Shown: one piece after another, positions 1 through 64,000 of the stretch | How the letters are laid out: each line of letters begins with the position of its first letter | How positions within the stretch are numbered: position 1 is the stretch's first letter | From: a bacterium | GTDB taxonomy: Bacteria > Auribacterota > Tritonobacteria > UBA1439 | Reading direction: 5' to 3' | Assembly (NCBI GenBank): GCA_028716845.1 | Contig: JAQUPF010000008.1 | Coordinates: 64,882-128,881, forward strand | DNA: 64,000 nucleotides | Position numbers and translations under genes: made by a program | The notes under the pieces: generated by a model | The model's database searches: none | Seen by the model: the letters and a program-made list of their open reading frames with translations, nothing else | Told to the model about the DNA's origin: nothing

Positions 1-1232
1 TTGCGCGCGCGATCAAGGTCGACGGCACGACGATGGGTGAGGTCGAGGTCTGCTACCGCGCGAAGGTGCCGCCCGCGGAAGCGGGATGCTTCCTCGCGGC
101 GGAGCGCCACCTCCTCGAATCGATCGCCGAGCGGATCGGCAAGATACTGAAACGGAAGGGCGCCGAGCGGGATCTCATCAAACGGACGAAGGAGCTCAGG
201 GAACGGAACAAGGAGCTCAACTGCCTCTACGGCATATCCAGGATCGTCGAGAGGCGCGGGTCGATCGACGGGATCCTCCAGGGCATCGTGACGCTCATCC
301 CCGCCTCCTGGCAGTACCCCGACATCGCCGCCGCGCGCATCACGACCGGCGGCAGGACCTTCCAGACACCCCGCTTCCGCAGGACGAGGCACCGGCTTGC
401 GCGCGCGATCAAGGTCGACGGCACGACGATGGGTGAGGTCGAGGTCTGCTACCGCGCGAAGGTGCCGCCCGCGGAAGCGGGATGCTTCCTCGCGGCGGAG
501 CGCCACCTCCTCGAATCGATCGCAAAGCGGATCGGAGTGGCGATCGAGCTGCACAGAGCCGAACAGCAATTGCGGCTCTCCCATATGAAGCTGCGCGAAC
601 TGATCGAGCATCTGCAGTCGGCGAGAGAGGAGGAGCGGCACCGGCTCGCACGGGAGATCCACGACGAGATGGGGCAGGCCCTAGCGGCGCTGAAGATGGA
701 CGTCCGATGGCTGCGGGAACGTTTTCCCAGACGCGACACCGAGTCGCTCCGGATGGTGCGCTCCATCGAACGGTTCATCGACATAACGAGCCAGAATGTC
801 CAGCGGATCGCCTCGGAACTGCGCCCCGTGCTGCTCGACGATTTCGGCCTCCCGGAGGCGATCAGGTGGCAGGTCGGGCAGTTCAGGAAGCGGGCCGGGA
901 TACGTTGCCGCCTCCTGACACGCCCCGGCAATCTGACGCTCGATCACGGCCTCTCGCTCGTCATCTTCAGGATCGCACAGGAGCTCCTCACGAATGTCAT
1001 CCGTCACGCCGCCGCCTCCCGCGCGGAGGTGCGGCTGGAGAAGCGGGGGGGGGAGGTGCTGCTGCGGGTCACCGATGACGGCAGGGGCATGAGGCGACGG
1101 ATGGACCCCGCGCACTCCTTCGGCCTGCGGGGCATACTCGAGCGGGTCAGCTACTGGGAGGGCGAAGTCAATATCCGGAGCGGGGCCGGCGTCGGAACGA
1201 CCGTGGAAGTGCTGATCCCGATACCGGCGTGA
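1..1232 (+). CDS. Sensor histidine kinase with repeated GAF-like modules, NarL/DegS type (5' end outside window)
   Basis: The frame is open at the left edge, so the N-terminus is missing; 409 residues are visible. A GAF-like sensory module of 132 codons is present once completely and once as its last part, joined by a helical linker rich in Lys, Arg and Glu. HisKA_3 dimerisation follows, with the phospho-acceptor His in REIHDEMGQ (visible residue 220). A HATPase_c domain comes next: N-box ELLTNVIRHA, G1 box DDGRGM, and SFGLRGI near the end. No transmembrane segment is seen in the visible part. The cognate regulator starts 9 bp downstream, so this is a cytoplasmic two-component pair. The signal is unknown. 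Confidence 0.9.
   Translation, partial: ARAIKVDGTTMGEVEVCYRAKVPPAEAGCFLAAERHLLESIAERIGKILKRKGAERDLIKRTKELRERNKELNCLYGISRIVERRGSIDGILQGIVTLIPASWQYPDIAAARITTGGRTFQTPRFRRTRHRLARAIKVDGTTMGEVEVCYRAKVPPAEAGCFLAAERHLLESIAKRIGVAIELHRAEQQLRLSHMKLRELIEHLQSAREEERHRLAREIHDEMGQALAALKMDVRWLRERFPRRDTESLRMVRSIERFIDITSQNVQRIASELRPVLLDDFGLPEAIRWQVGQFRKRAGIRCRLLTRPGNLTLDHGLSLVIFRIAQELLTNVIRHAAASRAEVRLEKRGGEVLLRVTDDGRGMRRRMDPAHSFGLRGILERVSYWEGEVNIRSGAGVGTTVEVLIPIPA
397..535 (+). repeat. Second copy of an in-gene tandem repeat (first copy at 1-139, period 396 bp)
   Basis: Bases 1-127 and 397-523 are identical by eye, and identity continues to 139/535 with two mismatches. The period of 396 bp equals 132 codons, so the GAF-like module is duplicated in frame. 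Near-perfect DNA identity points to recent duplication or gene conversion. More copies may lie upstream of the window. Confidence 0.9.
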
Positions 1233-1241
1233 GATCCCGTC

Positions 1242-1880
1242 ATGATCAGAGTGCTCATCGCCGAGGACCATCCGATATTCCGGGAGGGGGTGAAGCGCAT
1301 CATCTCGGGGACGTCCGACATCGTCGTCGCCGGCGAGGCGGCGACCGGCCCGGCCGCCCTGGAGAAAGTCCTGAGGGGCGGATACGACGTCGTCCTGCTG
1401 GATATTTCCCTCCCGCTCATGAGCGGTCTCGACGTCCTCAAGCATCTGCGAAAAATGGCGCCCCTCCTGCCGGTGCTCGTTCTGAGCGTTTACATGGAGA
1501 ACCAGTACGCCGTGCGGACCATACGCGCGGGGGCGTCCGGCTACCTGACGAAGAACAGCATTCCGGACGTCCTCATCCAGGCGATCCGACAGGTGGCGCG
1601 GGGAGGGAAATATATAGTACCCTCCGTGGGCGAGAAGCTCGCGCTCGATATCCAGAGCCGGACGAGCGGCCGGGCGCGCTGCGGCCTGTCGGACAGGGAA
1701 CACCAGATCCTGTGTCTCATCGCGGGAGGGAAGAGGATCAAGGATATCGCGGCGGACCTGGCCATCAGCACCAAGACGGTGAGCACATATAAGTCGCGCA
1801 TAATGGCCAAGATGCGCTTCCAGAGCGACGCCGAGTTGATACGCTTCGCCATTGAGAACACACCAGCAGCTGGAGGCTGA
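1242..1880 (+). CDS. NarL/FixJ-family response regulator
   Basis: This 212-residue protein has an N-terminal receiver domain with acidic pocket EDH (residues 8-10), phospho-acceptor Asp54 in VLLDISLP, and Lys104 in YLTKN. The C-terminal LuxR-type helix-turn-helix starts at LSDREHQIL and has recognition segment STKTVSTYKSRIM. It follows the sensor kinase by 9 bp and is most likely its DNA-binding partner. No clear Shine-Dalgarno precedes the ATG, so coupling to the kinase gene is plausible. A G/C hairpin without a U-tract (1891-1912) follows the gene. Confidence 0.93.
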   Translation: MIRVLIAEDHPIFREGVKRIISGTSDIVVAGEAATGPAALEKVLRGGYDVVLLDISLPLMSGLDVLKHLRKMAPLLPVLVLSVYMENQYAVRTIRAGASGYLTKNSIPDVLIQAIRQVARGGKYIVPSVGEKLALDIQSRTSGRARCGLSDREHQILCLIAGGKRIKDIAADLAISTKTVSTYKSRIMAKMRFQSDAELIRFAIENTPAAGG

Positions 1881-2023
1881 GCGCACGCATCCGCCGGTGA
1901 TTCACTCGGCGGGGAGGGTGTCTGCATCCGGCCTGTGAAGGAGCGGAGGGGCACGAGGCGGGAAGAGGGGATGGTCGTCGGAGCTTCCCCACAAGGGGGC
2001 AGCCGGTATCTGGGGAGGGTGCG

Positions 2024-2824
2024 ATGAGCGGGAAGCGGGCGGCGGCGAAGGGGCGGAAATTCCCGTGGCGGCGCGGGAGGGGCGGGACGCCGGTCATCGA
2101 CTGCCACGTCCACTGCGGGAACGACCGGAGGACGAAGTACTACCCGGCCGGGCGGCTCGTCCGCGACCTCGAGGAATCGGCCGTGAACGGGGCGGTCCTC
2201 TTCGCCTTCCCGGAGGACATGTACCGGAGGGTGGACAGGAAGGCGCGACGGATCGCCGCGAACGACTACGTCCTCGAGGCCTGCCGCGGGGCGCGGCACC
2301 TCTACCCGTTCTACTTTGTCTGGAACGACTACCTCATCCCGCCCGACCTGGGCCGCTATCGCGGCATCAAGTGGCACCGGCACCCCGACGAGCCGCGGTA
2401 CGACTACGCCGACCCCCGCTGCGCCGAGTTCCTCGCCGAGGTGCGGCGGCACCGGCTCCCGGTCCTCCTCGAGGAGGAGTTCGAACACACCGTCCGCTTC
2501 GTGGAGCGGAACCCGGAGCTCGACGTCATCATCCCGCACATGGGCGAGCGGAACGGCGGCACGTTCCGCATGGAGGCCTTCCGCGGCCACCCGAGGGTGT
2601 ACTTCGACACCTCCACGGCGTCGCAGTTCGAGATCGACTGGATCCTCGATCTCGTGGGGCCGCGGCGGGTCCTCTTCGGCTCCGACGTCTCGGGGACCCT
2701 CCTCCCCTTCTTCAACTTCGCCCGGATCGAGCTCATGAAGCTCGAGGGGCTCGGCCTGACCGCCCGGGAGCGGGAGATGGTCTACGGCGGCAACCTCCTC
2801 CGGCTCCTGCGGCGCGCGCGCTGA
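2024..2824 (+). CDS. Amidohydrolase-family metal-dependent hydrolase (amidohydrolase_2 type)
   Basis: This 266-residue TIM-barrel hydrolase has the metal-binding HxH signature in IDCHVHCG (His28, His30), a later His in IIPHMGE, and the C-terminal FGSDVS strand with the catalytic-type Asp. The family contains decarboxylases, lactonases and other hydrolases; the substrate cannot be told. The start is supported by GGGGAGGGTG just upstream. The N-terminal 20 residues are very basic. The two genes before it encode a two-component pair, without an obvious functional link. Confidence 0.8.
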   Translation: MSGKRAAAKGRKFPWRRGRGGTPVIDCHVHCGNDRRTKYYPAGRLVRDLEESAVNGAVLFAFPEDMYRRVDRKARRIAANDYVLEACRGARHLYPFYFVWNDYLIPPDLGRYRGIKWHRHPDEPRYDYADPRCAEFLAEVRRHRLPVLLEEEFEHTVRFVERNPELDVIIPHMGERNGGTFRMEAFRGHPRVYFDTSTASQFEIDWILDLVGPRRVLFGSDVSGTLLPFFNFARIELMKLEGLGLTAREREMVYGGNLLRLLRRAR

Positions 2825-2850
2825 GCCGTGGGGCGCCCCGGATTACAGAG

Positions 2851-2945
2851 AACCGATCGACCGCGGATTGACACGGATCATTGCGGATCCACGGAGGGGG
2901 AGTTTTCTCGCCGCATATAGGCGCGGATGAACCGCGGATCCGAAC
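2851..2945. repeat. Interspersed ccgcggat repeat cluster
   Basis: This gap between convergent genes holds several copies of the ccgcggat / cacggatca / gcggatccacgg words found in all long gaps of the window. There is no ORF with coding character and no poly-T terminator. Confidence 0.7.
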
Positions 2946-2968
2946 AGCCTCCCCGCCTTTTTCCCCAT

Positions 2969-4621
2969 TCATTCCGCCGGGTCGATCGCGTACGGCGTCC
3001 GGAAATGAACCCGCAGGATGCGGACGCCGCCGGCCCGGTAGATCTCATCGAGGAACGGGGCCCCCTCCATCCGGAACGGCCCGCGCATCCGCTCGAAGGA
3101 TCCAAGGTAGATGTACCGGATGCCCTGCTCCCGGAGGAACCGCTCCCGTTCGTCGAGGCCGCCCGGGCCGAAGAGGACACGGTCGGCCGCGGCCGCCTTC
3201 TCGTTGAAGCGGAGCGTCTCGGACCAGTGGCCGACGTACACCCTGTTGCCGGTGTAGGCGGGGAGGTAGAGGCCGCTCCGGTGGGTGGAGAGGACCGGGG
3301 CGTCCTCGTTGTGGCGCTCCAGCATCCAGCGCATCGCCTCGACGTCCCCCTGCGGGAGATAGAACTCGAGCGGGTTCGCCCGCATCTCGCGCACGCAGAG
3401 GCGGAGCTTGACGATGGTGTCCGGCGCCGTCGCGAGGAGCAGGGCGGCGAGGAAGGCCGTCTCGAACCGCCGGCGCCCGGCGGCGCCGGTCCGCGGCGGG
3501 AGGAGCCTCACGGCCGCCGGCAGGAGGCGCCGGAAGACGGTCCGCGCCGCGAGGACGCAGAGCGGGACGTGGACGGCGGTCGAGAGGCGTCGCTGGAAGG
3601 AGACCGGGGCGTAGAGGAGGACCGCGACGGCGGCGACCCAGACGAGGAGGAGCCACTCGTCGCGCCCGCCCCGCCGCGCGATCCGGACCAGCTCGGGGAG
3701 GGCGAGGAAGAGGACGAGGCCGTAGCCGATGACGTAGCTCAGCGGGTGCGGGGAGAGGAACGCCTCCTTCGACCACTCGACGAAGACCGGCTCGGTCGTG
3801 AAGAGGTACGCCATGTAGAGGAACGACGGGAGCCCCGCCAGCCACATGACGGCGGCCGCCGCCGCGGCGCGCCGGGCGTCGGGGCGGAACCGCGCGGCGA
3901 CGACGGCCGCCCAGCCGGTCGTCACGACGGCGATCGTCACCCCGTCCACCGGGTGCACGAAGCCGAGGGCGAAGAGGGCGAGGCCGGCGGCGGCGGCGCG
4001 CCGCGCCGACCCGGCCCGGACCGCCCCGACGAGGAGGCCGAGGGAGAGGAGCATGAGGGCGGCGGTGAGGGCGAACTGGGGGAACGAGAAGATCGTCTCG
4101 AAGGTGATCGTCTCGGCGATCCAGTAGCTGATCGGCACCATGTTCCGCCGCTCGAAGAGCGCGCGCCACGCGTCGTACGGGATGAGCCAGCAGAGGCCGG
4201 AGGAAAAGGCGCAGAGGGCGAGGGTGAAGACGCGCTCCCGCGCCCCGTCGATGAAGAGGCGGATGAAGAAGGCGATGACCGCGAGCAGGAGGACCGCGTA
4301 CGCGGCGATGGCGGCGTGGTAGACGGCGAGCGGCGGGAGGCCGGTCGCCCGGCAGACCAGGCCGAGCGTCCAGGTGAACGGGTTGAAGAAGAGGGGGCGC
4401 TGCGCCTCGAGGGTGAAGTCGCGCCGGATGAAGAACTTCCCCTCCGACGCCTGCTGGATCCGGGAGAGGTAGCTGTTCTGGTCGTACGGGTGGTCGGCGA
4501 ACCCCATGAAGACCATCCCCGGCGGTGCGGCGCGGTATCCCCAGACGTACGGGATCGCGACGAGGACGATGACGGCCGCGACGATGAGCCGCGATGCGAC
4601 GGCGTGGGCGTCGATCCTCAT
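2969..4621 (-). CDS. Polytopic membrane protein, GT-C-glycosyltransferase-like
   Basis: The protein has 550 residues, with many hydrophobic segments from about residue 12 to 410 and a soluble C-terminal region of about 130 residues. An acidic loop early in the protein (GFADHPYDQNSYLSR) sits where GT-C enzymes carry catalytic Asp residues. The tail resembles those of membrane proteins that act on lipid-linked sugars. The ATG overlaps the stop of the upstream SGNH hydrolase gene (ATGA), so the two are translationally coupled. A role in envelope glycan assembly is inferred from this organisation and a second GT-C gene in the operon; the exact family is uncertain. Confidence 0.65.
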   Translation of the reverse strand: MRIDAHAVASRLIVAAVIVLVAIPYVWGYRAAPPGMVFMGFADHPYDQNSYLSRIQQASEGKFFIRRDFTLEAQRPLFFNPFTWTLGLVCRATGLPPLAVYHAAIAAYAVLLLAVIAFFIRLFIDGARERVFTLALCAFSSGLCWLIPYDAWRALFERRNMVPISYWIAETITFETIFSFPQFALTAALMLLSLGLLVGAVRAGSARRAAAAGLALFALGFVHPVDGVTIAVVTTGWAAVVAARFRPDARRAAAAAAVMWLAGLPSFLYMAYLFTTEPVFVEWSKEAFLSPHPLSYVIGYGLVLFLALPELVRIARRGGRDEWLLLVWVAAVAVLLYAPVSFQRRLSTAVHVPLCVLAARTVFRRLLPAAVRLLPPRTGAAGRRRFETAFLAALLLATAPDTIVKLRLCVREMRANPLEFYLPQGDVEAMRWMLERHNEDAPVLSTHRSGLYLPAYTGNRVYVGHWSETLRFNEKAAAADRVLFGPGGLDERERFLREQGIRYIYLGSFERMRGPFRMEGAPFLDEIYRAGGVRILRVHFRTPYAIDPAE

Positions 4622-5685
4622 CCGCCGCCCCCTTCCCCTTCCAGGAGCCGTTCCCGCTCGAGGGCGCCGATGATCGCCGCCGCGACGAGGCGGTGGCCGC
4701 GCGGCGTCCAGTGGCCGACCCTCCTGTGCGAGACCGGCCTGAGCCCCTCGGAGAGGGCCGCCGCCAGGTCGACGTGCGGGATGCCCTCCCGGCGGCAGAA
4801 GTCGCGGAGGAGGGGCGTGTAGTGCGACGGCAGGTCGGCGACGACGAGCCGCGCGCCGTTCTCCCGGCAGACCCGGTCGATCCGCCGCAGGATGGCCTTC
4901 GTGAGTTCCATCTCCTCCTCGAGGGCCCGCGGATCCGCCGGTTCCTCCTCCCGCCGCCGCCGTGACGGATGGGCCGCCCTGAAGGCGATCCAGTTGGCGA
5001 GATGGGATCGCCGCCAGAATCCGGGCCGGCCGGCGCGCGGGTCGCCGTACTCGGCCGCGAGCGCGGTCTTCGCCGCCCAGTAGGCGCGGTCGAACGGCAC
5101 CGGCGCGTTCCGCAGCTCGAGGCGGCCGTCCGCGAACTCGAAGAACGGCTTCGGCTGCCGGCCGTCGATCACCCGGGCGTTGTTCCCCTCGACGACGTCG
5201 TTCCGGTCGAAGAGGAGGAGGACGAGGTCCGGCCGGTATCGGAGGCCCTCGGTCTCGAGGACGAGGAGCTCCCGGTCGGTGGAGTATCCCGGGTGGGCGA
5301 GGTTGATGACCTCCCATCCGTCGAGCCGCCGCTCCATGACGTCCGAGAAGCGCTCCGCGGCCTCGACGCCCCATCCCCACGCCGTCGAATCGCCGAGGAC
5401 GACCATCCTGCGGCCGCCGCCCTTTCCGGGCGACCGCTCCCTGTCCCTGAACCCCTTCGAGTTGTTGACGATCCGATGGCTGAAGTCCGGCAGGACGAAG
5501 AGCCGGTCGAGGTTCGGAATCCCGGCGTAGCCGAGCAGCGGATGGTAGCGGTCGGGGAAGGATCGTATGGTCCCGGCGCTGTAATCGGGGAACGGGGCGA
5601 AAAGGCGGAGGGCCGCCTCCCCCGCGGCGGCGGCGAGGGCGACGCCGAGCGCGACGGCGCACGCCTTCCGTCCCCGCGGCGACAT
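4618..5685 (-). CDS. Membrane-anchored SGNH/GDSL-type hydrolase
   Basis: 355 residues. An N-terminal signal anchor (about residues 8-26) is followed by an SGNH fold: block I MVVLGDSTAWGWG with nucleophile Ser100, a conserved Asn in LFDRNDVVEGNN, and a C-terminal block with His (VGHWTPRGH). Members of this fold are esterases or O-acyl modifying enzymes of exported polysaccharides. It lies between two GT-C-like genes with start/stop overlaps on both sides (TGATG upstream, ATGA downstream). An extracytoplasmic step in glycan decoration is the likely role; the substrate is unknown. Confidence 0.75.
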   Translation of the reverse strand: MSPRGRKACAVALGVALAAAAGEAALRLFAPFPDYSAGTIRSFPDRYHPLLGYAGIPNLDRLFVLPDFSHRIVNNSKGFRDRERSPGKGGGRRMVVLGDSTAWGWGVEAAERFSDVMERRLDGWEVINLAHPGYSTDRELLVLETEGLRYRPDLVLLLFDRNDVVEGNNARVIDGRQPKPFFEFADGRLELRNAPVPFDRAYWAAKTALAAEYGDPRAGRPGFWRRSHLANWIAFRAAHPSRRRREEEPADPRALEEEMELTKAILRRIDRVCRENGARLVVADLPSHYTPLLRDFCRREGIPHVDLAAALSEGLRPVSHRRVGHWTPRGHRLVAAAIIGALERERLLEGEGGGG

Positions 5686-7271
5686 CAGGCGCCTCCCGGC
5701 AGCAGTTCGTAGATCGTCATCGCCCCGCCGTGGTACGACGCCGCCGGCCTGAAGACGAACTCCCGCTCGAGGGCCCGGCGCGGCGCGCCCCACCAGCGGT
5801 ACGTGAAGCCGTCCATGTAGACCTTCCGCCCGGCCGCCATGAGCTCCTCGAGGAAGGCGGGGTCCTCGGCCGCCGTCCTGACCGGGAGCGGCCTGTGGCG
5901 CACGTACTCCGCCTCGGCCGATACCGGGATGTAGAGGCGCCCGGTCTCCCCGACGAAATAGTGCGTGACGATCACGCCGTCGATGCCCGAGACGAGGCAG
6001 GCGTCGACGGGCGCCAGGCGGTCGAGGAGGCGCAGCCCCTCGTGCCAGCCGATCGACGCCTCCCCCTCCGCCCGCGCCCGCCGGAGCGGCTCGACGCACC
6101 CCCACGCCGTGACCGCGAGGATCGCCGCCGCCGGGATGCGCCAGAGGAGCGGCCGGACGCCGGCGCCCCTGCAGCGCCCGGCGAGCGCGGCCGCGCCGCG
6201 CGCGGCGAGGATGCAGGCGAACGGCACGACCGGCAGGAGGAACTTGGCCATCTGGAAGGAGTAGGTGAAGAGCGCGCAGACGACGGAGAGGATGAACGAG
6301 ACCGCCATTGCGGCGAAGGCGAAGGCGCCGTCCCTGTCATCCCCGAGGCAGGCGGCGGCGCCGAGGGCCGCGAGGACCAGGACGGACGGGAAATACGGGG
6401 CGAAGAGGGTCGGCCAGCTCAGGCCGAAGAGATGCCGGAGGTAGTAGCCGATGTTCCCCGCGACCGTTCCCCCCTCGGGGACGGCCGTGTTGGCGAACGC
6501 GTAGCGGAGGGAGAAGTTGGGCTTCCCCCTCCCCCGCAGCGCCCAGTACTCGTAGCCGTTCTCGAACATGGAGCCGAAGGCGGCATGGTTGTAGGCGAGG
6601 ACGGGGGTGAGGCCGGCGGCGAGGCCCGCGGCCGCGGGGACGAGGCGCGCGAGCGTCCCCCGCGGGTTTCCCCGGGCGGCGAGGCCCGCGGCGACGGCGA
6701 GGGGGACGACCGACATGCCGCTCAGCAGGTGGATCGATGCCGAGAGGCCGCAGCAGAGCCCGGCCGAGAGCCAGAGGAGCGGGCGGGCGCCGTCTCCCGA
6801 TGTCCCCCGCCAGGCGAGCCAGAGGCCGGCGACGAGGAAGGTGTTCGAGGCCATGTCGCTGATGAGGACGCGGCTGTAGCCGACCGAGGAGGGGGCGACG
6901 GCCAGGAGCAGCGCCGCGAGCGCCGCCGTCGCCGCGCCGAACACCCCGCGGGCGAACAGGTACGTCAGGAGGACGGCGGCGACGCCGAAGGCGCCGACGA
7001 CGCGGACGGCGTCGTGGAGCGGCGCGCCGGTCAGTCGGTAGAACGCCGCGAGGATCAGCGGGAAGCCCGGCGGGTACATGAGCGGGAGCCGGAGGTCGTT
7101 GATGTGGATCCAGAGCCCCCTGCCGTGGGCGAGGTTGTGCGCCGCCACGGCGTACTGGCCCGAGTCCGGGACGATGGCGAGGTCCGCGACGGCGGACGGC
7201 GGGACGGCGCGCAGCCAGGCCGCGAGGGAGAGGATTGCGGCGAGGATCGCGTATTCGGCGGCCCTCTTCAT
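5685..7271 (-). CDS. GT-C family glycosyltransferase (PMT_2/ArnT-like)
   Basis: 528 residues with about 11 hydrophobic segments. The first periplasmic loop has the acidic motif VPDSGQYAVAAHNLAHG, typical of PMT_2 (dolichyl/undecaprenyl-phosphate-sugar dependent) transferases, followed by LMYPPGFPLILA. A soluble domain forms the last 100 residues. The start was set at MKRAAEY because the in-frame extension upstream has no coding character. First gene of the three-gene operon with the SGNH hydrolase and second membrane protein. It probably moves a sugar from a lipid carrier to an acceptor outside the membrane. Confidence 0.8.
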   Translation of the reverse strand: MKRAAEYAILAAILSLAAWLRAVPPSAVADLAIVPDSGQYAVAAHNLAHGRGLWIHINDLRLPLMYPPGFPLILAAFYRLTGAPLHDAVRVVGAFGVAAVLLTYLFARGVFGAATAALAALLLAVAPSSVGYSRVLISDMASNTFLVAGLWLAWRGTSGDGARPLLWLSAGLCCGLSASIHLLSGMSVVPLAVAAGLAARGNPRGTLARLVPAAAGLAAGLTPVLAYNHAAFGSMFENGYEYWALRGRGKPNFSLRYAFANTAVPEGGTVAGNIGYYLRHLFGLSWPTLFAPYFPSVLVLAALGAAACLGDDRDGAFAFAAMAVSFILSVVCALFTYSFQMAKFLLPVVPFACILAARGAAALAGRCRGAGVRPLLWRIPAAAILAVTAWGCVEPLRRARAEGEASIGWHEGLRLLDRLAPVDACLVSGIDGVIVTHYFVGETGRLYIPVSAEAEYVRHRPLPVRTAAEDPAFLEELMAAGRKVYMDGFTYRWWGAPRRALEREFVFRPAASYHGGAMTIYELLPGGA

Positions 7272-7488
7272 ACCCGATGATTGTACGACAGGAATGTCGG
7301 GACGGGATACTGTTTCCGCCCCCGTGTATGTGGCAATATGGGGAGCCTGCATATTCGACTTCTCGAAGGTCCGCGGCGGGATTGAGCGGATCGCCGCCGC
7401 GCACGGCTATTCGTTCGACTACCGGATCGCGGGCGTCCGACGGGGGGCCGCCCGGCCGGGGTCGACCGGTCGGCGACGGGGGGTGGGA

Positions 7489-7707
7489 ATGCCGTTCATA
7501 CGGCTCCGCGGCATCACGGGGAGGGTGTACGTTCCGGAGCGCGCCCCCGCCGGCGCCCGGAAGCACCCCTGCAGGGACTGCTTTACCTGCCAGTGGTGCA
7601 GCGACGAGCGGTGCGCAGCCTGCCGGCCCGCACCGCGCGCGTCCGCGTGCCGCGAATTCAGACGCGGCGCGCGAGGAGCGCGCACAGCGCGGCGGCGGCG
7701 GCGATGA
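7489..7707 (+). CDS. Small Cys-rich protein with CxxC zinc-binding pattern
   Basis: 72 residues. The N-terminal part (MPFIRLRGITGRVYVPE) is followed by a Cys cluster around residues 28-46: CRDCFTCQWCSDERCAAC, with six Cys in paired spacing. From memory, short proteins of this pattern occur in Deltaproteobacteria and other anaerobes without known function; this was not checked. The ATG has a good ribosome site (GGGGGGTGGG). The C-terminal 15-20 residues are Arg-rich and overlap the convergent DUF3307 gene by 50 bp. A metal-binding or redox role is possible. Confidence 0.65.
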   Translation: MPFIRLRGITGRVYVPERAPAGARKHPCRDCFTCQWCSDERCAACRPAPRASACREFRRGARGARTARRRRR

Positions 7708-8392
7708 CGACGTTGCCCGCCGCGTCCGCCCTCGAGAGGAGCGTCCCCCTCGGCTCGAACCGCTTCGCCCGCCGGTTCGCCGCGGGGAGGCGGATCAGGA
7801 CGACCGCCGGCACGAAGAGCCACCAGAATCCTCCCGCGGCGACGAGCGCGAAGACGGCCGCCCGCTCCGCGATGCCGTACCACCGCTCGAGGCGGCCGCC
7901 CGGGAGCGCCTCCTCGGGGGTCGAGCGGAGGGTCCTCCGCGCGGCGTCCAGGAGGTAGCCGCCGCCGAAGACGGCGGCGGAGAAGAGGACGGCCGCGTCG
8001 ATCCATCCCGCCCCGTCGAGGCGCCCGAGCGCGCCGCCATCGAGGAGCGCCGGCGCGGCGAGCCCCGTCGCGAACACGGCGGCGGCCGCGCCGACGTGCA
8101 ACCCCTGGTCGAGGAGGAACGTCCAGAGGTTGCCGGGACCGGCGAGCCGGTCGAGGACCCTGACCTTCAGGATGTCGGCCGCCATGTGGCACGCCGCGAG
8201 CGCGGCGATGAACGCCCAGTAGGACGGCATTCGGAGGAGCGGCCAGCCGGCGGCGGCGGCGGCGGCGAGGCATATGCCGGCGTGGAGGAGCTGCCCGCGG
8301 ACGGAGCGGAGCTTCATGCGGTGGACGGCGTCCGTCTGGAGCGGAAAATCGGCGACGAAGTGCGCGAGGAGCAACAGCTTGAACAGGAGCAT
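7658..8392 (-). CDS. DUF3307 membrane protein
   Basis: 244 residues and about six hydrophobic segments. The N-terminal motif LLLAHFVADFPLQTD (His, Asp and Gln on one helix) followed by HxD-like residues in ACHMAADILK is the hallmark of DUF3307, a membrane family of unknown function often near phage-like or toxin-like loci. It lies 29 bp downstream of the FecR-type gene on the same strand and may be cotranscribed. No strong Shine-Dalgarno is visible. Confidence 0.75.
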   Translation of the reverse strand: MLLFKLLLLAHFVADFPLQTDAVHRMKLRSVRGQLLHAGICLAAAAAAGWPLLRMPSYWAFIAALAACHMAADILKVRVLDRLAGPGNLWTFLLDQGLHVGAAAAVFATGLAAPALLDGGALGRLDGAGWIDAAVLFSAAVFGGGYLLDAARRTLRSTPEEALPGGRLERWYGIAERAAVFALVAAGGFWWLFVPAVVLIRLPAANRRAKRFEPRGTLLSRADAAGNVVIAAAAALCALLARRV

Positions 8393-8421
8393 CGGACGCG
8401 GGTCCCCGACGGCCGCGAGGG

Positions 8422-9858
8422 TCAGATGTCGCCGAGGGCGAGGAGCCGGATGAACTCCTCCGGCGTTACCGCCGCCGGTGACGCCATGTAGTGCGCGCCG
8501 AGGAGTTCACCCGCCGCCGGCGGGACGGCCCCCCGCACGGCGTCGCCCCGGACCCTGAGGACGACCTCGACGGAGCCGTCCGAGTAGTGGGTCTTCGACA
8601 CCTCCTCGGCCCCCTGGACGACGCCCTTGACCGCGACCGTGATCCGGTCGTCCTCGACGGCGAGGTCCCTGAGCGTCGTCGAGGAGTCGACCACGGTGCC
8701 GTGGATCTTCTCGGCGAGCCGCCGGTAGGCGTCCACCGTCGCCGCGCGCTCCGCCGCCACCCGTATGAAGCCGCCGAAGGCGGCGGCGTAGTCGGCGAGC
8801 GTGACCGGCGTGATCTCGGTCCAGGCGAGGGCGATGTCCCTGCCGGTGATCTTCCGCACCTCGTCGAGCGGGAGCTCGAGCCGGACGAGCGCCCGCCGCT
8901 CATCCTTCCCGTACTCCGCCTTCACGGGGCGGAGGCCGGCCGCCGCCGCGAGGAGCGCCCGGCAGACGGCCGGGTCACCGTCCATCACATCGCCGACGGT
9001 CTCCTCGCCCGAGAGGCGGACCGCCCGGAGGGTCTCGAGGAGCAGCCGCCTCGCCTCCCGCCCGGCCGCCTCCGTGGCGGCGGCCGCGCCTTCCCCCTCC
9101 TGCGCCGACGCCTCCGCGGCGGCGCCGATGACGAGGTTCTCGAGGCTCGGCTTCGGATCCTTGAGGCGCTCGAGCATCCGCCGCGCGTCCGCCAGCGGCA
9201 CGGTCGGATCCTCGAGCCGCCTGAGGAGAATCGTCTTCGGCGGCAGGCCCGTCCCCTTCGCCTCGATGAGCGCGGTCCCCCACGGGGCGACGAGGGTGCC
9301 CCGGTCAGGGCCGAGCGCCACGAACTTCCGGGGCTCGCCCGTCGCCTGCACGCGGACGGCGCCGGCCGAGACGGCGACCGCCGTCGCCGAGCCGTCGGGC
9401 CCGACGCCCATGAGGAACGAGGTGCCGCGCACCGCGGCGACCGCCGCGGGGGTCCGCAGGCTCAGGCGCGCGTCGGCGGGGAGCGCATCGAGCTTCGCGA
9501 CGATCCGCCCCTTCAGGAGGCCGAGCTCGGTGAGCCGCACGACCGCACCCGACGCCTCGCGCTCCTCGTCGGCGAGCCTGTCGATGCGGACGAGCGCGTT
9601 CTCCATGACCCGGAACCGGTTTCGCGGGTCGAGCTCCAGGTCGGCGTAGGAGTTGCTCGCCGTCCTGATCGAATCGCTGCGGGCCACCGTCATGCCGGCG
9701 GCCGCCGGCGCCCATGTATCGACGGGAGGCCTGAGGCGCTCGGCGACGCGGTGCACCCTCGCGATCGTCGCCTCCCGGCCGGGCGTCGCCCCCCCGGCGG
9801 CCCCGGCGAGGAGGAGGGCGGCGGTGCAGACGGCGGCGCGATGGCGGGCATTCTTCAC
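8422..9858 (-). CDS. Exported FecR-domain protein with C-terminal LPP20/FlgT-like domain
   Basis: The GTG start is chosen for the ribosome site GGGGAGGG 6 bp upstream; an ATG further out lies in repeat DNA. 478 residues: signal peptide (about 1-25), FecR-like barrel around 100-210 (RVMENALVRID, TPAAVAAVRGTSFLMGV), a helical middle region, and a C-terminal domain with TVDAYRRLAEKIHGTVVDS followed by a beta-rich segment, as in LPP20/FlgT-like proteins. FecR domains of this sort occur in exported scaffold or sensor proteins. Divergent from the CHASE2-cyclase operon, across a repeat-filled gap. Confidence 0.75.
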   Translation of the reverse strand: MKNARHRAAVCTAALLLAGAAGGATPGREATIARVHRVAERLRPPVDTWAPAAAGMTVARSDSIRTASNSYADLELDPRNRFRVMENALVRIDRLADEEREASGAVVRLTELGLLKGRIVAKLDALPADARLSLRTPAAVAAVRGTSFLMGVGPDGSATAVAVSAGAVRVQATGEPRKFVALGPDRGTLVAPWGTALIEAKGTGLPPKTILLRRLEDPTVPLADARRMLERLKDPKPSLENLVIGAAAEASAQEGEGAAAATEAAGREARRLLLETLRAVRLSGEETVGDVMDGDPAVCRALLAAAAGLRPVKAEYGKDERRALVRLELPLDEVRKITGRDIALAWTEITPVTLADYAAAFGGFIRVAAERAATVDAYRRLAEKIHGTVVDSSTTLRDLAVEDDRITVAVKGVVQGAEEVSKTHYSDGSVEVVLRVRGDAVRGAVPPAAGELLGAHYMASPAAVTPEEFIRLLALGDI

Positions 9859-9965
9859 GATTCCCTCCCCGGACGGCCCACGATACCACAGCGCCCGAGA
9901 GGTCGTCCAGCCGGAACGGGGGCAACCACAGCCCAACGTGAACAGCCCGAAGCGGAGGAAAGAAG

Positions 9966-10024
9966 AACACATCCGTCGATGATCCGCGGAGATCCGCGGC
10001 TGGGAGTTCATCGAGCGGCGGCGA
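9966..10024. repeat. Interspersed repeat module before CHASE2 promoter
   Basis: Words gatccgcggagatccgcggctgg and gttcatcgagcggcgg are related to sequences at 14041-14080 and 31701-31745. It ends directly at the -35 box of the following gene. Confidence 0.65.
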
Positions 10025-10053
10025 TTGCATCGCCCCCTTCAGGGGTGTACAAT
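10025..10053 (+). promoter_or_regulatory. Predicted sigma-70-type promoter of the CHASE2-cyclase operon
   Basis: TTGCAT (10025-10030), 17 bp spacer, TACAAT (10048-10053). Transcription would start near 10060, at the GTG at 10061 or 10 bp before the ATG at 10070, giving a leaderless or very short-leader mRNA. Confidence 0.65.
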
Positions 10054-10069
10054 CGCCGCGGTGTGCACG

Positions 10070-12028
10070 ATGACGCGCCGCGGCGTTTCGTTCCTCATCT
10101 TCTGCCTGGGCCTCTCCGCCGCCCTGCTCCTCGACCGCACCGCCCCCTTCCGGGCCTGGGAGAACAGGACGCTCGACTCGCGCTTCCGCTGGCGGCACAG
10201 GATCATGGGTGCGGCCCCCTCGCCGGAGATCCGCCTGGTCGGCATCGACGACCAGACGCTCCTCGCCCTCGGCGGCCGCTGGCCGATCGACCGGCACTGG
10301 CACGCCCTGCTCCTCGAGGCCCTCTCCGAGCGGCCCCCGGCGGTGACCGCCTACAGCGTCCTCTTCCCCGCCGACCCGGGCGCCCCGGAGGAGGAGGCGG
10401 TCCTCGTCCAGGCGACCCGGCAGCTCGGCGACGTCGTCTATCCGTACTATCTCGAATACGGGGACGCGGCGGCGGAGGGCCCCTCCCCGTACAGGTCGCC
10501 GGAGGAGATCGAGGCCGACCGGACGACCCTCGCGCGCTTCGCCCTTGCCGTCGTCCGGGGCGACGCCTCCCTCCTGCCGGGGACGATCGACGCCGTCCTG
10601 CCGTTCGAGCCGCTCGCCGCGAGCGCCGCGCTCGGCTTCGCGAACGCGGGCGGCGATCCGGGCGACGGGGTGGTGCGGCGGGTGCCGCTCGTCCTCGCCC
10701 TCGACGGGGAATTCTATCCGTCGTTCATCCTCATGGCGGCGCTCCGGTTCTTCAACGCGGACGCCCGTGACGTCCGCGTCGCGCTGGGCCGCCGGGTCGA
10801 GTTCGACGTCCCCGGCGGGCCGCGCGTCTCCATCCCCGTCGACGGGGCGGGGATGATGCTCGTCAACTACGCCGCCGAGCACACCGAGTTCGAGCACTGC
10901 CTCTTCGTCCAGGCGGTCCAGTCGTTCGCCATCGAGCGGAAGGGGCTCCCGCCGCCGGTGGACCTGGGGGACCTCGAGGGACGGCTCGTCCTCGTGGGGC
11001 TCACCGCCGCCGGCGTCGTCGAGTCGGCCGCGCAGCCGACCCCCCTCTCCCCGCAGAGCCCGCTCCTCACCGCCCAGGCGAACGCCCTCTCGACGATCCT
11101 CTCGGGCTCGTTCGTCCGCGTCCCCGGACCCTGGGCGACGCTCGGCTTCCTCGCGCTCCTCGGCGCGGCCGTCGGCGTCACCGCCTCCTCGCTGCGGGCC
11201 GCCCCGAGCCTCGCCCTCGCCGCCGCCTGGACCGCCGCCTACGTCGCCGCCGCCTACGTCGCCTTCTTCGCCCGCTCGCTCGTCCTCCCGGTCGTGCCCG
11301 GCTGCTTCCTCGCGGGGCTGCTGTTCACGCTCACCACCTCCTACCGCTACGCCACCGAGGAGCGGCAGCGGCGCTTCTACCGCGGCGTCCTCGGCCGGTA
11401 CCTCTCGCCGAACGTGATGGAGGCGATCCTCGATGACCCGTCCGCCCTCAGGCTCGGCGGGGAGCGGCGGGAGATGACGGTGCTCTTCGCCGACGTCGTG
11501 GGCTTCAGCGGGTTCTGCGAGCGGAGCCCCGTCGAGGAGGTCGTCCCCCGGCTGAACGAGCTGCACGACCGGCTGACGCAGATCATCTGGCGGCACGACG
11601 GGACGCTCGACAAGTACATCGGCGACGGCCTGATGGCGTTCTGGGGGGCCCCCCTCCCCCAGGCGGACCATGCCCGCCGCGCCGTCCGCGCGGCCGTCGA
11701 GATGGCCGAGGAGCTCCGGCGGATGCGGGGCGCCTGGGAGGCGCGGGGCGTCGAGCCGTTCCGGGTGGGGATCGGCGTCAACACCGGCACGATGATCGTC
11801 GGGAACATGGGGGCGAGCGACTTCTGGGATTACACCGTTATCGGCGACGAGGTGAATCTCGCCGCGCGGCTCGAGGCGCTCACTCGCGCGCACGGCGCCG
11901 ATGTGATATTATCCGAATCCACCTTCCTCCGGGTGCGCGACATGGTGGAGGCGCGCCCCCTCGGGGAGGTGGTCGTCAAGGGGAGGCGGACGCCGGTCCG
12001 CATCCACGCGGTCGTCGGCGCGAGATGA
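10070..12028 (+). CDS. CHASE2-domain adenylate/guanylate cyclase
   Basis: 652 residues from the ATG; an in-frame GTG lies 9 bp upstream at the predicted transcription start. One N-terminal helix is followed by a periplasmic CHASE2 domain (about 25-330, with EIRLVGIDDQTLL and LVGLTAAGV), two or three transmembrane helices, and a class III cyclase domain: VLFADVVGFSGFCE (metal Asp), the DKYIGDGLMAFWGAP loop, and VGIGVNTG. It should turn an extracytoplasmic signal into cAMP or cGMP. Overlaps the next gene by 4 bp. Confidence 0.92.
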   Translation: MTRRGVSFLIFCLGLSAALLLDRTAPFRAWENRTLDSRFRWRHRIMGAAPSPEIRLVGIDDQTLLALGGRWPIDRHWHALLLEALSERPPAVTAYSVLFPADPGAPEEEAVLVQATRQLGDVVYPYYLEYGDAAAEGPSPYRSPEEIEADRTTLARFALAVVRGDASLLPGTIDAVLPFEPLAASAALGFANAGGDPGDGVVRRVPLVLALDGEFYPSFILMAALRFFNADARDVRVALGRRVEFDVPGGPRVSIPVDGAGMMLVNYAAEHTEFEHCLFVQAVQSFAIERKGLPPPVDLGDLEGRLVLVGLTAAGVVESAAQPTPLSPQSPLLTAQANALSTILSGSFVRVPGPWATLGFLALLGAAVGVTASSLRAAPSLALAAAWTAAYVAAAYVAFFARSLVLPVVPGCFLAGLLFTLTTSYRYATEERQRRFYRGVLGRYLSPNVMEAILDDPSALRLGGERREMTVLFADVVGFSGFCERSPVEEVVPRLNELHDRLTQIIWRHDGTLDKYIGDGLMAFWGAPLPQADHARRAVRAAVEMAEELRRMRGAWEARGVEPFRVGIGVNTGTMIVGNMGASDFWDYTVIGDEVNLAARLEALTRAHGADVILSESTFLRVRDMVEARPLGEVVVKGRRTPVRIHAVVGAR

Positions 12029-13380
12029 CCGCCTCCCCCCGGGGGCCGATCGTGGACGAGGGCGTCGCGCCGATCAGGGACCGGATCGCGGAGCCGGGGG
12101 CGCTCCAGGAGCAGCTGCGCCTCGCCGACCACAAGATCGAGAACCTCTCCGCCCTCGTGGAGATCAGCAAGATCATCAACTCCACGCTCGACCTCGACAC
12201 GCTCCTCACGATGATCATGGAGATCATCCAGCAGGTCCTGAACGCCGAGAGCGGCTCGCTCATGCTCATCGACGAGCGCGGGGAGGAGCTCTGGTACCGT
12301 GTCGCGCTCGGCGCGAAGGGGAAGGAGCTGCAGAACGGCTTCCGCCTGAAGATGGGGCAGGGGATCGCCGGCTGGGTGGCGCAGCACGGCGAGCCGCTCC
12401 TCGTCCCCGACGTGCGGGCGGACGACCGGTTCTACAGCGTGCCCGACGAGGTCCTGGGGCACCGGACCCGCTCCATGCTCTGCGTCCCGCTCCAGGCACA
12501 GGGGAGGACGTTCGGCGTCCTCCAGGCCATCAACTCGAAGAGCCCGGGGGGATTCGTCCGGGACGATCTCGACCTCTTCATCGCCTTCTCGAGCCAGGCG
12601 GCCGTCGCCCTCGAGAACGCCCGCATGCACGCCCGCCTCATCGAGAAGAACCGCGTTGAGCAGGAGCTCATGATCGCCCGGCAGATCCAGCAGAACTTCC
12701 TCCCCGCCTCCTTCCCGAAGGTCGCCGGCGTGAAGCTCCACGCGCGGACCCTGCCGGCATGGGAGACGGGGGGCGACTTCTACGACTGCCTGGACCTGGG
12801 CGGCGGGAGGGTCGGCGCGGTCATCGGCGACGTGTCGGGCAAGGGCGTTCCCGCGGCGCTCTACATGGTGAAGGCGCTGAGCGAGTTCCACTTCCACGCC
12901 TCCGCCGCGGCGGGCATCGACCGGGCGCTCGGGGCGCTCAACGACGCCCTCTTCGAGCGGAGCACGAGCGGGATGTTCGTCACGCTCCTGTACGTCGTCG
13001 CGGACACGGGGGCGCGCGCCCTCTCGTGGGGGAGCGCCGGCCACCCGCCGGGGATCGTGAAGCGGGCGGGGACCGGCGCCCTCGAGGTCCTCGAGGGCGG
13101 CGACGGCATGCCGCTCGGCGTCGTCAGCGGCGCGCGGTACGCCGCGCGGACGGTCCCGTTCGAGCGGGGGGACCTCCTCTTCCTCTACACCGACGGGATC
13201 ATCGAGGCCAGGAACAGGCAGGGGCGGGAGTTCGGCATGGGCCGCCTGAAGGCGCTCGTCGCCCGCTCGAGAGGGGGCGCCGAGGCGGCGGTGCGCCAGG
13301 CGCTCCGGAGCGTCGAGCGGTTCGCGAAGGGCGCGCCGCAGCACGACGACCTCACCGCCCTCGCCGTCAGGATGGGGTGA
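12025..13380 (+). CDS. GAF-domain PP2C phosphatase (RsbU/SpoIIE type)
   Basis: 451 residues. A short coiled coil (about 20-40) leads to a GAF domain (about 40-190), a second helical linker (RQIQQNFLPASFPK), and a SpoIIE-type PP2C phosphatase domain with metal Asp residues in GGDFYDCL, AVIGDVSGKGVPAALYM, LYTDGIIEA and HDDLTALAV. Such enzymes dephosphorylate an anti-sigma-factor antagonist. ATGA overlap with the cyclase gene and 3 bp to the RsbW-like kinase gene make one operon. Confidence 0.93.
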   Translation: MTASPRGPIVDEGVAPIRDRIAEPGALQEQLRLADHKIENLSALVEISKIINSTLDLDTLLTMIMEIIQQVLNAESGSLMLIDERGEELWYRVALGAKGKELQNGFRLKMGQGIAGWVAQHGEPLLVPDVRADDRFYSVPDEVLGHRTRSMLCVPLQAQGRTFGVLQAINSKSPGGFVRDDLDLFIAFSSQAAVALENARMHARLIEKNRVEQELMIARQIQQNFLPASFPKVAGVKLHARTLPAWETGGDFYDCLDLGGGRVGAVIGDVSGKGVPAALYMVKALSEFHFHASAAAGIDRALGALNDALFERSTSGMFVTLLYVVADTGARALSWGSAGHPPGIVKRAGTGALEVLEGGDGMPLGVVSGARYAARTVPFERGDLLFLYTDGIIEARNRQGREFGMGRLKALVARSRGGAEAAVRQALRSVERFAKGAPQHDDLTALAVRMG

Positions 13381-13383
13381 GCC

Positions 13384-13806
13384 ATGAGCGAGGAGCGCGT
13401 CGCCAGGGACGCCGTCACCGTCGTCATACCGAGCAACCCGAGGTACCTCAGGGCCGTCCGCTCGCTCGTGGACGAGGTCACGCACGAGATGGGCTTCGCG
13501 GCGAAGGCCCGCGGCGAGATCATCCACGCCACCGACGAGGCCCTCACGAACGTCATCAGGCACAGCTACGGCGGGCGGGCGGACAAGAAGATCGTCGTCA
13601 CCCTCAGGGAGACGACCGACCGGCTCGAGGTGATCATCAGGGACTTCGGGACGAAGACCCACCCGGACCGCATCAGGCCGCGCAAGCTCCACGACGTGAA
13701 GCCGGGCGGCCTCGGGACCTACTTCATCAAGCGCTCGATGGACGTCGTCCGGTACGACACCTCGCCCCGCCGCGGCACCATCCTCAAGATGGTGAAGTAC
13801 CTGTAG
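13384..13806 (+). CDS. RsbW-type serine/threonine kinase / anti-sigma factor
   Basis: 140 residues forming one HATPase_c_2 domain: N-box DEALTNVIRHSYGG, G1-like RDFGTKTHP, and the nucleotide-lid GGLGTYFIKRSMD. Such proteins phosphorylate an STAS-domain antagonist or bind a sigma factor. No STAS protein or sigma factor gene is adjacent, so the partners are elsewhere. The operon joins cyclic-nucleotide synthesis to a partner-switching module. An imperfect hairpin (GCCTCA / TGAGGC) follows the stop but lacks a T-tract. Confidence 0.9.
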   Translation: MSEERVARDAVTVVIPSNPRYLRAVRSLVDEVTHEMGFAAKARGEIIHATDEALTNVIRHSYGGRADKKIVVTLRETTDRLEVIIRDFGTKTHPDRIRPRKLHDVKPGGLGTYFIKRSMDVVRYDTSPRRGTILKMVKYL

Positions 13807-13841
13807 GGCCGTCCCGCCTCACGGCATGCAGTGCATGAGGC

Positions 13842-14105
13842 GCCAATCCACCACGGATGCAACTACAGTCCAAGGTTGAAAGTTCAAGGTCGAAAGTATC
13901 AAGGTTTTGCCGCAGATTGCCGCGGATAGTTCCTTTCGCCGCAGAGATCGCAGAGACCACAGAGAATCCGGAGGGTTCAACTCTTTCAATCAGCGTTCAT
14001 CCGCGGCGGCATTGTCATAGTCTCCGTGATAATCCGTCATGATCCGCGAAGATCCGCGGCTGGCGGTTCATCGTGCGGCGTGAAGATCCGCGGCTGTTTG
14101 TTCCT
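13842..14105. repeat. Interspersed repeat mosaic
   Basis: The gap holds ccaatccaccacggat, a degenerate minus-oriented acagag unit (tacagtccaaggttgaaag ... ccgcagagatcgcagagacc), and several ccgcggat words in both orientations. The right end is read as the last codons of the methyltransferase gene. No gene is seen inside. Confidence 0.8.
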
Positions 14106-14781
14106 GTTTCCGGCGGGCGATAAAGACGATGCTCTCCCCCGCGCCGCGCACCCCGAGCCGCGAAAGGGACAGTTTGGCCGCGGCGATGATCCTCCCCTTC
14201 CAGTTCAGCCGCCCCCAGTGGAAGAACGGCCGGCGGGAGATCTCCTCCACGCGGAAGCGCGACGCGAGGAGCGTCCGCAGCCGCCCGGGATCGAAGCTCT
14301 GCACGTGCCCCCACCGGTGGAAGCGCTCTCCGCAGCGGGGGCAGACCACCCGCTGCTCCGCGAGGTTCTCGCACGCGGGGACCGTGCCGGCGAGCATCCC
14401 GCCCGGGATCAGGACGCGGCCGATCTCGTCGATCGCGCGCGCGAGGACCTCGTCCGGGAGGTGCTCGATGAGCTCGGAGACGACGACCGCGTCGAAGGAG
14501 GCGTCGGGAAACGGGATGCGGTCGGCCGCGCCGACCTTCGCCTTCCCGCCCATCCCCAGTCGTTCCCGGAGGGACTCGACGGCGCGCTCGCTCGGGTCGA
14601 TCGAGTGGACATCGAGTCCCCGATCGAGCGCGATCCGCTCGAACACGCCCGCGCCGACGCCGATGTTCAGCACCTTCCCCGATTCTACCCTGCGCGCGAG
14701 ATGGCGCAGCCGGCCGACGCTCCCCTCGAACACCTCCGGCGCCTCGCTCTGGTAATACTCCCAAATGGAATACGCGCTCAT
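14068..14781 (-). CDS. Class I SAM-dependent methyltransferase
   Basis: 237 residues from MSAYSIWEYYQ. Motif I is VLNIGVGAGVFERIA, followed by an acidic strand end (VHSIDPSE) and motif post-I/IV DAVVVSELIEHLPD. A CxxC pair (CPRCGERFH) in the middle could bind zinc. The acceptor is unknown; the pattern recalls Methyltransf_11 enzymes near glycan genes. A GGGAGG lies directly against the ATG, an unusually short spacing. The last 12 or so codons (QTAADLHAAR) are encoded by the adjoining interspersed repeat, so the native C-terminus was probably replaced. Confidence 0.8.
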   Translation of the reverse strand: MSAYSIWEYYQSEAPEVFEGSVGRLRHLARRVESGKVLNIGVGAGVFERIALDRGLDVHSIDPSERAVESLRERLGMGGKAKVGAADRIPFPDASFDAVVVSELIEHLPDEVLARAIDEIGRVLIPGGMLAGTVPACENLAEQRVVCPRCGERFHRWGHVQSFDPGRLRTLLASRFRVEEISRRPFFHWGRLNWKGRIIAAAKLSLSRLGVRGAGESIVFIARRKQEQTAADLHAAR

Positions 14782-14987
14782 CCTCCCGGCCTCGCCCGCC
14801 GCATCGCGCAAAAAACGTCTGACCGCGCAACAATGGTACCATGTATGCCTCGTCGGCGCTGAAAAGAATGAAATCCCCCAAATGAACGCCCGATCTATCA
14901 TTTTGGGACGCAAGAGATTAAATATTCTGCCGATGGGTGCACCAGTTGGCACACTGCTTGCTGGTTATTTCGTTGGGAAGGTGAACC

Positions 14988-15176
14988 ATGAAGGAAATCT
15001 GCGAGTACTGCTTCAGCGAGCTCGTCATCGAGGACGAGAAGAGGGAGGGGAACCGCAGGTTCGTCTGGAAGCGCTGCTCCAACGATGAATGCGGGGAGAC
15101 CTTTCTCTGCGTCGAGTACCTCTGGGGATTCAACCTGGGCGAGTGCCGCTCCTTCCAGGTCGTCGCGAGCGGTTAG
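14988..15176 (+). CDS. Small zinc-ribbon-like protein
   Basis: 62 residues, start supported by GGGAAGGTG 6 bp upstream. Cys residues in CEYC near the N-terminus and RCSNDECGETFLC in the middle suggest a small zinc-binding fold. It is flanked by a repeat-free, less GC-rich region on the 5' side. Function unknown; its Cys spacing and third-position GC support a real gene. Confidence 0.6.
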   Translation: MKEICEYCFSELVIEDEKREGNRRFVWKRCSNDECGETFLCVEYLWGFNLGECRSFQVVASG

Positions 15177-15193
15177 CCGTCCCCCATCCCCCG

Positions 15194-15439
15194 TCAGCCC
15201 GCCGCCAGGATCGGGACGATGGCGACGTGGTCTCCCTCGCGGAGGCGCGCGCCGTGATCCACGCAGCCCCTCCCGTTCAGGAACAGCATGGTGTGCGGCG
15301 TTGCGTCGATGTCGAAGCCGTAGCGGGCCCTGATCGCGTCGAGGAGCTCGCGCACCGTCGAGCACTCCACGTCGAGCTCGATCTCACCGTCGCCGAAGTG
15401 GCGCCGCAGGTCGCTCACGCTCTGGAGCGTGACCTTCAC
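15194..15439 (-). CDS. MoaD/ThiS-like ubiquitin-fold sulfur carrier
   Basis: 81 residues with a beta-grasp pattern (LNGRGCVDHGARLREGDHVAIVP), the usual size and end of MoaD/ThiS. The GTG start lies 1 bp after the stop of the ThiF-family gene, so the two are paired. These carriers are adenylated by a ThiF/MoeB enzyme and thiocarboxylated at a C-terminal Gly-Gly. Here the C-terminus is ILAAG: only the last residue is Gly, so conjugation chemistry or specificity may differ. Cofactor (molybdopterin, thiamin or cysteine) is undecided. Confidence 0.8.
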   Translation of the reverse strand: MKVTLQSVSDLRRHFGDGEIELDVECSTVRELLDAIRARYGFDIDATPHTMLFLNGRGCVDHGARLREGDHVAIVPILAAG

Positions 15440-15440
15440 C

Positions 15441-16337
15441 TCATGCCTCCGGCGGCGCCGCCTCTCCGGCGGGCGCTTCGATCCGCACCGCCGTGACGGC
15501 CGACTCGTCGAGGTCGATGCAGAGAAGCCTGTTCCGGATCGGCGTCCCCCTGCCGGTGATGACCTTGACCGCCTCCATCGCCTCGAGCGCCGCGACGACG
15601 GCCGGCGTGACCGTGGGGACGCCCACCTCGGTCTCGACGCCGCTCCGGGGAACGCCCGCCCCGGGGCCGAAGAGGGCCAGGAGCCCCGCGTCGCCGGGCA
15701 TGACCGTCATCACCTCCCCCGCGAAACCGGCGACGGCGCCGTGGATGAACGGGATGCGGAGCCGCGCGGCCGCCTCCTGGAGGATGAGGCGGACCGGGAT
15801 GCTGTCGAGGGCGTCGATGACGAGGTCGCACCCCCTGAGGAACAGGTCGATGTTGTCCTTCCGTATGTAGATCCTGTGCGCCTCGACGTCCACGGCGGCG
15901 TTCACCCGCGCCACCCGCGCCGACGCCGCCTCCGCCTTGCCGGCGCCGATGCCGTCCTCGGTGCAGAGCACCTGGCGGTTGATGTTGTCCTCCGTGAACG
16001 TCTCCCCGTCGATGACGACGAGGGCCCCGATCCCGAACCGCGCCAGGATCTCGACCAGCGTGCCGCCGAGGCCGCCCGCCCCGACGACCGCCGCCTTCGC
16101 CCGCCGCAGTTTGAGCTGCCCCTCCAGGCCGATGCTCGCGACGCCCCGGTGATACCTGACGGGAACAATCCCGTTCTCCAGGGCCGCGATCTCGACGGCC
16201 CGCGCGGCCAGGCCGAGCTCCTCCGCGATCCGGCGCGTCGCCTCGATCGTCAGGCCCCTGTAGGTCCCGCCGGACGGCGCCGGCTCGTCGGTCGAGCGCC
16301 CGGAGACCAGTTCCTTCAGCCGCGCCGCCAGTTTCAC
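15441..16337 (-). CDS. ThiF/MoeB/HesA-family adenylyltransferase
   Basis: 298 residues. An N-terminal extension of about 75 residues precedes the Rossmann ATP-binding motif VVGAGGLGGTLVEILAR, then the ThiF-type acidic residues (LVVIDGETFTEDNINRQVL) and the catalytic Asp in LVIDALDSIPVR. It should adenylate the C-terminus of the MoaD-like partner encoded next. The CxxC zinc pairs of E. coli MoeB are absent, and the segment that carries the reactive Cys in E1 enzymes reads GVETEVGVPTVTP here, without Cys. The pairing with a non-GG carrier makes the substrate uncertain. Confidence 0.85.
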   Translation of the reverse strand: MKLAARLKELVSGRSTDEPAPSGGTYRGLTIEATRRIAEELGLAARAVEIAALENGIVPVRYHRGVASIGLEGQLKLRRAKAAVVGAGGLGGTLVEILARFGIGALVVIDGETFTEDNINRQVLCTEDGIGAGKAEAASARVARVNAAVDVEAHRIYIRKDNIDLFLRGCDLVIDALDSIPVRLILQEAAARLRIPFIHGAVAGFAGEVMTVMPGDAGLLALFGPGAGVPRSGVETEVGVPTVTPAVVAALEAMEAVKVITGRGTPIRNRLLCIDLDESAVTAVRIEAPAGEAAPPEA

Positions 16338-16365
16338 GACACGCCCCTCCCGAAGCCCCGCACGA

Positions 16366-16593
16366 TCACTCCACCGCCTCCACCCGCGTGACGCCGGGAA
16401 CCTTCCGCCTGAGCGTCGCCTCGACCACCTGGGCGATCGTCATCCGCGCGCCCGGGCAGCCCGCGCACCCGCCCCGGAGGCGCACCCTGACCACGCCGCC
16501 GTCACCCACCTCGACGAGCTCGACGCCGCCGCCGTGCGTCGCGAGCATCGGGCCGACCTCATCCCGCAGCACCGCCTCGATCTCCTCTCGCAT
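16366..16593 (-). CDS. NifU-like Fe-S scaffold domain protein
   Basis: 75 residues, matching the C-terminal NifU domain: THGGGVELVEV then GGCAGCPGARMTIAQVVE with the CxxC that binds an iron-sulfur cluster. The ATG is supported by ACGGAGG 6 bp upstream. It most likely carries or transfers Fe-S clusters. Sits between ThiF and CutA genes in a run of cofactor-related minus-strand genes. Confidence 0.9.
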   Translation of the reverse strand: MREEIEAVLRDEVGPMLATHGGGVELVEVGDGGVVRVRLRGGCAGCPGARMTIAQVVEATLRRKVPGVTRVEAVE

Positions 16594-16619
16594 GATGTTC
16601 CTCCGTGGGGTCACCTTCA

Positions 16620-16976
16620 CTATGAACCGCGTGCCTGCCGTCTCCTTTCCCCGACCTCCCCGCGCAGCCAGGCGAGGTAGTCCACGCTCCCCCCCGAGAT
16701 CGGAAGCGAGACGATCTCGGGCACCTCGTAGCCGTGGTGCCGCTTCACCACCCGGACGAACTCCGGAAGGAGCCGGCGGGTGGTCTTCGCCACGAGGAGG
16801 TGCTCCCGCGCCGTCTCGAGGCGCCCCCGCCACCAGTAGTGCGACTCGCCGCGGGGATAGATGCTCACGCAGGCGGCCGTCCGGCCGCGGAGCAGGCCGC
16901 GGGCGACCGCGCGCGCCTCCCGCAGCGACGCGCAGGTCATGAGGACGACGAGACACCCCCGACCGGTCCGCTCCAT
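16620..16976 (-). CDS. cutA: CutA1-family divalent cation tolerance protein
   Basis: 118 residues of CutA1 type: TAACVSIYPRGESHYWWRG, the EHLLVAKT strand, and HGYEVPEIVSLPI, all in the expected order. CutA proteins are small stable trimers whose role in metal tolerance is only partly understood. It is encoded next to FolE and NifU-like genes; the basic C-terminus (ERRRQARGS) is a small extension. Confidence 0.93.
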   Translation of the reverse strand: MERTGRGCLVVLMTCASLREARAVARGLLRGRTAACVSIYPRGESHYWWRGRLETAREHLLVAKTTRRLLPEFVRVVKRHHGYEVPEIVSLPISGGSVDYLAWLRGEVGERRRQARGS

Positions 16977-16989
16977 GCCGTCCGCCCCC

Positions 16990-17544
16990 TCACCCGATCG
17001 AGCCGATCCCGATCAGGTTGAGAAACTCCATCCGCGTCTCCTGGCGGCGGCGGAAGCAGCCGCGCATCGCCGAGGTCACGGCGCGGCAGTGGTGCTTCTC
17101 GGCGCCCTTCAGCACCATGCAGAGGTGCCGGGCCTCGATCACCACCGCCGTCCCCTTCGGCTCGAGGCAGCGCTCGATGGCGTCTGCGATCTGCGCGGTG
17201 AGGCGCTCCTGGATCTGGAGCCGGCGCGCGTAGGCGTCCACGAGCCGCGCGAGCCGCCCGAGGCCCACCATCGCCCGCCCGGGGAGGTAGGCGATGTGGC
17301 AGCGGCCGTAGAACGGGAGGAGGTGGTGCTCGCAGACGCTCAGGAGCTCGATGTCCTTCAGGAGCACCATCTCGTCGCACACGTCGTCGCTGATCTCGGC
17401 GCGCAGGATGTCCTCGATGTTGTCCGCGTAGCCGCTCGTGAGGAACGACCAGGTCTCCGCCAGGCGCCCCTCGATGCCGCGGAGCCCCTCGCGGCCCGGG
17501 TCCTCCCCGATCGAGGCGAGCCATTTCACAAGGAGGTCTCTCAC
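16990..17544 (-). CDS. folE: GTP cyclohydrolase I
   Basis: 184 residues covering the whole catalytic domain. It has the zinc and active-site residues of type IA enzymes: CEHHLLPFYGRCHIAYLP and the later Cys in EARHLCMVLKG. The enzyme opens GTP to dihydroneopterin triphosphate, the first step in folate or pterin synthesis. GTG start; an AAGGAG lies 13 bp upstream at the end of the preceding gene, whose stop is only 4 bp away. The position of folE in a run with moaA and a MoaD/ThiF pair may be chance. Confidence 0.96.
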   Translation of the reverse strand: MRDLLVKWLASIGEDPGREGLRGIEGRLAETWSFLTSGYADNIEDILRAEISDDVCDEMVLLKDIELLSVCEHHLLPFYGRCHIAYLPGRAMVGLGRLARLVDAYARRLQIQERLTAQIADAIERCLEPKGTAVVIEARHLCMVLKGAEKHHCRAVTSAMRGCFRRRQETRMEFLNLIGIGSIG

Positions 17545-17548
17545 CGGG

Positions 17549-17806
17549 TCAGGACTCCTTCTTCCTGAACAGCTCGATCCTCTCGGCGATATCCATGAAC
17601 TCCTCGCGCGAGACGGTGTCGAGCGTCTTCTTCCGCTCCCTGAGCTTCTCGTTCAGCTTGATCGCCTTCTCGTGCATCTCCTCGTGCGTCTCCTCGGAGC
17701 CGCCGTAGAGCCGGTAGTTCGGCCCGCGGGTCACGCGGGCGATGCCGTCCGCGCAGTCGAGGCCGAGCCCCAGGAGCAGCCGCCGCAGTATCCCCTTGTC
17801 TTTCAT
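17549..17806 (-). CDS. Conserved-looking small protein of unknown function
   Basis: 85 residues with a hydrophobic N-terminus (ILRRLLLGLGL), a middle motif RGPNYRLYGGSEETHEEM and a charged helical C-terminus (SREEFMDIAERIELF). No membrane segment long enough to span is seen. I do not recognise a family. It is directly upstream of folE with a 4 bp gap, so the two are probably cotranscribed. Confidence 0.6.
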   Translation of the reverse strand: MKDKGILRRLLLGLGLDCADGIARVTRGPNYRLYGGSEETHEEMHEKAIKLNEKLRERKKTLDTVSREEFMDIAERIELFRKKES

Positions 17807-17855
17807 CGGTCGTGATCGGGCGCCCCGGCCCCGCGATTCCCGCTCGGGACCCCCG

Positions 17856-18056
17856 TCACCGCCTCCATCGCCGCGTCCCGCCCGACGCCCGGCCGAGCCC
17901 CCTGAAGCTCCGGTCGATGAGGTCGCCGCGCTCCTTATTCTTCTCGTCGATCGTCGGGCCGCCGTAGTCGTAGTACTCGTACCGGTACGGCGTGCCGCAC
18001 GAGGCGGCGAGGAGCGCCGTCGCCGCGGCGAGCGCCGCCAGGATCGCCGTTCGCAT
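17856..18056 (-). CDS. Small putative lipoprotein
   Basis: 66 residues: signal peptide ending in LLAASC, with Cys20 as the likely lipidated residue, followed by a Tyr-rich stretch (PYRYEYYDYGG) and a basic tail. Short exported lipoproteins of this kind have no known function. It lies 6 bp after the M23 peptidase gene on the same strand. Confidence 0.55.
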   Translation of the reverse strand: MRTAILAALAAATALLAASCGTPYRYEYYDYGGPTIDEKNKERGDLIDRSFRGLGRASGGTRRWRR

Positions 18057-18062
18057 CTCCGC

Positions 18063-18728
18063 CTACAGGTGCTCCTCCGGATTCAGCGCGCCGCCCCAGT
18101 AGAGGCCGTATATCCCCTCGCCGGCGAGGCGGAGCGCGGTGATCCGCCGGCGGGTGAACAGCTCCGTGATCCGGAGCCCCGCGAGCTCCATGAGCCCCGA
18201 CGGCGCGTGTAGTATCTCAAAATGGAGCTGGTATTGGAACTGCCTCGGGATCCGCATGGCGTTGCCGCTCCTGCCGACCGCCGCGATCGTCTCGCCCGCG
18301 CGCACCCACGCGCCCACCGGGAGCGGCGAGGGCGCCTCGAGGTGCGCGTAGAGCGTGTAGAAATTGTTCGCGTGATCGATGAGGACCGTGTAGCCGTACC
18401 CCCGGTCGGGCCCGCCGTTCATCTCGTTGTAGCAGATGAAGCCGTCGGCCGCCGCGCGGACGGGGGTGCCCGCCGGCGCGATGAAATCGATCCCCTTGTG
18501 GTAGCTGATGCCGCTGCGGCGGATCGCGCCGAACTCCCCCTCCGGCCTCCTGATGTACGCCCCCTCGACCGGCGCCGTGACGCGGAACGCCTCCGCCGCC
18601 GCACGCGCATCCGCCCGGCCGCCCGGCGACCAGTCGAAGGCCCAGATCGGCGCGAGCGCCTCCGCGCCGGGGTGCGTGCCGGTGTCGGCAAGGAGGATGC
18701 CGACGAGGCAGAGCGCGGCCATCGTCAT
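18063..18728 (-). CDS. M23-family (LytM) metallopeptidase
   Basis: 221 residues with a signal peptide (about 1-20) and a LytM domain. The zinc ligands fit HKGIDF (HxxxD) and the second motif QLHFE (HxH variant with Gln as first residue). Such enzymes cut peptidoglycan cross-links, or are inactive activators when ligands are lost. The N-terminal 60 residues are linker-like. It is followed by a small lipoprotein gene and could be an operon with it and ComF-like upstream. Confidence 0.85.
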   Translation of the reverse strand: MTMAALCLVGILLADTGTHPGAEALAPIWAFDWSPGGRADARAAAEAFRVTAPVEGAYIRRPEGEFGAIRRSGISYHKGIDFIAPAGTPVRAAADGFICYNEMNGGPDRGYGYTVLIDHANNFYTLYAHLEAPSPLPVGAWVRAGETIAAVGRSGNAMRIPRQFQYQLHFEILHAPSGLMELAGLRITELFTRRRITALRLAGEGIYGLYWGGALNPEEHL

Positions 18729-18747
18729 GGTGTCGTTCCTCCCCGAT

Positions 18748-19500
18748 TCAGACGCTCCGGGCGGCCGTGCACACGTCGACGGACGCCGCCCCCGCGCGCA
18801 GGAGGGCGCGGACGCACGCGTCGGTCGTCGCCCCGGTCGTGTAGACGTCGTCGATGAGGACGAGGCGCCCGCCCCGGACGGCCTCGGCGCGGGCCAGGAA
18901 CGCCCCCCTGATGTTCTCGATGCGGGCCGCCCTCGTGAGCGTGCTCTGCGGCGGCCCCTCGCGCACCCGCGCGAGGGCGCGGCCCATCACCGGGATCCCC
19001 ATGCGGCGGCCGAGGTCCCGGGCGATGAGCTCCGCCTGGTTGTAGCCCCGCTCGCGCCGGCGGCCGCGCCCGAGCGGCACGGGGACGAGCGCCTCCGGCG
19101 GCGGACCCGGCAGCCCCTCCAGCGCGGACTCCGCCATGAGCCTCGCCAGGACCGGGGCGAGCTCGCGGCGCCCGTCGTACTTCAGGAGATGGACGCAGTC
19201 CCGGAGCGCCCCCTCGTACAGGCCGGCGGAGCGGCAGACGCGGAATACCGGCTCCCGGATCCTGCAGCCGCCGCACGCGCCCTCGAGCGGGACGGGGGCC
19301 CGGCCGGCGACGGGCCTGCCGCAGCGCGGGCAGAACGGCTGGCCGATCCTCGGCAGCCGCTCCCAGCAGCGCCCGCAGAGGCCGGGCGGCAGGTCCGGCT
19401 CGAGCGGCGTCCCGCAGAGCGCGCAGTGCGACGGGAAGACGAGGTTGAGGGCGCCGCGCCACACGGCGGCGAAGAACGATCCGTTGCCGCTCGATCCCAT
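18748..19500 (-). CDS. ComF-family phosphoribosyltransferase-like protein
   Basis: 250 residues. An N-terminal double zinc-ribbon (CALCG, CGRCW, CPRCG, CGGC) precedes a PRT domain with LVPVPLGRGRRRERGYNQ and the PRPP-binding loop VLIDDVYTTGATTD. ComF/GntX-like proteins support DNA uptake in competent bacteria and are otherwise of unclear role. The gene is alone among cofactor genes; no other competence gene is visible. Confidence 0.9.
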   Translation of the reverse strand: MGSSGNGSFFAAVWRGALNLVFPSHCALCGTPLEPDLPPGLCGRCWERLPRIGQPFCPRCGRPVAGRAPVPLEGACGGCRIREPVFRVCRSAGLYEGALRDCVHLLKYDGRRELAPVLARLMAESALEGLPGPPPEALVPVPLGRGRRRERGYNQAELIARDLGRRMGIPVMGRALARVREGPPQSTLTRAARIENIRGAFLARAEAVRGGRLVLIDDVYTTGATTDACVRALLRAGAASVDVCTAARSV

Positions 19501-19536
19501 CGGCCGCCCCTCCGGGCACGCGGGCGGCCGCCCCGG

Positions 19537-22016
<2,480 letters not shown>

Positions 22017-22054
22017 GTGTTCCTCCCCTTCCCTGTGGTTCCCGAGCGCGCCAC

Positions 22055-22082
22055 TGTATCGCGGCGCCGTCCCGCCTGTCAA
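22055..22082 (-). promoter_or_regulatory. Predicted promoter of metK-ahcY
   Basis: On the minus strand: TTGACA (22082-22077), 16 bp spacer, GATACA (22060-22055). The -35 matches consensus exactly; it overlaps the 3' end of the nucleotidyltransferase gene. Confidence 0.6.
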
Positions 22083-22828
22083 TTTGTTTTCACCCGCCGC
22101 GCCGTGTAGAGCGCGTCGGCCTTCCGGTACATCTCGAGGTCGCCGATGTCGTACCAGACGCCGCTGAAGACGTAGGCGTGGACCGGCTCCCGCGGGTAGA
22201 GCCAGCGGACGAAGTTGCCCGGCTGGTCGAGGTTGTTCCCCTCCGCGGCGTAGACGCCGAAGAGCCGCACCTTCCCCCGCGGGATGAGGTACATGCCGAG
22301 CGAGGCGAGGGTGGAGGGCGGGTCCTGCGGCTTCTCCCGGAAATCCACGATGCGGCCGTCCCCGTCGACGGCGACGATCCCGTACCGTCGCGCCGCCTCC
22401 CGGTCGCCGATGTCGTACGCGGCGATGACGGGGCCCCGCTCCCTCGCGAACGCGGCGATCCGCCGCAGGTCGAGGTCGAAGAGGTTGTCGCCGGCGACGA
22501 TGAACAGGTCGTCGTCGATCCCCTCCCGCTCGATCACGAAGAGGATGTCGCCGATGGCGCCGCGCTTGTCGTCGTCCGAGGCGGTGCCGTCGTCAACGAC
22601 CGTCACCGGGGCGCGCCCCCTTCTCGACCCGGCCCACGCCTCGAACGAGGCGGCGAACCTGCTGTTCGTGACGACGAATATCCTGTCGATCTCGCCGACC
22701 GCGTCGAGCGCGTCCGCGATGTAGTCGATGATCGGCCTCCCCCCCACGGGGAGGAGCGGCTTCGCCCTGTCCCTCGTCAGGGGGTAGAGCCTCGTGGCGT
22801 AGCCGGCGGCGAGTATGAGCGCCTTCAT
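22079..22828 (-). CDS. Sugar-1-phosphate nucleotidyltransferase (glucose-1-phosphate thymidylyl/uridylyl type)
   Basis: 249 residues. Nucleotide-binding motif [29 protein letters not shown], cited here in parts, with [11 protein letters not shown] and AKPLLPVGG, followed by the metal Asp in [11 protein letters not shown] and EKPQDPPS. The small size lacks a C-terminal left-handed helix. It activates a sugar-1-phosphate for glycan synthesis. GGAGG lies 6 bp upstream of the ATG. The next gene downstream has its own promoter. Confidence 0.88.
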
Positions 22829-22863
22829 GGAGACACCTCCTTCCGCGGGCGGCCCGGCCCCCC

Positions 22864-23811
22864 CTAGCCGCCCAGGGCGTGCATCGCGTAGCGCCCGAGC
22901 CGCATCCTGAACGCGTGCCCGGCGGGCTTGGCGCGGACCGCCTCCTCGATCAGCGGCCCGATCGCCTCCCCCCGCCGCAGGGGATCGCGCAGGCCGACGC
23001 CGTCGGTCGAGAACAGGCACGGGAGGAGCGTGCCGTCGGCCGTCAGCCGGAGCCGGTTGCATCCCCCGCAGAACGGCTCGCTCCGCGGGAGGATGAAGCC
23101 GACCGATCCCTCCCCCCGCAGGTACCGGAACCGCACGGCGGGGCCGCCGCCCTCGTCCGCCTCCGGCGCGAGCGCGGGGTCGCGGCGGAGGGCTTCGACC
23201 CACGGGGCGAGCGACACGTACCGGTCTTCCCCGTAGACGGGCATGAACTCGATGAAGCGGACATCGAGCCGCTCGCGGCGCCCCCACTCGATGAACCCGT
23301 CCACCTCCCCCTCGTTCATCCCCCGCATGACGACGACGTTCACCTTGATCCGCCCGATCCCCTCCCGCCGCGCCGCCTCGATCCCCCGGAGCACCTCCTC
23401 GAGGCCGTCCCGCCCGGTGATCCGCCGGAAGGTCTCAGGACGCAGCGAGTCGAGACCGACGTTGACCCGCGCGAGCCCCGCGCGGGCGAGCTCCCCCGCG
23501 AAGCGGCCGAGGAGCAGGCCGTTCGTCGTCATCGAGTACGGGACGCCGGCCTCGGTGAGCCGGTGGAGGAAGGGGAGGAGGCCGCGGCGGACGAGCGGCT
23601 CGCCGCCGGTGATCCGGAAGCGCCTGAAGCCGAGCCGCCGGGCGGCGCCGATGACGCGCAGCAGCTCCTCGTACCGGAGGATGTCGCCGTGGCCGACGAG
23701 CGGGACGCCGCCGGGCGGCATGCAGTAGACGCACCTGAGGTTGCAGCGGTCGGTGACGGAGATCCGCAGGTAGTCGATCGGACGGCCGTGGCCGTCGACG
23801 GGCGGCCGCAT
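22864..23811 (-). CDS. moaA: GTP 3',8-cyclase MoaA (molybdenum cofactor synthesis)
   Basis: 315 residues from MRPPVDGHG, chosen because GGGAGGG lies 6 bp upstream; a longer GTG start overlaps the stop of the next gene. Radical SAM cluster CNLRCVYC, the GGEPLVRRG motif, and the second Fe-S cluster CGGCNRLR with a later Cys (TLLPCLF) are present. C-terminus ends in GG as in known MoaA. First step of molybdopterin synthesis from GTP. Other mo- genes of the pathway are not adjacent, but modABC and a ModE-type gene are in the window. Confidence 0.95.
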   Translation of the reverse strand: MRPPVDGHGRPIDYLRISVTDRCNLRCVYCMPPGGVPLVGHGDILRYEELLRVIGAARRLGFRRFRITGGEPLVRRGLLPFLHRLTEAGVPYSMTTNGLLLGRFAGELARAGLARVNVGLDSLRPETFRRITGRDGLEEVLRGIEAARREGIGRIKVNVVVMRGMNEGEVDGFIEWGRRERLDVRFIEFMPVYGEDRYVSLAPWVEALRRDPALAPEADEGGGPAVRFRYLRGEGSVGFILPRSEPFCGGCNRLRLTADGTLLPCLFSTDGVGLRDPLRRGEAIGPLIEEAVRAKPAGHAFRMRLGRYAMHALGG

Positions 23812-23861
23812 CCGTTCCCTCCCCCGCCGCGCGTCGCCGCGCGGCGGCGCCTCCCGGCGGT

Positions 23862-23966
23862 TCACTGGGCCTGCGTCGCGGGCTGGGCCTTTGCCTTCCG
23901 CCTGGCCCGCTTGAGGTAGCGATTCCTGCGCTTCCGCTTCTCTCCGACTCGATGTGGCTTGGACAT
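23862..23966 (-). CDS. 34-residue basic protein (ribosomal-small-protein-like)
   Basis: Too short for standard ORF cut-offs. It reads MSKPHRVGEKRKRRNRYL then a run of Arg/Lys, and ends in TQAQ. The ATG has a good ribosome site (GGGAAAGGAACC). Its composition and size recall tiny ribosome-associated proteins seen in PVC-group genomes, from memory. The stop overlaps the GTG that begins the longer moaA reading frame. Ndk is encoded 17 bp upstream, so it is probably cotranscribed. Confidence 0.6.
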   Translation of the reverse strand: MSKPHRVGEKRKRRNRYLKRARRKAKAQPATQAQ

Positions 23967-23983
23967 AGCGGTTCCTTTCCCGT

Positions 23984-24406
23984 TCAACCGCCGGCGAGCA
24001 GGGCGATCTCCCGCTCGGCCTCGGCGGGGCTCGCGGAGGCGTGCACGAGATTCCGCTCGATGCGCGCGGGGTCGATGCCGAGGTCGCCCCGGATCGTCCC
24101 GGGTCGCGCGCGCGACGGGTCCTTCTCCCCGACGAGCGCCCGCACCCGCCCGGCGACGTCGCCGTCGCCGCCGAGGACGAGGAGCCCGACCTCGCCGCTC
24201 AGCAGGAACTCGGTATTCGCGTGGAAGAACGGCTTCCCCCGGTGCTCCCGGTACAGCTCCTCGACCTCCTCGCGCCCGAGCCTCCTCCGCTCCCGCCGCA
24301 GGATGCGAAACCCGGCCGCCCGGATCCGCTCGAGGACGGCGCCCTCGAGGCCCCGCGCGTACGCGTCGGGCTTGATGATGAGGAGGGTCCTCCGCGCGGA
24401 TCCCAT
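23984..24406 (-). CDS. ndk: Nucleoside diphosphate kinase
   Basis: 140 residues: LLIIKPDAYARG at the start, phospho-His122 in RNLVHASAS and RPGTIRGDLG. Ala replaces the usual Gly after the His, a known-type variation. Moves phosphate between nucleoside di- and triphosphates. A TATACT box ends 12 bp before the ATG, so the mRNA probably has a very short leader. Confidence 0.95.
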   Translation of the reverse strand: MGSARRTLLIIKPDAYARGLEGAVLERIRAAGFRILRRERRRLGREEVEELYREHRGKPFFHANTEFLLSGEVGLLVLGGDGDVAGRVRALVGEKDPSRARPGTIRGDLGIDPARIERNLVHASASPAEAEREIALLAGG

Positions 24407-24417
24407 CACGGCCGCCC

Positions 24418-24423
24418 AGTATA
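24418..24423 (-). promoter_or_regulatory. -10 box of ndk
   Basis: TATACT on the minus strand; the ATG is 12 bp downstream, so the predicted leader is about 5 nt. No good -35 is visible. Confidence 0.4.
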
Positions 24424-24450
24424 GCACAGGGGGGCGCCGCGCGGAACGGC

Positions 24451-26457
24451 TCACCGTCCGCGGGCGGCGATCGTCCGACTGATCAGGGCGGTGAGGCCGG
24501 TGAAGTCGAACGGCTTTCGGATGAAGCCGTCGGCGCCCGAGTGCCGGAGGGACCCCGTTGCCTCCTCGGGGAGGCAGCCGGTGCAGAGGATGACGGGGAG
24601 GGACGGGCGGATCGACCTGATCCTGCCGAGCGCATCGACCCCGCTCATCCCCTCCATCACGATGTCGAGGAGAACGATGTCGAGGTCGGTGCCCCGGGTC
24701 TCCACGATCCGGACCGCCTCCCCGCCGGAGGCCGCCTCGACCACCTGGCAACCGGCATCCGCGAGGTACCGGCCCACGCTGCGGCGGCAATCCTCCTCAT
24801 CGTCGACGACGAGAACCCGCCAGCCGCGCCCGGCCCCGGCCACGGGCGGCGGGGGCGGGGCCTCGGCGCCGCGCGGGGCGGCGGGGAGACGGACGGTGAA
24901 TACGGTCCCTCCGCCGGGACGGCTCTCGAAGGCCACGCTCCCCCTCGCCCGCTCGACGATCTGCTTCACCACCGGGAGACCGAGGCCCGTCCCGTGCCGC
25001 TTCGCCTCCGTGGTGTAGAACGGCTCGAAGATCCGCTCCGCGTCCCGGGGGGAGATGCCGACGCCGGTGTCGGCGACGGATAGCATCACGTACCGCCCCT
25101 CGGCCATCCGCCCGCCCGCGTCCGCCGCGGGCCGCCCGTCGATCTCCCCCGTCCGGACGGTGAGCGTTCCCCCGTCCGGCATCGCCTCGCAGGCGTTCAT
25201 GCAGAGGTTCATGACGACCTGGTGCACCTCCCCCTCGTCGCCGAGGACGATCGGATCCGACGGCGAGAGCAGCGGCCGCATGGTGACGCCCCGCCCCGCC
25301 GTGTGCGAGAGGACGTCGAGCGTCTCCTCGACGATGCGGTTGACGGCCACCGGCATCGGATGGTACGCGTCCCTGCGGGAGAAGGCGAGGAGCTTCCCCG
25401 TGAGCGCCGCGGCCCGCTTGAGGAGGCGTTGGACCGATCCGATGTCCGACGCGATCCGGCTCCCCGCGGGGGCGTCCGCCTGCATGAGCTGGGTGTAGCC
25501 CATGATGCCCGCAAGGATGTTGTTGAAATCGTGCGCGACCCCCCCGGCGAGGACGCCGATCGCCTCCGCCCGCTGCGCGCGGATGAGGTCCTCCTCGCGG
25601 TGCTTCCGCTCGGTGATGTCGCAGATGAACCCCTCGAGGGCGAGCAGCTCGCCCGCCGGGGAATAGACGGGGGTGCCCTGCTCCCAAACCCACTTCTCGC
25701 CGCCGCCCGCCGTGCGGATCCTGTAGGTGAGGGTGAACGGCCGCCGGCCGGCGACGGCCGCCTGGACCCCGTCCCAGACGCCTGCCCGGTCGTCGGGATG
25801 GATGAGCGAGCCGAAGGAGACGGCCCTGTTGAGGACGAGCTCCTCCGGCGGGTGGCCGATAAGGTCGCGGCAGCCGTCGCTGATGAACTCCATCGTCCAG
25901 TCGCGGTCGTTCCTGCACCGGTAGGCGATGCCGGGGAGATTGCCGATGAGCGTCGAGAGCGCCCTCCTGCTCTCGCGGAGCGCCGCCTCCGTGCGCCGCT
26001 CGCCGTCGAGGTTCCGGATGCTCCCGATGCTCCCGAGGAAGCGCTTGCCGTCCCTCCGGACATCCCTGTCCCACCACCCCCATGACTGGATCTCGGCGGC
26101 GCGGTGGGCGGGGCGGCCGGGGCCCTTCAGGAGGAGCCGCGCCTCGAGGTTCCTCGTGATCCGCGCGCCGGTCCGCCGCTCGTCGAACAGCTTCGGGGCG
26201 TGCAGGTCCCCCGTTGCGCGCCCCTCGAGCCTGCGCAGGGCGATCGCGCGGCTCACGGCGCCGACGTCGTCCGGGTGAAAGAGGTCCGCGAAATGCCTGC
26301 CGAGGAGTTCCGCCGGCTCGTACCCCCACTGCCGGACGGCGTCGCTCACGAAGGTGAACCGTCCCTCGGGATCGAGGACGTAGAGGACGTCGGGGAACGT
26401 CCGGAGGACCGCCTCCCCTTCCTTCCCGCCGCCGGCCCGCCGCCGCGGCCCCGTCAC
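24451..26457 (-). CDS. Hybrid PAS sensor histidine kinase with C-terminal receiver
   Basis: 668 residues, GTG start overlapping the stop of the GGDEF gene (GTGA) behind GGGAAGG. Two PAS domains (about 15-135 and 165-290, the second with FISDGCRDLIGHPPEE and a PAC end FICDITERK) lead to HisKA with phospho-His in GGVAHDFNNILA. HATPase_c has NLCMNACEAMP, DTGVGI, FEPFYTT and GTGLGL. The C-terminal receiver has VVDDEEDC and the phospho-Asp in VLLDIVMEG with Lys in IRKPFD. No membrane segment is seen. It is encoded with, and probably linked to, the GGDEF protein. Confidence 0.9.
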   Translation of the reverse strand: MTGPRRRAGGGKEGEAVLRTFPDVLYVLDPEGRFTFVSDAVRQWGYEPAELLGRHFADLFHPDDVGAVSRAIALRRLEGRATGDLHAPKLFDERRTGARITRNLEARLLLKGPGRPAHRAAEIQSWGWWDRDVRRDGKRFLGSIGSIRNLDGERRTEAALRESRRALSTLIGNLPGIAYRCRNDRDWTMEFISDGCRDLIGHPPEELVLNRAVSFGSLIHPDDRAGVWDGVQAAVAGRRPFTLTYRIRTAGGGEKWVWEQGTPVYSPAGELLALEGFICDITERKHREEDLIRAQRAEAIGVLAGGVAHDFNNILAGIMGYTQLMQADAPAGSRIASDIGSVQRLLKRAAALTGKLLAFSRRDAYHPMPVAVNRIVEETLDVLSHTAGRGVTMRPLLSPSDPIVLGDEGEVHQVVMNLCMNACEAMPDGGTLTVRTGEIDGRPAADAGGRMAEGRYVMLSVADTGVGISPRDAERIFEPFYTTEAKRHGTGLGLPVVKQIVERARGSVAFESRPGGGTVFTVRLPAAPRGAEAPPPPPVAGAGRGWRVLVVDDEEDCRRSVGRYLADAGCQVVEAASGGEAVRIVETRGTDLDIVLLDIVMEGMSGVDALGRIRSIRPSLPVILCTGCLPEEATGSLRHSGADGFIRKPFDFTGLTALISRTIAARGR

Positions 26458-28205
26458 GCGCCTTCCCACAGCACCACCCTGTTCCTGCCGTCCCGCTTCG
26501 CGCGGTAGAGCGCCTCGTCGGCGGTCCTGATGACCTCGGCCGACGGGGGCACCGTCCCTCCGGCGACCGCCCGGACGCCGGCGCTCGCGGTGACGGCGAT
26601 CTCGGCGCCCCCGTGCGCGAGGCGGCGGGCGGCGATCCCGGCCCGCAGCCGCTCGGCGATCCTGAGCGCCCCCTCCGCGGTCGTCTCGGGGAGGATGACG
26701 GCGAACTCCTCCCCGCCGAAGCGGGCGGCGATGTCGGTCGAGCGGATGCAGCCCCTGATCGCCCCGGCGATCTCCCGCAGGGCCGTGTCGCCGACCGGAT
26801 GGCCCCAGGTGTCGTTGATCGACTTGAAATGGTCGACGTCGAGGAGGAGGAGGGCGAGGGGCCTCCCGTGGCGCTGCGATCGCCGGAGCTCGATGTCGAG
26901 CTGGATGTGGAAGTAGCGCTTGAGGAAGAGGCCGGTGAGGCCGTCCGTGATGGCGTCGTGGAACAGCCGGGCGTTGTCGACGGCGAAGGAGATCTGCTTC
27001 ATGAGCGTGTTGAGGAACTCCTCGTCGCGGATCTCCGGGTTGAGGAGGACGTAGCCGCGGACGGCGTCCTTCGTGACGAGCGTGAAGCACTGCGTGCAGC
27101 CGGCCATCTCGAGCCATTCCCGGATCTGGGCCTTCCGGTCCCCCCGGAGGAGCGCCGGCGCGCTGCGGCCGCCGATCCGCAGCTCCTCCCCGCCGCAGCC
27201 GGTCTCCCCCGCCCCCTCGCTGATGATGATCTCGATCCGGTCCTCGAGGCGGTCCGCCATGAGGATCACCCCCCGCGAGGATCTCGTCACCTCGATGGCG
27301 AGGTTGAGCGATATCTTCAGGGCCTGCTCGAGGTCGAGGGTGGAGGCGAGGATGTTGGCCGTCCTGTTGAGCGTCGACAGCTTGTCGAAGCTCCGCCTGA
27401 TGTTCTCCGCCATCGCGTTCATCGTGCCGGCGAGGAAGCCGATCTCGTTTTGCGACGCGGTCTCCACGCGATGTTCATAGTTGCCCCTGCCGATCTCGCG
27501 GGCGGCACGCACCATGTCGTTCAGCGGGCCCGTGAGGCGGTAGGCGTAGGCGCTGGCGGCGACGAGGCCGAAGGCGAGGAAGACGGCGCAGATGAGGGCG
27601 ATGGTCCTGAAGAGCTGCGCCTGCTGGGCGCGGATCGTGTCTGCCGCGACGTCGATCCCGACGATGGCGACGGCCCTCCCCGCGGCGTCGCGGACGGGGG
27701 CGTAGGCGGAGAGCCACCATCCCCACCTGTCGCGCGTCAGGCCGTCGTCGGCCTCCGGCCCCTCGAAGGCGCGCCGCATCTGGGGGAGGGCGGCGATGTC
27801 GTACTCCTCGCCGAACCGGGCGGGCAGCTCGTCCTCCCCGATGACGCCGTCGCCGTCCTTGTCCCGCGCCTCCGCGGCGTCGACGATGAACCGGAGGAGG
27901 CGCGGTCGCTCCGTCCGGACCATGGTGTAGACCTCGGCGATGCGCGGGTCGATCCGGGCGAAGCGCCGCAGGAGGTCGCGGAGTTCGTCGAGGTACGGGT
28001 CGTCCCCGCCGCCGGGCTCCGCCAGGGAGGGGTGCCGGTCGCCGTCGATGAGCATCGAGGCGGAGACGGCGTAGGCGGTGAGGGTGTCACGGAGGCGGTC
28101 GAACTGGACCGCGCCGATCTCCCGGTAGAAGAGGAACCCGATCGTCCCGACGGTGAGGATGATGATGAGCGAGAAGATGATGAAGAGCTGCGTCCGGAGC
28201 CTCAT
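26454..28205 (-). CDS. Membrane-bound diguanylate cyclase with periplasmic sensor, HAMP and GAF domains
   Basis: 583 residues. TM1 about 7-27, periplasmic domain (28-200) holding a canonical EF-hand-like loop at 115-126 (DKDGDGVIGEDE), TM2 about 205-228, HAMP, GAF-like domain (about 300-410), and GGDEF with signature GGEEF and the metal Asp in LLDVDHFKSIND. Should make c-di-GMP in response to an outside signal, perhaps with calcium. The start is set by GGGAGGGG. Overlaps the hybrid kinase gene by 4 bp. Confidence 0.92.
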   Translation of the reverse strand: MRLRTQLFIIFSLIIILTVGTIGFLFYREIGAVQFDRLRDTLTAYAVSASMLIDGDRHPSLAEPGGGDDPYLDELRDLLRRFARIDPRIAEVYTMVRTERPRLLRFIVDAAEARDKDGDGVIGEDELPARFGEEYDIAALPQMRRAFEGPEADDGLTRDRWGWWLSAYAPVRDAAGRAVAIVGIDVAADTIRAQQAQLFRTIALICAVFLAFGLVAASAYAYRLTGPLNDMVRAAREIGRGNYEHRVETASQNEIGFLAGTMNAMAENIRRSFDKLSTLNRTANILASTLDLEQALKISLNLAIEVTRSSRGVILMADRLEDRIEIIISEGAGETGCGGEELRIGGRSAPALLRGDRKAQIREWLEMAGCTQCFTLVTKDAVRGYVLLNPEIRDEEFLNTLMKQISFAVDNARLFHDAITDGLTGLFLKRYFHIQLDIELRRSQRHGRPLALLLLDVDHFKSINDTWGHPVGDTALREIAGAIRGCIRSTDIAARFGGEEFAVILPETTAEGALRIAERLRAGIAARRLAHGGAEIAVTASAGVRAVAGGTVPPSAEVIRTADEALYRAKRDGRNRVVLWEGA

Positions 28206-28233
28206 CGTCGCCCCTCCCGGGGGGGACGGCCCG

Positions 28234-28470
28234 TCACGGGCGGGTCGATTCCACGATCCGCTCCGCCTCGAACCAATCACCCCTGTCGCGGCCGTGGGCG
28301 CGCCCCCTGCGGACGTAGATCTCGTACGCCTTCTCCCGGATCATGCGGCGCACCTCCTGCGGGGTGAGCGCGCGCTGCGGCGCCGCCTTCGCCCGCGGGC
28401 GGGGGCGCCCCTTCGTCGCCGCCTTTCTCCCCGCGACCCGCCGCTTGATCGTCCGCTTTTCGACCGCCAT
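28234..28470 (-). CDS. DUF2934 small protein
   Basis: 78 residues from MAVEKRTIKRR with a ribosome site GGGAGG. The N-terminal half is very basic; the C-terminal half is the DUF2934 helix pair (IREKAYEIYVRRG, DWFEAERIV). Family function unknown. The predicted promoter lies 47 bp upstream. Followed by the GGDEF gene after a 28 bp gap. Confidence 0.8.
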   Translation of the reverse strand: MAVEKRTIKRRVAGRKAATKGRPRPRAKAAPQRALTPQEVRRMIREKAYEIYVRRGRAHGRDRGDWFEAERIVESTRP

Positions 28471-28516
28471 GGCGCAGCCTCCCTTCATGTCCTCATGCCG
28501 TCGTGCGCACCGGTGC

Positions 28517-28545
28517 ATACTATATGCGCCGCCCGCATCCGTCAA
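28517..28545 (-). promoter_or_regulatory. Predicted promoter of the DUF2934 / GGDEF / hybrid kinase operon
   Basis: On the minus strand TTGACG (28545-28540), 17 bp spacer, TAGTAT (28522-28517). It lies beside, not inside, the repeat mosaic. Confidence 0.55.
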
Positions 28546-28570
28546 GACGCTCCCCGCCGGATGTCGCTCC

Positions 28571-28755
28571 GCCGCGGATGGACGCGGGCATTCTGGTGCC
28601 GCAGATGATCGCGGATTCGAGCGGATCGTATGGAGTCACAGAGGGCACAGAGAACACGGAGGATAGTGCTGCTTTCGACTTTGAACTTTCAACTTTAAAC
28701 TGTAGTTGTTCTCCGTGGCGAAAAGAGAGAGCTGCTATTCACTTCAATCCGCGGC
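28571..28755 (+). repeat. Full acagag-core repeat unit with inverted ends (plus orientation)
   Basis: 185 bp unit from gccgcggatg to caatccgcggc. The core has acagagggcacagagaacac, cggagga, and a run of tttgaactttcaactttaaac. Its ends form an imperfect inverted repeat. The unit at 34053-34237 is its reverse complement with about 177/185 identity by hand alignment. Confidence 0.9.
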
Positions 28756-28787
28756 ACGAAGATTCAAATCAAACATCCGCGGCTACA

Positions 28788-28833
28788 GCATCGATACGGC
28801 TCATCATAATCGCATTCAATCAGTGGAGATCCG
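28788..28833 (+). repeat. Short repeat shared with 48110-48155
   Basis: The words tacggctcatcat and gcattcaatcagtggagat, near-identical at 48110-48155, lie in a row with ccgcggat words before the glycosyltransferase gene. Confidence 0.65.
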
Positions 28834-28859
28834 CGGCGCGGAGCGCATGGGGGCACGGG

Positions 28860-29978
28860 TCAGCGGCGCCTGAGGTACGGCTGCCCGGTGTAGCGTCGCC
28901 CCTTCCAGGCGACCCCCGTCCCGCGGATCCTCCTCCAGAACGCGCCGAGGAGGACCGCGATGAGGATCGCGCAGCCGACCGGATGGAGGAGGATCGTGCG
29001 CCGGTCGGCGCCGATGTACGCATACGTCCGCTCGGCGGCGAGATGGATGAGCGCGATCTGCGCGACGGCGATCGGCGGCCAGAGGACGAGGCCGGCGTAC
29101 GGGAGGAGCGAGAGGAGGGCGACGAGCGCCGCGAGGAGCGGGAGGAGCCATGCCGCGTCGCTGAAGATGAGGAAGAAGATCCGCAGCCAGCCGCTCCAGA
29201 TCTCGCCGAGCGATCGGTACATCCTGCAGCGAAGGAGATCGCCGCCGACGAGGAGGGCGAGGCCGAGCCCCGCCCGCTTGACGTTCTGGGCGAGGGCGAT
29301 GTCCTCGAGGGGGAACGCCCGGACCGCCTCGTGGCCGCCGACCCTGTCGTAGGCGCGGCGGCTGATGAGGATGTACTGGCCGTTTGCGAACGCCGTCCGC
29401 GAGCCCCTCCTGTTGACCCGCTCGATCGGGAAGACGATGAAGAGGAAGATACCGATGACGGGCTGGAGGAGGTTCTCCCAGAAGCCGCCCCCTGAGGGGC
29501 CGGGCAGAAGGGAGAGCATCTGCAGGTCGTGGCGGAGGGCGTAGGAAAGGGGCACCCGGATGGAGCGGGGGGAGTGGACCGTGTCGGCGTCCGTGAAGAG
29601 GAGCCACTCTCCGCGTGCCCGGGCGGCGGCGAACGAGAGGGCGTGGCTCTTGCCGGCGGCGCCCGCGGGGGGGAGCGGCACGCGGAGACAGTTCACCGAG
29701 GGGAACTCTTTCCTGACGATCTCCGGCGTGCGGTCGGCGGACGAGTCGTCCGCCACGATGATCTCGTAGCCGTCGTACTCCTGGCGGCGGAGGGAGCAGA
29801 GGCACTCCCCGATGCTCCGCTCCTCGTCACGCGCGGCGATGACGACGGAGACGAACGGCGCGGGGTCGGGCGGGGCGAGGAGCGATTCGTCCGCGAGCGG
29901 GTCCGCGCGGCGGAGCCGGAGGGCGCGGCCGCAGCGGCAGAGCCAGACGGCGAGGATGATGAGCATCAACGGGCGCAT
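28860..29978 (-). CDS. Family 2 glycosyltransferase, membrane-associated (HpnB-like)
   Basis: 372 residues. A GT-A domain after an N-terminal hydrophobic helix (SVVIAARDEERSIGECL, nucleotide Asp; FTDADTVHS, metal DxD), ending with DxxLA in PLEDIALAQNVKRAG. Three to four hydrophobic segments form the C-terminus. This pattern matches hopanoid-locus glycosyltransferase HpnB and related carotenoid enzymes; no hopanoid gene is nearby. The -10 box (TATGAT) lies within an interspersed repeat 12 bp from the ATG. Confidence 0.85.
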   Translation of the reverse strand: MRPLMLIILAVWLCRCGRALRLRRADPLADESLLAPPDPAPFVSVVIAARDEERSIGECLCSLRRQEYDGYEIIVADDSSADRTPEIVRKEFPSVNCLRVPLPPAGAAGKSHALSFAAARARGEWLLFTDADTVHSPRSIRVPLSYALRHDLQMLSLLPGPSGGGFWENLLQPVIGIFLFIVFPIERVNRRGSRTAFANGQYILISRRAYDRVGGHEAVRAFPLEDIALAQNVKRAGLGLALLVGGDLLRCRMYRSLGEIWSGWLRIFFLIFSDAAWLLPLLAALVALLSLLPYAGLVLWPPIAVAQIALIHLAAERTYAYIGADRRTILLHPVGCAILIAVLLGAFWRRIRGTGVAWKGRRYTGQPYLRRR

Positions 29979-29989
29979 CTCGCGCCCGC

Positions 29990-30028
29990 ATCATATATGA
30001 AGAATGCACTCCCTGCCACCGATCTTCA
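29990..30028 (-). promoter_or_regulatory. Promoter-bearing repeat module upstream of the GT2 gene
   Basis: On the minus strand this reads tggcagggagtgcattc, then TTCATATATGATG with -10 box TATGAT (29995-29990). The same module in the other orientation is at 31701-31738 before the M50 gene. The start codon is 12 bp after the box, so the mRNA leader is about 5 nt. Confidence 0.5.
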
Positions 30029-30112
30029 CTGATTAGGGATCAACAGTTCGTCGTTCGTATCCCGCATTTCGCATCTCGCACGATCCGCGGATCCGCACGG
30101 AACACGGTTTCT

Positions 30113-30242
30113 GCCGCGGATGAACGCGGATTCTGGCGGATCGTATGGAGCCACCGAGGGCACAGAGAACACGGAGGATATCGCTGCTTTCGACTTTGAA
30201 CTTTCAACTTTAAACTGTAGTTGTTCTCCGTGATCTCCGCGG
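30113..30242 (+). repeat. acagag-core repeat unit, shortened right end
   Basis: Same orientation as 28571-28755 but missing part of the right end; runs from gccgcggatg through cgagggcacagagaacac to tctccgcggc. It sits between the GT2 gene and the HicB-like gene. The rest of the 350 bp gap has other ccgcggat words and no gene. Confidence 0.85.
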
Positions 30243-30284
30243 CGAAAAAAGATATTGCTGCATGATGACCGCGCCGCGCCACTG

Positions 30285-30313
30285 TTGACGCTGGCGACGG
30301 GGGGTGCTACATT
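30285..30313 (+). promoter_or_regulatory. Predicted promoter of the HicB-like gene
   Basis: TTGACG (30285-30290), 17 bp spacer, TACATT (30308-30313); start codon 18 bp downstream, with GAGGGAAAG as ribosome site. Confidence 0.6.
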
Positions 30314-30330
30314 CAGGGCGTGAGGGAAAG

Positions 30331-30528
30331 ATGAAATACAAGGTGCGGCTCTCGCAGGTCACCTCCGGACGCTTCATCGCCTACTGCGACGATCCCAAGT
30401 GCAGCGCCGGCGCCCCCACCCGGCAGGAGGCCCTCGACAAGATCAAAGGCGAGATCCGCTACCGCCTCGAGTACTGTCCCTGCAGCACCGTGAAGGAAGA
30501 GAGCATCGAGCTCGAACTCTCCTCCTGA
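30331..30528 (+). CDS. Small HicB-like domain protein
   Basis: 65 residues beginning MKYKVRLSQVTSGRF. The pattern of two strands, IAYCDDPKCSAGAPTRQEALDKIK and a helix resembles the HicB antitoxin partial RNase H fold, without a DNA-binding domain. Three Cys are near the middle (CDDPKC, CPC). No HicA gene is next to it, so it may be a stand-alone member. Has its own promoter. Confidence 0.6.
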   Translation: MKYKVRLSQVTSGRFIAYCDDPKCSAGAPTRQEALDKIKGEIRYRLEYCPCSTVKEESIELELSS

Positions 30529-30614
30529 CGGCGGCCCCTTTCGAAACCGGGAACCCCTTCGCACGGCGCGGGCGTCCGCCCGCCCCCATTATGGTATTTA
30601 TTATCATTTGCAAT

Positions 30615-30643
30615 TTGACATCCCGGCGGATGTCATGTACGTT
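30615..30643 (+). promoter_or_regulatory. Predicted promoter with spacer hairpin
   Basis: TTGACA (30615-30620), 17 bp spacer, TACGTT (30638-30643). A perfect 7 bp inverted repeat GACATCC / GGATGTC (30617-30634, loop cggc) overlaps the -35 box and spacer and may be an operator. Confidence 0.5.
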
Positions 30644-30660
30644 TACACGGTAAGGTAAAT

Positions 30661-30876
30661 GTGTCGGGGGGTTCGCCGGACGAGATGAAACTGTTCGCCC
30701 AGATTTCCATCGTCACCATCGTCGCCGCCATCGCCTGCACGCAGGTGTTCCTGCTCTGCAAGTATTTGATTGTCAGCCGGACCCTGTCGAAGATGCAGGA
30801 GACCTCATCCGGCGACCACAAGCGCTTCAGGCAGGGCAATAATCACAATGTGCGGCCGCGGTCCAACGGCCGCTGA
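30661..30876 (+). CDS. Putative small membrane protein
   Basis: 71 residues from GTG (an ATG at 30685 is an alternative). One hydrophobic segment from about residue 10 to 35 (AQISIVTIVAAIACTQVFLL) and a polar C-terminal half. No family recognised. Supported mainly by the promoter and AAGG site upstream. Codon use is less GC-biased than neighbours. Could be non-coding. Confidence 0.4.
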   Translation: MSGGSPDEMKLFAQISIVTIVAAIACTQVFLLCKYLIVSRTLSKMQETSSGDHKRFRQGNNHNVRPRSNGR

Positions 30877-30891
30877 ACCGCCCCGCATCCC

Positions 30892-31254
30892 TCATCGCGG
30901 CGGCCGCCTCCGCCGCACAGCCATCCCGAACGCCGAGGAGAACTCCCGCCGCGCGTACCGTGCAACGCGCGCCCGGTAGCGCTCGTATTCCCCGATAAAG
31001 GTCCTGCCGAACGGCGTGAGCGAGGCGCCCCCCCTCGACGCCCCGCCGCGCCGGCGGTCGAGCACCGCGTCGCCGAGCGCGTCCTCGAGGCGCCGGAGTA
31101 TCCGGAGCGCCTTCACGTACGACATCCCCATGTCCCCGGCGGCCCTCCGGATCGAGCCGAGGCGTTCGACCCGCCGGAGAAGCCGGACGAGGCCGATTCC
31201 CATGAACGGCTCACCCCTCCCGTCGACGATGCTGATCCGGACCTTTTCCCTCAC
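30892..31254 (-). CDS. Stand-alone ModE-type winged-helix regulator (no molybdate-binding domain)
   Basis: 120 residues, GTG start with GGGAGG nearby. It resembles the N-terminal DNA-binding domain of ModE: FMGIGLVRLLRRVERLGSIRRAA, cited in parts, with GSIRRAAGDMGMSYVKALR as the HTH and a wing and helix with GASLTPFGRTFIGEY. The Mop/TOBE domains that sense molybdate in E. coli ModE are absent. A ModE-box-like palindrome lies in the modABC promoter 3 kb away. It probably represses modABC; the molybdate-sensing partner is unknown. Confidence 0.85.
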   Translation of the reverse strand: MREKVRISIVDGRGEPFMGIGLVRLLRRVERLGSIRRAAGDMGMSYVKALRILRRLEDALGDAVLDRRRGGASRGGASLTPFGRTFIGEYERYRARVARYARREFSSAFGMAVRRRRPPR

Positions 31255-31285
31255 GGCGCCCTCCCGGCGGGCGTCCACTCCACGA

Positions 31286-31480
31286 TCACCCCATGGCCGC
31301 GGTCCAGCCCGTTCTGAACCTGGCGTGGCAATCGGGACAGATGAGATAGACCGAGGCGGCGCCGTCCCCGCCGAAGCGGAACGAGACGTGGAAGCCGTCC
31401 TCATAGCCGCACGCCGGGCAGGCGAAGACCTCGCCCCGGCGGGGAACCTCCCCCACCGCCTTCTTCGATCCCATCTCCAT
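31286..31480 (-). CDS. Small zinc-ribbon protein
   Basis: 64 residues from MEMGSKKAV; GGAAGGGGAGG upstream. Two Cys pairs (CPAC near 22-25 and CPDC near 49-52) form a zinc ribbon typical of small nucleic-acid-binding or metal-carrying proteins. It is 31 bp upstream of the ModE-type gene on the same strand and likely cotranscribed. Function unknown. Confidence 0.65.
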   Translation of the reverse strand: MEMGSKKAVGEVPRRGEVFACPACGYEDGFHVSFRFGGDGAASVYLICPDCHARFRTGWTAAMG

Positions 31481-31540
31481 GCGCGCACCTCCCCTTCCGA
31501 AGGCGGGGAGGCCGTCCCGCGGCGACCCCGCATCCGCCCT

Positions 31541-31569
31541 TTTATAGAGCACGCGCGCGCCATTTGCAA
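31541..31569 (-). promoter_or_regulatory. Predicted promoter of the zinc-ribbon / ModE-type operon
   Basis: On the minus strand TTGCAA (31569-31564), 17 bp spacer, TATAAA (31546-31541). Confidence 0.6.
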
Positions 31570-31605
31570 GAATCCTCGGGCAATGATCCGTGAGGATCCG
31601 TGGCT

Positions 31606-31700
31606 CGTGGTTCGTGATTCGCCTGTCCGCAGCGGCTCATGCGATGTGCGAGGGGCGAGCAACGACCGACGCGCTGCCGGACAATCCGTGAAGATCCGCG
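31606..31700 (+). repeat. 95 bp repeat module, copy 1 (copy 2 at 48182-48276)
   Basis: The two copies differ at one base in 95 by eye (cgcagcgg here, cgccgcgg there) and lie 16.6 kb apart in the same orientation. A more diverged copy is at 55108-55155. Confidence 0.92.
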
Positions 31701-31738
31701 CGGATCCGTGGCAGGGAGTACATTATTCATGTATAATG
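31701..31738 (+). promoter_or_regulatory. Promoter-bearing repeat module upstream of the M50 gene
   Basis: Reads cggatccgtggcagggagta then cattattcatgtataatg. TATAAT is at 31732-31737. The same module, inverted, serves the GT2 gene (29990-30028). The -35 is weak. Confidence 0.5.
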
Positions 31739-31769
31739 CGGCGGCGGGAGTGGAGACGGGAGGAGGGCG

Positions 31770-32909
31770 ATGTTCGAGAGGCGGGTCACCCTGTTCAAGC
31801 TCCTCGGCTTCGAGGTGCGCATCGATCCGAGCTGGCTCATCCTCGCCCTCCTCATCACCTGGACGCTCGCGCAGGGCGTCTTCCCCGGCCGGTACCCCGG
31901 CCTCACGCAGGCCGCCTACTGGATCATGGGGGCGGCCGGCGCGGTCGGCCTCTTCGCCTCGATCGTCTTCCACGAGCTCTCCCACTCGCTCGTCGCGCGC
32001 GCCTACGGCATCCCGATGAAGGGGATCACCCTCTTCATCTTCGGCGGCGTCGCGGAAATGGACGATGAGCCCCCGAGCCCCCGCGCGGAGCTCGCGATGG
32101 CCGCGGCGGGACCCGCCTCGAGCATCCTCCTCGGCCTCCTCTTCTACCTTGTCCATCTCCTCGCCGCGCGGGGCGGCCTGGCCGCGCCGGCGGTCGGCGT
32201 CTTCTACTACCTCGCCATGATCAACGGCATCCTCGCGGTCTTCAACCTCATCCCCGGCTTCCCGCTCGACGGGGGGAGGATCCTCCGGGCCCTCCTCTGG
32301 GGCTGGAAGGGGAGCATCCGGCGGGCGACCCGCATCGCCTCGCAGATCGGTTCCGGATTCGGCACGCTCCTCTTCTTCCTCGGCGCGCTCGACGTCATCA
32401 CGGGCAACCTCGTCGGCGGCCTCTGGCTGTTCCTCATCGGGATGTTCCTCAGGAACGCCTCGCAGATGTCGTACCGGCAGCTCCTCGCCCGCACGGCGTT
32501 CCAGGGGGAGCCTGTGCGGCGCTTCATGCGGACCGACCCGGTGACCGTCCCCGCCGGCGCGTCGGTCGCCGCGCTCGTGGAGGACTACATCTACCGCCAC
32601 CACTACAAGATGTTCCCGGTCGTCAGGGATGGGAGGCTCGTCGGCTGCGTGAGCACGAGGGAGGTGAAGGCGGTGCCGCGCCAGGAGTGGGAGGGGCGGA
32701 CGGTGGCCGACATCATGACCGCCCGCTCATGCGAGAACTCGGTCTCGCCGGAGGAGGACGCCGTCGCCGCCATCGCGATGATGAACCGTACCGGCAGCAG
32801 CCGCCTCCTCGTCGTGGACGGCGACCGCCTCGCCGGCATCGTCAGCCTGAAGGACATGCTCAAGTTCCTCTCGCTGAAGATCGATCTCGAGGGAGAGAAC
32901 GACCGTTGA
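31770..32909 (+). CDS. Site-2-protease-family M50 metalloprotease with CBS domains
   Basis: 379 residues. Hydrophobic segments fill about 15-225, with zinc motif FHELSHS (HExxH) and the second ligand motif FPLDGGR (NPDG-like). Two CBS domains follow (about 250-375). Such proteins cleave membrane-embedded substrates, and the CBS pair probably senses adenine nucleotides. The ATG is supported by GGAGGAGGG. Transcription may begin in the repeat module just upstream. Confidence 0.93.
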   Translation: MFERRVTLFKLLGFEVRIDPSWLILALLITWTLAQGVFPGRYPGLTQAAYWIMGAAGAVGLFASIVFHELSHSLVARAYGIPMKGITLFIFGGVAEMDDEPPSPRAELAMAAAGPASSILLGLLFYLVHLLAARGGLAAPAVGVFYYLAMINGILAVFNLIPGFPLDGGRILRALLWGWKGSIRRATRIASQIGSGFGTLLFFLGALDVITGNLVGGLWLFLIGMFLRNASQMSYRQLLARTAFQGEPVRRFMRTDPVTVPAGASVAALVEDYIYRHHYKMFPVVRDGRLVGCVSTREVKAVPRQEWEGRTVADIMTARSCENSVSPEEDAVAAIAMMNRTGSSRLLVVDGDRLAGIVSLKDMLKFLSLKIDLEGENDR

Positions 32910-33020
32910 AGGTTGAAGGCCCGAAGTCGAACGAGGGGCGCGGCCCGACGACGGAGCGCCTTGACGGCCGGTTGCCGATCCCTCCGATTGATAATCGCCG
33001 ATCGCCCTGATCGTCAATCG
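32907..33020. repeat. Interspersed repeat of another type
   Basis: The gap holds gttgaaggttgaagg, cgccttgacggccggttgc and attgataatcgccgatcgcc words, which partly recur at 50396-50412. No gene is seen. Confidence 0.5.
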
Positions 33021-33041
33021 CCATTGCGCGGAGGATGCGAG

Positions 33042-33956
33042 ATGCATGATCTGGTCATCATCGGAGGCGGGATCACGGGCCAGACGGCCGCCATCTATGC
33101 CGCGAGGAAGCGGATGGACTTCGTCCTCATCGCGAAGGAGCTGGGAGGGCAGTTCCTCGAATCCGGCGAGGTGCTCAACTACCCCGGCATCGTGAAGACG
33201 ACCGGGGCGGAGTTCAGCGCCATCATGGAGGAGCAGCTCAGGTTCAACGGCATCACCCCGATCGAGGGGGAGGAGGCGAGGGGGATCGAGAAGATCCGCG
33301 GCGGCTTCCGCGTCTCCTGCGCCGGCGGCCGGACGGAGGAGGGGCGGACCGTCATCATCGCCACGGGGGCGCGGCCGCGCAGGCTGGGGGTGCCGGGGGA
33401 GAAGGAGTTCGCCCGCCGCGGCGTCGCCTACTGTTCCATCTGCGACGGCCCCCTCTTCTCGGGGAAGGAGATCGCGATCATCGGGGGCGGGAACTCGGCC
33501 CTCGAGGGGGTCGATTTCACAAAGGGGATCGCCAGGAAGATCCACCTCATCAACCTCACGAAGGAGTTCACCGCCCACGAGTACCTCGTCGAGAAGGTCG
33601 CCTCCTACGGGAACGTGGAGGTGATCGACGAGGCCCGCACGACGGCGTTCTACGGCGACACCCTCCTCCGGGGGCTCCGCTACGAGCGGGGCGGCGCGAC
33701 GCACGAGCTCCCCGTCGACGGGGCGATCATCGAGATCGGCCGGGTGCCGAACACCGAGTTCGTGGAGGGCTTCCTCGACCGCACGGACGAGGGGCACATC
33801 CGGATCGACTGCTGGACGCGTGCCTCCGTCGAGGGCGTCTTCGCCGCGGGCGACTGCGCCTCCGGGGAGGAGTACCAGTACGTCATCGCCGCCGGCCAGG
33901 GCTGCATGGCGCTCCTGAAGGCGTCCCGCTACCTCTCCCACCTCCGGAAGGAGTGA
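33042..33956 (+). CDS. Thioredoxin-reductase-like NAD(P)H/FAD oxidoreductase
   Basis: 304 residues. FAD-binding IIGGGITGQTAAIYAARK, redox-active CSIC in AYCSICDGPLF, NAD(P)H-binding AIIGGGNSALEG, and a C-terminal FAD motif FAAGDCAS. The pattern is that of low-molecular-weight thioredoxin reductases, whose partner (thioredoxin, glutaredoxin or peroxiredoxin) is not encoded nearby. GGAGG lies 7 bp upstream. The gap before it holds repeat-like DNA. Confidence 0.9.
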   Translation: MHDLVIIGGGITGQTAAIYAARKRMDFVLIAKELGGQFLESGEVLNYPGIVKTTGAEFSAIMEEQLRFNGITPIEGEEARGIEKIRGGFRVSCAGGRTEEGRTVIIATGARPRRLGVPGEKEFARRGVAYCSICDGPLFSGKEIAIIGGGNSALEGVDFTKGIARKIHLINLTKEFTAHEYLVEKVASYGNVEVIDEARTTAFYGDTLLRGLRYERGGATHELPVDGAIIEIGRVPNTEFVEGFLDRTDEGHIRIDCWTRASVEGVFAAGDCASGEEYQYVIAAGQGCMALLKASRYLSHLRKE

Positions 33957-34052
33957 GCCGCCCCGTTGGTGGGTACCCATTGTTCAGCCGCGGATCTTCG
34001 CGGATCTTCGCGGATTCAACGGCAGCCGAAAGCGCACGGGAACAGTGCCTCT

Positions 34053-34237
34053 GCCGCGGATTGAAGTGAATAGCAGATAGTTCTTTCCGCCACGGAGAAC
34101 AACTACAGTTTAAAGTTGAAAGTTCAAAGTCGAAAGCAGCACTATCCTCCGTGTTCTCTGTGCCCTCTGTGGCTCCATACGATCCGCTCGAATCCGCGTT
34201 CATCCGCGGCACCAGAATGCCCGCGTCCATCCGCGGC
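34053..34237 (-). repeat. Full acagag-core repeat unit, inverted copy of 28571-28755
   Basis: 185 bp; the minus strand gives the same sequence as 28571-28755 with about eight differences, most in one short stretch near the tail. The two units face each other and enclose about 5.3 kb. More ccgcggat words lie at 33983-34016. Confidence 0.92.
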
Positions 34238-34262
34238 TGACCCGCCCCACGCGATATATCGT

Positions 34263-34295
34263 TTGACGTTCCGTTGTATATTCGATTATATAACG
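34263..34295 (+). promoter_or_regulatory. modABC promoter with ModE-box-like operator
   Basis: A -35 TTGACG is at 34263-34268. The palindrome CGTTGTATA, ttcgat, TATATAACG (34272-34295) has one mismatch between its arms and matches the known ModE operator form (TATATA half-sites with CG ends, six bases between). It covers the -10 region, so binding would repress. A further palindrome cgatatatcg is at 34252-34261. Confidence 0.75.
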
Positions 34296-34319
34296 GTTTG
34301 TTCTGCGGGGGGAGGCGCG

Positions 34320-35177
34320 ATGAAGCGGTTGTACCTGCTGGCGGGGATCATCGGGGTCGCCCTGCACGCCCCCCGCGCCGCGGCGGCGGGGGAGGATCTC
34401 CTCTTCTTCTGCGGCGCGGCGGCGAAGGTGCCGATGGAGGAGATCGTCGCCGCGTACGGGCGGGAGAAGGGGGTGAAGGTCGCCGTCACCTACGGCGGCT
34501 CGGGCGCCCTCCTCTCCCAAATGCGGCTCTCCCGCAGGGGCGACGTCTATCTCTGCGGATCGCCCGACTACGTCGCCATCGGCGAGGAGCAGGGGCTCCT
34601 CAGGCCGGGGACCGACCGGCGGATCGCCTACCTCGTCCCCGCGATCATCGTCCCGGCGGGGAACCCCGCCCGGATCGCCTCCCTCGACGATCTCGCCCGG
34701 CCCGGCGTCAGGGTCGCCATCGGCAATCCGGAGACCGTCTGCCTGGGCCTCTACGCCGTTGAGCTGCTCGAGCGGAACGGCCTGCTCGAGAAGGTCCTGC
34801 GGGACAACGTCGCCGTCTTCGCGAAGAGCTGCGAGGACGTCGCCATGCTCGCCGCCGCCGGCCGGGTCGACGCCTCGATCGGCTGGGACGTCTTCAAGAC
34901 CTGGACCCCCGACAGGGTCGAATGGATCCGGATCGCCCCCGACCGCATCCCGAGGATCGCCTACATGGCGATGGCCGTCCCGGTCTCCGCGCGGGACGCG
35001 GCCGCGTCGGCTGATTTCATCTCCTGGTGCGCCGGGGAGCGCGGCGCGCGCATCTTCTCAAAATGGGGCTCCATCGCCGAGGAGGCGGCCGCGCGCCGGC
35101 ACGCCCCCGGCGCCTCGATCGGCGGCGTGTACGCCCTCCCCCCCGCCTACTACAGGATCGCCCGGCATGAGCGGTAA
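34320..35177 (+). CDS. modA: Molybdate ABC transporter substrate-binding protein
   Basis: 285 residues with a signal peptide (about 1-23). It has the ModA/WtpA pattern LLFFCGAAAKVPMEEI, TYGGSGALLSQM, DVYLCGSPDY and PETVCLGLYAVELLE. Binds molybdate or tungstate in the periplasm; the ModE-box-like operator favours molybdate. GGGGGGAGG precedes the ATG. The stop overlaps modB. Confidence 0.88.
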   Translation: MKRLYLLAGIIGVALHAPRAAAAGEDLLFFCGAAAKVPMEEIVAAYGREKGVKVAVTYGGSGALLSQMRLSRRGDVYLCGSPDYVAIGEEQGLLRPGTDRRIAYLVPAIIVPAGNPARIASLDDLARPGVRVAIGNPETVCLGLYAVELLERNGLLEKVLRDNVAVFAKSCEDVAMLAAAGRVDASIGWDVFKTWTPDRVEWIRIAPDRIPRIAYMAMAVPVSARDAAASADFISWCAGERGARIFSKWGSIAEEAAARRHAPGASIGGVYALPPAYYRIARHER

Positions 35178-35958
35178 CCGCTTCGCGACCGCCTGCGCCG
35201 CGGTCCTCGCCGGCATCATCCTCTTCTTCCTGCTCCTCCTCGCCGCCCTCCTCTCCCAGGTCGGCGGCGGCGGGGCGCTCGGGGGGATCTCCCGCGGCGA
35301 GCTGTTCTTCGCCGTCCGCCTCACGCTCCTGACGGCGACGGTCGCGTCGCTCATCGCCGTCGCGATCGCCCTCCCCGCCTCCTACCTCCTCGTCCGGCAC
35401 CGCGTGCCGTGCAAGGCGGCCATCGACGCACTCCTCTACCTGCCGGTCGTCCTCTCCCCCGTCGCCCTCGGCGCCCTCCTCCTCATCTTCTTCGGCACGC
35501 CGCCGGGGAGGTTCGTCGAGGGGCGGCTCGTCCGCGTGGTCTTCGACGTCCCCGGGATCGTCGCCGCCCAGTTCGTCGTCGTCATCGGCATCGCGATGAG
35601 CCTCGTCAAGGCGACGTTCGAGGGCGTCAACCCCGCCTACGAGAACATCGCCCGCACCCTCGGCGCCACCCCCTTCCAGGCGTTCCGCCGGGTCCTCCTC
35701 CCGCTCTCGAGGCACGGCATCGTCGCCGCCTTCCTCCTCACCTGGGCGCGCGCCGCCGGCGAGTTCGGCGCCACGGTGATGCTCGCGGGGGCCACGCCCA
35801 TGAAGACCGAGACGCTCCCCGTCGCGGTCTATCTCAGCCTCGCGAGCGCCGACATCCCCCGCGCGTGCGTCTTCATCCTCGTCTCGATCGGGATCGCCCT
35901 CGGCGTCCTCTTCCTCGTCCGGCAGGCCTATGCTCGAACTGCGCGATCTCTCCTGTAG
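35167..35958 (+). CDS. modB: Molybdate ABC transporter permease
   Basis: 263 residues with about six hydrophobic segments. The cytoplasmic EAA-like loop that docks to ModC is NIARTLGATPFQAFRRVLLP, followed by AGEFGATVMLAG, typical of ModB. Starts inside the end of modA (11 bp overlap) and overlaps modC by 29 bp, so all three are translated together. Confidence 0.92.
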   Translation: MSGNRFATACAAVLAGIILFFLLLLAALLSQVGGGGALGGISRGELFFAVRLTLLTATVASLIAVAIALPASYLLVRHRVPCKAAIDALLYLPVVLSPVALGALLLIFFGTPPGRFVEGRLVRVVFDVPGIVAAQFVVVIGIAMSLVKATFEGVNPAYENIARTLGATPFQAFRRVLLPLSRHGIVAAFLLTWARAAGEFGATVMLAGATPMKTETLPVAVYLSLASADIPRACVFILVSIGIALGVLFLVRQAYARTARSLL

Positions 35959-37039
35959 GGCGGGGGGCTTCACCCTCGCGGGCGTGACGCTCTCGATCGG
36001 CGTCGGGGAGTACTTCGTCCTCGTCGGGCCGACCGGGAGCGGGAAGACCACGCTCATCCGGTGCGTCGCGGGCCTCCAGCCCGCCGCGGGGGGCGAGATC
36101 ATCCTCGGCGGCCGCGCGATCACGCGCCTCGACCCCGCCGAGCGGCACATCGGGTTCCTCCCGCAGGACTACTCGCTGTTCCCCCACCTGAGCGTCGAGG
36201 GGAACATCCTCTTCGGCCCCTCCGTCCGGCGGATCGGCGCGGCGGAGGCGGGACGGCGGCTCCGGGAGCTCGCCGGGATGCTCGGCATCGGCCGGCTCCT
36301 CCGCCGCGGCACCGGCGCCCTCTCCGGGGGCGAGCAGCAGCGGGTCGCCCTCGCCCGGGCGCTCATCGTGCACCCCGAGGTCATGCTGCTCGATGAGCCG
36401 TTCTCGGCGATCGACCCGGGGATGCGCGTCCGGCTCTGGTTCGAGATCAGGGAGGTGCTCAAGCGGCTCGCCGTCCCCGTCATCCACGTCACGCACAACC
36501 TCGAGGAGGCCTCCGCGGTCGCCGACCGCGTCGGCGTCCTCATCGGCGGGCGCCTCGCGCAGGCGGGGCCGCGCGACGGCGTCCTCCTCCGCCCGGCGAC
36601 GGAGGCGGTGGCGCGCTACCTCGGGATCAAGAATGTGTTCGGGGGCGAGATCGTCTCCCTCGACGGCGGCGCCGTCACCGTCCGCTGCGGCGGGGGGTCG
36701 TTCGTCGCGCCCCGCGCCCCGGGGCACCGGCTCGGCGATCGGGTGGGCGTCTGCGTGCGGCCGCAGGACATCAAGATCATCAAGGAGGGGAAGCCGCTCA
36801 GGGAAGATCTCAGGGACAACGTCTTCGAGGCGGTCGTCGCCTCGTCGTACTTCTCCAACGACTCCTGCAGCCTGGCCGTCCGCTCGTTCCTGGATTTCGA
36901 GCTCCGGTTCCCCGCCTACATCTACCGGCGCCACGGCCTCGCGCCGGGCAGGCGGATCCGCATCGGCGTCCTCCGGAGCGCGATCATTCTCCACGCGCCC
37001 CCGGGGGCGGAGGGGGACGGGTCCCCGCGCCTCAGCTGA
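35930..37039 (+). CDS. modC: Molybdate ABC transporter ATP-binding protein
   Basis: 369 residues. Walker A GPTGSGKTT, Q-loop LPQD, signature LSGGEQQR, Walker B VMLLDEP and switch His HVTHN. The C-terminal third (about 230-365) is TOBE/Mop-like, and may bind molybdate and inhibit transport. It ends 8 bp inside the convergent pstB gene. The operon has no other gene. Confidence 0.92.
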   Translation: MLELRDLSCRAGGFTLAGVTLSIGVGEYFVLVGPTGSGKTTLIRCVAGLQPAAGGEIILGGRAITRLDPAERHIGFLPQDYSLFPHLSVEGNILFGPSVRRIGAAEAGRRLRELAGMLGIGRLLRRGTGALSGGEQQRVALARALIVHPEVMLLDEPFSAIDPGMRVRLWFEIREVLKRLAVPVIHVTHNLEEASAVADRVGVLIGGRLAQAGPRDGVLLRPATEAVARYLGIKNVFGGEIVSLDGGAVTVRCGGGSFVAPRAPGHRLGDRVGVCVRPQDIKIIKEGKPLREDLRDNVFEAVVASSYFSNDSCSLAVRSFLDFELRFPAYIYRRHGLAPGRRIRIGVLRSAIILHAPPGAEGDGSPRLS

Positions 37040-37793
37040 TGGCGCCCCCGATGTAGTCCCGCGTCATCTCCTCCCGCGGGTTCTCGAAGATCTCCCGCGC
37101 GGGGCCGTGCTCCACCAGTTCCCCCAGGTAGAGGAAGAGGACGTAGTCGGCGAGCCGCCGCGCCTGGCGCAGGATGTGGGTGACGAGGACGATGGTGTAC
37201 TCCCGCTTGAGCTCCATGAAGATCCGCTCGATGTGCTGGCTCGAGCGCGGGTCGAGCGCCGACGTCGGCTCGTCCCCGAGGATGATCTCCGGCTCCACCG
37301 CGAGCCCCCGCGCGAGGCAGAGCCGCTGCTGCTGCCCGAGCGAGAGCCGCGAGGCGGGCGCGTGGAGGCGGTCGCGCACCTCCTCCCAGAGGCCTGCCTG
37401 CCGGAGCCGCCCCTCGACGACGGCGGCGAGCGTCCGCCGGTCCCGCACGCCGTGCACCCGCGGCCCGTACGCGACGTTGTCGAAGATGGACATCGGGAGC
37501 GGGTACGGCCGCTGCGAGAGGAGCCCCATCCGCTTCCGCACGGCCGTCACGTCCGTCCCCGGCGCGAAGATGTCCGCGCCGTCGACGAGCACCCGGCCGG
37601 AGACGCGCGCGTCCCCCGCCGTCTCCACGAGCCGGTTGAAGGTCCTCAGCAGCGTGCTCTTGCCGCAGCCGGACGGCCCGATGATGACGCTGATCATCTT
37701 TCGGGGGATGTCGGCGGTGATCCCCTTGAGCGCGCGCACCGCGCCGTAGCGCACGTCCAGGTTCTCGACGCGTATGTGCGGGGCGATCGCCAT
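37032..37793 (-). CDS. pstB: Phosphate ABC transporter ATP-binding protein
   Basis: 253 residues with Walker A GPSGCGKST, signature LSLGQQQR (Leu replaces the usual first Gly), Walker B IILGDEPTSALDP and H-loop VTHIL. The pattern LLSQRPYPLPMSIFDNVAYG is typical of PstB. Last gene of the pst operon; 12 bp after pstA. No phoU follows: modC converges here. Confidence 0.92.
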   Translation of the reverse strand: MAIAPHIRVENLDVRYGAVRALKGITADIPRKMISVIIGPSGCGKSTLLRTFNRLVETAGDARVSGRVLVDGADIFAPGTDVTAVRKRMGLLSQRPYPLPMSIFDNVAYGPRVHGVRDRRTLAAVVEGRLRQAGLWEEVRDRLHAPASRLSLGQQQRLCLARGLAVEPEIILGDEPTSALDPRSSQHIERIFMELKREYTIVLVTHILRQARRLADYVLFLYLGELVEHGPAREIFENPREEMTRDYIGGAIS

Positions 37794-37805
37794 CGAAAAA
37801 TCCTC

Positions 37806-38657
37806 CTACCGGACGATGTGCCGGGCGCTCCTCCCCGCGAGGGCCCGCGCGGCGGCGCTCACGGCGAGGATGACGGCGGTGAGGATGAGCGCGGACGCGT
37901 AGGCCCGCTCCTGGACCTCCGGGAACGGCGTCCCGAGCTGGAAGAAGATCGCGAGCGGCAGCGTCGCCGCCGGCCTGAAGAGGGAGGTGGGGACGGCGTC
38001 GCTGAAGCCGGCCGTGAAGAGCACCGAGGCCGCGTCCCCGATCCCCCTCCCGAAGGCGATGAGCACGGCGGTCACGAGCCCCGGCATCGCCTGCCGCGCG
38101 ACGACGCCGAGCGCGGTCTGGAGCCGCGTCGCGCCGAGGGCGGCGGCGGCGTCGGCGAGCTCGCCGGGGACGAGCCGTATCACCTCGTCCATCGCCCGGC
38201 ACATGATCGGCAGGACGAGGCACGCCACCGTGAGGATGCCGCCGAGGAGCGAGGCCCGCACGCCCAGCCGGAGCATGAGGGCGAAGCCGAACGCCCCGTA
38301 GACGATCGAGGGGACGCCCCAGAGGACGTCGAACGAGAACCGGGTCCAGACGGCGATCCACGATCCGGGGCGGGCGTAGAGATTGATGTACACGACGACC
38401 GGGACGGCGACGAGGGCGGCGAGCGCCGTCGCACCGCCCGCGACGAGGAGCGAGCCCACGATGGCGTTGAGGATCCCGCCCTCCCGCCCCAGGTAGAAGC
38501 CGCCGCTCGGCGTCCGGATGAGCATCGAGAGGCGCATCGCCGGCAATCCCTTCACGAGCACCACCGCGAGGATCCAGCAGAGCGTCCCGAGCATGACGAC
38601 GGCCGACCCGATCATGAGCGCCACCATCAGCCGTTCCTCCGCCCGCCGCCGGTCCAT
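37806..38657 (-). CDS. pstA: Phosphate ABC transporter permease PstA
   Basis: 283 residues with six hydrophobic segments. Docking loop DAAAALGATRLQTALGVV, and the PstA-typical stretches LWGVPSIVYGAFGF and GRGIGDAASVLF. One bp after pstC, so they are translated together. Partner of PstC and PstB. Confidence 0.93.
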   Translation of the reverse strand: MDRRRAEERLMVALMIGSAVVMLGTLCWILAVVLVKGLPAMRLSMLIRTPSGGFYLGREGGILNAIVGSLLVAGGATALAALVAVPVVVYINLYARPGSWIAVWTRFSFDVLWGVPSIVYGAFGFALMLRLGVRASLLGGILTVACLVLPIMCRAMDEVIRLVPGELADAAAALGATRLQTALGVVARQAMPGLVTAVLIAFGRGIGDAASVLFTAGFSDAVPTSLFRPAATLPLAIFFQLGTPFPEVQERAYASALILTAVILAVSAAARALAGRSARHIVR

Positions 38658-38658
38658 G

Positions 38659-39555
38659 TCAGCGCAGCCCTCCCTCGATCCGGATCAGGACGATCCGGGA
38701 GACGACGTTGAAGACGAGCACCACGAGGAGGAGGACGAGGGCGGCGAGCATGAGCGCGGCATCGTAGAGCGGGATGGAGAGCATCTCGCCGTAATTGTTG
38801 GCGATGAGCGCCGGGAGCGGGTACGCCGGATCGAAGACCGAGGAGGGGACGCGGGCGACGTTCCCGGCCACCATGAGCACCGCCATCGTCTCGCCGAAGG
38901 CGCGGGAGAAGCCGAGGCCCACGGCGGCGAAGAGCCCCGCGCGCGCCCGCCGGAGGACGACGTGCCGCACCGTCTGCCAGCGCGTCGCCCCGAGGGCGAG
39001 GGACGCCTCCCGCATCTCCCGGGGCACGGCGGCGAACACCTCGGCGGCGACGTGGATGATGACCGGCGCGATCATGACGGCGAGGACGACACCCCCCGCG
39101 AGGACGCTGTAGCCGGTCGCGTGGACGCCGAAGAGCGGGCCGACCCGGTTCTTGATGAGCGGGACGATGGCGAGGATTCCCCAGATGCCGTAGATCACCG
39201 ACGGGATCCCCGCGAGGAGGTCGACGAGCGGCGCGGCGGCGGAGCGCACCGCGGCGGGGGCGTACTCCGAGAGGTAGACCGCCGCGAGGAGCGAGAGGGG
39301 GACGGCGATGAGGACGGCGGCGGCGGTCACCCAGATCGTCCCCATGATGAACGGGAAGAGGCCGAACGCCCCGCGCATCGGCATCCAGTCGTCCGACAGG
39401 AGCACCGCCGAGAGCGGCTTCACCGCGAGGATCGGCAGCGACCGCCGGAGGAGGGCCCAGGCCATGACGCAGATGAGGAGCCCCGAGGAGACCGAGAGGA
39501 GCAGCATGAACCTCCCGGCGATCCTGTCGGCGAGCACCCGCCGCCTGTTCCCCAT
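38659..39555 (-). CDS. pstC: Phosphate ABC transporter permease PstC
   Basis: 298 residues with six hydrophobic segments. Typical PstC stretches are LLAGIPSVIYGIWGI and RAFGETMAVLMVAGN, with docking loop EASLALGATRWQTVRHVV. ATG chosen at MGNRRRVLAD; a purine-rich GGGGGAT lies 7 bp upstream. Follows the DUF2490 gene by 19 bp. Confidence 0.93.
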   Translation of the reverse strand: MGNRRRVLADRIAGRFMLLLSVSSGLLICVMAWALLRRSLPILAVKPLSAVLLSDDWMPMRGAFGLFPFIMGTIWVTAAAVLIAVPLSLLAAVYLSEYAPAAVRSAAAPLVDLLAGIPSVIYGIWGILAIVPLIKNRVGPLFGVHATGYSVLAGGVVLAVMIAPVIIHVAAEVFAAVPREMREASLALGATRWQTVRHVVLRRARAGLFAAVGLGFSRAFGETMAVLMVAGNVARVPSSVFDPAYPLPALIANNYGEMLSIPLYDAALMLAALVLLLVVLVFNVVSRIVLIRIEGGLR

Positions 39556-39574
39556 CCGGTGATCCCCCGCGGTG

Positions 39575-40273
39575 TCAGAAGGTATAGGTGATGCCGCTCC
39601 CGAGGATATGGCCGCCGGTCCAGTCGCCGCCGGCCCCCGATCGCGTCGCGAGGCGCATGTAGTAGAGGTCGAGGTCCACGCGGCCGAGGATCCTGAACGA
39701 GAGGCCGCCGTAGACGCGGTTCTGGTTGTAGGCGGCGCCGTCGGCGAGATCGAAGTAGAACGCGTCGGCAACGTACGGGGAGACCTCGACCCGCTCCCCC
39801 TTGTAGACCGGGTAGGAGACCTTCGGGTAGAACCGGTACCGCCAGGTATGGAGATGGTCCTTGTGGTGCCGGATCCGCCACTCGAGCCGGTTCTGGAGGC
39901 TCACGGAGAGGTCGCCGAGGGGGGTGTCCTTCAGGCCGACGTCCTTTCCCTTGAACTTCGGCGTCAGGAAGTGCATGAAGCGGTGCTCGGTGTGGAAATC
40001 GCCCGGTGCCCCCTCCTGGACGTTGCCGTACTGCCAGCCGAGCGTGAGCCACCTGCTCGGGTGGTAGTCGGGGCCGATGTAGAAGTGGTACCGGAAGAAC
40101 TCGTCCATGTCGTCCCTGAAGCGCGTCTCGAAGGAGCCCCGCAGATCGAGCCGCCTTTCGACGACGGGGAGCTTGAAGGCGTAGGAGTTCCACATGTTCC
40201 AGTCGTCCGCCGCCCGCGCCGCCGGCGCCGCGCAGAGCAGGAGCGCCGCGCCCCACAGCATTCCCGTCCTCAT
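39575..40273 (-). CDS. DUF2490-type outer-membrane barrel protein in the pst operon
   Basis: 232 residues: signal peptide (AAPAARAADDW), a series of amphipathic strands rich in aromatic and charged residues, and a C-terminal Phe in GITYTF, the signature of outer-membrane barrels. DUF2490 proteins have no assigned role. Encoded between pstS and pstC, it may act as a specific channel for phosphate or a related anion. GGAAGGAGGGG precedes the ATG. Confidence 0.75.
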   Translation of the reverse strand: MRTGMLWGAALLLCAAPAARAADDWNMWNSYAFKLPVVERRLDLRGSFETRFRDDMDEFFRYHFYIGPDYHPSRWLTLGWQYGNVQEGAPGDFHTEHRFMHFLTPKFKGKDVGLKDTPLGDLSVSLQNRLEWRIRHHKDHLHTWRYRFYPKVSYPVYKGERVEVSPYVADAFYFDLADGAAYNQNRVYGGLSFRILGRVDLDLYYMRLATRSGAGGDWTGGHILGSGITYTF

Positions 40274-40307
40274 CGCCCCTCCTTCCATGAGACAGGGGCC
40301 CCCGCCC

Positions 40308-41264
40308 CTACTCCGCCCCGAGCCTCCCCATCCCCTCGGCGATTCTCGATTCGCCCAGATTGATGTAGCCGGCCTCCTCCACGAACCGCTGCCCCTCGGT
40401 GAGCGACCAACGGATGAATGCCCGCACGATTTCGCTCTCCGGCTTCCCGCGGCAGACGAAGTAGAGCTCGCGCGCCGGCGGCGAGGGATACCGGCCGTCG
40501 CGGATGGCCGCGGCGAGGGCGTCCCGGTCGGCGTAGAAATCCTCGCCCTCGTCGATGCGGCCGTTCCCGTCCAGGTCGAGCGGGAGAACGCGCAGCCCCT
40601 CGACCGGGCGGCGTGTCCTGCCGTCATAGACGTAGTTCACGTTGTTGTAGCCGATGCCGAGGGCGTCCCGCCGCACCGCCTCGGCGAGCCCCGGATCGCC
40701 GTAGACGCCCGTTCCCCGGAGGTCCTCCTGCGCCCCGCCGAGGAACGCCGCCAGTGTCTGCGCCGCGCCGCAGGCGTCGGAGCGCGTATAGACATGGATC
40801 GGATGGGGCGCGTCCGTGCCGGCGAGGGCCCCCCACCCGGCGACCGTCCCCGTCATCCAGACGCCCCTGAGCTCGTCGCGCGTCGCTCCCGCGCGCATGA
40901 GGTCGTCGAGGACCGGGTTCGCCGCGCTCACCACGGGGACGACGGCGTCCTTCGTCACGGCGATCCACCACGCCCCCCTCGACGCCTCCTCCGGGCTGAT
41001 CTCCCTCGACACCATCCCGATGTCCACCACGCCGGCGAGGGCGTCGGCAATCCCCTTCCCCGCACCGCCGGCGGAGATGTCGATCGAGACCGCGGGGTGC
41101 GACTTCCGGAACTCCTCGGCCCAGCGCACCGCCATCGGGTAGAGCGCCCACGCCCCCGATACGGCGATCGTGCCGCCGCCGTCCCCCGCCGGCCGGCAGC
41201 CGTGCCCGATGACGGCGGCGGCCGCCGCCGCCCCCGCCGTCCACGCCCGCAGCATCCTCCTCAT
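40308..41264 (-). CDS. pstS: Phosphate ABC transporter substrate-binding protein, PstS-like, with EF-hand-like loop
   Basis: 318 residues. Signal peptide with a possible lipidated Cys23 (VIGHGC), though the lipobox is poor. PstS-type sites are VSGAWALYPMAV, SAGGAGKGIADA and YTRSDACGAAQT. Residues 230-241 (DLDGNGRIDEGE) fit a calcium EF-hand loop. The ATG overlaps the stop of the Rrf2 gene (ATGA), so the two are translationally coupled. The anion is most likely phosphate, judged by the permeases. Confidence 0.85.
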   Translation of the reverse strand: MRRMLRAWTAGAAAAAAVIGHGCRPAGDGGGTIAVSGAWALYPMAVRWAEEFRKSHPAVSIDISAGGAGKGIADALAGVVDIGMVSREISPEEASRGAWWIAVTKDAVVPVVSAANPVLDDLMRAGATRDELRGVWMTGTVAGWGALAGTDAPHPIHVYTRSDACGAAQTLAAFLGGAQEDLRGTGVYGDPGLAEAVRRDALGIGYNNVNYVYDGRTRRPVEGLRVLPLDLDGNGRIDEGEDFYADRDALAAAIRDGRYPSPPARELYFVCRGKPESEIVRAFIRWSLTEGQRFVEEAGYINLGESRIAEGMGRLGAE

Positions 41265-41752
41265 CCCACGCACCCCCCCTCCGGCAGGGCGACGACCGGC
41301 GCCCCCCCGCTTCTCCTCCCCACCCGTTTCCCGCGGAGCCGGGCGGTCCGGCGCAGGACATCGGCGAGGCTGATCGTCTCGAGGACCCCGGCGATCGCGT
41401 TCCGGACGTCGAGCATGACGTCGTGGAGGCCGCAGCCCCGCTCGGCCGGGCACCGGCGGCGGGCCCAGGTGCTCGCGCAGCGGAGCGGGGCGAGCGGGCC
41501 GTCGATGACCCGCACCACCGCCGCGAGCGTGATCTCCTCCGCCCGCCGCCCGAGGGCGTAGCCGCCCCCCCGCCCCCGGACGCTCGAGAGGATCCCCGCC
41601 TTCCTGAGATCGAGGAGGATCCGCTCGAGGAACTTCTCCGGTATCCGCTGCGCCCTCGCGATCTCCCGGATGCGGACCGGCCGCGTCCCGCCCCGCGCGG
41701 CGAGGTACATCATCGCCCGGAGCGCGTACTCCCCCTTCTTCGATATCCGCAC
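41261..41752 (-). CDS. Rrf2-family transcriptional regulator with three Cys
   Basis: 163 residues. Winged helix at the start (MRISKKGEYALRAMMYLA, IREIARAQRIPEKFLERIL) and an Rrf2 wing RGRGGGYALG. Cys92, Cys101 and Cys107 have the spacing of the Fe-S ligands in IscR/NsrR. The first gene of the pst operon, coupled to pstS, so it likely controls the operon and itself. A palindrome (41766-41788) lies just after its promoter's -10 box. Iron, redox or NO state may thus tune phosphate uptake. Confidence 0.9.
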   Translation of the reverse strand: MRISKKGEYALRAMMYLAARGGTRPVRIREIARAQRIPEKFLERILLDLRKAGILSSVRGRGGGYALGRRAEEITLAAVVRVIDGPLAPLRCASTWARRRCPAERGCGLHDVMLDVRNAIAGVLETISLADVLRRTARLRGKRVGRRSGGAPVVALPEGGCVG

Positions 41753-41765
41753 GGCCGCCCCCGAT

Positions 41766-41821
41766 AAGTATACTCGTATGGTAGACTTTTAAAGGATAGT
41801 ACACCGCCCTCCCCGTGTCAA
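41766..41821 (-). promoter_or_regulatory. Promoter and likely operator of the rrf2-pst operon
   Basis: On the minus strand TTGACA (41821-41816), 17 bp spacer, TATCCT (41798-41793). An inverted repeat AAGTATAC, seven bases, GTAGACTT (41766-41788; 7 of 8 pairs) covers the predicted transcription start near 41786 and is the best candidate for Rrf2 binding. Confidence 0.65.
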
Positions 41822-41879
41822 GCCCCCGAAAAATATTTTTCGCGGCGACAATGATCTCCGCGCCGCGGATCCCTGCGGA

Positions 41880-42110
41880 TGCGATTACAGTGAAAAGTCG
41901 AAAGTTCAACATCTATGGGGGAACGGGGTTTCTGCCGCGGATTTGCACGGATTATCGCGGATGCAAATGCAGCTTTGAACTGTGGTCCGATCCGCGTTGA
42001 TCCGCGGCTGGAACCCTGTATCTGCCGCAATCCAATCCGTGAATATCCGTCATGATCCGTTTCAATCCGTGGCTCTTGGTTCATCGTGTCCGCGGCTCGT
42101 GGTTCATGAC
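41880..42110. repeat. Interspersed repeat mosaic
   Basis: The 430 bp gap before the AGCS gene holds a remnant of the acagag unit (attacagtgaaaagtcg at 41888), ccgcggat words, and a second module (gaaccctgtatctgccgcaat, 42011-42068) near-identical to 55027-55086 and inverted at 61218-61258. No gene is seen. Confidence 0.85.
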
Positions 42111-42128
42111 GCGCCCATCCCTCCGCCG

Positions 42129-42157
42129 TTGCCTCCGGGCGGACGTCCCCGTATAAT
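42129..42157 (+). promoter_or_regulatory. Predicted promoter of the AGCS symporter gene
   Basis: TTGCCT (42129-42134), 17 bp spacer, TATAAT (42152-42157); start codon 28 bp downstream with CGGAGGAG. Confidence 0.65.
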
Positions 42158-42184
42158 GGCGCCCGCGCCGCCGGAGGAGCCGCC

Positions 42185-43516
42185 ATGCCCGACATCGTGA
42201 ATCTGCTCGAGCGCGTGAGCGGCGTCGTCTGGGGCCCCCCGATGCTCGCCCTCCTGTTCGGGACCCACCTCTTCCTCACCGTCCGGCTCCGCTTCGTCCA
42301 GCGGTACACGTTCCGGGCGATCCGCCTGTCGCTCACCCGCGCGCGGGAGGGGAGCGGCGACATCAGCCATTTCGGCGCCCTCATGACCGCCCTCGCGGCC
42401 ACGATCGGCACCGGCAACATCGTCGGCGTCGGGACGGCGATCGCCGCCGGCGGCCCGGGGGCGGTGCTCTGGATGTGGCTCACCGGGGTGTTCGGCATCT
42501 CCACGAAGTACGCGGAGGCGGTCCTCTCGGTGAAGTACCGCGTCACCGCGCCGGACGGCTCCATGGCCGGCGGGCCGATGTACGTCCTCGAGCGGGGGAT
42601 GCGCTGCCGGGCGCTCGGCGTCGCCTTCGCGGCGCTCACCGCGATCGCCGCCTTCGGCATCGGCAACATGGTCCAGGCGAACTCGATCTCCTCGATGGCC
42701 CGGGACACCTTCCGCATCTCGCCGTGGATCACGGGCGCCGTCCTGTCGATCATGACGGCGCTCGTCATGCTGCGGGGGATCAGGTCGATCGCCCGCGTCT
42801 GCCAGGTCCTCGTGCCGTCGATGGCCCTCTTCTACATCGCCGGCTGCGTCGCCATCCTCCTGATGAACATCGGCGCGGTCCCCGGAACGCTCCTCCTGAT
42901 CCTCAGGAGCGCCTTCACGGGGCACGCCGCGCTCGGCGGCTTCGCCGGGGCGGGGGTGCGCGAGGCGATCCGCTACGGGATCGCCCGCGGCCTCTTCTCC
43001 AACGAGTCGGGGATGGGGAGCGCCCCCATCGTCGCGGCCGCCGCCCAGACGCGGAACCCGGTCCGCCAGGCCCTCGTCTCCTCGACGGGGACCTTCTGGG
43101 ACACGGTCGTCGTCTGCGCCCTCACCGGCCTCGTCCTCGTCGGATCGGGGGACTGGGAGGGGGGGCTGCAGGGATCGGCGCTCGCCCGGGCGGCGTTCTC
43201 CCGCATCCCGGTCATCGGCCCCCCGGTCCTCGCCGTCGGCCTCTTCACCTTCGTCTTCTCGACGATCATCGGCTGGTGCTACTACGGCGAGAAGGCGGTC
43301 GAGTACCTCTGGGGGGCGGCGGCGACGGCGCCGTACCGCCGCCTCTGGGTCCTCGCCGTCATGGTCGGATCGGTCTCCTCGCTCCCCGCCGTCTGGACGT
43401 TCGCCGACATCTCGAACGCCCTCATGGCGGCGCCGAACCTCGTCTCGCTCATCGCCCTGAGCGGCGTGGTCGCCGCCGAAACGCGGCTCCACGCGCGCCG
43501 CGAGGCGCGCGCCTGA
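42185..43516 (+). CDS. Alanine/glycine:cation symporter (AGCS) family protein
   Basis: 443 residues and about 10 hydrophobic segments. Family signatures: GALMTALAATIGTGNIVGVG near residue 65, GPGAVLWMWL, AGGPMYVLE, and SNESGMGSAPIVAAAAQT. Imports alanine or glycine with sodium or protons. The operon ends here: the next gene has its own promoter past a repeat. The start is supported by GGAGGAG. The transporter type (amino acid) gives no clear link to the microcompartment genes that follow. Confidence 0.93.
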   Translation: MPDIVNLLERVSGVVWGPPMLALLFGTHLFLTVRLRFVQRYTFRAIRLSLTRAREGSGDISHFGALMTALAATIGTGNIVGVGTAIAAGGPGAVLWMWLTGVFGISTKYAEAVLSVKYRVTAPDGSMAGGPMYVLERGMRCRALGVAFAALTAIAAFGIGNMVQANSISSMARDTFRISPWITGAVLSIMTALVMLRGIRSIARVCQVLVPSMALFYIAGCVAILLMNIGAVPGTLLLILRSAFTGHAALGGFAGAGVREAIRYGIARGLFSNESGMGSAPIVAAAAQTRNPVRQALVSSTGTFWDTVVVCALTGLVLVGSGDWEGGLQGSALARAAFSRIPVIGPPVLAVGLFTFVFSTIIGWCYYGEKAVEYLWGAAATAPYRRLWVLAVMVGSVSSLPAVWTFADISNALMAAPNLVSLIALSGVVAAETRLHARREARA

Positions 43517-43544
43517 CCCACCCTTCAGCCGCCGACGCGAAGAG

Positions 43545-43723
43545 CCAATCCACCACGGATCGCCACGGATTGTCCATCGCCGTTCGTCCTGCGTCCAACG
43601 CATGAGCCGCGGCGAACCCGCGCACCATGAACCACGAGCCGCGGATTCACGCGGATCGTATGGAGCCACAGAGGGCACAGAGAACACGGAGGATATTGCT
43701 GCGTTCGACTTTGAACCGTAGTT
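43545..43723. repeat. Interspersed repeat mosaic with truncated acagag unit
   Basis: ccaatccaccacggat words (43548) lead into the right-handed acagag unit at 43638-43723, which breaks off after ttgaaccgtag. No gene is seen in this 336 bp gap. Confidence 0.8.
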
Positions 43724-43727
43724 GCGC

Positions 43728-43753
43728 CCGCGCGGTTCCGCGGTGGCTTTTTT
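43728..43753 (+). terminator. Possible intrinsic terminator
   Basis: CCGCG / CGCGG stem with a 6-base loop, four bases, then six T. It lies 200 bp after the AGCS stop. The stem is short, so confidence is low. Confidence 0.35.
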
Positions 43754-43769
43754 CGTTGTGTCTGCGGGC

Positions 43770-43798
43770 TTGACCGGGACAACGCGCCGTACTATCAT
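43770..43798 (+). promoter_or_regulatory. Predicted promoter of the microcompartment shell operon
   Basis: TTGACC (43770-43775), 17 bp spacer, TATCAT (43793-43798). Start codon 55 bp downstream, with GGGAGG. Confidence 0.6.
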
Positions 43799-43853
43799 GG
43801 CGGCCTGAACGGACACTCGGGGCGGCGCATCCGCCCGGCGGGAGGACCGAACG

Positions 43854-44144
43854 ATGGCAGAGGCACTCGGCATGATCGAGACGCGCGGCTTCGCCGCGAT
43901 GGTGGAGGCGTCGGACGCCATGGTGAAGGCCGCCAAGGTCGAGCTCGTGAGCTACGAGAAGATCGGCGGCGGCTACGTGACCGCGATCGTCCGCGGCGAC
44001 GTCGCGGCGGTGCGGGCGGCGGTCGAGGCGGGGGCGCGGGGTGCCGAGAAGGTCGGCGAGCTCGTGAGCGTCCACGTCATCCCGAGGCCGCACGCGAACG
44101 TCGACGCGGCCCTCCCCCTCGGCAGGCCGCCGGCGAAGGAGTAG
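43854..44144 (+). CDS. Bacterial microcompartment hexameric shell protein (BMC-H)
   Basis: 96 residues of the single BMC domain: [24 protein letters not shown] and the loop with a central-pore residue ([15 protein letters not shown]). Hexamers tile the facets of a protein shell. The C-terminal 15 residues are a flexible tail. First gene of a four-gene shell operon, with no enzyme gene attached. Confidence 0.95.
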
Positions 44145-44152
44145 CGGCGCCC

Positions 44153-44464
44153 ATGCAGCTCGGAAGGGTCGTGGGGACGGTCGTCTCCACGCGGAAGAGC
44201 GACAACATCCGGGGGCTGAAGCTCCTCCTCGTCCGGCAGGTCTCGTCGGCGAACGCCCCCCTCGACAACTACCTCGTCGCGGTGGACGTCGTGCAGGCCG
44301 GCGTCGGCGACACGGTCCTCTACGCCGAGGGGAGCTCCTGCCGGCAGACCGCCGCCACCGACAAGCGCCCCGTCGACGGGATCGTCCTTGCGGTCGTGGA
44401 CACGTGGGAGGTCGACGGGCGGGAGATCTTCAACGCCGCCCGCGGAGAGGGGGCGGCGGCGTGA
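44153..44464 (+). CDS. BMC vertex protein, EutN/CcmL family (1)
   Basis: 103 residues of the pentameric BMC-P fold: GRVVGTVVSTRK, LKLLLVRQ, VDVVQAGVGDTVLYAEG. Pentamers close the shell at its corners. 8 bp after the BMC-H gene. A C-terminal extension of about 15 residues (TWEVDGREIFNAARG) differs from the other two copies. Confidence 0.94.
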   Translation: MQLGRVVGTVVSTRKSDNIRGLKLLLVRQVSSANAPLDNYLVAVDVVQAGVGDTVLYAEGSSCRQTAATDKRPVDGIVLAVVDTWEVDGREIFNAARGEGAAA

Positions 44465-44733
44465 AGCCCGGCAGGGTCATCGGGACGGTCGTGGCGAGCC
44501 GGAAGGTGGAATCGCTCACCGGCGTGAAGCTCCTCCTCGTCCAGCCGCTCGACGAGGACGGCCGGCCGGCCGGAGAGCCCGTCGTCGCCTGCGACACGCA
44601 GCAGTCGGGCCCCGGTCAGACCGTCTTCTTCATCGGGGGCCGCGAGGCGTCGCTCCCCCTGCCGGACCCGTTCAACCCCTCCGACGCCACGATCACCGGC
44701 ATCGTGGACGCCGTCACGAGGGACGTGCCGTGA
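44461..44733 (+). CDS. BMC vertex protein, EutN/CcmL family (2)
   Basis: 90 residues; GTG start overlapping the previous stop (GTGA). BMC-P signatures GRVIGTVVASRK, VKLLLVQPLD and FFIGGREAS. Same fold as its neighbours but only moderately similar, so the paralogues are old. Confidence 0.94.
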   Translation: MKPGRVIGTVVASRKVESLTGVKLLLVQPLDEDGRPAGEPVVACDTQQSGPGQTVFFIGGREASLPLPDPFNPSDATITGIVDAVTRDVP

Positions 44734-45086
44734 AGATCGGGACCGTCATCGGCACCGTCGTGGCGACGCTGAAGCACGAGGGGTTCGAGGGGAGGAAGCT
44801 CCTCCTCGTCCGCCCGGAGGACCCGTCCGGGGGGAGGGCCGAGGGGCCGGTCATCGCCGTCGACACGGTGCGCGCGGGGGCGGGCGACCGGGTGCTCTTC
44901 CTCGACGAGGGAAACTCCGCGCGGCAGGTCCTCGACTGGCCCGACGGCTGCGTTCGGGCGGTCATCGTCGGCTACATCGACTCGATCGACCTGGCGGCGG
45001 GCGGCGGGCCGCCTACGGCTGCAGCGCGTCGATCTCCGCCCGCACGGCGGCCCCGATCTCCGCGGCGGCGCCCGCCGTCTCGATGA
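44730..45086 (+). CDS. BMC vertex protein, EutN/CcmL family (3)
   Basis: 118 residues; GTG start with GTGA overlap. BMC-P signatures GTVIGTVVATLK, RKLLLVRPED and RVLFLDEGNSARQ. The last 25 residues are Arg/Pro-rich and lie within the convergent proS gene (74 bp overlap), so the natural end may have been extended. Third vertex protein in the locus. Confidence 0.9.
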   Translation: MKIGTVIGTVVATLKHEGFEGRKLLLVRPEDPSGGRAEGPVIAVDTVRAGAGDRVLFLDEGNSARQVLDWPDGCVRAVIVGYIDSIDLAAGGGPPTAAARRSPPARRPRSPRRRPPSR

Positions 45087-46764
45087 GCCGCGCCGCCGCC
45101 GCCCCGCGCCGCTTGAGCTCGACGGTCCCCCGATCGAGCCCCTTCCGCCCCACGACCACCCGGAGCGGCACGCCGACGAGGTCGGCGTCCTTGAACTTGA
45201 CGCCGGGCCGCTCGTCCCGGTCGTCGAGGATGACCTCGACGCCCGACTCCAGGAGGGCGCGGTAGAGCCCCTCGGCGGCCCCCGTGACGGAGGCGTCCGA
45301 GACGCTCATCGGGACGATCGCGACGTGGTAGGGGGCGATCGTCATCGGCCAGACGATCCCGTCCGCGTCGTGGTGCTGCTCGATCGCCGCGGCGACCGTC
45401 CTCGTGACGCCGATCCCGTAGCAGCCCATCACGAACGGCCGCGCGGCGCCGTCCTCGTCCGAGAAGGTCGCCCCCATCGACTCGCTGTACTTCCTCCCGA
45501 GCTTGAAGATCTGGCCGACCTCGATCCCGCGGCAGGCCGTGAGCGCTGCCTTGCGGCACTGCGGGCACCCGTCCCCCTCGCGGACGAGGAGGAGGTCATG
45601 CCACTCGTCGACGGAGAAATCCCTCCCCTCGCAGACGCCCGTGAGGTGGCGGTCGGCCCTGTTCGCGCCCGTCACCGCGTTCCGGATCCCCTGAATGGTC
45701 AGCCTGTCGGCGATGACGCGGATCTCGCCCGGGGGGGCCGGGAACCTGACGGGGCCCGCGAAGCCGGGCGGGGCGCCGGTCACCTTCGTGACGGTCTCCT
45801 CGCCGGCGAGGGCGACCTCGTGCGTCCGGAGGGCCTTCCGGAGCTTCGCCTCGCTCACGTCGCGGTCGCCGCGGACGAGGACGAGGTACCGCCTCCCCGC
45901 GGCCTCGTAGACGAGCGTCTTGACAAGTTCCTCGGGCCGCACCTTGAGGAAGGCCGTGACCTCCTCCACCGTCCGCCGTCCCGGCGTTTCGACCTCGCGC
46001 AGCTCGCCCATCGGCTCCCCGCTCGGCGTGGGAACCGCGGGGTTGCCGATCGCGGTGTCGGTCGTGGCGGCGTAGCCGCACCCGGCGTCGGGGCACGAGA
46101 TCACCACCGTCTCGCCCGAGTCGGCGAGGACCATGAACTCGTGCGTCACCTTCCCGCCCATGATGCCCGGGTCCGCGAGGACGGCCCTGAAGCGCAGGCC
46201 GCACCGCGCGAAGACGCGCTCGTACGCCCCGCGCATGACCTGATAATAGTCGTTCAGCGACTGCTCGTCGCGGTGGAACGAGTAGGCGTCCTTCATCGTG
46301 AACTCGCGCCCGCGCATGACGCCGAAGCGCGGCCGGACCTCGTCGCGGAACTTCGTCTGGATCTGGTAGAGGCAGAGCGGCAGCTCCCGGTAGGAGCGCA
46401 CCTCGCCCCGCACCGTCGCCGTGATGACCTCCTCGTGCGTGGGGCCGAGGGCGAACGCACGCTCGTGCCGGTCCACGAGCCGCATGAGCTCCTTCCCGTA
46501 CTCGGCCCAGCGGCCGCTCTCCATCCAGAGCTCGGCGGGGCTGAGGATCGGGAGGAGGAGCTCCTGGGCGCCCGCCCGGTCCATCTCCTCCCGGACGATC
46601 GCCTCCACCTTCCTGATCACGCGCCAGCCGAGCGGCAGGTAGGTGTAGATGCCGGCGCCGAGCCTCCGGATCATCCCGGCGCGGACCATGAGCCGGTGGC
46701 TGGCGACCTCGGCGTCCGCGGGATCCTCCCGCAGCGTGGGGATGAAGGCGCGCGTCCAGCGCAT
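45013..46764 (-). CDS. proS: Prolyl-tRNA synthetase, bacterial type
   Basis: 583 residues. Class II motifs: FIPTLREDPADAE at the start, motif 2 RDEVRPRFGVMRGREFTMKD (cited as parts), and motif 3 GCYGIGVTRTVAAAIEQ. An INS editing domain of about 180 residues lies between motifs 2 and 3 (YLVLVRGDRDVSE, GIRNAVTGANRADRH), as in bacterial ProRS. A C-terminal anticodon-binding domain follows. Charges tRNA(Pro). Confidence 0.97.
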   Translation of the reverse strand: MRWTRAFIPTLREDPADAEVASHRLMVRAGMIRRLGAGIYTYLPLGWRVIRKVEAIVREEMDRAGAQELLLPILSPAELWMESGRWAEYGKELMRLVDRHERAFALGPTHEEVITATVRGEVRSYRELPLCLYQIQTKFRDEVRPRFGVMRGREFTMKDAYSFHRDEQSLNDYYQVMRGAYERVFARCGLRFRAVLADPGIMGGKVTHEFMVLADSGETVVISCPDAGCGYAATTDTAIGNPAVPTPSGEPMGELREVETPGRRTVEEVTAFLKVRPEELVKTLVYEAAGRRYLVLVRGDRDVSEAKLRKALRTHEVALAGEETVTKVTGAPPGFAGPVRFPAPPGEIRVIADRLTIQGIRNAVTGANRADRHLTGVCEGRDFSVDEWHDLLLVREGDGCPQCRKAALTACRGIEVGQIFKLGRKYSESMGATFSDEDGAARPFVMGCYGIGVTRTVAAAIEQHHDADGIVWPMTIAPYHVAIVPMSVSDASVTGAAEGLYRALLESGVEVILDDRDERPGVKFKDADLVGVPLRVVVGRKGLDRGTVELKRRGAAAARLIETAGAAAEIGAAVRAEIDALQP

Positions 46765-46814
46765 GGCGTTCAGGCTCCCGTCCGGAAAGCGGGAATCACG
46801 GACTCCCGCCCGCC

Positions 46815-47855
46815 TCAGCGGACCTCCACGCGTGCCGTCGCGAGGGCGGCGGCGTCGCGGAGCCGCGCGGGCCCCCGCGGCGGGAGGAGGCCGACATGGA
46901 TCGTGTACGTCCCCGGCGGCGTCCCCGGGCCGACCGCCGCCTCGGCGACGGTCATGACGTTCAGCCGCACCGTCCCCCGGCTCCGCAGGAGCGGCGCGAT
47001 CCCCGCGACGGGCCGCCGCCGCCCGGTGAACGAGAAGACGGCGCCCGAGGGGGCGACGACCACCGCGTACGCGGCGAACGGACGCGGGTGCGGCGCGGCG
47101 ATCGCGTCGATGAAGAACCGGTCGCCGGCGCTGACCGCCGAGGCGCTCGGCGCGACGGAGAGGTCCCGCGGCGGAGGCAGGCCGATGATCGCCCTCGCCT
47201 CGGCGGGGGGGGCGATCGGGCGGCCGGCGTCGCGCGCCATGTGGATCGCCTGACGGAGGTAGTCGAGAGTCGTCGGCCTCCCCCGGTGCGGCCAGGCGCG
47301 GCTGTCGCGCAGGCCGAGGCGCACGTGGCCGCCCTCGGCGATGATCCGCCGGAGGGCATCGAGCGGCGCGTCCCCCATGGCGACGGTGACGGGGTTCGCC
47401 TCCTCCCGGTTCGAATCGAGCTCGACCCGCGCGTTCAGGCGCGCCCACTCCTCGACGTCGTCCCCCGCCCCGTCGAGATCGAGGTCGACGATGAGATCGG
47501 GCGCCGCCTCGAGCGTCTCCTTCAGGAGGGCGCGGTAGTTCCCGAGGGCCGTGTCGAACCGGTACGAGTCGGGTGAGCTGTCGGCGGCGAGCGGCTGGAG
47601 CCTGACGATCGAGGCCCCGATCTCGGCGCAGTCCCGGATCTCGTCGATGTACGCGCGCCGGGTCGCCGGCGCCTCCGGGCACGGCTCGGAGCCGGGGAGC
47701 GGGAGGAGGGCGACCTCGATGATGAGCGGCGGACCGGACGGCCGGCGCGCCGCCTGCGGGACGGGGGACGCGGGCGGCGGATGGATCGGCGGCGATGCCG
47801 GGGCGGCGCAGCCGCAGGCAACCGCCGCCGCGGCGGCGCACCACAGCCGCCTCAT
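46815..47855 (-). CDS. Lipoprotein with catalytically degraded BKACE (DUF849)-like domain
   Basis: 346 residues; GGAGG upstream. A signal peptide ends with a lipid-type Cys (AVACGC, Cys14 or Cys16). Residues about 55-240 recall the beta-keto acid cleavage enzyme family: AEIGASIVRLQ, then GGHVRLGLRDSRAWPHRGRPT and AEARAIIGL in the expected order. The family's zinc ligands (HLH-x-RD after the first strand) are missing (RLQPLAAD), so catalysis is unlikely. A C-terminal beta-sandwich-like part (residues 245-346) follows. Function unknown. Confidence 0.6.
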   Translation of the reverse strand: MRRLWCAAAAAVACGCAAPASPPIHPPPASPVPQAARRPSGPPLIIEVALLPLPGSEPCPEAPATRRAYIDEIRDCAEIGASIVRLQPLAADSSPDSYRFDTALGNYRALLKETLEAAPDLIVDLDLDGAGDDVEEWARLNARVELDSNREEANPVTVAMGDAPLDALRRIIAEGGHVRLGLRDSRAWPHRGRPTTLDYLRQAIHMARDAGRPIAPPAEARAIIGLPPPRDLSVAPSASAVSAGDRFFIDAIAAPHPRPFAAYAVVVAPSGAVFSFTGRRRPVAGIAPLLRSRGTVRLNVMTVAEAAVGPGTPPGTYTIHVGLLPPRGPARLRDAAALATARVEVR

Positions 47856-47939
47856 TCCCGGCCTCCGGCGCGCATCCACAGGCGGCAATCTATCAGGTCT
47901 CGCGGGGAAATGCAACCGCCGCCGCCGATGAACTGATGT

Positions 47940-48276
47940 ACCACGCACCACGGATCCGCACGGATAAAACTACAGTCAAAAGTCGAAAGTTCAAAGTCGA
48001 AAGCAGCAATATCCTCCGTGTTCTCTGTGCCCTCGGTGGCTCCATACGATCCGCGTGAATCCGCGTTCATCCGCGGCAAAAAGACGTACATCAGGAATCT
48101 GCGGCCATTGCATCTCTACGGCTCATCATGGCCGCATTCAATCAGTGGAGATCCGTCAATGATCCGTGAACATCCGCGGCCCGTGGTTCGTGATTCGCCT
48201 GTCCGCCGCGGCTCATGCGATGTGCGAGGGGCGAGCAACGACCGACGCGCTGCCGGACAATCCGTGAAGATCCGCG
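47940..48276. repeat. Interspersed repeat mosaic
   Basis: Contains an inverted acagag unit (47963-48077), the short module matching 28788-28833 (48110-48155), and copy 2 of the 95 bp module (48182-48276; copy 1 at 31606-31700). Other words here are accacgcaccacggat at 47939. No gene is seen in this 500 bp gap. Confidence 0.9.
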
Positions 48277-48352
48277 GTCGATTGGCGCGTTGTGGGCGGC
48301 GGTGTGGCCGCAGGCCGGCGCATGTGCTACCATGCCGGAAATCGGTCGCCGC

Positions 48353-49468
48353 ATGGAGAGAGCGGAGTTCATCAGGGATCGCCTGGCGGTCATCTTCCCG
48401 CCGCCCGCCGGGCAGGCGGGGGGGGAGCTGCTGGCGCTCGGGCGCCTCCTCGCCGCGGGCGCCCCGCTCCCGCCGGCGGACGCCGGGCGCGCGATCGGGA
48501 TCATGATGGACGGGCGGAGCGCCGACCATGAGGCGGCCCTCTTCCTCGCCGCCTTCGACCCCGGTCGCTGCACCGCGGAGACGCTCGCGGCGATGGCCCG
48601 GGCCATGCTCGAGCGCGCCGTCCGCGTGACGCCCTCCCGCCCCTATCCGGTCCTCGGCGACAGCTGCGGCACCGGCGGCGACAACCTCCACCTCTTCAAC
48701 GTCTCGACGGCCGCGATGTTCATCATGGCGGCGGCCGGGGCGCCGATCGCCAAGCACGGCAACCGGGCGAGCACGTCGCGGTGCGGGAGCGCCGACGTCC
48801 TCGAGGCGCTCGGCGTCCGGATCGACCTCGGGCCGGAGGGGGTCGCCCGGTGCCTCGATCGCGCCGGCATCGGCTTCATCTTCGCCCCCCGCTACCACCC
48901 CGCGATGCGTCGCGTCGCGGCCGTCCGGAAGGCGCTCCCGTTCCGCACCGTCTTCAACATCCTCGGCCCGCTCTGCAACCCCGCCCCCCTCACCTTCCAG
49001 CTCCTCGGCGTCCCCCACCCCGGCCTGATCGGACCGGTCGCCGGCGCGCTCCTCATCCTGGGGAGGGGCCGGGCGCTCGTCGTCTGCGGGGAGACCGGGG
49101 GGGAGGGCTCCTGGATGGACGAGGTCTCGATCGCGGGGCCGACGGACGCCGCGCTCGTCGAGGGGGGGACGGTCCGCGCGACGAGGCTCACGCCGGAGGC
49201 GCTCGGCGCCGGCCGCTGCGGCATCGGTCCGCTCGGCGGCGGGACGCCCGCCGAGAACGCCGCCATCCTCCGGCGCGTCCTCGCCGGCGATCACGGCGGC
49301 CCGGTCGAGCGGATCTGCCTGGCGAACGCCGCGGCGGGCCTCTACGCGGCCGGCGCGGTGCGGGGGCTCGACGAGGGGATGCGGGCGGCGCGCGCGGCGC
49401 TCGAGGGCGGCGGCGCGCTCGAGCGGCTCGACCTCCTCATCGAGGAGAGCGGGCTGGCGGAACCCTAG
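48353..49468 (+). CDS. TrpD-family phosphoribosyltransferase (anthranilate PRT-like)
   Basis: 371 residues from MERAEFIRDR; an ATG at 48332 is a possible start. Family motifs DSCGTGGDN, FNVSTAAMFIM, AKHGNRASTSRCGSADVLE and GPLCNP-like stretches are conserved. Such enzymes transfer PRPP to anthranilate, but the paralogue group acts on other substrates. No trp gene is adjacent, so the reaction is undecided. The 3' end overlaps the convergent DUF1571 gene by 4 bp. Confidence 0.85.
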   Translation: MERAEFIRDRLAVIFPPPAGQAGGELLALGRLLAAGAPLPPADAGRAIGIMMDGRSADHEAALFLAAFDPGRCTAETLAAMARAMLERAVRVTPSRPYPVLGDSCGTGGDNLHLFNVSTAAMFIMAAAGAPIAKHGNRASTSRCGSADVLEALGVRIDLGPEGVARCLDRAGIGFIFAPRYHPAMRRVAAVRKALPFRTVFNILGPLCNPAPLTFQLLGVPHPGLIGPVAGALLILGRGRALVVCGETGGEGSWMDEVSIAGPTDAALVEGGTVRATRLTPEALGAGRCGIGPLGGGTPAENAAILRRVLAGDHGGPVERICLANAAAGLYAAGAVRGLDEGMRAARAALEGGGALERLDLLIEESGLAEP

Positions 49469-50292
49469 AAGCCGTACGCCTCGTTCCCCCGATCGAAATC
49501 CGCGCCGGTGAGGCCGACGTTCAGCTCGAGGTCCTCGTAGACGTACTCCTCGGCGAGCCGGTCGTCCCAGTCGTAGATCCGGATCCTGATCGGGAGGCCG
49601 TGCTCCTCGTCGAACGAGACGACGCACCGGTGGCAGTAGTACCCCTTCTCGCGCTCGGCCGGCAGGATCGCCTCGATGACGCGCACCGGCCTGCCGGAGA
49701 CCGTGTCCGGCCCCCGGTCCACGAGCGCGCCGGCGTCCTCCTCCCGCGCCCGCGCCGCGTTCTCCATGAACACCCGCAGGAAATACCCGATGCCGACGCG
49801 GTCGAGGTCATGGATGCTGTCGCGCCTGACCCAGTAGCCGTCCGGGTCGATCCTGATGACCGGCATGAACCTCCCCTTCACCCCCCCCGCGCGGGCGAAC
49901 CCCTTCGGGCCGTGGCGGGCGGGCGCGTAGAGGATCTCCTGCCCCTCATGGGCGCCCCCGATCCACTTCATGTAGATGTGCATCGGCTCCATGAACTTGA
50001 GGAGGATGCGCTGGTTCTCCTGGAGCCTCCCCCCGATCCGGTGCCGCTTGTGGAAGACGCAGCGGTAATCCCGGACGCCGCCGTACGCCTCGGCCGCCCG
50101 GTCGATGCGGCGGCGGAGATCGTCGAGTTCCTCGCCCGATGCGGGCCGGACCTCCCGCGGCTCGCGCGCGGGAACGCGCACGCCCGCGCAGCCGGCGTGC
50201 GCGAGCAGCGCCGCGGCCGCCGCCCACGCCGCCCACCCCCCGCCACCGCCCCGCACGAGGCCCCTTCCCCGCGACCGCCCGATTCCGGTCAT
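49465..50292 (-). CDS. DUF1571-like putative lipoprotein
   Basis: 275 residues: signal peptide with a possible lipid-type Cys35 (AHAGC), then a DUF1571-like domain with FHKRHRIGGRLQE, KFMEPMHIYMKWIG, RDSIHDLDR and FDEEHGLPIRIRIYDWDDRL. These are exported proteins, perhaps of lipoprotein-carrier fold (LolA/LolB related). A TATAAT sits 7 bp before the ATG, so the mRNA is probably leaderless. Confidence 0.7.
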   Translation of the reverse strand: MTGIGRSRGRGLVRGGGGGWAAWAAAAALLAHAGCAGVRVPAREPREVRPASGEELDDLRRRIDRAAEAYGGVRDYRCVFHKRHRIGGRLQENQRILLKFMEPMHIYMKWIGGAHEGQEILYAPARHGPKGFARAGGVKGRFMPVIRIDPDGYWVRRDSIHDLDRVGIGYFLRVFMENAARAREEDAGALVDRGPDTVSGRPVRVIEAILPAEREKGYYCHRCVVSFDEEHGLPIRIRIYDWDDRLAEEYVYEDLELNVGLTGADFDRGNEAYGF

Positions 50293-50298
50293 GGGAAT

Positions 50299-50304
50299 AT
50301 TATA
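50299..50304 (-). promoter_or_regulatory. -10 box of the DUF1571 gene
   Basis: TATAAT on the minus strand, with predicted transcription start at the ATG itself (leaderless). No good -35 is seen at the expected distance. Confidence 0.45.
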
Positions 50305-50419
50305 CATCCGCCCGCAGGCATCTGTGGAGATTCGCAAAAATACATGCGTATCCGCGGTGAATTGGTCCTTCGTATCACCTCCCCGCCATCGGCGCTTCCT
50401 GACGGCCGGTGGGGTGTGC

Positions 50420-50425
50420 TATAAT
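50420..50425 (+). promoter_or_regulatory. -10 box of the DUF1573 gene
   Basis: TATAAT followed by a T-run; start codon 30 bp downstream with AAGGGG. The -35 (near TCCTGA) is weak. Confidence 0.45.
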
Positions 50426-50454
50426 GTTTTTTTGAATTTCAAGGGGCCGCATTT

Positions 50455-51567
50455 ATGAAGAATCTCAACCGCCGCTCGGCGGCGTTCGCCGCATCGGGCC
50501 TGGTCGCCCTCCTCGCCGCTCCCGCCGCGGGTGAGTTCCCCACGGTCGTCCCCGTCCCCGTGGCCTCGCCGGCGGCGACGGCCGTCCCCGCAGGGCCGGT
50601 CCCGAGAATCGTCTTCGAGGCGCGAGAACACGATTTCGGGAGCGTCGTCGGCGAGGAGAAGGCGGAGCATGTGTTCAGGTTCCGGAACGAGGGGGAGGGC
50701 GACCTCCGGATCGAACGGGTGACGAGCACCTGCGGCTGCACGGCGGCGCTCCTCTCGTCGGACGCGATACCGCCCGGCGGCGCCGGCGAGGTCAGGACGA
50801 CGTTCACCTTCGGCGGCCGGAAGGGCTTCCAGCAGAAGGCGGTGCACGTCCACTCGAACGATCCGGCCGAGCCGAGGGCGGCGCTGACGATCAAGGGGAC
50901 GATCCTCCCGTTCGTGGACGTGGAGCCGGCGAGCATCGCCCTCCGCGACGACCAGGCGCCCGCCGCCCGGCGGGTCATCATCACGCAGACCCTCCCGGAC
51001 CCGCTGCGCATCGAGGGCGTCTCCTCCAAGCTCGACCTCGTGGAGACGTCGCTCTCCGAGCAGCCGCCGGCCGACGGAAGGCGGCGCTACGCGCTCGACA
51101 TCACCCTCAAGCCCGACACGGCGGCCGGGCGCCATTTCGAAACCGTCACCGTCGCCACGAACCTGAAGGAGAGGCCGCGCGTCGAGATCCCGGTCCACAT
51201 CACCGTCATGGGGGACATCCAGGCCTCCCCCACCCGCGTCTACCTCGGCTCGCTCCAGCCCGGCCAGGAGGTCTCGCGGCAGGTCACGCTCACGAGCGCG
51301 ACGGGGCGGCCGTTCAGGGTCGAGGCGGTCGAGTGCGACAACGCGGATTTCGGCGTCGCCCCCGCCCCGCCGCCGGGGCCTTCCGCGGCGCACTCGTTCA
51401 CCGTGCGCGGGAGGCCCTCCGCGCAGGCGGGCGGCGTGCGGGCGAAGATCACCTTCCGCACCGATCATCCGAAGCAGCCGGAGGTCGCGGTGACCGCCTA
51501 CGGCTACATCCGCAGGGAGGCGGCTCGCGCCGCGGCCGGGGAGGGGGGGGCGCCGCCGGCCCCCTAG
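50455..51567 (+). CDS. Exported DUF1573-repeat protein
   Basis: 370 residues: signal peptide (about 1-25), then DUF1573 signatures HDFGSVVGEEKAEHVFRFRN, cited in parts, with TSTCGCTAA near residue 98 and HSNDPAEPRA. DUF1573 is an Ig-like beta domain with a CGC loop, common in exported proteins of PVC and Bacteroidetes bacteria. A second and third Ig-like unit (about 150-350) follow. May bind or hold other envelope proteins; no known ligand. The AsmA-like gene follows by 4 bp. Confidence 0.85.
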   Translation: MKNLNRRSAAFAASGLVALLAAPAAGEFPTVVPVPVASPAATAVPAGPVPRIVFEAREHDFGSVVGEEKAEHVFRFRNEGEGDLRIERVTSTCGCTAALLSSDAIPPGGAGEVRTTFTFGGRKGFQQKAVHVHSNDPAEPRAALTIKGTILPFVDVEPASIALRDDQAPAARRVIITQTLPDPLRIEGVSSKLDLVETSLSEQPPADGRRRYALDITLKPDTAAGRHFETVTVATNLKERPRVEIPVHITVMGDIQASPTRVYLGSLQPGQEVSRQVTLTSATGRPFRVEAVECDNADFGVAPAPPPGPSAAHSFTVRGRPSAQAGGVRAKITFRTDHPKQPEVAVTAYGYIRREAARAAAGEGGAPPAP

Positions 51568-51571
51568 CGCC

Positions 51572-53083
51572 ATGGCTCCCTGGCGCCGTCCGCTCGTCCG
51601 CGTCGCCCTCTACATCGGCGCGGTGATCGCGGCCGCCTACCTCCTCTTCCTCTCCCCTGCGGCGCTCCGGGCGCACGTCCGGGGGGCCGTCCTCCAGGTC
51701 CTCGACGCCGACGTCGACATGGGCGCCGTCTCGCTGCGCCCCCTCGCCGGCCTCACGATCGAACGCCTCGCCGTCAGGCCGTCCTCGGGCGGCGCGCCCA
51801 TCTTCGAGGCGAGGCGGATCAGGCTCAGGCCCCGCTGGCGCGCCCTCGCCCGGGGCCGCTTCGAGATCGCCGGGCTGAGTCTCCACGACGCCCGCCTCAC
51901 CGTCCTCCAGGAGGCGGACGGCCGGTCGCCGTGGGCGCAGTCGCTCCGCCGCGGGGGGGTGCCGGCGGGCGGGCGGCCGCCCGTCTTCCGCCTCCGCAAC
52001 GGCACCGTCACCGTCGGCCATCGCACCTTTCACGGCCTCGACTGCGAGATCGTCTCCTTCCCGTCGAAGAACACCATCGCGATCCGCGGCGGCATCCGCG
52101 ACCCGTTCTGGGGCGACTACGCGATCGCCGGGGACATCGACCGGGACGCGGAGACGATACGGCTCTCGTTCGAGAGCCGCGGCCTCCGCCTGACCGGTGA
52201 CTGGGTCCGTGCCTTCCCGCTCGTGGGACGGGACATCTGGGAACGGTACGCGCCCGAGGGGCTCTTCGACCTCTCGGGCTCGGTCACCCACTGCTGGGGG
52301 TCCGACCGGCGGCTCGATTACAACCTGCTCTTCACGGGGAAGGATTCCTCCTGCCGCTACCTCGTCTTCCCCGTCACCGATGCCACGGGACGGGTCTTTG
52401 TCGACCCCCGCGCCGTGGTCGTCAACCAGCTTCGCGGGAGGCTGTTCGGCGGCAGGGTCGAGGGGTACAGCATCGTCAACCTGGACTCCCCCCGCACCCA
52501 TTTCAGCCGTTACGCCTTCACCGGGGTGGACATGGGCGAGTTCCTGCGGGGCTTCCAGACCTCGCCTGCGCCGCTCGCCGGCAGCGGGAGCGGGCACGCG
52601 GAATTCAGCGGCGATTCCGATCTCGGGACCCTCACCGGGAGGGCCGAGGTCCGGATCCCGGACGCCCGCCTCTGGAGGTTTCCGGTCATCCTGAGCATCC
52701 TCTCCTGGCTCCAGTACGACCTCACGAGGGTGCAGGAGCCGCTCCAGGACTGCACGGTGGTCTTCACCTTCTCCGAGGACGGCTACACGTTCGAGGAGAT
52801 CAGCCTCGTGAGCGACGTTCTCGACATCTACGGGGAGGGGCGCGCGGACCCCGACGGGAGCCTCGACCTCACCTTCTACGCCCGCCCGGTGACGAGGACG
52901 CCGATCTTCCTGGCGGACCTGCTCATCCAGCCGGCGATCGACAGCATCGCGGGGAACGTCGCGCAGTTCGGCGTCACGGGCACCGCCGCGAATCCGCGCC
53001 TCCGGGTCATCCCGCTGCGGCCGTTGGGGGGACGGATCGTCTCCTTCTTCGACGCGCTCACCCGGCAGCGGGCCGGCCGGTGA
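51572..53083 (+). CDS. AsmA-like envelope protein
   Basis: 503 residues with an N-terminal transmembrane anchor (about 9-30) and a long beta-rich periplasmic region built of AsmA/TamB-type repeats (LAGLTIERLAVRPSSGG, GGRVEGYSIVNLDSP, GLRLTGDW). The C-terminal part includes TFEEISLVSDVLDIYGEGRAD. AsmA-like proteins help carry phospholipid between membranes or shape outer-membrane assembly. Operon with the DUF1573 gene. Confidence 0.75.
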   Translation: MAPWRRPLVRVALYIGAVIAAAYLLFLSPAALRAHVRGAVLQVLDADVDMGAVSLRPLAGLTIERLAVRPSSGGAPIFEARRIRLRPRWRALARGRFEIAGLSLHDARLTVLQEADGRSPWAQSLRRGGVPAGGRPPVFRLRNGTVTVGHRTFHGLDCEIVSFPSKNTIAIRGGIRDPFWGDYAIAGDIDRDAETIRLSFESRGLRLTGDWVRAFPLVGRDIWERYAPEGLFDLSGSVTHCWGSDRRLDYNLLFTGKDSSCRYLVFPVTDATGRVFVDPRAVVVNQLRGRLFGGRVEGYSIVNLDSPRTHFSRYAFTGVDMGEFLRGFQTSPAPLAGSGSGHAEFSGDSDLGTLTGRAEVRIPDARLWRFPVILSILSWLQYDLTRVQEPLQDCTVVFTFSEDGYTFEEISLVSDVLDIYGEGRADPDGSLDLTFYARPVTRTPIFLADLLIQPAIDSIAGNVAQFGVTGTAANPRLRVIPLRPLGGRIVSFFDALTRQRAGR

Positions 53084-53086
53084 ACG

Positions 53087-54799
53087 CTACCGCCGGAGGC
53101 CGGCGAGGAGCCTCGACAGCGGGTAGGTGTTCACCACGTCCTCCGCCTCGCACCAGGCCCGCCGCGCGACGAAGAGGCCGTAGCGCATCAGCTCGAGCTG
53201 CGCCCGGGAGTGGGCGTCGGTGTTGACGGCGAGCCTGACGCCGCCCTCCCTCGCGAGGCGGGCGTGTGCGTCGTTCAGGTCGAGCCGGTCCGGGTGGGCG
53301 TTGATCTCGAGGATGACGCCCAGGTCCGCCGCCGCCCGCACGACCGCCGCCATGTCGACCTCGTACGGGGCCCGCTCGAGGACGAGCCTCCCCGTCGGGT
53401 GGCCGAGGATGTGGACGCGGGGGTTGCCGATCCCCCTGATGATGCGCCGCGTCATCTCCGCCTCCGGCATGTTGAACCGGTAGTGGACCGAGGCGACGAC
53501 GACGTCGCACCGCTCGAGGATCGCGTCGTCGAGATCGAGGCCGCCGTCGGGGAGGATGTCCACCTCGACCCCCTTGAGGATGCGGATGCCGCCGGCGGCC
53601 GCCTCCGCCCGCTCGATCTCCCTGAAATGCCGCGCGAGCCGCTCCTCGTCCAGCCCCCGGGCGACCCGCACCGCCTTCGAGTGCTCCGTCACGGCGATGT
53701 ACTCGTAGCCGAGCTCCCGCGCCGCGCGCGCCATGTCGAGGACCGTGTCCTTCCCGTCCGTGGCGGTCGTGTGCATCTGGAGGTCGCCCCGGATATCCCC
53801 GGGGCCGACGAGTTTCGGCAGCCGCCCCTCCGCCGCCGCCTCGATCTCCCCGCGGTTCTCGCGGAGCTCCGGGGGGATGAGCGGGAGGCCGAGCGATGCG
53901 TAGACGTCCTTCTCGCTCCGCCCGGCGACGCGCCGCGCCCCCTTGAACACCCCGTACTCGCTCAGTTTGAGCTTCCGGTCGACCGCGCGCGTCCGCAGGG
54001 CGATGTTGTGCTCCTTGGATCCGGTGAAGTACTGGAGGGCCGCGCCGAAGCTCTCCCGCTCGAGGACGCGCACGTCCACCTGGAGGCCGCACGTGAGCCG
54101 GGCGCTCGACCTGGTCTTCCCGTGCGCGAGCACCGCCTCGACGGCGTCGTACCGCGCGAAGCGGTCCATGATGTCGGAGCCGGGGCCGCAGATGGCGAGG
54201 ATGTCGATATCCCCGACCGTCTCCCTCCTCCTCCGGAGGCTGCCCGCCGGTTCGACCGCACGAACCCCCGTGCCCTCCCGCAGGTAGCGGACGATCGATT
54301 CCGCGTAATCGAGCGCGACGGAGAGCTTGAACCGCCCCCGGCCCTCCCTGTAGCGGGCGATCGCCCCGAGCAGATTCTCCTCGCTCCTGCCGCCCATGCG
54401 GAAGAGCTCGCGCAGCCTCCCCTCCCGCGCCGCCGTCTCCAGCTTGTCGATCGTGTCTATCCCGAGCTCGTCGTGGAAGAGCTTCACCTTCTTCGGGCCG
54501 AGCCCCTCGATCCGCAGCAGCTCCGTCAGCCCCCGGGGAAGGCCCGCGCGGAGCTCCTCGAGGAACCGCAGCCTCCCGGTGGAGACGATCTCCCTGATCT
54601 TCTCGTCGATCGATTTCCCGATCCCCGGGATCTTCTCGATGTCCTCGCCCGCCCCGATCATCCCGGCGACGCCGGACGGCATGTCGCCGATGGTGCGGGC
54701 GGCGTTCCTGTACGACCGGATGCGGAACGGGTTCTCGCCCTTGATGTCGAGGATGTCGGCGACCTCCTCGAAGATGTCCGCGATCGCCCTGTTTTCCAT
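53087..54799 (-). CDS. PolX-family DNA polymerase with PHP exonuclease domain
   Basis: 570 residues. Pol beta-like N-terminal part: helical NENPFRIRSYRNAA-like start, HhH motifs (IPGIGKSIDEKI, IEGLGPKKV), catalytic Asp pair VGDIDILAI, and LQVDVRV. A C-terminal PHP domain (about 335-570) follows with HTTATDGKD, TEHSK, EINAHPDRLD and NTDAHS. Repairs gaps in DNA, with 3'-5' exonuclease in the PHP domain. The gene is alone, with TATAAT at 54821-54816. Confidence 0.93.
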   Translation of the reverse strand: MENRAIADIFEEVADILDIKGENPFRIRSYRNAARTIGDMPSGVAGMIGAGEDIEKIPGIGKSIDEKIREIVSTGRLRFLEELRAGLPRGLTELLRIEGLGPKKVKLFHDELGIDTIDKLETAAREGRLRELFRMGGRSEENLLGAIARYREGRGRFKLSVALDYAESIVRYLREGTGVRAVEPAGSLRRRRETVGDIDILAICGPGSDIMDRFARYDAVEAVLAHGKTRSSARLTCGLQVDVRVLERESFGAALQYFTGSKEHNIALRTRAVDRKLKLSEYGVFKGARRVAGRSEKDVYASLGLPLIPPELRENRGEIEAAAEGRLPKLVGPGDIRGDLQMHTTATDGKDTVLDMARAARELGYEYIAVTEHSKAVRVARGLDEERLARHFREIERAEAAAGGIRILKGVEVDILPDGGLDLDDAILERCDVVVASVHYRFNMPEAEMTRRIIRGIGNPRVHILGHPTGRLVLERAPYEVDMAAVVRAAADLGVILEINAHPDRLDLNDAHARLAREGGVRLAVNTDAHSRAQLELMRYGLFVARRAWCEAEDVVNTYPLSRLLAGLRR

Positions 54800-54815
54800 G
54801 TCTCCCTCTCGATCC

Positions 54816-54845
54816 ATTATATCACTCGAAACCCCCGATTTGTCA
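54816..54845 (-). promoter_or_regulatory. Predicted promoter of the PolX gene
   Basis: On the minus strand TGACAA (54845-54840), 18 bp spacer, TATAAT (54821-54816). Confidence 0.5.
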
Positions 54846-54882
54846 TCCGCATCGCGCTCGATCCGCCGCATATCAAAGACCC

Positions 54883-55190
54883 AATCCACCACGGATGTTC
54901 ACAGATCATTACGGATCAGCACGGATCCGGATGCAGCCCTGGTCCAGCCGTAAGCTGTACGCCATAAGCTGTATTGCTGACGGCTGCCGCGGAGAGCCGC
55001 AGGCGATAACGTTCTTGCCGCGGCAGGAACCCTGTATCTGCTGCAATCCAAGCCGTGGAGATCCGTCATGATCCGTTTCAATCCGGGGCCTTTAGCGCAT
55101 TATTCCGCCGCGGCTCGTGCGATGTACGAAGGACGAACGACGACCGACGAACTTCGTTTGCAGGATCCGCGGCGATCCGCGGTCGATTGA
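54883..55190. repeat. Interspersed repeat mosaic
   Basis: Holds ccaatccaccacggat (54883), a stretch with taagctgtacgccataagctg (54949), the gaaccctgtatctgctgcaat module (55027-55086), and a diverged copy of the 95 bp module with acgaaggacgaacgacgac (55108-55155). Not coding; no RNA gene seen. Confidence 0.85.
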
Positions 55191-55221
55191 GGCCTCATGC
55201 ATGCCTGCCTCCTTTCGGCGC

Positions 55222-55250
55222 TTGCCGCCGCCGTCCGCCTGTGCCATAAT
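55222..55250 (+). promoter_or_regulatory. Predicted promoter of the class II aldolase gene
   Basis: TTGCCG (55222-55227), 17 bp spacer, CATAAT (55245-55250). Start codon 29 bp downstream with GGAAGGAGG. Confidence 0.6.
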
Positions 55251-55264
55251 GACGAAGCACGTGA

Positions 55265-56206
<942 letters not shown>

Positions 56207-56259
56207 CTTCGCGGCCGGCGGGCCGCCGGCCGGGAGCCGTTCGTGAGAAGGAGACATCA

Positions 56260-56658
56260 ATGACCCAGACAATCGCGCTGCTCGTCCCGTTCGCCCTCGC
56301 CGTGTCCGCCATGCTCCTCGCGGTCGCGGTTCTCCTCCACGTCCGCCAGACGCGCCGACGCCTCGACGGGATCGACGTCGAGGGCCTCGCGCGACGCCTC
56401 TCCGCCGTCGAGGAGCGGACGGCCGAGGCCGAACGGGCCGTCGAGGCCTGCCGGAAGGGCGGCGCCGAGATGCAGATGCGCGCGAAGGCGATCGAGAACG
56501 ACGTGGCCGAGGTCAGGACCGAGAGCGCGCGATTCCTCGGCATCTTCAAGACCGTCCTCTACGGATTCGACTACATCGTGCAGGGCTGCAAGAGCGCCCT
56601 CGAGATCAGCGCCCCGGAGACGCCCCCGGCCGAGAAGCGGATCACCGGCGAGGAATGA
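56260..56658 (+). CDS. Small membrane-anchored coiled-coil protein
   Basis: 132 residues: one N-terminal transmembrane segment (about 5-27, LLVPFALAVSAMLLAVAV) followed by a coiled coil (about 30-90, RRLSAVEERTAEAERAVEA) and a C-terminal tail. No family recognised. 53 bp after the aldolase gene with AGAAGGAG upstream; possibly an operon with the CNNM genes after it. Confidence 0.6.
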   Translation: MTQTIALLVPFALAVSAMLLAVAVLLHVRQTRRRLDGIDVEGLARRLSAVEERTAEAERAVEACRKGGAEMQMRAKAIENDVAEVRTESARFLGIFKTVLYGFDYIVQGCKSALEISAPETPPAEKRITGEE

Positions 56659-56694
56659 CGCCCGGGTGCGCCGCCGGAGGGGTGTGAGCACCGT

Positions 56695-57945
56695 TTGAAC
56701 AGGTACGTCCTCTATCACGCCGTCGGCATCGCCGCGCTCCTCTGCGTCTCGTTCTTCTTCTCCTGCACCGAAACGACCCTCTTCTCCCTCTCCGATTACC
56801 AGGTCAAGAAGCTCCAGCGGCGGCGGGACAGGCGGGGGGCCCTCGTCGCGCGCCTCCTCTCGAATCCGCGGCGCCTCCTCATCTCCATCCTCATCGGAAA
56901 CATGTTCGTCAACATCTTCGCCTCCGTCCTCGGCGACTCCCTCACGCGGCGCGTCATCCCCGGGGCGGAGGGGACGCTCGTCGCCATCATCCTCATGACC
57001 TTCGCCGTCCTCATCATGGGGGAGATCACGCCGAAGACCATCGCGATCCAGTGGAACGAGCGCCTCGCGCCCCTCGTCGCCCCCCTCATCAACGCCATCG
57101 GCGTCGCCCTCTTCCCCGTCCGCCGCGTGGTCCGCGCCGTCTCGGACGCCGTCATCTCGGCCTTCACCGGCCCGGTCGTCCCCGCCGAGCCGGCGATCAC
57201 CGAGGAGGAGATCAAGACCGCCATCCGCCTCGGCTCCCGGGAGGGCGTCGTGGACCCCGAGGAGCGCCAGATGATCCAGGGGGTCTTCAACTTCGCCGAC
57301 CGGCGGGTGGCCGCCCTCATGCGCCCCCGCCCGGAGGTGCTCGCCTTCGAGGCGGGCATGCCGATCGACCGCATCGAGCGGACCATCAGGGAGCGCCAGT
57401 ACTCCCGCATCCCCGTGTACGAGGGGTCGTTCGACAACGTCATCGGCATCCTCCACGTCAAGGACCTCATGCGGGGGGCGCCCGCGGAGGGGGGCCTCAG
57501 GGCGCTCCTCAAGCCCGCCTATTTCGTCCCCGAGTCGATGAAGGCCTCCTCCCTCCTCCGCGAGTTCCGGCGCCGCCGGATGCACATCGCCGTCGTCGCG
57601 GACGAGTACGGGAGCGTCTCGGGCATCGTGACCCTTGACGACCTCCTCGAGGAGGTCGTCGGCGAGGTGCGCGACAAGGGCGCCGGAACGCCGCTGTTCC
57701 GGCAGGTCGACCTCCACACCTTCCGGGTGAGCGCGCGGATGGGGCTCGACGCGTTCAACGAGCTCTTCGGGACGCAGCTCGCCGATCCACGCAACGCGAC
57801 GATCGGCGGCTGCCTCGTTCGGCTGCTCGGGCGCATACCCGAGGTCGGCCGCCAGATCCGGCACGGCGGCCTCCTCTTCACCGTCGCCGCCGCGACGGGC
57901 AGCAGGGTCGACGAGCTCGTGGTGAGCCGGGAGGCGCGGCGATGA
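56695..57945 (+). CDS. CNNM/CBS-domain membrane protein (HlyC/CorC family) 1
   Basis: 416 residues from a TTG start; GGAGGGG lies 13 bp upstream. Four hydrophobic segments (about 1-150, with SCTETTLFSLSDYQV and PKTIAIQWN) form a CNNM domain, followed by a CBS pair (about 210-330) with RIPVYEGSFDNVIGILHVKDL, cited in parts, and a CorC/HlyC C-terminal domain. Linked to magnesium or cobalt homeostasis. Overlaps the next, similar gene by 4 bp. Confidence 0.9.
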   Translation: MNRYVLYHAVGIAALLCVSFFFSCTETTLFSLSDYQVKKLQRRRDRRGALVARLLSNPRRLLISILIGNMFVNIFASVLGDSLTRRVIPGAEGTLVAIILMTFAVLIMGEITPKTIAIQWNERLAPLVAPLINAIGVALFPVRRVVRAVSDAVISAFTGPVVPAEPAITEEEIKTAIRLGSREGVVDPEERQMIQGVFNFADRRVAALMRPRPEVLAFEAGMPIDRIERTIRERQYSRIPVYEGSFDNVIGILHVKDLMRGAPAEGGLRALLKPAYFVPESMKASSLLREFRRRRMHIAVVADEYGSVSGIVTLDDLLEEVVGEVRDKGAGTPLFRQVDLHTFRVSARMGLDAFNELFGTQLADPRNATIGGCLVRLLGRIPEVGRQIRHGGLLFTVAAATGSRVDELVVSREARR

Positions 57946-59174
57946 TCGCCCTCGCCGTCGCCTTCATTCTCGCCTGCCTCTTCCTCCAGGCCTTCTTCGC
58001 CGGCTCGGAGATGGCGGTGATCTCCTGCAGCCGGATCAGGGTCCGGCACAAGGCGGAGCTCGGCCACCGGCGCGCGCGGATCATCCAGGGCTTCCTCGAG
58101 GAGCCGCGGAGCCTGCTCGCCACGACCCTCGTCGGCTACAACGTCGCGGTGGTGGCCGGCTCCTGCGTCCTCAACAACCTCCTTTCGGTCTACGCCCCCG
58201 CGGGCACCGAGAACCTCTTCTCGCTCCTCCTCTACTACCCGCTCGTCCTCATCGGCGGGCAGATCGTGCCGATGGCCGTCGGCCGGCAGCGCGCGAACAC
58301 CCTCTGCCTCGCCTGCGCCCGCTGGCTCCGGGTCGCGTACCGGGCGCTCTTCCCGCTCGTCTTCAGCGCATCGAGGCTCGGCGACGCCATCAGCCGCCTC
58401 CTCACGAGGGGGAAGTCGCTGAAGAACCCCTTCGTCACGCGGGAGGAGCTCGAGCTCATGCTCAAGGAGAGCCACACGGCCGGCGTTCTCGACCGCGAGG
58501 AGAAGGAGATGATCGAGGAGATCTTCCACTTCGGCGAGACGACCGTGCGCGAGGCGATGGTGCCGCTCATCAACGTCGTCGCCGCGCCGGACACGGCGAC
58601 CGCCGGCGAGGTGCGGGCCCTCATCGCCTCGAGCCGCCACTCCCGCATCCCCGTCTACGCCGGCAGGATCGACAACGTCATCGGCACGGTCCGCGCGACC
58701 GACCTCGCCGGCCTCCCCGCCGACCGGGGGATCGGGGAACTCCTGCGATCCCCCTACCTCGTCCCCGAATCCGCCTCACTCGAGACGGTGCTCGCCGGGT
58801 TCAGGCGCAGGGGGAGGAACATCGCCATCGCCGTCGACGAGTACGGCGGCGTGTCGGGCATCATCACGCTCATGGACATCGCCGAGGAGATCATGGGCGA
58901 GATCGAGGACATCGCGGAGGAGGCGCCCCGGACGGCGGCCGAGACGATCATCCTCGAGGGGTCAATGCGCATCGAGGCGTTCAACGAGGAGTTCGGGCAG
59001 CGCCTCCCCCGCGAGGCGGCCGAGACGATCGGCGGCTTCGTCACCGGCCTGGTCGGCGCGATCCCGCAGCAGGGCGCCGAGGTCTCCTACGAGAACCTCC
59101 GTTTTCGCGTCCTCGAGGCGACGGACCGGCGGGTGACGAAGGTGGAGGTCGCGGGCGCCCGCCACGGCGGGTGA
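57942..59174 (+). CDS. CNNM/CBS-domain membrane protein (HlyC/CorC family) 2
   Basis: 410 residues, paralogous to its neighbour: CNNM domain (about 1-150, FAGSEMAVISCSRIRV, GGQIVPMAVG), CBS pair with RIPVYAGRIDNVIGTVRATDL, cited in parts, and CorC-type C-terminus. The ATG overlaps the previous stop. A pair of adjacent CNNM proteins could form a heterodimer. Confidence 0.9.
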   Translation: MIALAVAFILACLFLQAFFAGSEMAVISCSRIRVRHKAELGHRRARIIQGFLEEPRSLLATTLVGYNVAVVAGSCVLNNLLSVYAPAGTENLFSLLLYYPLVLIGGQIVPMAVGRQRANTLCLACARWLRVAYRALFPLVFSASRLGDAISRLLTRGKSLKNPFVTREELELMLKESHTAGVLDREEKEMIEEIFHFGETTVREAMVPLINVVAAPDTATAGEVRALIASSRHSRIPVYAGRIDNVIGTVRATDLAGLPADRGIGELLRSPYLVPESASLETVLAGFRRRGRNIAIAVDEYGGVSGIITLMDIAEEIMGEIEDIAEEAPRTAAETIILEGSMRIEAFNEEFGQRLPREAAETIGGFVTGLVGAIPQQGAEVSYENLRFRVLEATDRRVTKVEVAGARHGG

Positions 59175-59202
59175 CGCGGCGGACTGAGAAAGGACGGTGC
59201 GA

Positions 59203-59559
59203 ATGGGCGCGGACGACGCGCGGGTGCGTATGGACAACCTCTATCGCGAGGAGCAGTTCACCGACCTCGGCATGGCCTCGGTGCGGATGCTGTCGCCCGT
59301 CAGGCCCGACGGGTCTCCCGAGGAAACCCGGCCCGCGGTGTTCATCGGGCAGGCGCACGTCCTCTCCTCCGCGGGGCCGCTCCCGGTCCAGTTCCCGATC
59401 GAGGCGGCGAGCCTCCGCGAGGCGCTGGAGCGGTTCCCCGTGGCGATGAAGGCGGGCGTCGAGCGGATGATCGCGGAGGCGAAGGAGATCCAGCGCCAGG
59501 AGGCGTCTCGACTCATCGTGCCGGGCGAGGGGACCGGCGGCATTATCAAACCGGCCTGA
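59203..59559 (+). CDS. Conserved small protein of unknown function
   Basis: 118 residues; ATG chosen because GAAAGGA lies 8 bp upstream (a GTG at 59197 is too close). Residues 8-20 (VRMDNLYREEQFT) and 40-70 (AVFIGQAHVLSSAG) look folded, and a helix (SLREALERFPVAMKAGVERMI) ends the core. No family recognised. 28 bp after the CNNM pair. Confidence 0.65.
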   Translation: MGADDARVRMDNLYREEQFTDLGMASVRMLSPVRPDGSPEETRPAVFIGQAHVLSSAGPLPVQFPIEAASLREALERFPVAMKAGVERMIAEAKEIQRQEASRLIVPGEGTGGIIKPA

Positions 59560-59573
59560 GCCGGACGCGGCGG

Positions 59574-59602
59574 TTGCATTCCGCCGGCGAATGCGGTATA
59601 GA
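59574..59602 (+). promoter_or_regulatory. Predicted promoter of the small membrane protein gene
   Basis: TTGCAT (59574-59579), 17 bp spacer, TATAGA (59597-59602). Confidence 0.55.
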
Positions 59603-59630
59603 GGGGGGCGTCGAGCGTACGGGAGGGCCC

Positions 59631-59819
59631 ATGGAAATCATCGTCAAGCTTTTCATCGGGTTCGCCATCTTCTTCACGGGCGTCGTCCTGAACGTGAGGA
59701 TCATGCGGCGCACCGGCGGCAAGGCGGAGGGGTTCATGCCGATGCTGTCGTTCATCATCATCTGCGCCGGCCTCGTCGCCCTCGTCGTGATGGCGAGCAC
59801 CATCCAGGTGTCGCTCTAG
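59631..59819 (+). CDS. Small membrane protein
   Basis: 62 residues with two hydrophobic segments (about 3-22 and 38-58), a basic loop between (RIMRRTGGKAEG) and a short tail. No family recognised. Has its own promoter and GGGAGGGCCC. Confidence 0.6.
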   Translation: MEIIVKLFIGFAIFFTGVVLNVRIMRRTGGKAEGFMPMLSFIIICAGLVALVVMASTIQVSL

Positions 59820-59842
59820 CCGCCGGCCCGCGCCCGGCCCCC

Positions 59843-61126
59843 TCAGAGCGCCCGGATCCGCTCCACCCGCGCCTGGAGCTCCCGGTCGTACGCCGCCCAG
59901 TCGGTGATCGGCCTCGTCGCCACCCCGCTCTCCATCGCCGCCCGGGCGACCCTGGGCGCGAGCCGGAGAAGCACCCGCGGGTCGAACGGCTTCGGGATGA
60001 TGTAGTGGGGGCCGAAGGAGTACTCCGCGCCGCCGTAGGCCCGCCGCACCTCGTCGATGACCTCCTCCTTCGCGAGCGCCGCGAGCCCCTCGGTGGCGGC
60101 GTGCTTCATCGCCTCGTTGATGTGCGTGGCGCGCACGTCGAGCGCCCCTCGGAAGATGAACGGGAAGCCGAGGACGTTGTTCACCTGGTTCGGGTAGTCG
60201 GACCTGCCGGTCGCCACGATGGCGTCCGGCCGGGCCTCCGTGGCGGCCTCGTAGGTGATCTCCGGGTCGGGGTTCGCCATGGCGAAGACGACGGGCTGCC
60301 GGTTCATGGTGCGGAGCATCTCCCCGCTGACGAGGTCCTTGTAGGAGAGGCCGATGAAGACATCGGCCCCCCTGATGGCCTCCGCGAGGGTGCGGCACTT
60401 CGTCTTCGCGGCGAACGCCGCCATGTACGGGTTCATCCCCTTCGTCCGACCCTCGTAGATGACGCCCCCGATGTCGGAGAGGATGAGGTTCTCCTTCCGG
60501 ACGCCGAGGCTCAGCCAGTACTTCGCGCAGGCGAGGCCCGCCGCGCCCGCGCCGCTGAACACCACCCTGACGTCGCCGATGCGCTTCCCCGCAATCTCGA
60601 GGGCGTTGAGGAGGGCGGCGCCCGAGATGATCGCGGTCCCGTGCTGGTCGTCGTGGAAGACGGGGATCCGCATGTCGCGCTCGAGCGTCTCCTCGATCGG
60701 GAAGCACTCCGGCGCCTTGATGTCCTCCAGGTTGATGCCGCCGAACGTCGGCTCGAGGAGCTTCACCGTCCGGATGATCTCGTCCGGGTCCTCGCTCGCG
60801 ATCTCGAGGTCGAACGCGTCCACGTCCGCGAACCGCTTGAAGAGGACCGCCTTCCCCTCCATCACCGGCTTGCTCGCGAGCGCGCCGATGTTGCCGAGGC
60901 CGAGGACCGCGGTGCCGTTGGAGACGACCGCGATGAGGTTGCCGCGCGCCGTGTAGTCGTAGACGTCATCGGGCGACGCGGCGATCGCAAGGCTCGGCTT
61001 CGCCACGCCCGGCGTGTAGGCGAGGGAGAGGTCCTTCTGCGTCCGGCACGGCTTCGTCGGGATGACCTCGATCTTGCCGCGCCTTCCCGTCCGGTGGTAC
61101 TCGAGCGCCTCTTTCTCGGTGAACAT
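59843..61126 (-). CDS. NAD(P)-dependent malic enzyme
   Basis: 427 residues of the short bacterial form. [13 protein letters not shown], the metal-binding DDQHGTAI with VFHDDQ, the dinucleotide motif [14 protein letters not shown], and [12 protein letters not shown]. Converts malate to pyruvate and CO2. GGAGGGGGG precedes the ATG. No PTA domain is fused. Confidence 0.95.
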
Positions 61127-61160
61127 GGCCCCCCTCCTGTTGCGGCCGCCGTCGCACCGC

Positions 61161-61189
61161 ATTCTAGCACCGGCGCCGGCCCGCGCAAA
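61161..61189 (-). promoter_or_regulatory. Predicted promoter of the malic enzyme gene
   Basis: On the minus strand TTTGCG (61189-61184), 17 bp spacer, TAGAAT (61166-61161). Confidence 0.45.
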
Positions 61190-61202
61190 CCTTTTCATAT
61201 GC

Positions 61203-61432
61203 ACCACCAGCCACGGATCTTCACGGATTGGATTGCAGCAGATACAGGGTTCCTGCCGCGGATGAACGCGGATCCAAACGGTGAACCGCGGATCCACGCG
61301 GATCGTATGGAGCCACAGAGGGCACAGAGAACACGGAGGATATTGCTGCGTTCGACTTTGAACTTTCAACTTTAAACTGTGGTTGTTCTCCGTGACGAAA
61401 GGAGAGAGCTGCTATTCACGTTCATCCGCGGC
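61203..61432 (+). repeat. Interspersed repeat mosaic with near-full acagag unit
   Basis: An inverted module ttggattgcagcagatac (61227) runs into the acagag unit (61255-61432, from gccgcggatgaac to ttcatccgcggc). The unit's ends form an inverted repeat. More ccgcggat words follow to 61500. No gene is seen in this 409 bp gap. Confidence 0.88.
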
Positions 61433-61523
61433 GGAAGCGCTGTTCCCCCACGCTTCCGGCTGCAGTCGCATCCGCGATAATCCGCGTCAATCCGCGGCGA
61501 AATTTCCACCGTCACCGTTTTGG

Positions 61524-61529
61524 TATACT
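61524..61529 (+). promoter_or_regulatory. -10 box of the GGCT/amidoligase-like gene
   Basis: TATACT ends 6 bp before the GTG start at 61536, so transcription would begin at the start codon (leaderless). The -35 is poor. Confidence 0.45.
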
Positions 61530-61535
61530 GGGCGC

Positions 61536-63356
61536 GTGAAGAAGGAACGGGCGCTCCCCCTCTTCGTCTACGGCACGCTCTCCTACGACCGCTCCACCCG
61601 CGCCATCACCGGGCGCATCTTCCCGAAGCGACCGGGCGTCCTCGACGGCTATGCGCGTATCGCCCCCCCGCACGGCTACCCGTACATCGTCCCCCGGCGC
61701 GGCGGGAGGGTGAACGGCTACCTCCTCGACGAGGTGGACGCGGTGCACCTCAGGCTCTTCGACCGCTACGAGGCGGAGGGGGACATGTACCGCCGCCGGG
61801 AGGTCACCGTCCGGCTGGGCGGCCGGAGGGTGCGGGCGTACGCCTACGTCGCCGACAGGGCGAACCTCGGCCATTTCACGGCCCCGGAGCCGCTCGGCGC
61901 GGCCTACGCGGAGGCGCTCGACGGGGTCATCGCGCGGGGCGAGGACGGGCTCGCCCTCTCGCCCGAGGAGGCCGCCGCCCGGCGGGAGCTCCTCGCCGGC
62001 GCCATCGAGGAGATGCTCCAGGCGCGCGGCCACCTCCCCGCCCTCCCGGAGCGGGAGATCCGCCGCCTCTTCCTCTCCCCCGGCGTGCCGACGCTTGCGG
62101 CGGTCAGGGCCGACCCGGAGATGCGGCGCTACGCCGACGCCTACATCCTCCTCGCCGTGCGGCACATCGTCTTCAACCGCCTCGAGGAGAAGATGGCGGC
62201 GCCCCCCCGCGGGGCGGACGCCCGGGCATGCCGCTACTTCGGCCACGCCGAGAGCAGCCTCCTCGCCCTCCGGTACGCGAACGCCCGGGCGGGCGTCATC
62301 GACCGGCTGCTCGAGGAGATGGAGTGCGTCCGTCTCCGGGACGACTGGGAGTACACCGATTACGCCGTCTGCGCCGTCCGGATCGCGAACCTCGTCTTCG
62401 ACGAGGAGGAGGCGGCGGGCCTCCGCCGCTGGCTCCACGAGCACCGCCGGCCGGGCGCCGTCCCCCTCGGCGCGGAACTTGAGTTCAGCCCCCTCGGCGC
62501 GGGGGCCGTCGGGGCCGGGCACGGGGAGGACCCGGTGTACGACGGCTTCCACTACTTCCACGATTTCGACCTGCTCCGGCGCGGCTGGAAACTCGGCATG
62601 TACGTGGACAACCACCGCGCGGCGACCATGCCCGGCGAGCGGAGCCGCGGCTTCCTCGAGTATGCCCTCGGCCGGTGCAGGATCCACGAGGACGTCTCGA
62701 GGCCCGTGACGGACGACCCGTGGATACTCGCGGCGCTCGTGGAGGAGGCGGCGCGCTTCCCGCGCATCCCGCCGCACAGCCTCCATGTCTCGATCCAGAT
62801 CCCGCCGGGGAGGGGGTACGGCCCCGCCGGGAGCGCGGACGACCTCGCCTGCCTGCTCATGCTCGGCGGCGACCTCAGGCGCGACGGGAACGGGGCGATC
62901 CGGGAGATGCGCATTCGGGGGGGCGAGATCGCGGACGCGCGCGGCGGCATCTACTTCTCGAAGGAGAACACGCACGACGCGGACGACGGGACGCGGACGA
63001 CGGTGATGGAATACCAGTTCCCCCGCCTCGCCGTCGGGAGGGACTACCTCCCCCTCGTCATGGCGCTCAAGGGCTTCCAGGGGGCGGGGAACCCCGGCCC
63101 CGTCAACCCGTTCATGGAGGACGCCTACCGGCCGGACCACCCCCTCCTCGCGGCATTGAGGGCGTGGGCCGAGGAGCCGCGGCCGCTCGGCGGGCGGGAG
63201 ATCCGGTCGTTCATCGACCGCGTCGGGAAGGGGCTCCGATCCGAGGACGGGGGCCGCCCGGCGCACGACGACGCCTTCATCGAGCGCTCCCTCGATGGAA
63301 TCAGGACGGCGCTCCTGGAGAAGAACGCGCTCCTGCGGGGCGCCCCGCCGGCCTGA
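61536..63356 (+). CDS. Fusion of gamma-glutamylcyclotransferase-like and amidoligase-like domains
   Basis: 606 residues. The N-terminal 130 residues are GGCT/AIG2-like: LFVYGTLSYDRS, HGYPYIVP and the catalytic-type Glu in FDRYEAEGDMYRR. A helical linker (about 150-300) follows. From about residue 310, AELEFSPLGAG (ELEF motif) and HSLHVSIQIPPG recall GCS-type amidoligases. Such pairs are predicted to make and cleave gamma-glutamyl or similar amide bonds; here both are in one chain. GTG start. Alternatives for the C-terminal part are possible. Confidence 0.55.
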   Translation: MKKERALPLFVYGTLSYDRSTRAITGRIFPKRPGVLDGYARIAPPHGYPYIVPRRGGRVNGYLLDEVDAVHLRLFDRYEAEGDMYRRREVTVRLGGRRVRAYAYVADRANLGHFTAPEPLGAAYAEALDGVIARGEDGLALSPEEAAARRELLAGAIEEMLQARGHLPALPEREIRRLFLSPGVPTLAAVRADPEMRRYADAYILLAVRHIVFNRLEEKMAAPPRGADARACRYFGHAESSLLALRYANARAGVIDRLLEEMECVRLRDDWEYTDYAVCAVRIANLVFDEEEAAGLRRWLHEHRRPGAVPLGAELEFSPLGAGAVGAGHGEDPVYDGFHYFHDFDLLRRGWKLGMYVDNHRAATMPGERSRGFLEYALGRCRIHEDVSRPVTDDPWILAALVEEAARFPRIPPHSLHVSIQIPPGRGYGPAGSADDLACLLMLGGDLRRDGNGAIREMRIRGGEIADARGGIYFSKENTHDADDGTRTTVMEYQFPRLAVGRDYLPLVMALKGFQGAGNPGPVNPFMEDAYRPDHPLLAALRAWAEEPRPLGGREIRSFIDRVGKGLRSEDGGRPAHDDAFIERSLDGIRTALLEKNALLRGAPPA

Positions 63357-63368
63357 GGACGCGCCCGC

Positions 63369-64000
63369 TCAGGGCCGCGCGAACACGAACTGGTTGTTCC
63401 CCAGCCCGCCGCCGGCGGTGGTGAGGTTCTTCAGGATCAGGCCCCTCTCCCGGTAGAACCGGAAGATCTCCTCCGGCCTCGCCACCTCGAAGGGGAGGCC
63501 GCCGAGCCAGTCGAACCAGTCATGGATGACGGACATCCCCCTCGTCGTGCTGCGGGTGTATCGGGAGAGGGGATTGCGCCCCCGCAGGAGATCGCCGCAC
63601 AACCCGCCCGCGATGAAATAGGGGATGAAGGCGCCGCAGACGAGGATCCTTCCCGCCGCGCCGGAGCAGTAGAGCCGCTTGACCTTCCGCCAGCGCGCGG
63701 ACGCGCCCCCCTGGTCGTTGTAGAGGGCGATGAACAGCAGCCCCCCCTCCGCGAGCGGGACCAGGACGTTCTCGAGCGCCCGCCGCATGTCACCCGTGTG
63801 GTGGAGGACCCCCCAGCTGTAGACGACGTCGAACGATCCGAGCCCTTCCAGGTAGGCCCGGTCGAGCACCGATCCGCGCTCGACGCGCCAGTCCGGGTCG
63901 TCAGGGAAATAGCGGCGCCGCACCTCGGCCGTGCAGGCGACCGACTGCGGGTCGTAATCGAACGAGTGCACGCGGGCCCCCAGCCGCCGCGCGGCGAGGG
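63369..64000 (-). CDS. SAM-dependent methyltransferase (N-terminus outside window)
   Basis: Only the last 210 residues or so are in the window. Visible are LGARVHSFDYDP (SAM-binding acidic strand end), the strand FDVVYSWGVLHHTGDM (motif IV) and a C-terminal region with GLGNNQFVFARP. These are typical of class I methyltransferases near glycan genes. The frame is open to the right edge. Convergent with the GGCT/amidoligase gene, 12 bp apart. Confidence 0.85.
   Translation of the reverse strand, partial: LAARRLGARVHSFDYDPQSVACTAEVRRRYFPDDPDWRVERGSVLDRAYLEGLGSFDVVYSWGVLHHTGDMRRALENVLVPLAEGGLLFIALYNDQGGASARWRKVKRLYCSGAAGRILVCGAFIPYFIAGGLCGDLLRGRNPLSRYTRSTTRGMSVIHDWFDWLGGLPFEVARPEEIFRFYRERGLILKNLTTAGGGLGNNQFVFARP

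Follow-up and report, generated by a model that had tools for sequence, protein, structure and literature searches.

The repeat modules of the 64,000-nucleotide stretch of DNA analysed here (the window) are, in the explanation that as a whole we consider probable, for the most part gene-less copies derived from very small elements that fall into two classes and are best read as nuclease-driven selfish elements with many non-autonomous derivatives. In class 1 (median 463 bp), one GxxExxY gene lies between inverted arrays of short words; in class 2, a TIGR02436/S23p gene, of four-helix-bundle type, lies between inverted arrays of 7-nt words. The anatomy of the elements, their matched ends, the recognition covariation, the copy number, the gene-less derivatives and the turnover at sites are established by the sequences.

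Nested mirrored arrays of short words fill about a dozen gaps of the window, and their words are enriched: CCGCGGAT occurs 39 times for 14.8 expected and CACGGAT 19 times for 10.3 expected, and 0 shuffles reached either count. This agrees with the initial annotation, in which the same modules were said to recur in at least a dozen gaps. Its acagag core stands only in part. Bare ACAGAG shows no enrichment in the window (13 observed, 15.5 expected), but the word is meaningful in array form, and only so, for example as CACAGAGGGCACAGAGAACACGGAG, which recurs across gaps. GAACCCTGTATCTG and CCAATCCACCACGGAT occur three times each. The array words face inward as mirror images, with plus-strand words on the left and minus-strand words on the right, and a composite reads, from the outside, GAT words, then AG words, with a 7-nt core in the centre (Table 1). 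The GxxExxY class (8-11 nt words) and the four-helix-bundle class (7 nt words) are therein nested in each other. With genes and gaps taken from a home-made gene caller, 26 of the 40 word chains fall within called gaps (19% of the window); on inspection by eye, the majority of the "coding" chains lie at gap edges where a start codon was badly called. A search of the window against Rfam returned no family, and the ten window proteins tested include no transposase, as had been claimed.

Table 1. Word arrays and composites in the window (positions of the window; strand as +, - or. where none is assigned).
Feature	Position	Strand	Remark
Decayed GAT-class word array (CGCGGAT, CACGGAT), gene-less	2862..2939	+	
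Nested arrays: GAT words (+), AG array CGCAGAGATCGCAGAGACCACAGAG 13940-13964 (+), 7-nt core ~13864-13906, GAT words (-) 13999, 14042-14058, 14086	13841..14092	.	
Best-preserved composite: GAT words (+) 28573-28616, AG array (+) 28637-28661, heptad core 28678-28705, AG word (-) 28711, GAT words (-) 28747, 28775, 28829	28573..28835	.	
Composite: heptad array 30056-30083, GAT array 30115-30131, AG array 30152-30176, heptad core 30193-30220, AG array (-) 30226-30241	30056..30241	.	
GAT arrays 31586-31602, 31684-31710; heptad arrays between, 31600-31627, 31640-31667	31586..31710	-	Probably the 95 bp module of the initial annotation; heptad array at 31640 recurs at 48216
Composite: GAT arrays at both ends (33989-34015 +, 34192-34208 -), AG array (-) 34147-34171, heptad core 34109-34136	33989..34235	-	
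GAT hairpin: array (+) 41936-41962, array (-) 41990-42006, more (-) words 42035, 42065; GAACCCTGTATCTG at 42011	41864..42071	.	Orthologous gaps compared
GAT arrays 43554-43570, 43640-43656; AG array 43667-43691	43554..43691	+	CACGGAG arrays instead in the orthologous gap of another genus
GAT (+) 47949-47965, heptad core 47976-48003, AG array (-) 48014-48038, GAT arrays (-) 48049-48075, 48162-48178, 48260-48276; heptad array 48216-48243	47949..48287	.	
GAT words (+) 54890-54926, heptad arrays 54946-54973, 55126-55153, GAT array (-) 55165-55181; GAACCCTGTATCTG at 55027	54890..55181	.	
Composite: GAT arrays (+) 61212-61228, 61257-61303, AG array (+) 61314-61338, heptad core 61351-61378, AG word (-) 61388, GAT array (-) 61470-61496	61212..61496	.	

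The modules extend beyond the window, since pattern searches found many matches elsewhere in the genome: CGCGGATN{2,4}CGCGGAT gave 240 genome-wide matches, against 0 with the reversed-pattern control, and CACAGAGN{1,3}CACAGAG gave 85 against 1. Matches to the CGCGGAT and CACAGAG pairs are evenly split between the strands, in keeping with the two orientations noted at the outset, and at least 48 genomic matches were obtained with a 158-bp composite. The same genome also holds gene-bearing copies, intact or decayed, which had been overlooked (L001, L002 and L163). An intact GxxExxY gene (TIGR04256/PF13366) is flanked by inverted CACGGAT arrays; a second, with an internal deletion, lies between inverted CACAGAG arrays. 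Against TIGR04256 and PF13366, L001 scores 131 bits (cut-off 35) and 138 (cut-off 22), and L002 67 and 65 bits, above the curated cut-offs; two S23p/TIGR02436 matches were found as well. The earlier idea of non-autonomous elements or REP-type repeats with shared building blocks is therefore right in outline, but the modules are arrays of two nested gene-bearing classes and not parts of one family. Nor do they look like standard insertion-sequence ends with a known transposase, as no target-site duplication was found and the partner protein is a PD-(D/E)XK nuclease standing by itself. Similar strings do occur in unrelated genomes, as had been remarked, and the gttgaaag core is explained by the four-helix-bundle class. 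Gene-less arrays are commoner where a genome holds a nuclease with the same word. Many genomes have arrays and no detected same-word nuclease; most of these assemblies are incomplete.

The left end of a class 1 element consists of TTNACC followed by 3-4 copies of the word CRCNRAK at 8-11 nt spacing, and the right end is the inverted array. The protein encoded between them has 120 amino acids, with a PD-(D/E)XK nuclease domain of 117 residues. In an enlarged set of 236 GxxExxY loci, 80 of them from 19 phyla, matched inverted arrays (8-11 nt period) lie on both sides in about 77% (183/236 by a word test, 181/236 by alignment), compared with 2% of displaced controls. Moreover, in 82 of 103 loci the similarity of the inverted flanks lay above the 99th percentile of that in displaced controls, and at least five matched words were present in 86 of 108 loci and in 4 of 185 displaced flanks. 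Displaced flanks are the proper control because AG words are common to the loci, which explains the high score of mismatched pairs in the word test (134/323 positive). A strict chain test of exact 6-mers (34/78) overlooked many true arrays, and tolerant tests were used in its stead. About a fifth of the GxxExxY loci have no clear arrays.

The two ends of an element share their word in 89% of cases (21% when shuffled) and their spacing in 92% (26% when shuffled). On the protein tree, the AG/GAT word class switches once, against 11 times when shuffled, and exact words carry little phylogenetic signal. Whole-arm copying was considered as the main cause of the matched ends and rejected. Indeed, the arms match in 90% of the cells that belong to variable word positions (57% between elements), whereas inter-word spacers agree in 55% (44% between elements), and same-rank words are 83% alike for 80% between different ranks; the strong word match, the weak spacer match and the small rank effect thus argue against it. 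As to distribution, E. coli has no match to L001 DNA and phage records contain no GxxExxY relative; matches occur in eight plasmid records and, among viral contigs, at one locus. GxxExxY gene copies within one genome are mostly divergent, and recent transposition of the nuclease gene itself was not seen.

The nuclease very probably reads, by binding, the words of its own element, because residue 2 of its domain and base 5 of the word track each other over many phyla, in relative-matched pairs and inside single genomes. Thr at residue 2, which sits where helix 1 begins, pairs with G at base 5 in 61 of 61 cases, and none of 29 A-words goes with Thr2. In relative-matched pairs the rule holds 26:0 (p 3e-8), and column 2 ranks top of the 116 alignment columns. 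Using the right arm only, with the left array at least 25 nt away, there are 37 Thr-G and 0 Thr-A combinations. In the 11 genomes that hold both kinds of word, Thr accompanies 0 of 20 A-words and 13 of 16 G-words. The rule is one-directional, as Ser2 is found with A-words and with G-words. A column scan found no single residue that convincingly determines base 2 or base 4 of the word. Resolution of the short protein tree is poor, and only five independent pairs sit on well-supported branches.

The nuclease fold, as modelled, belongs to the DNA-cutting type. E23, D62, E72-x-K74 and Q86 are invariant or almost so in the GxxExxY alignment. The structure model (pLDDT 96) resembles the repair nucleases Cas4 and AddAB and Holliday-junction resolvases, with Cas4 SSO0001 as its best structural match (Z 9.3; Foldseek E 4e-3). 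GxxExxY thus shares the fold and the catalytic E, D, ExK, Q motif with the PD-(D/E)XK enzymes Cas4, AddAB, lambda exonuclease, EcoRV and Hjc; unlike these, it is a minimal single domain tied to its own flanking word arrays, and the literature covered records no mobile or homing role for them.

The four-helix-bundle class matches the S23p intervening sequences of rRNA genes. Inverted arms were found in 50 of 64 loci, with a best period of 7 or 14 in 36 of these 50, and an S23p/TIGR02436 protein is present in 26 of 43 genomes of the phylum. Read by eye, the flanks of these loci look like protein or tRNA genes, not like rRNA. The intervening sequence of Coxiella 23S rRNA has terminal inverted repeats and tandem heptameric repeats and is excised by RNase III (PMC4990558). 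It thus shares with the present class the protein family, the terminal inverted repeats and the heptamers upstream of the gene (GACAGAT in Coxiella; PMC4990558). However, the elements described here appear to lie between protein genes; they occur in many genomes, carry a heptad array at either end and are accompanied by numerous gene-less copies. For the nuclease class, the intervening-sequence literature covered offers no equivalent.

Arrays turn over at orthologous gaps, and at one orthologous site a gene-bearing element is present in three genera, with a remnant array or nothing in a fourth. The longest direct repeat within 25 nt outside the element gave no sign of a target-site duplication (mean 4.36 for own flanks, 4.32 shuffled, n = 53), and a cleanly empty site showing a bare target was not found. 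We propose that the nuclease, very probably, binds the word arrays of its own element and then, probably, cuts at or beside them, as the presumed mobility enzyme; repair or joining would then place copies of the element at intergenic sites not occupied before or in arrays already present, by transposition or homing. Gene-less copies that retain both arrays would remain substrates in trans, accumulate and nest, and this would produce the module combinations of the window.

The spread may instead be confined to homing, with gene-less arrays cut and repaired from gene-bearing ones and no transposition to new sites. The lack of target-site duplications, the site occupied in three genera and exact words that change independently of the gene tree, as if genes swapped arrays, all suit this possibility; we consider it doubtful, however, as the nesting of arrays with different words, together with the large copy numbers, implies that new sites are reached. 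It is unlikely that GxxExxY merely sits, perhaps regulating itself by binding, in arrays that owe their spread to replication slippage or to an unrelated transposase. We know of no transposition chemistry for a lone PD-(D/E)XK nuclease, and the missing target-site duplication, the many gene-less arrays and the quite different protein of the second array class would fit such a passenger, but the same tiny gene lies between matched arrays in 19 phyla, the word class goes with the protein clade, and residue 2 tracks base 5 even inside one genome.

The arrays could also be sites useful to the host, for example in genome maintenance or transcript ending, on which GxxExxY acts as a host enzyme with nothing selfish about it. 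Arrays are mostly intergenic and in either orientation, and the fold is like that of repair nucleases and resolvases; nevertheless, GxxExxY is patchy within the phylum (25 of 44 genomes), a genome has several unrelated words, decayed and truncated copies occur and orthologous gaps turn over, all of which selfish DNA explains better, so that we regard a host function as improbable. To a similar degree we disfavour a role in RNA, in which the inverted arrays would form transcript stems, bound or processed by the proteins, as in 23S rRNA intervening sequences. The second class does match S23p sequences excised by RNase III (PMC4990558). However, folding of the best composite is not significantly better than that of shuffles (z -1.6), which led us to reject an RNA hairpin as the main constraint; spacers match far worse than words, as expected of DNA words read by a protein and not of a stem, and the nuclease fold is of DNA-cutting type.

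The nuclease-driven selfish elements that we favour resemble REP/REPIN sequences and their RAYT genes (PMC3116915, PMC8049555, PMC3686654): short, mirrored, intergenic high-copy repeats are tied to a single low-copy gene, gene-less copies are presumably served in trans, and the repeat type varies with the gene lineage. RAYT is an HUH tyrosine transposase, however, whereas the gene between the arrays is here PF13366 (PD-(D/E)XK nuclease) or TIGR02436. Moreover, a REPIN is a single imperfect palindrome or hairpin pair, whereas each arm here has 3-4 directly repeated words at fixed spacing, both arms stand at the ends of a ~460 bp gene-bearing element, and a residue-to-base covariation is seen. 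MITEs of DDE transposons are likewise small gene-less elements derived from gene-bearing ones by internal deletion, and terminal inverted repeats are present here in 82/103 GxxExxY and 50/64 four-helix-bundle loci; the differences are that no target-site duplication was found, no DDE transposase was identified as partner, and the ends are word arrays. The homing endonuclease elements in rRNA genes of CPR bacteria (PMC11270868) are also small, with a single nuclease gene, conserved sites and gene-less versions at the same sites, but they use LAGLIDADG or GIY-YIG enzymes in rRNA genes, while the sites here are multi-copy, intergenic and made of repeated short words.

We found no published description of nuclease-linked arrays in the open-licence PMC literature, where only two papers mention the name GxxExxY, in passing, and no published account of the origin of ACCACAGAGACACAGAG-type repeats. 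We lean, with reserve, towards a broader view: GxxExxY proteins may form a very widespread, hitherto unrecognised class of selfish nucleases, minimal in build, which recognise repeated DNA words by a simple residue-to-base rule (Thr2 with G at base 5, no Thr with A) and which, with their gene-less derivatives, account for a notable share of the intergenic repeats of many bacterial phyla and of at least one archaeon, the words diversifying fast while the ends stay matched. The link would supply an origin for ACCACAGAGACACAGAG-type repeats, which clutter many environmental genomes, and a testable job for a large annotated family without a stated function. The four-helix-bundle class would carry the long unexplained rRNA intervening sequences over to intergenic elements with the same heptamer arrays, and GxxExxY provides a small nuclease in which one residue seems to set part of the word specificity.

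Most of the repeats in the long non-coding gaps of the window are non-autonomous elements built from word arrays, and they fall into two classes. Arrays of short words are indeed present in the gaps that the initial annotation had described as filled with modules, and its proposal of non-autonomous elements with shared building blocks holds for most of them, although they make up two classes and not one family. Class 1 is that of the GxxExxY nuclease family (TIGR04256/PF13366), with a word period of 8-11 nt, and class 2 that of the four-helix-bundle genes (TIGR02436/S23p), with 7-nt words. The best copies are mirrored and nested composites, with GAT words outermost, then AG words, and the 7-nt core in the center; their right half carries minus-strand words in reversed order (for example 28573-28835). 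Among the words singled out initially, CCGCGGAT and CACGGAT were more frequent in the window than in every shuffle, whereas ACAGAG alone was not.

Word arrays found in the gaps of the window
Feature	Words	Period (nt)	Location
GAT class word array	CGCGGAT or CACGGAT	10	window gaps
AG class word array	CACAGAG, CACGGAG	9	window gaps
7-nt array	e.g. GTTTAAAGTTGAAAGTTCAAAGTCGAAAG		window gaps

A search of the whole 2.68 Mb genome gave at least 48 matches to the composite, 240 CGCGGAT pairs (0 with the reversed-pattern control) and 85 CACAGAG pairs (control, 1), so the modules extend beyond the window. Six aligned composite copies were nearly identical across about 100 bp and, among the matches listed, those closest to the window copy lay on its own contig. 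Composites were clustered on contigs C8, C4 and C1, and similarity was highest between copies from the same contig, which suggests that they spread or were converted locally. PF13366 was found at two places in this genome. At the first, L001, the GxxExxY gene is intact (131 bits) and flanked by CCACGGATcaACACGGATtcTTGCGGAT and its inverted counterpart GATCCGTGTCAATCCGTGG; the second, L002, is a fragment lacking its second half, flanked by GCCACAGAGATCACAGAGAACACAGAG and CTCCGTGTTCTCTGTGATCTCTGTGGC. As these flanks consist of the same GAT and AG words as the window arrays, gene-bearing and deleted versions coexist with gene-less arrays. GxxExxY genes often carry an internal deletion or a broken reading frame (G010:C203:28851-29081, G079:C277, G054:C136), which yields a gradation between the intact gene and arrays with no gene.

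Genomes with a nuclease of the same word contained more gene-less word pairs than genomes without one (medians of 18 versus 2 for CACAGAG, p 0.008, and 7.5 versus 0 for CGCAAAG, p 0.005). CACAGAG pairs numbered 113 to 260 in some genomes (G048, G065, G056). In G048, many of the listed pairs form compact hairpins spanning about 50-70 bp, and no smaller gene-less form was observed.

PF13366 matches were present in 25 of 44 genomes of the phylum, flanked by matched inverted arrays of many different words, and a scan of 84,980 species added 80 loci from 19 phyla, one archaeal. When the left flank was aligned with the reverse complement of the right one (cut-off, 99th percentile of displaced flanks), 82 of 103 GxxExxY loci passed; a word-based test was passed by 86 of 108 loci and by 4 of 185 displaced pairs. 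After 130 more loci had been added (236 in total), 183 passed the word test and 181 the alignment test, nearly all of the latter with a period of 8-11. The element has a median length of 463 bp (5th to 95th percentile, 422 to 651 bp) and ends in TTNACC on both sides. GxxExxY copies were rare on plasmid records (L370-L373), and one was found on an IMG/VR viral contig (L172), flanked by CACGAAG-type arrays.

It is well supported by covariation that the nuclease-class protein of each element recognises the words of that element. The passage between AG-ended and GAT-ended words required one change on the protein tree, versus 11 with shuffled labels. Among 112 distinct proteins with clear words, Thr at residue 2 of the nuclease domain, the start of helix 1, went with G at word base 5 in 61 of 61 cases; with A at this base, the residue was Ser, Ala, Gly or Val (29) or a gap (5), never Thr. 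Ser occurred with both bases; Thr is thus sufficient for G, not required. The supported tree branches by themselves were too few for a phylogenetic test of this association. In disjoint pairs of close relatives differing at base 5, including proteins 89% and 77% identical, Thr was confined to the G partner in 26 and never to the A partner, while 8 were ties (p 3e-8 by sign test). Column 2 ranked first of 116 (p 1.8e-5 when compared with identity-matched pairs). The association does not stem from coding sequence that overlaps an array, since the right arm alone, at loci whose left array is 25 nt or more distant, gave 37 Thr-G and 0 Thr-A. Base composition is not the cause either, because within 11 single genomes Thr accompanied 0 of 20 A-words and 13 of 16 G-words.

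The two ends of an element also match. At loci with at least three words per end, the consensus word was identical at both ends in 89% (21% when shuffled, with none of 2000 shuffles exceeding 40%), and the first and second spacings were identical in 92% (26% when shuffled). The arms agreed in 90% of variable word positions, versus 57% between elements, but in only 55% of spacer bases, versus 44%. This is what selection by a word-reading protein is expected to give, and not what simple copying of whole arms gives.

GxxExxY keeps E, D, ExK and Q across all phyla. A sequence search for a relative with a solved structure found none; the AlphaFold model (pLDDT 96, pTM 0.87) was nearest to Cas4 SSO0001 (Foldseek probability 0.99, E 4e-3; Z 9.3 over 96 residues), with less clear matches to lambda exonuclease, AddAB, Hjc and EcoRV. 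Together these features indicate a minimal PD-(D/E)XK domain, and from its residues and predicted fold we infer that the protein would cut DNA. It is most likely the putative driver of spread, via transposition or homing. We found no target-site duplication at the elements, and no published description of nuclease-linked arrays in the open-licence literature.

Orthologous sites show turnover. Downstream of rtcB, a GxxExxY element is present in three genera of the family (G000, the genome of the window, G020 and G022), with words that differ between them (CACGGAT, CGCGGAT, mixed). In a fourth genus, G023 retains only the remnant of an array and G024 has nothing there; G021 is rearranged. Downstream of the sodium:alanine symporter of the window, G000 carries GAT and CACAGAG arrays, and the orthologous gap of G022 carries CACGGAG arrays, the word of a nuclease of that genome (L006). 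In two genera of another family, GxxExxY elements with GCGGATC words (L023, L024) adjoin a conserved gene at what is apparently the same site, and the proteins they encode sit apart on a long branch of their own.

TIGR02436 genes occurred in 26 of 43 genomes. Inverted arms flanked 50 of the 64 loci, versus 0.2% of mismatched pairs, with a period of 7 or 14 in 36 of the 50 and of 8 in 10. L163, a locus in the genome of the window, contains GTTCAAAGTTGAAAGTTCAAAG, the core module of the window. The intervening sequence of the Coxiella 23S gene encodes the same family and has terminal inverted repeats and tandem GACAGAT heptamers (PMC4990558). Sharing protein family, inverted ends and heptamers with it, class 2 is a known kind of element in a new setting. 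In several genomes these elements adjoin tRNA genes (L157, L163, L166), and at L163 a 7-nt array lies on either side of a tRNA-like gene identified by eye.
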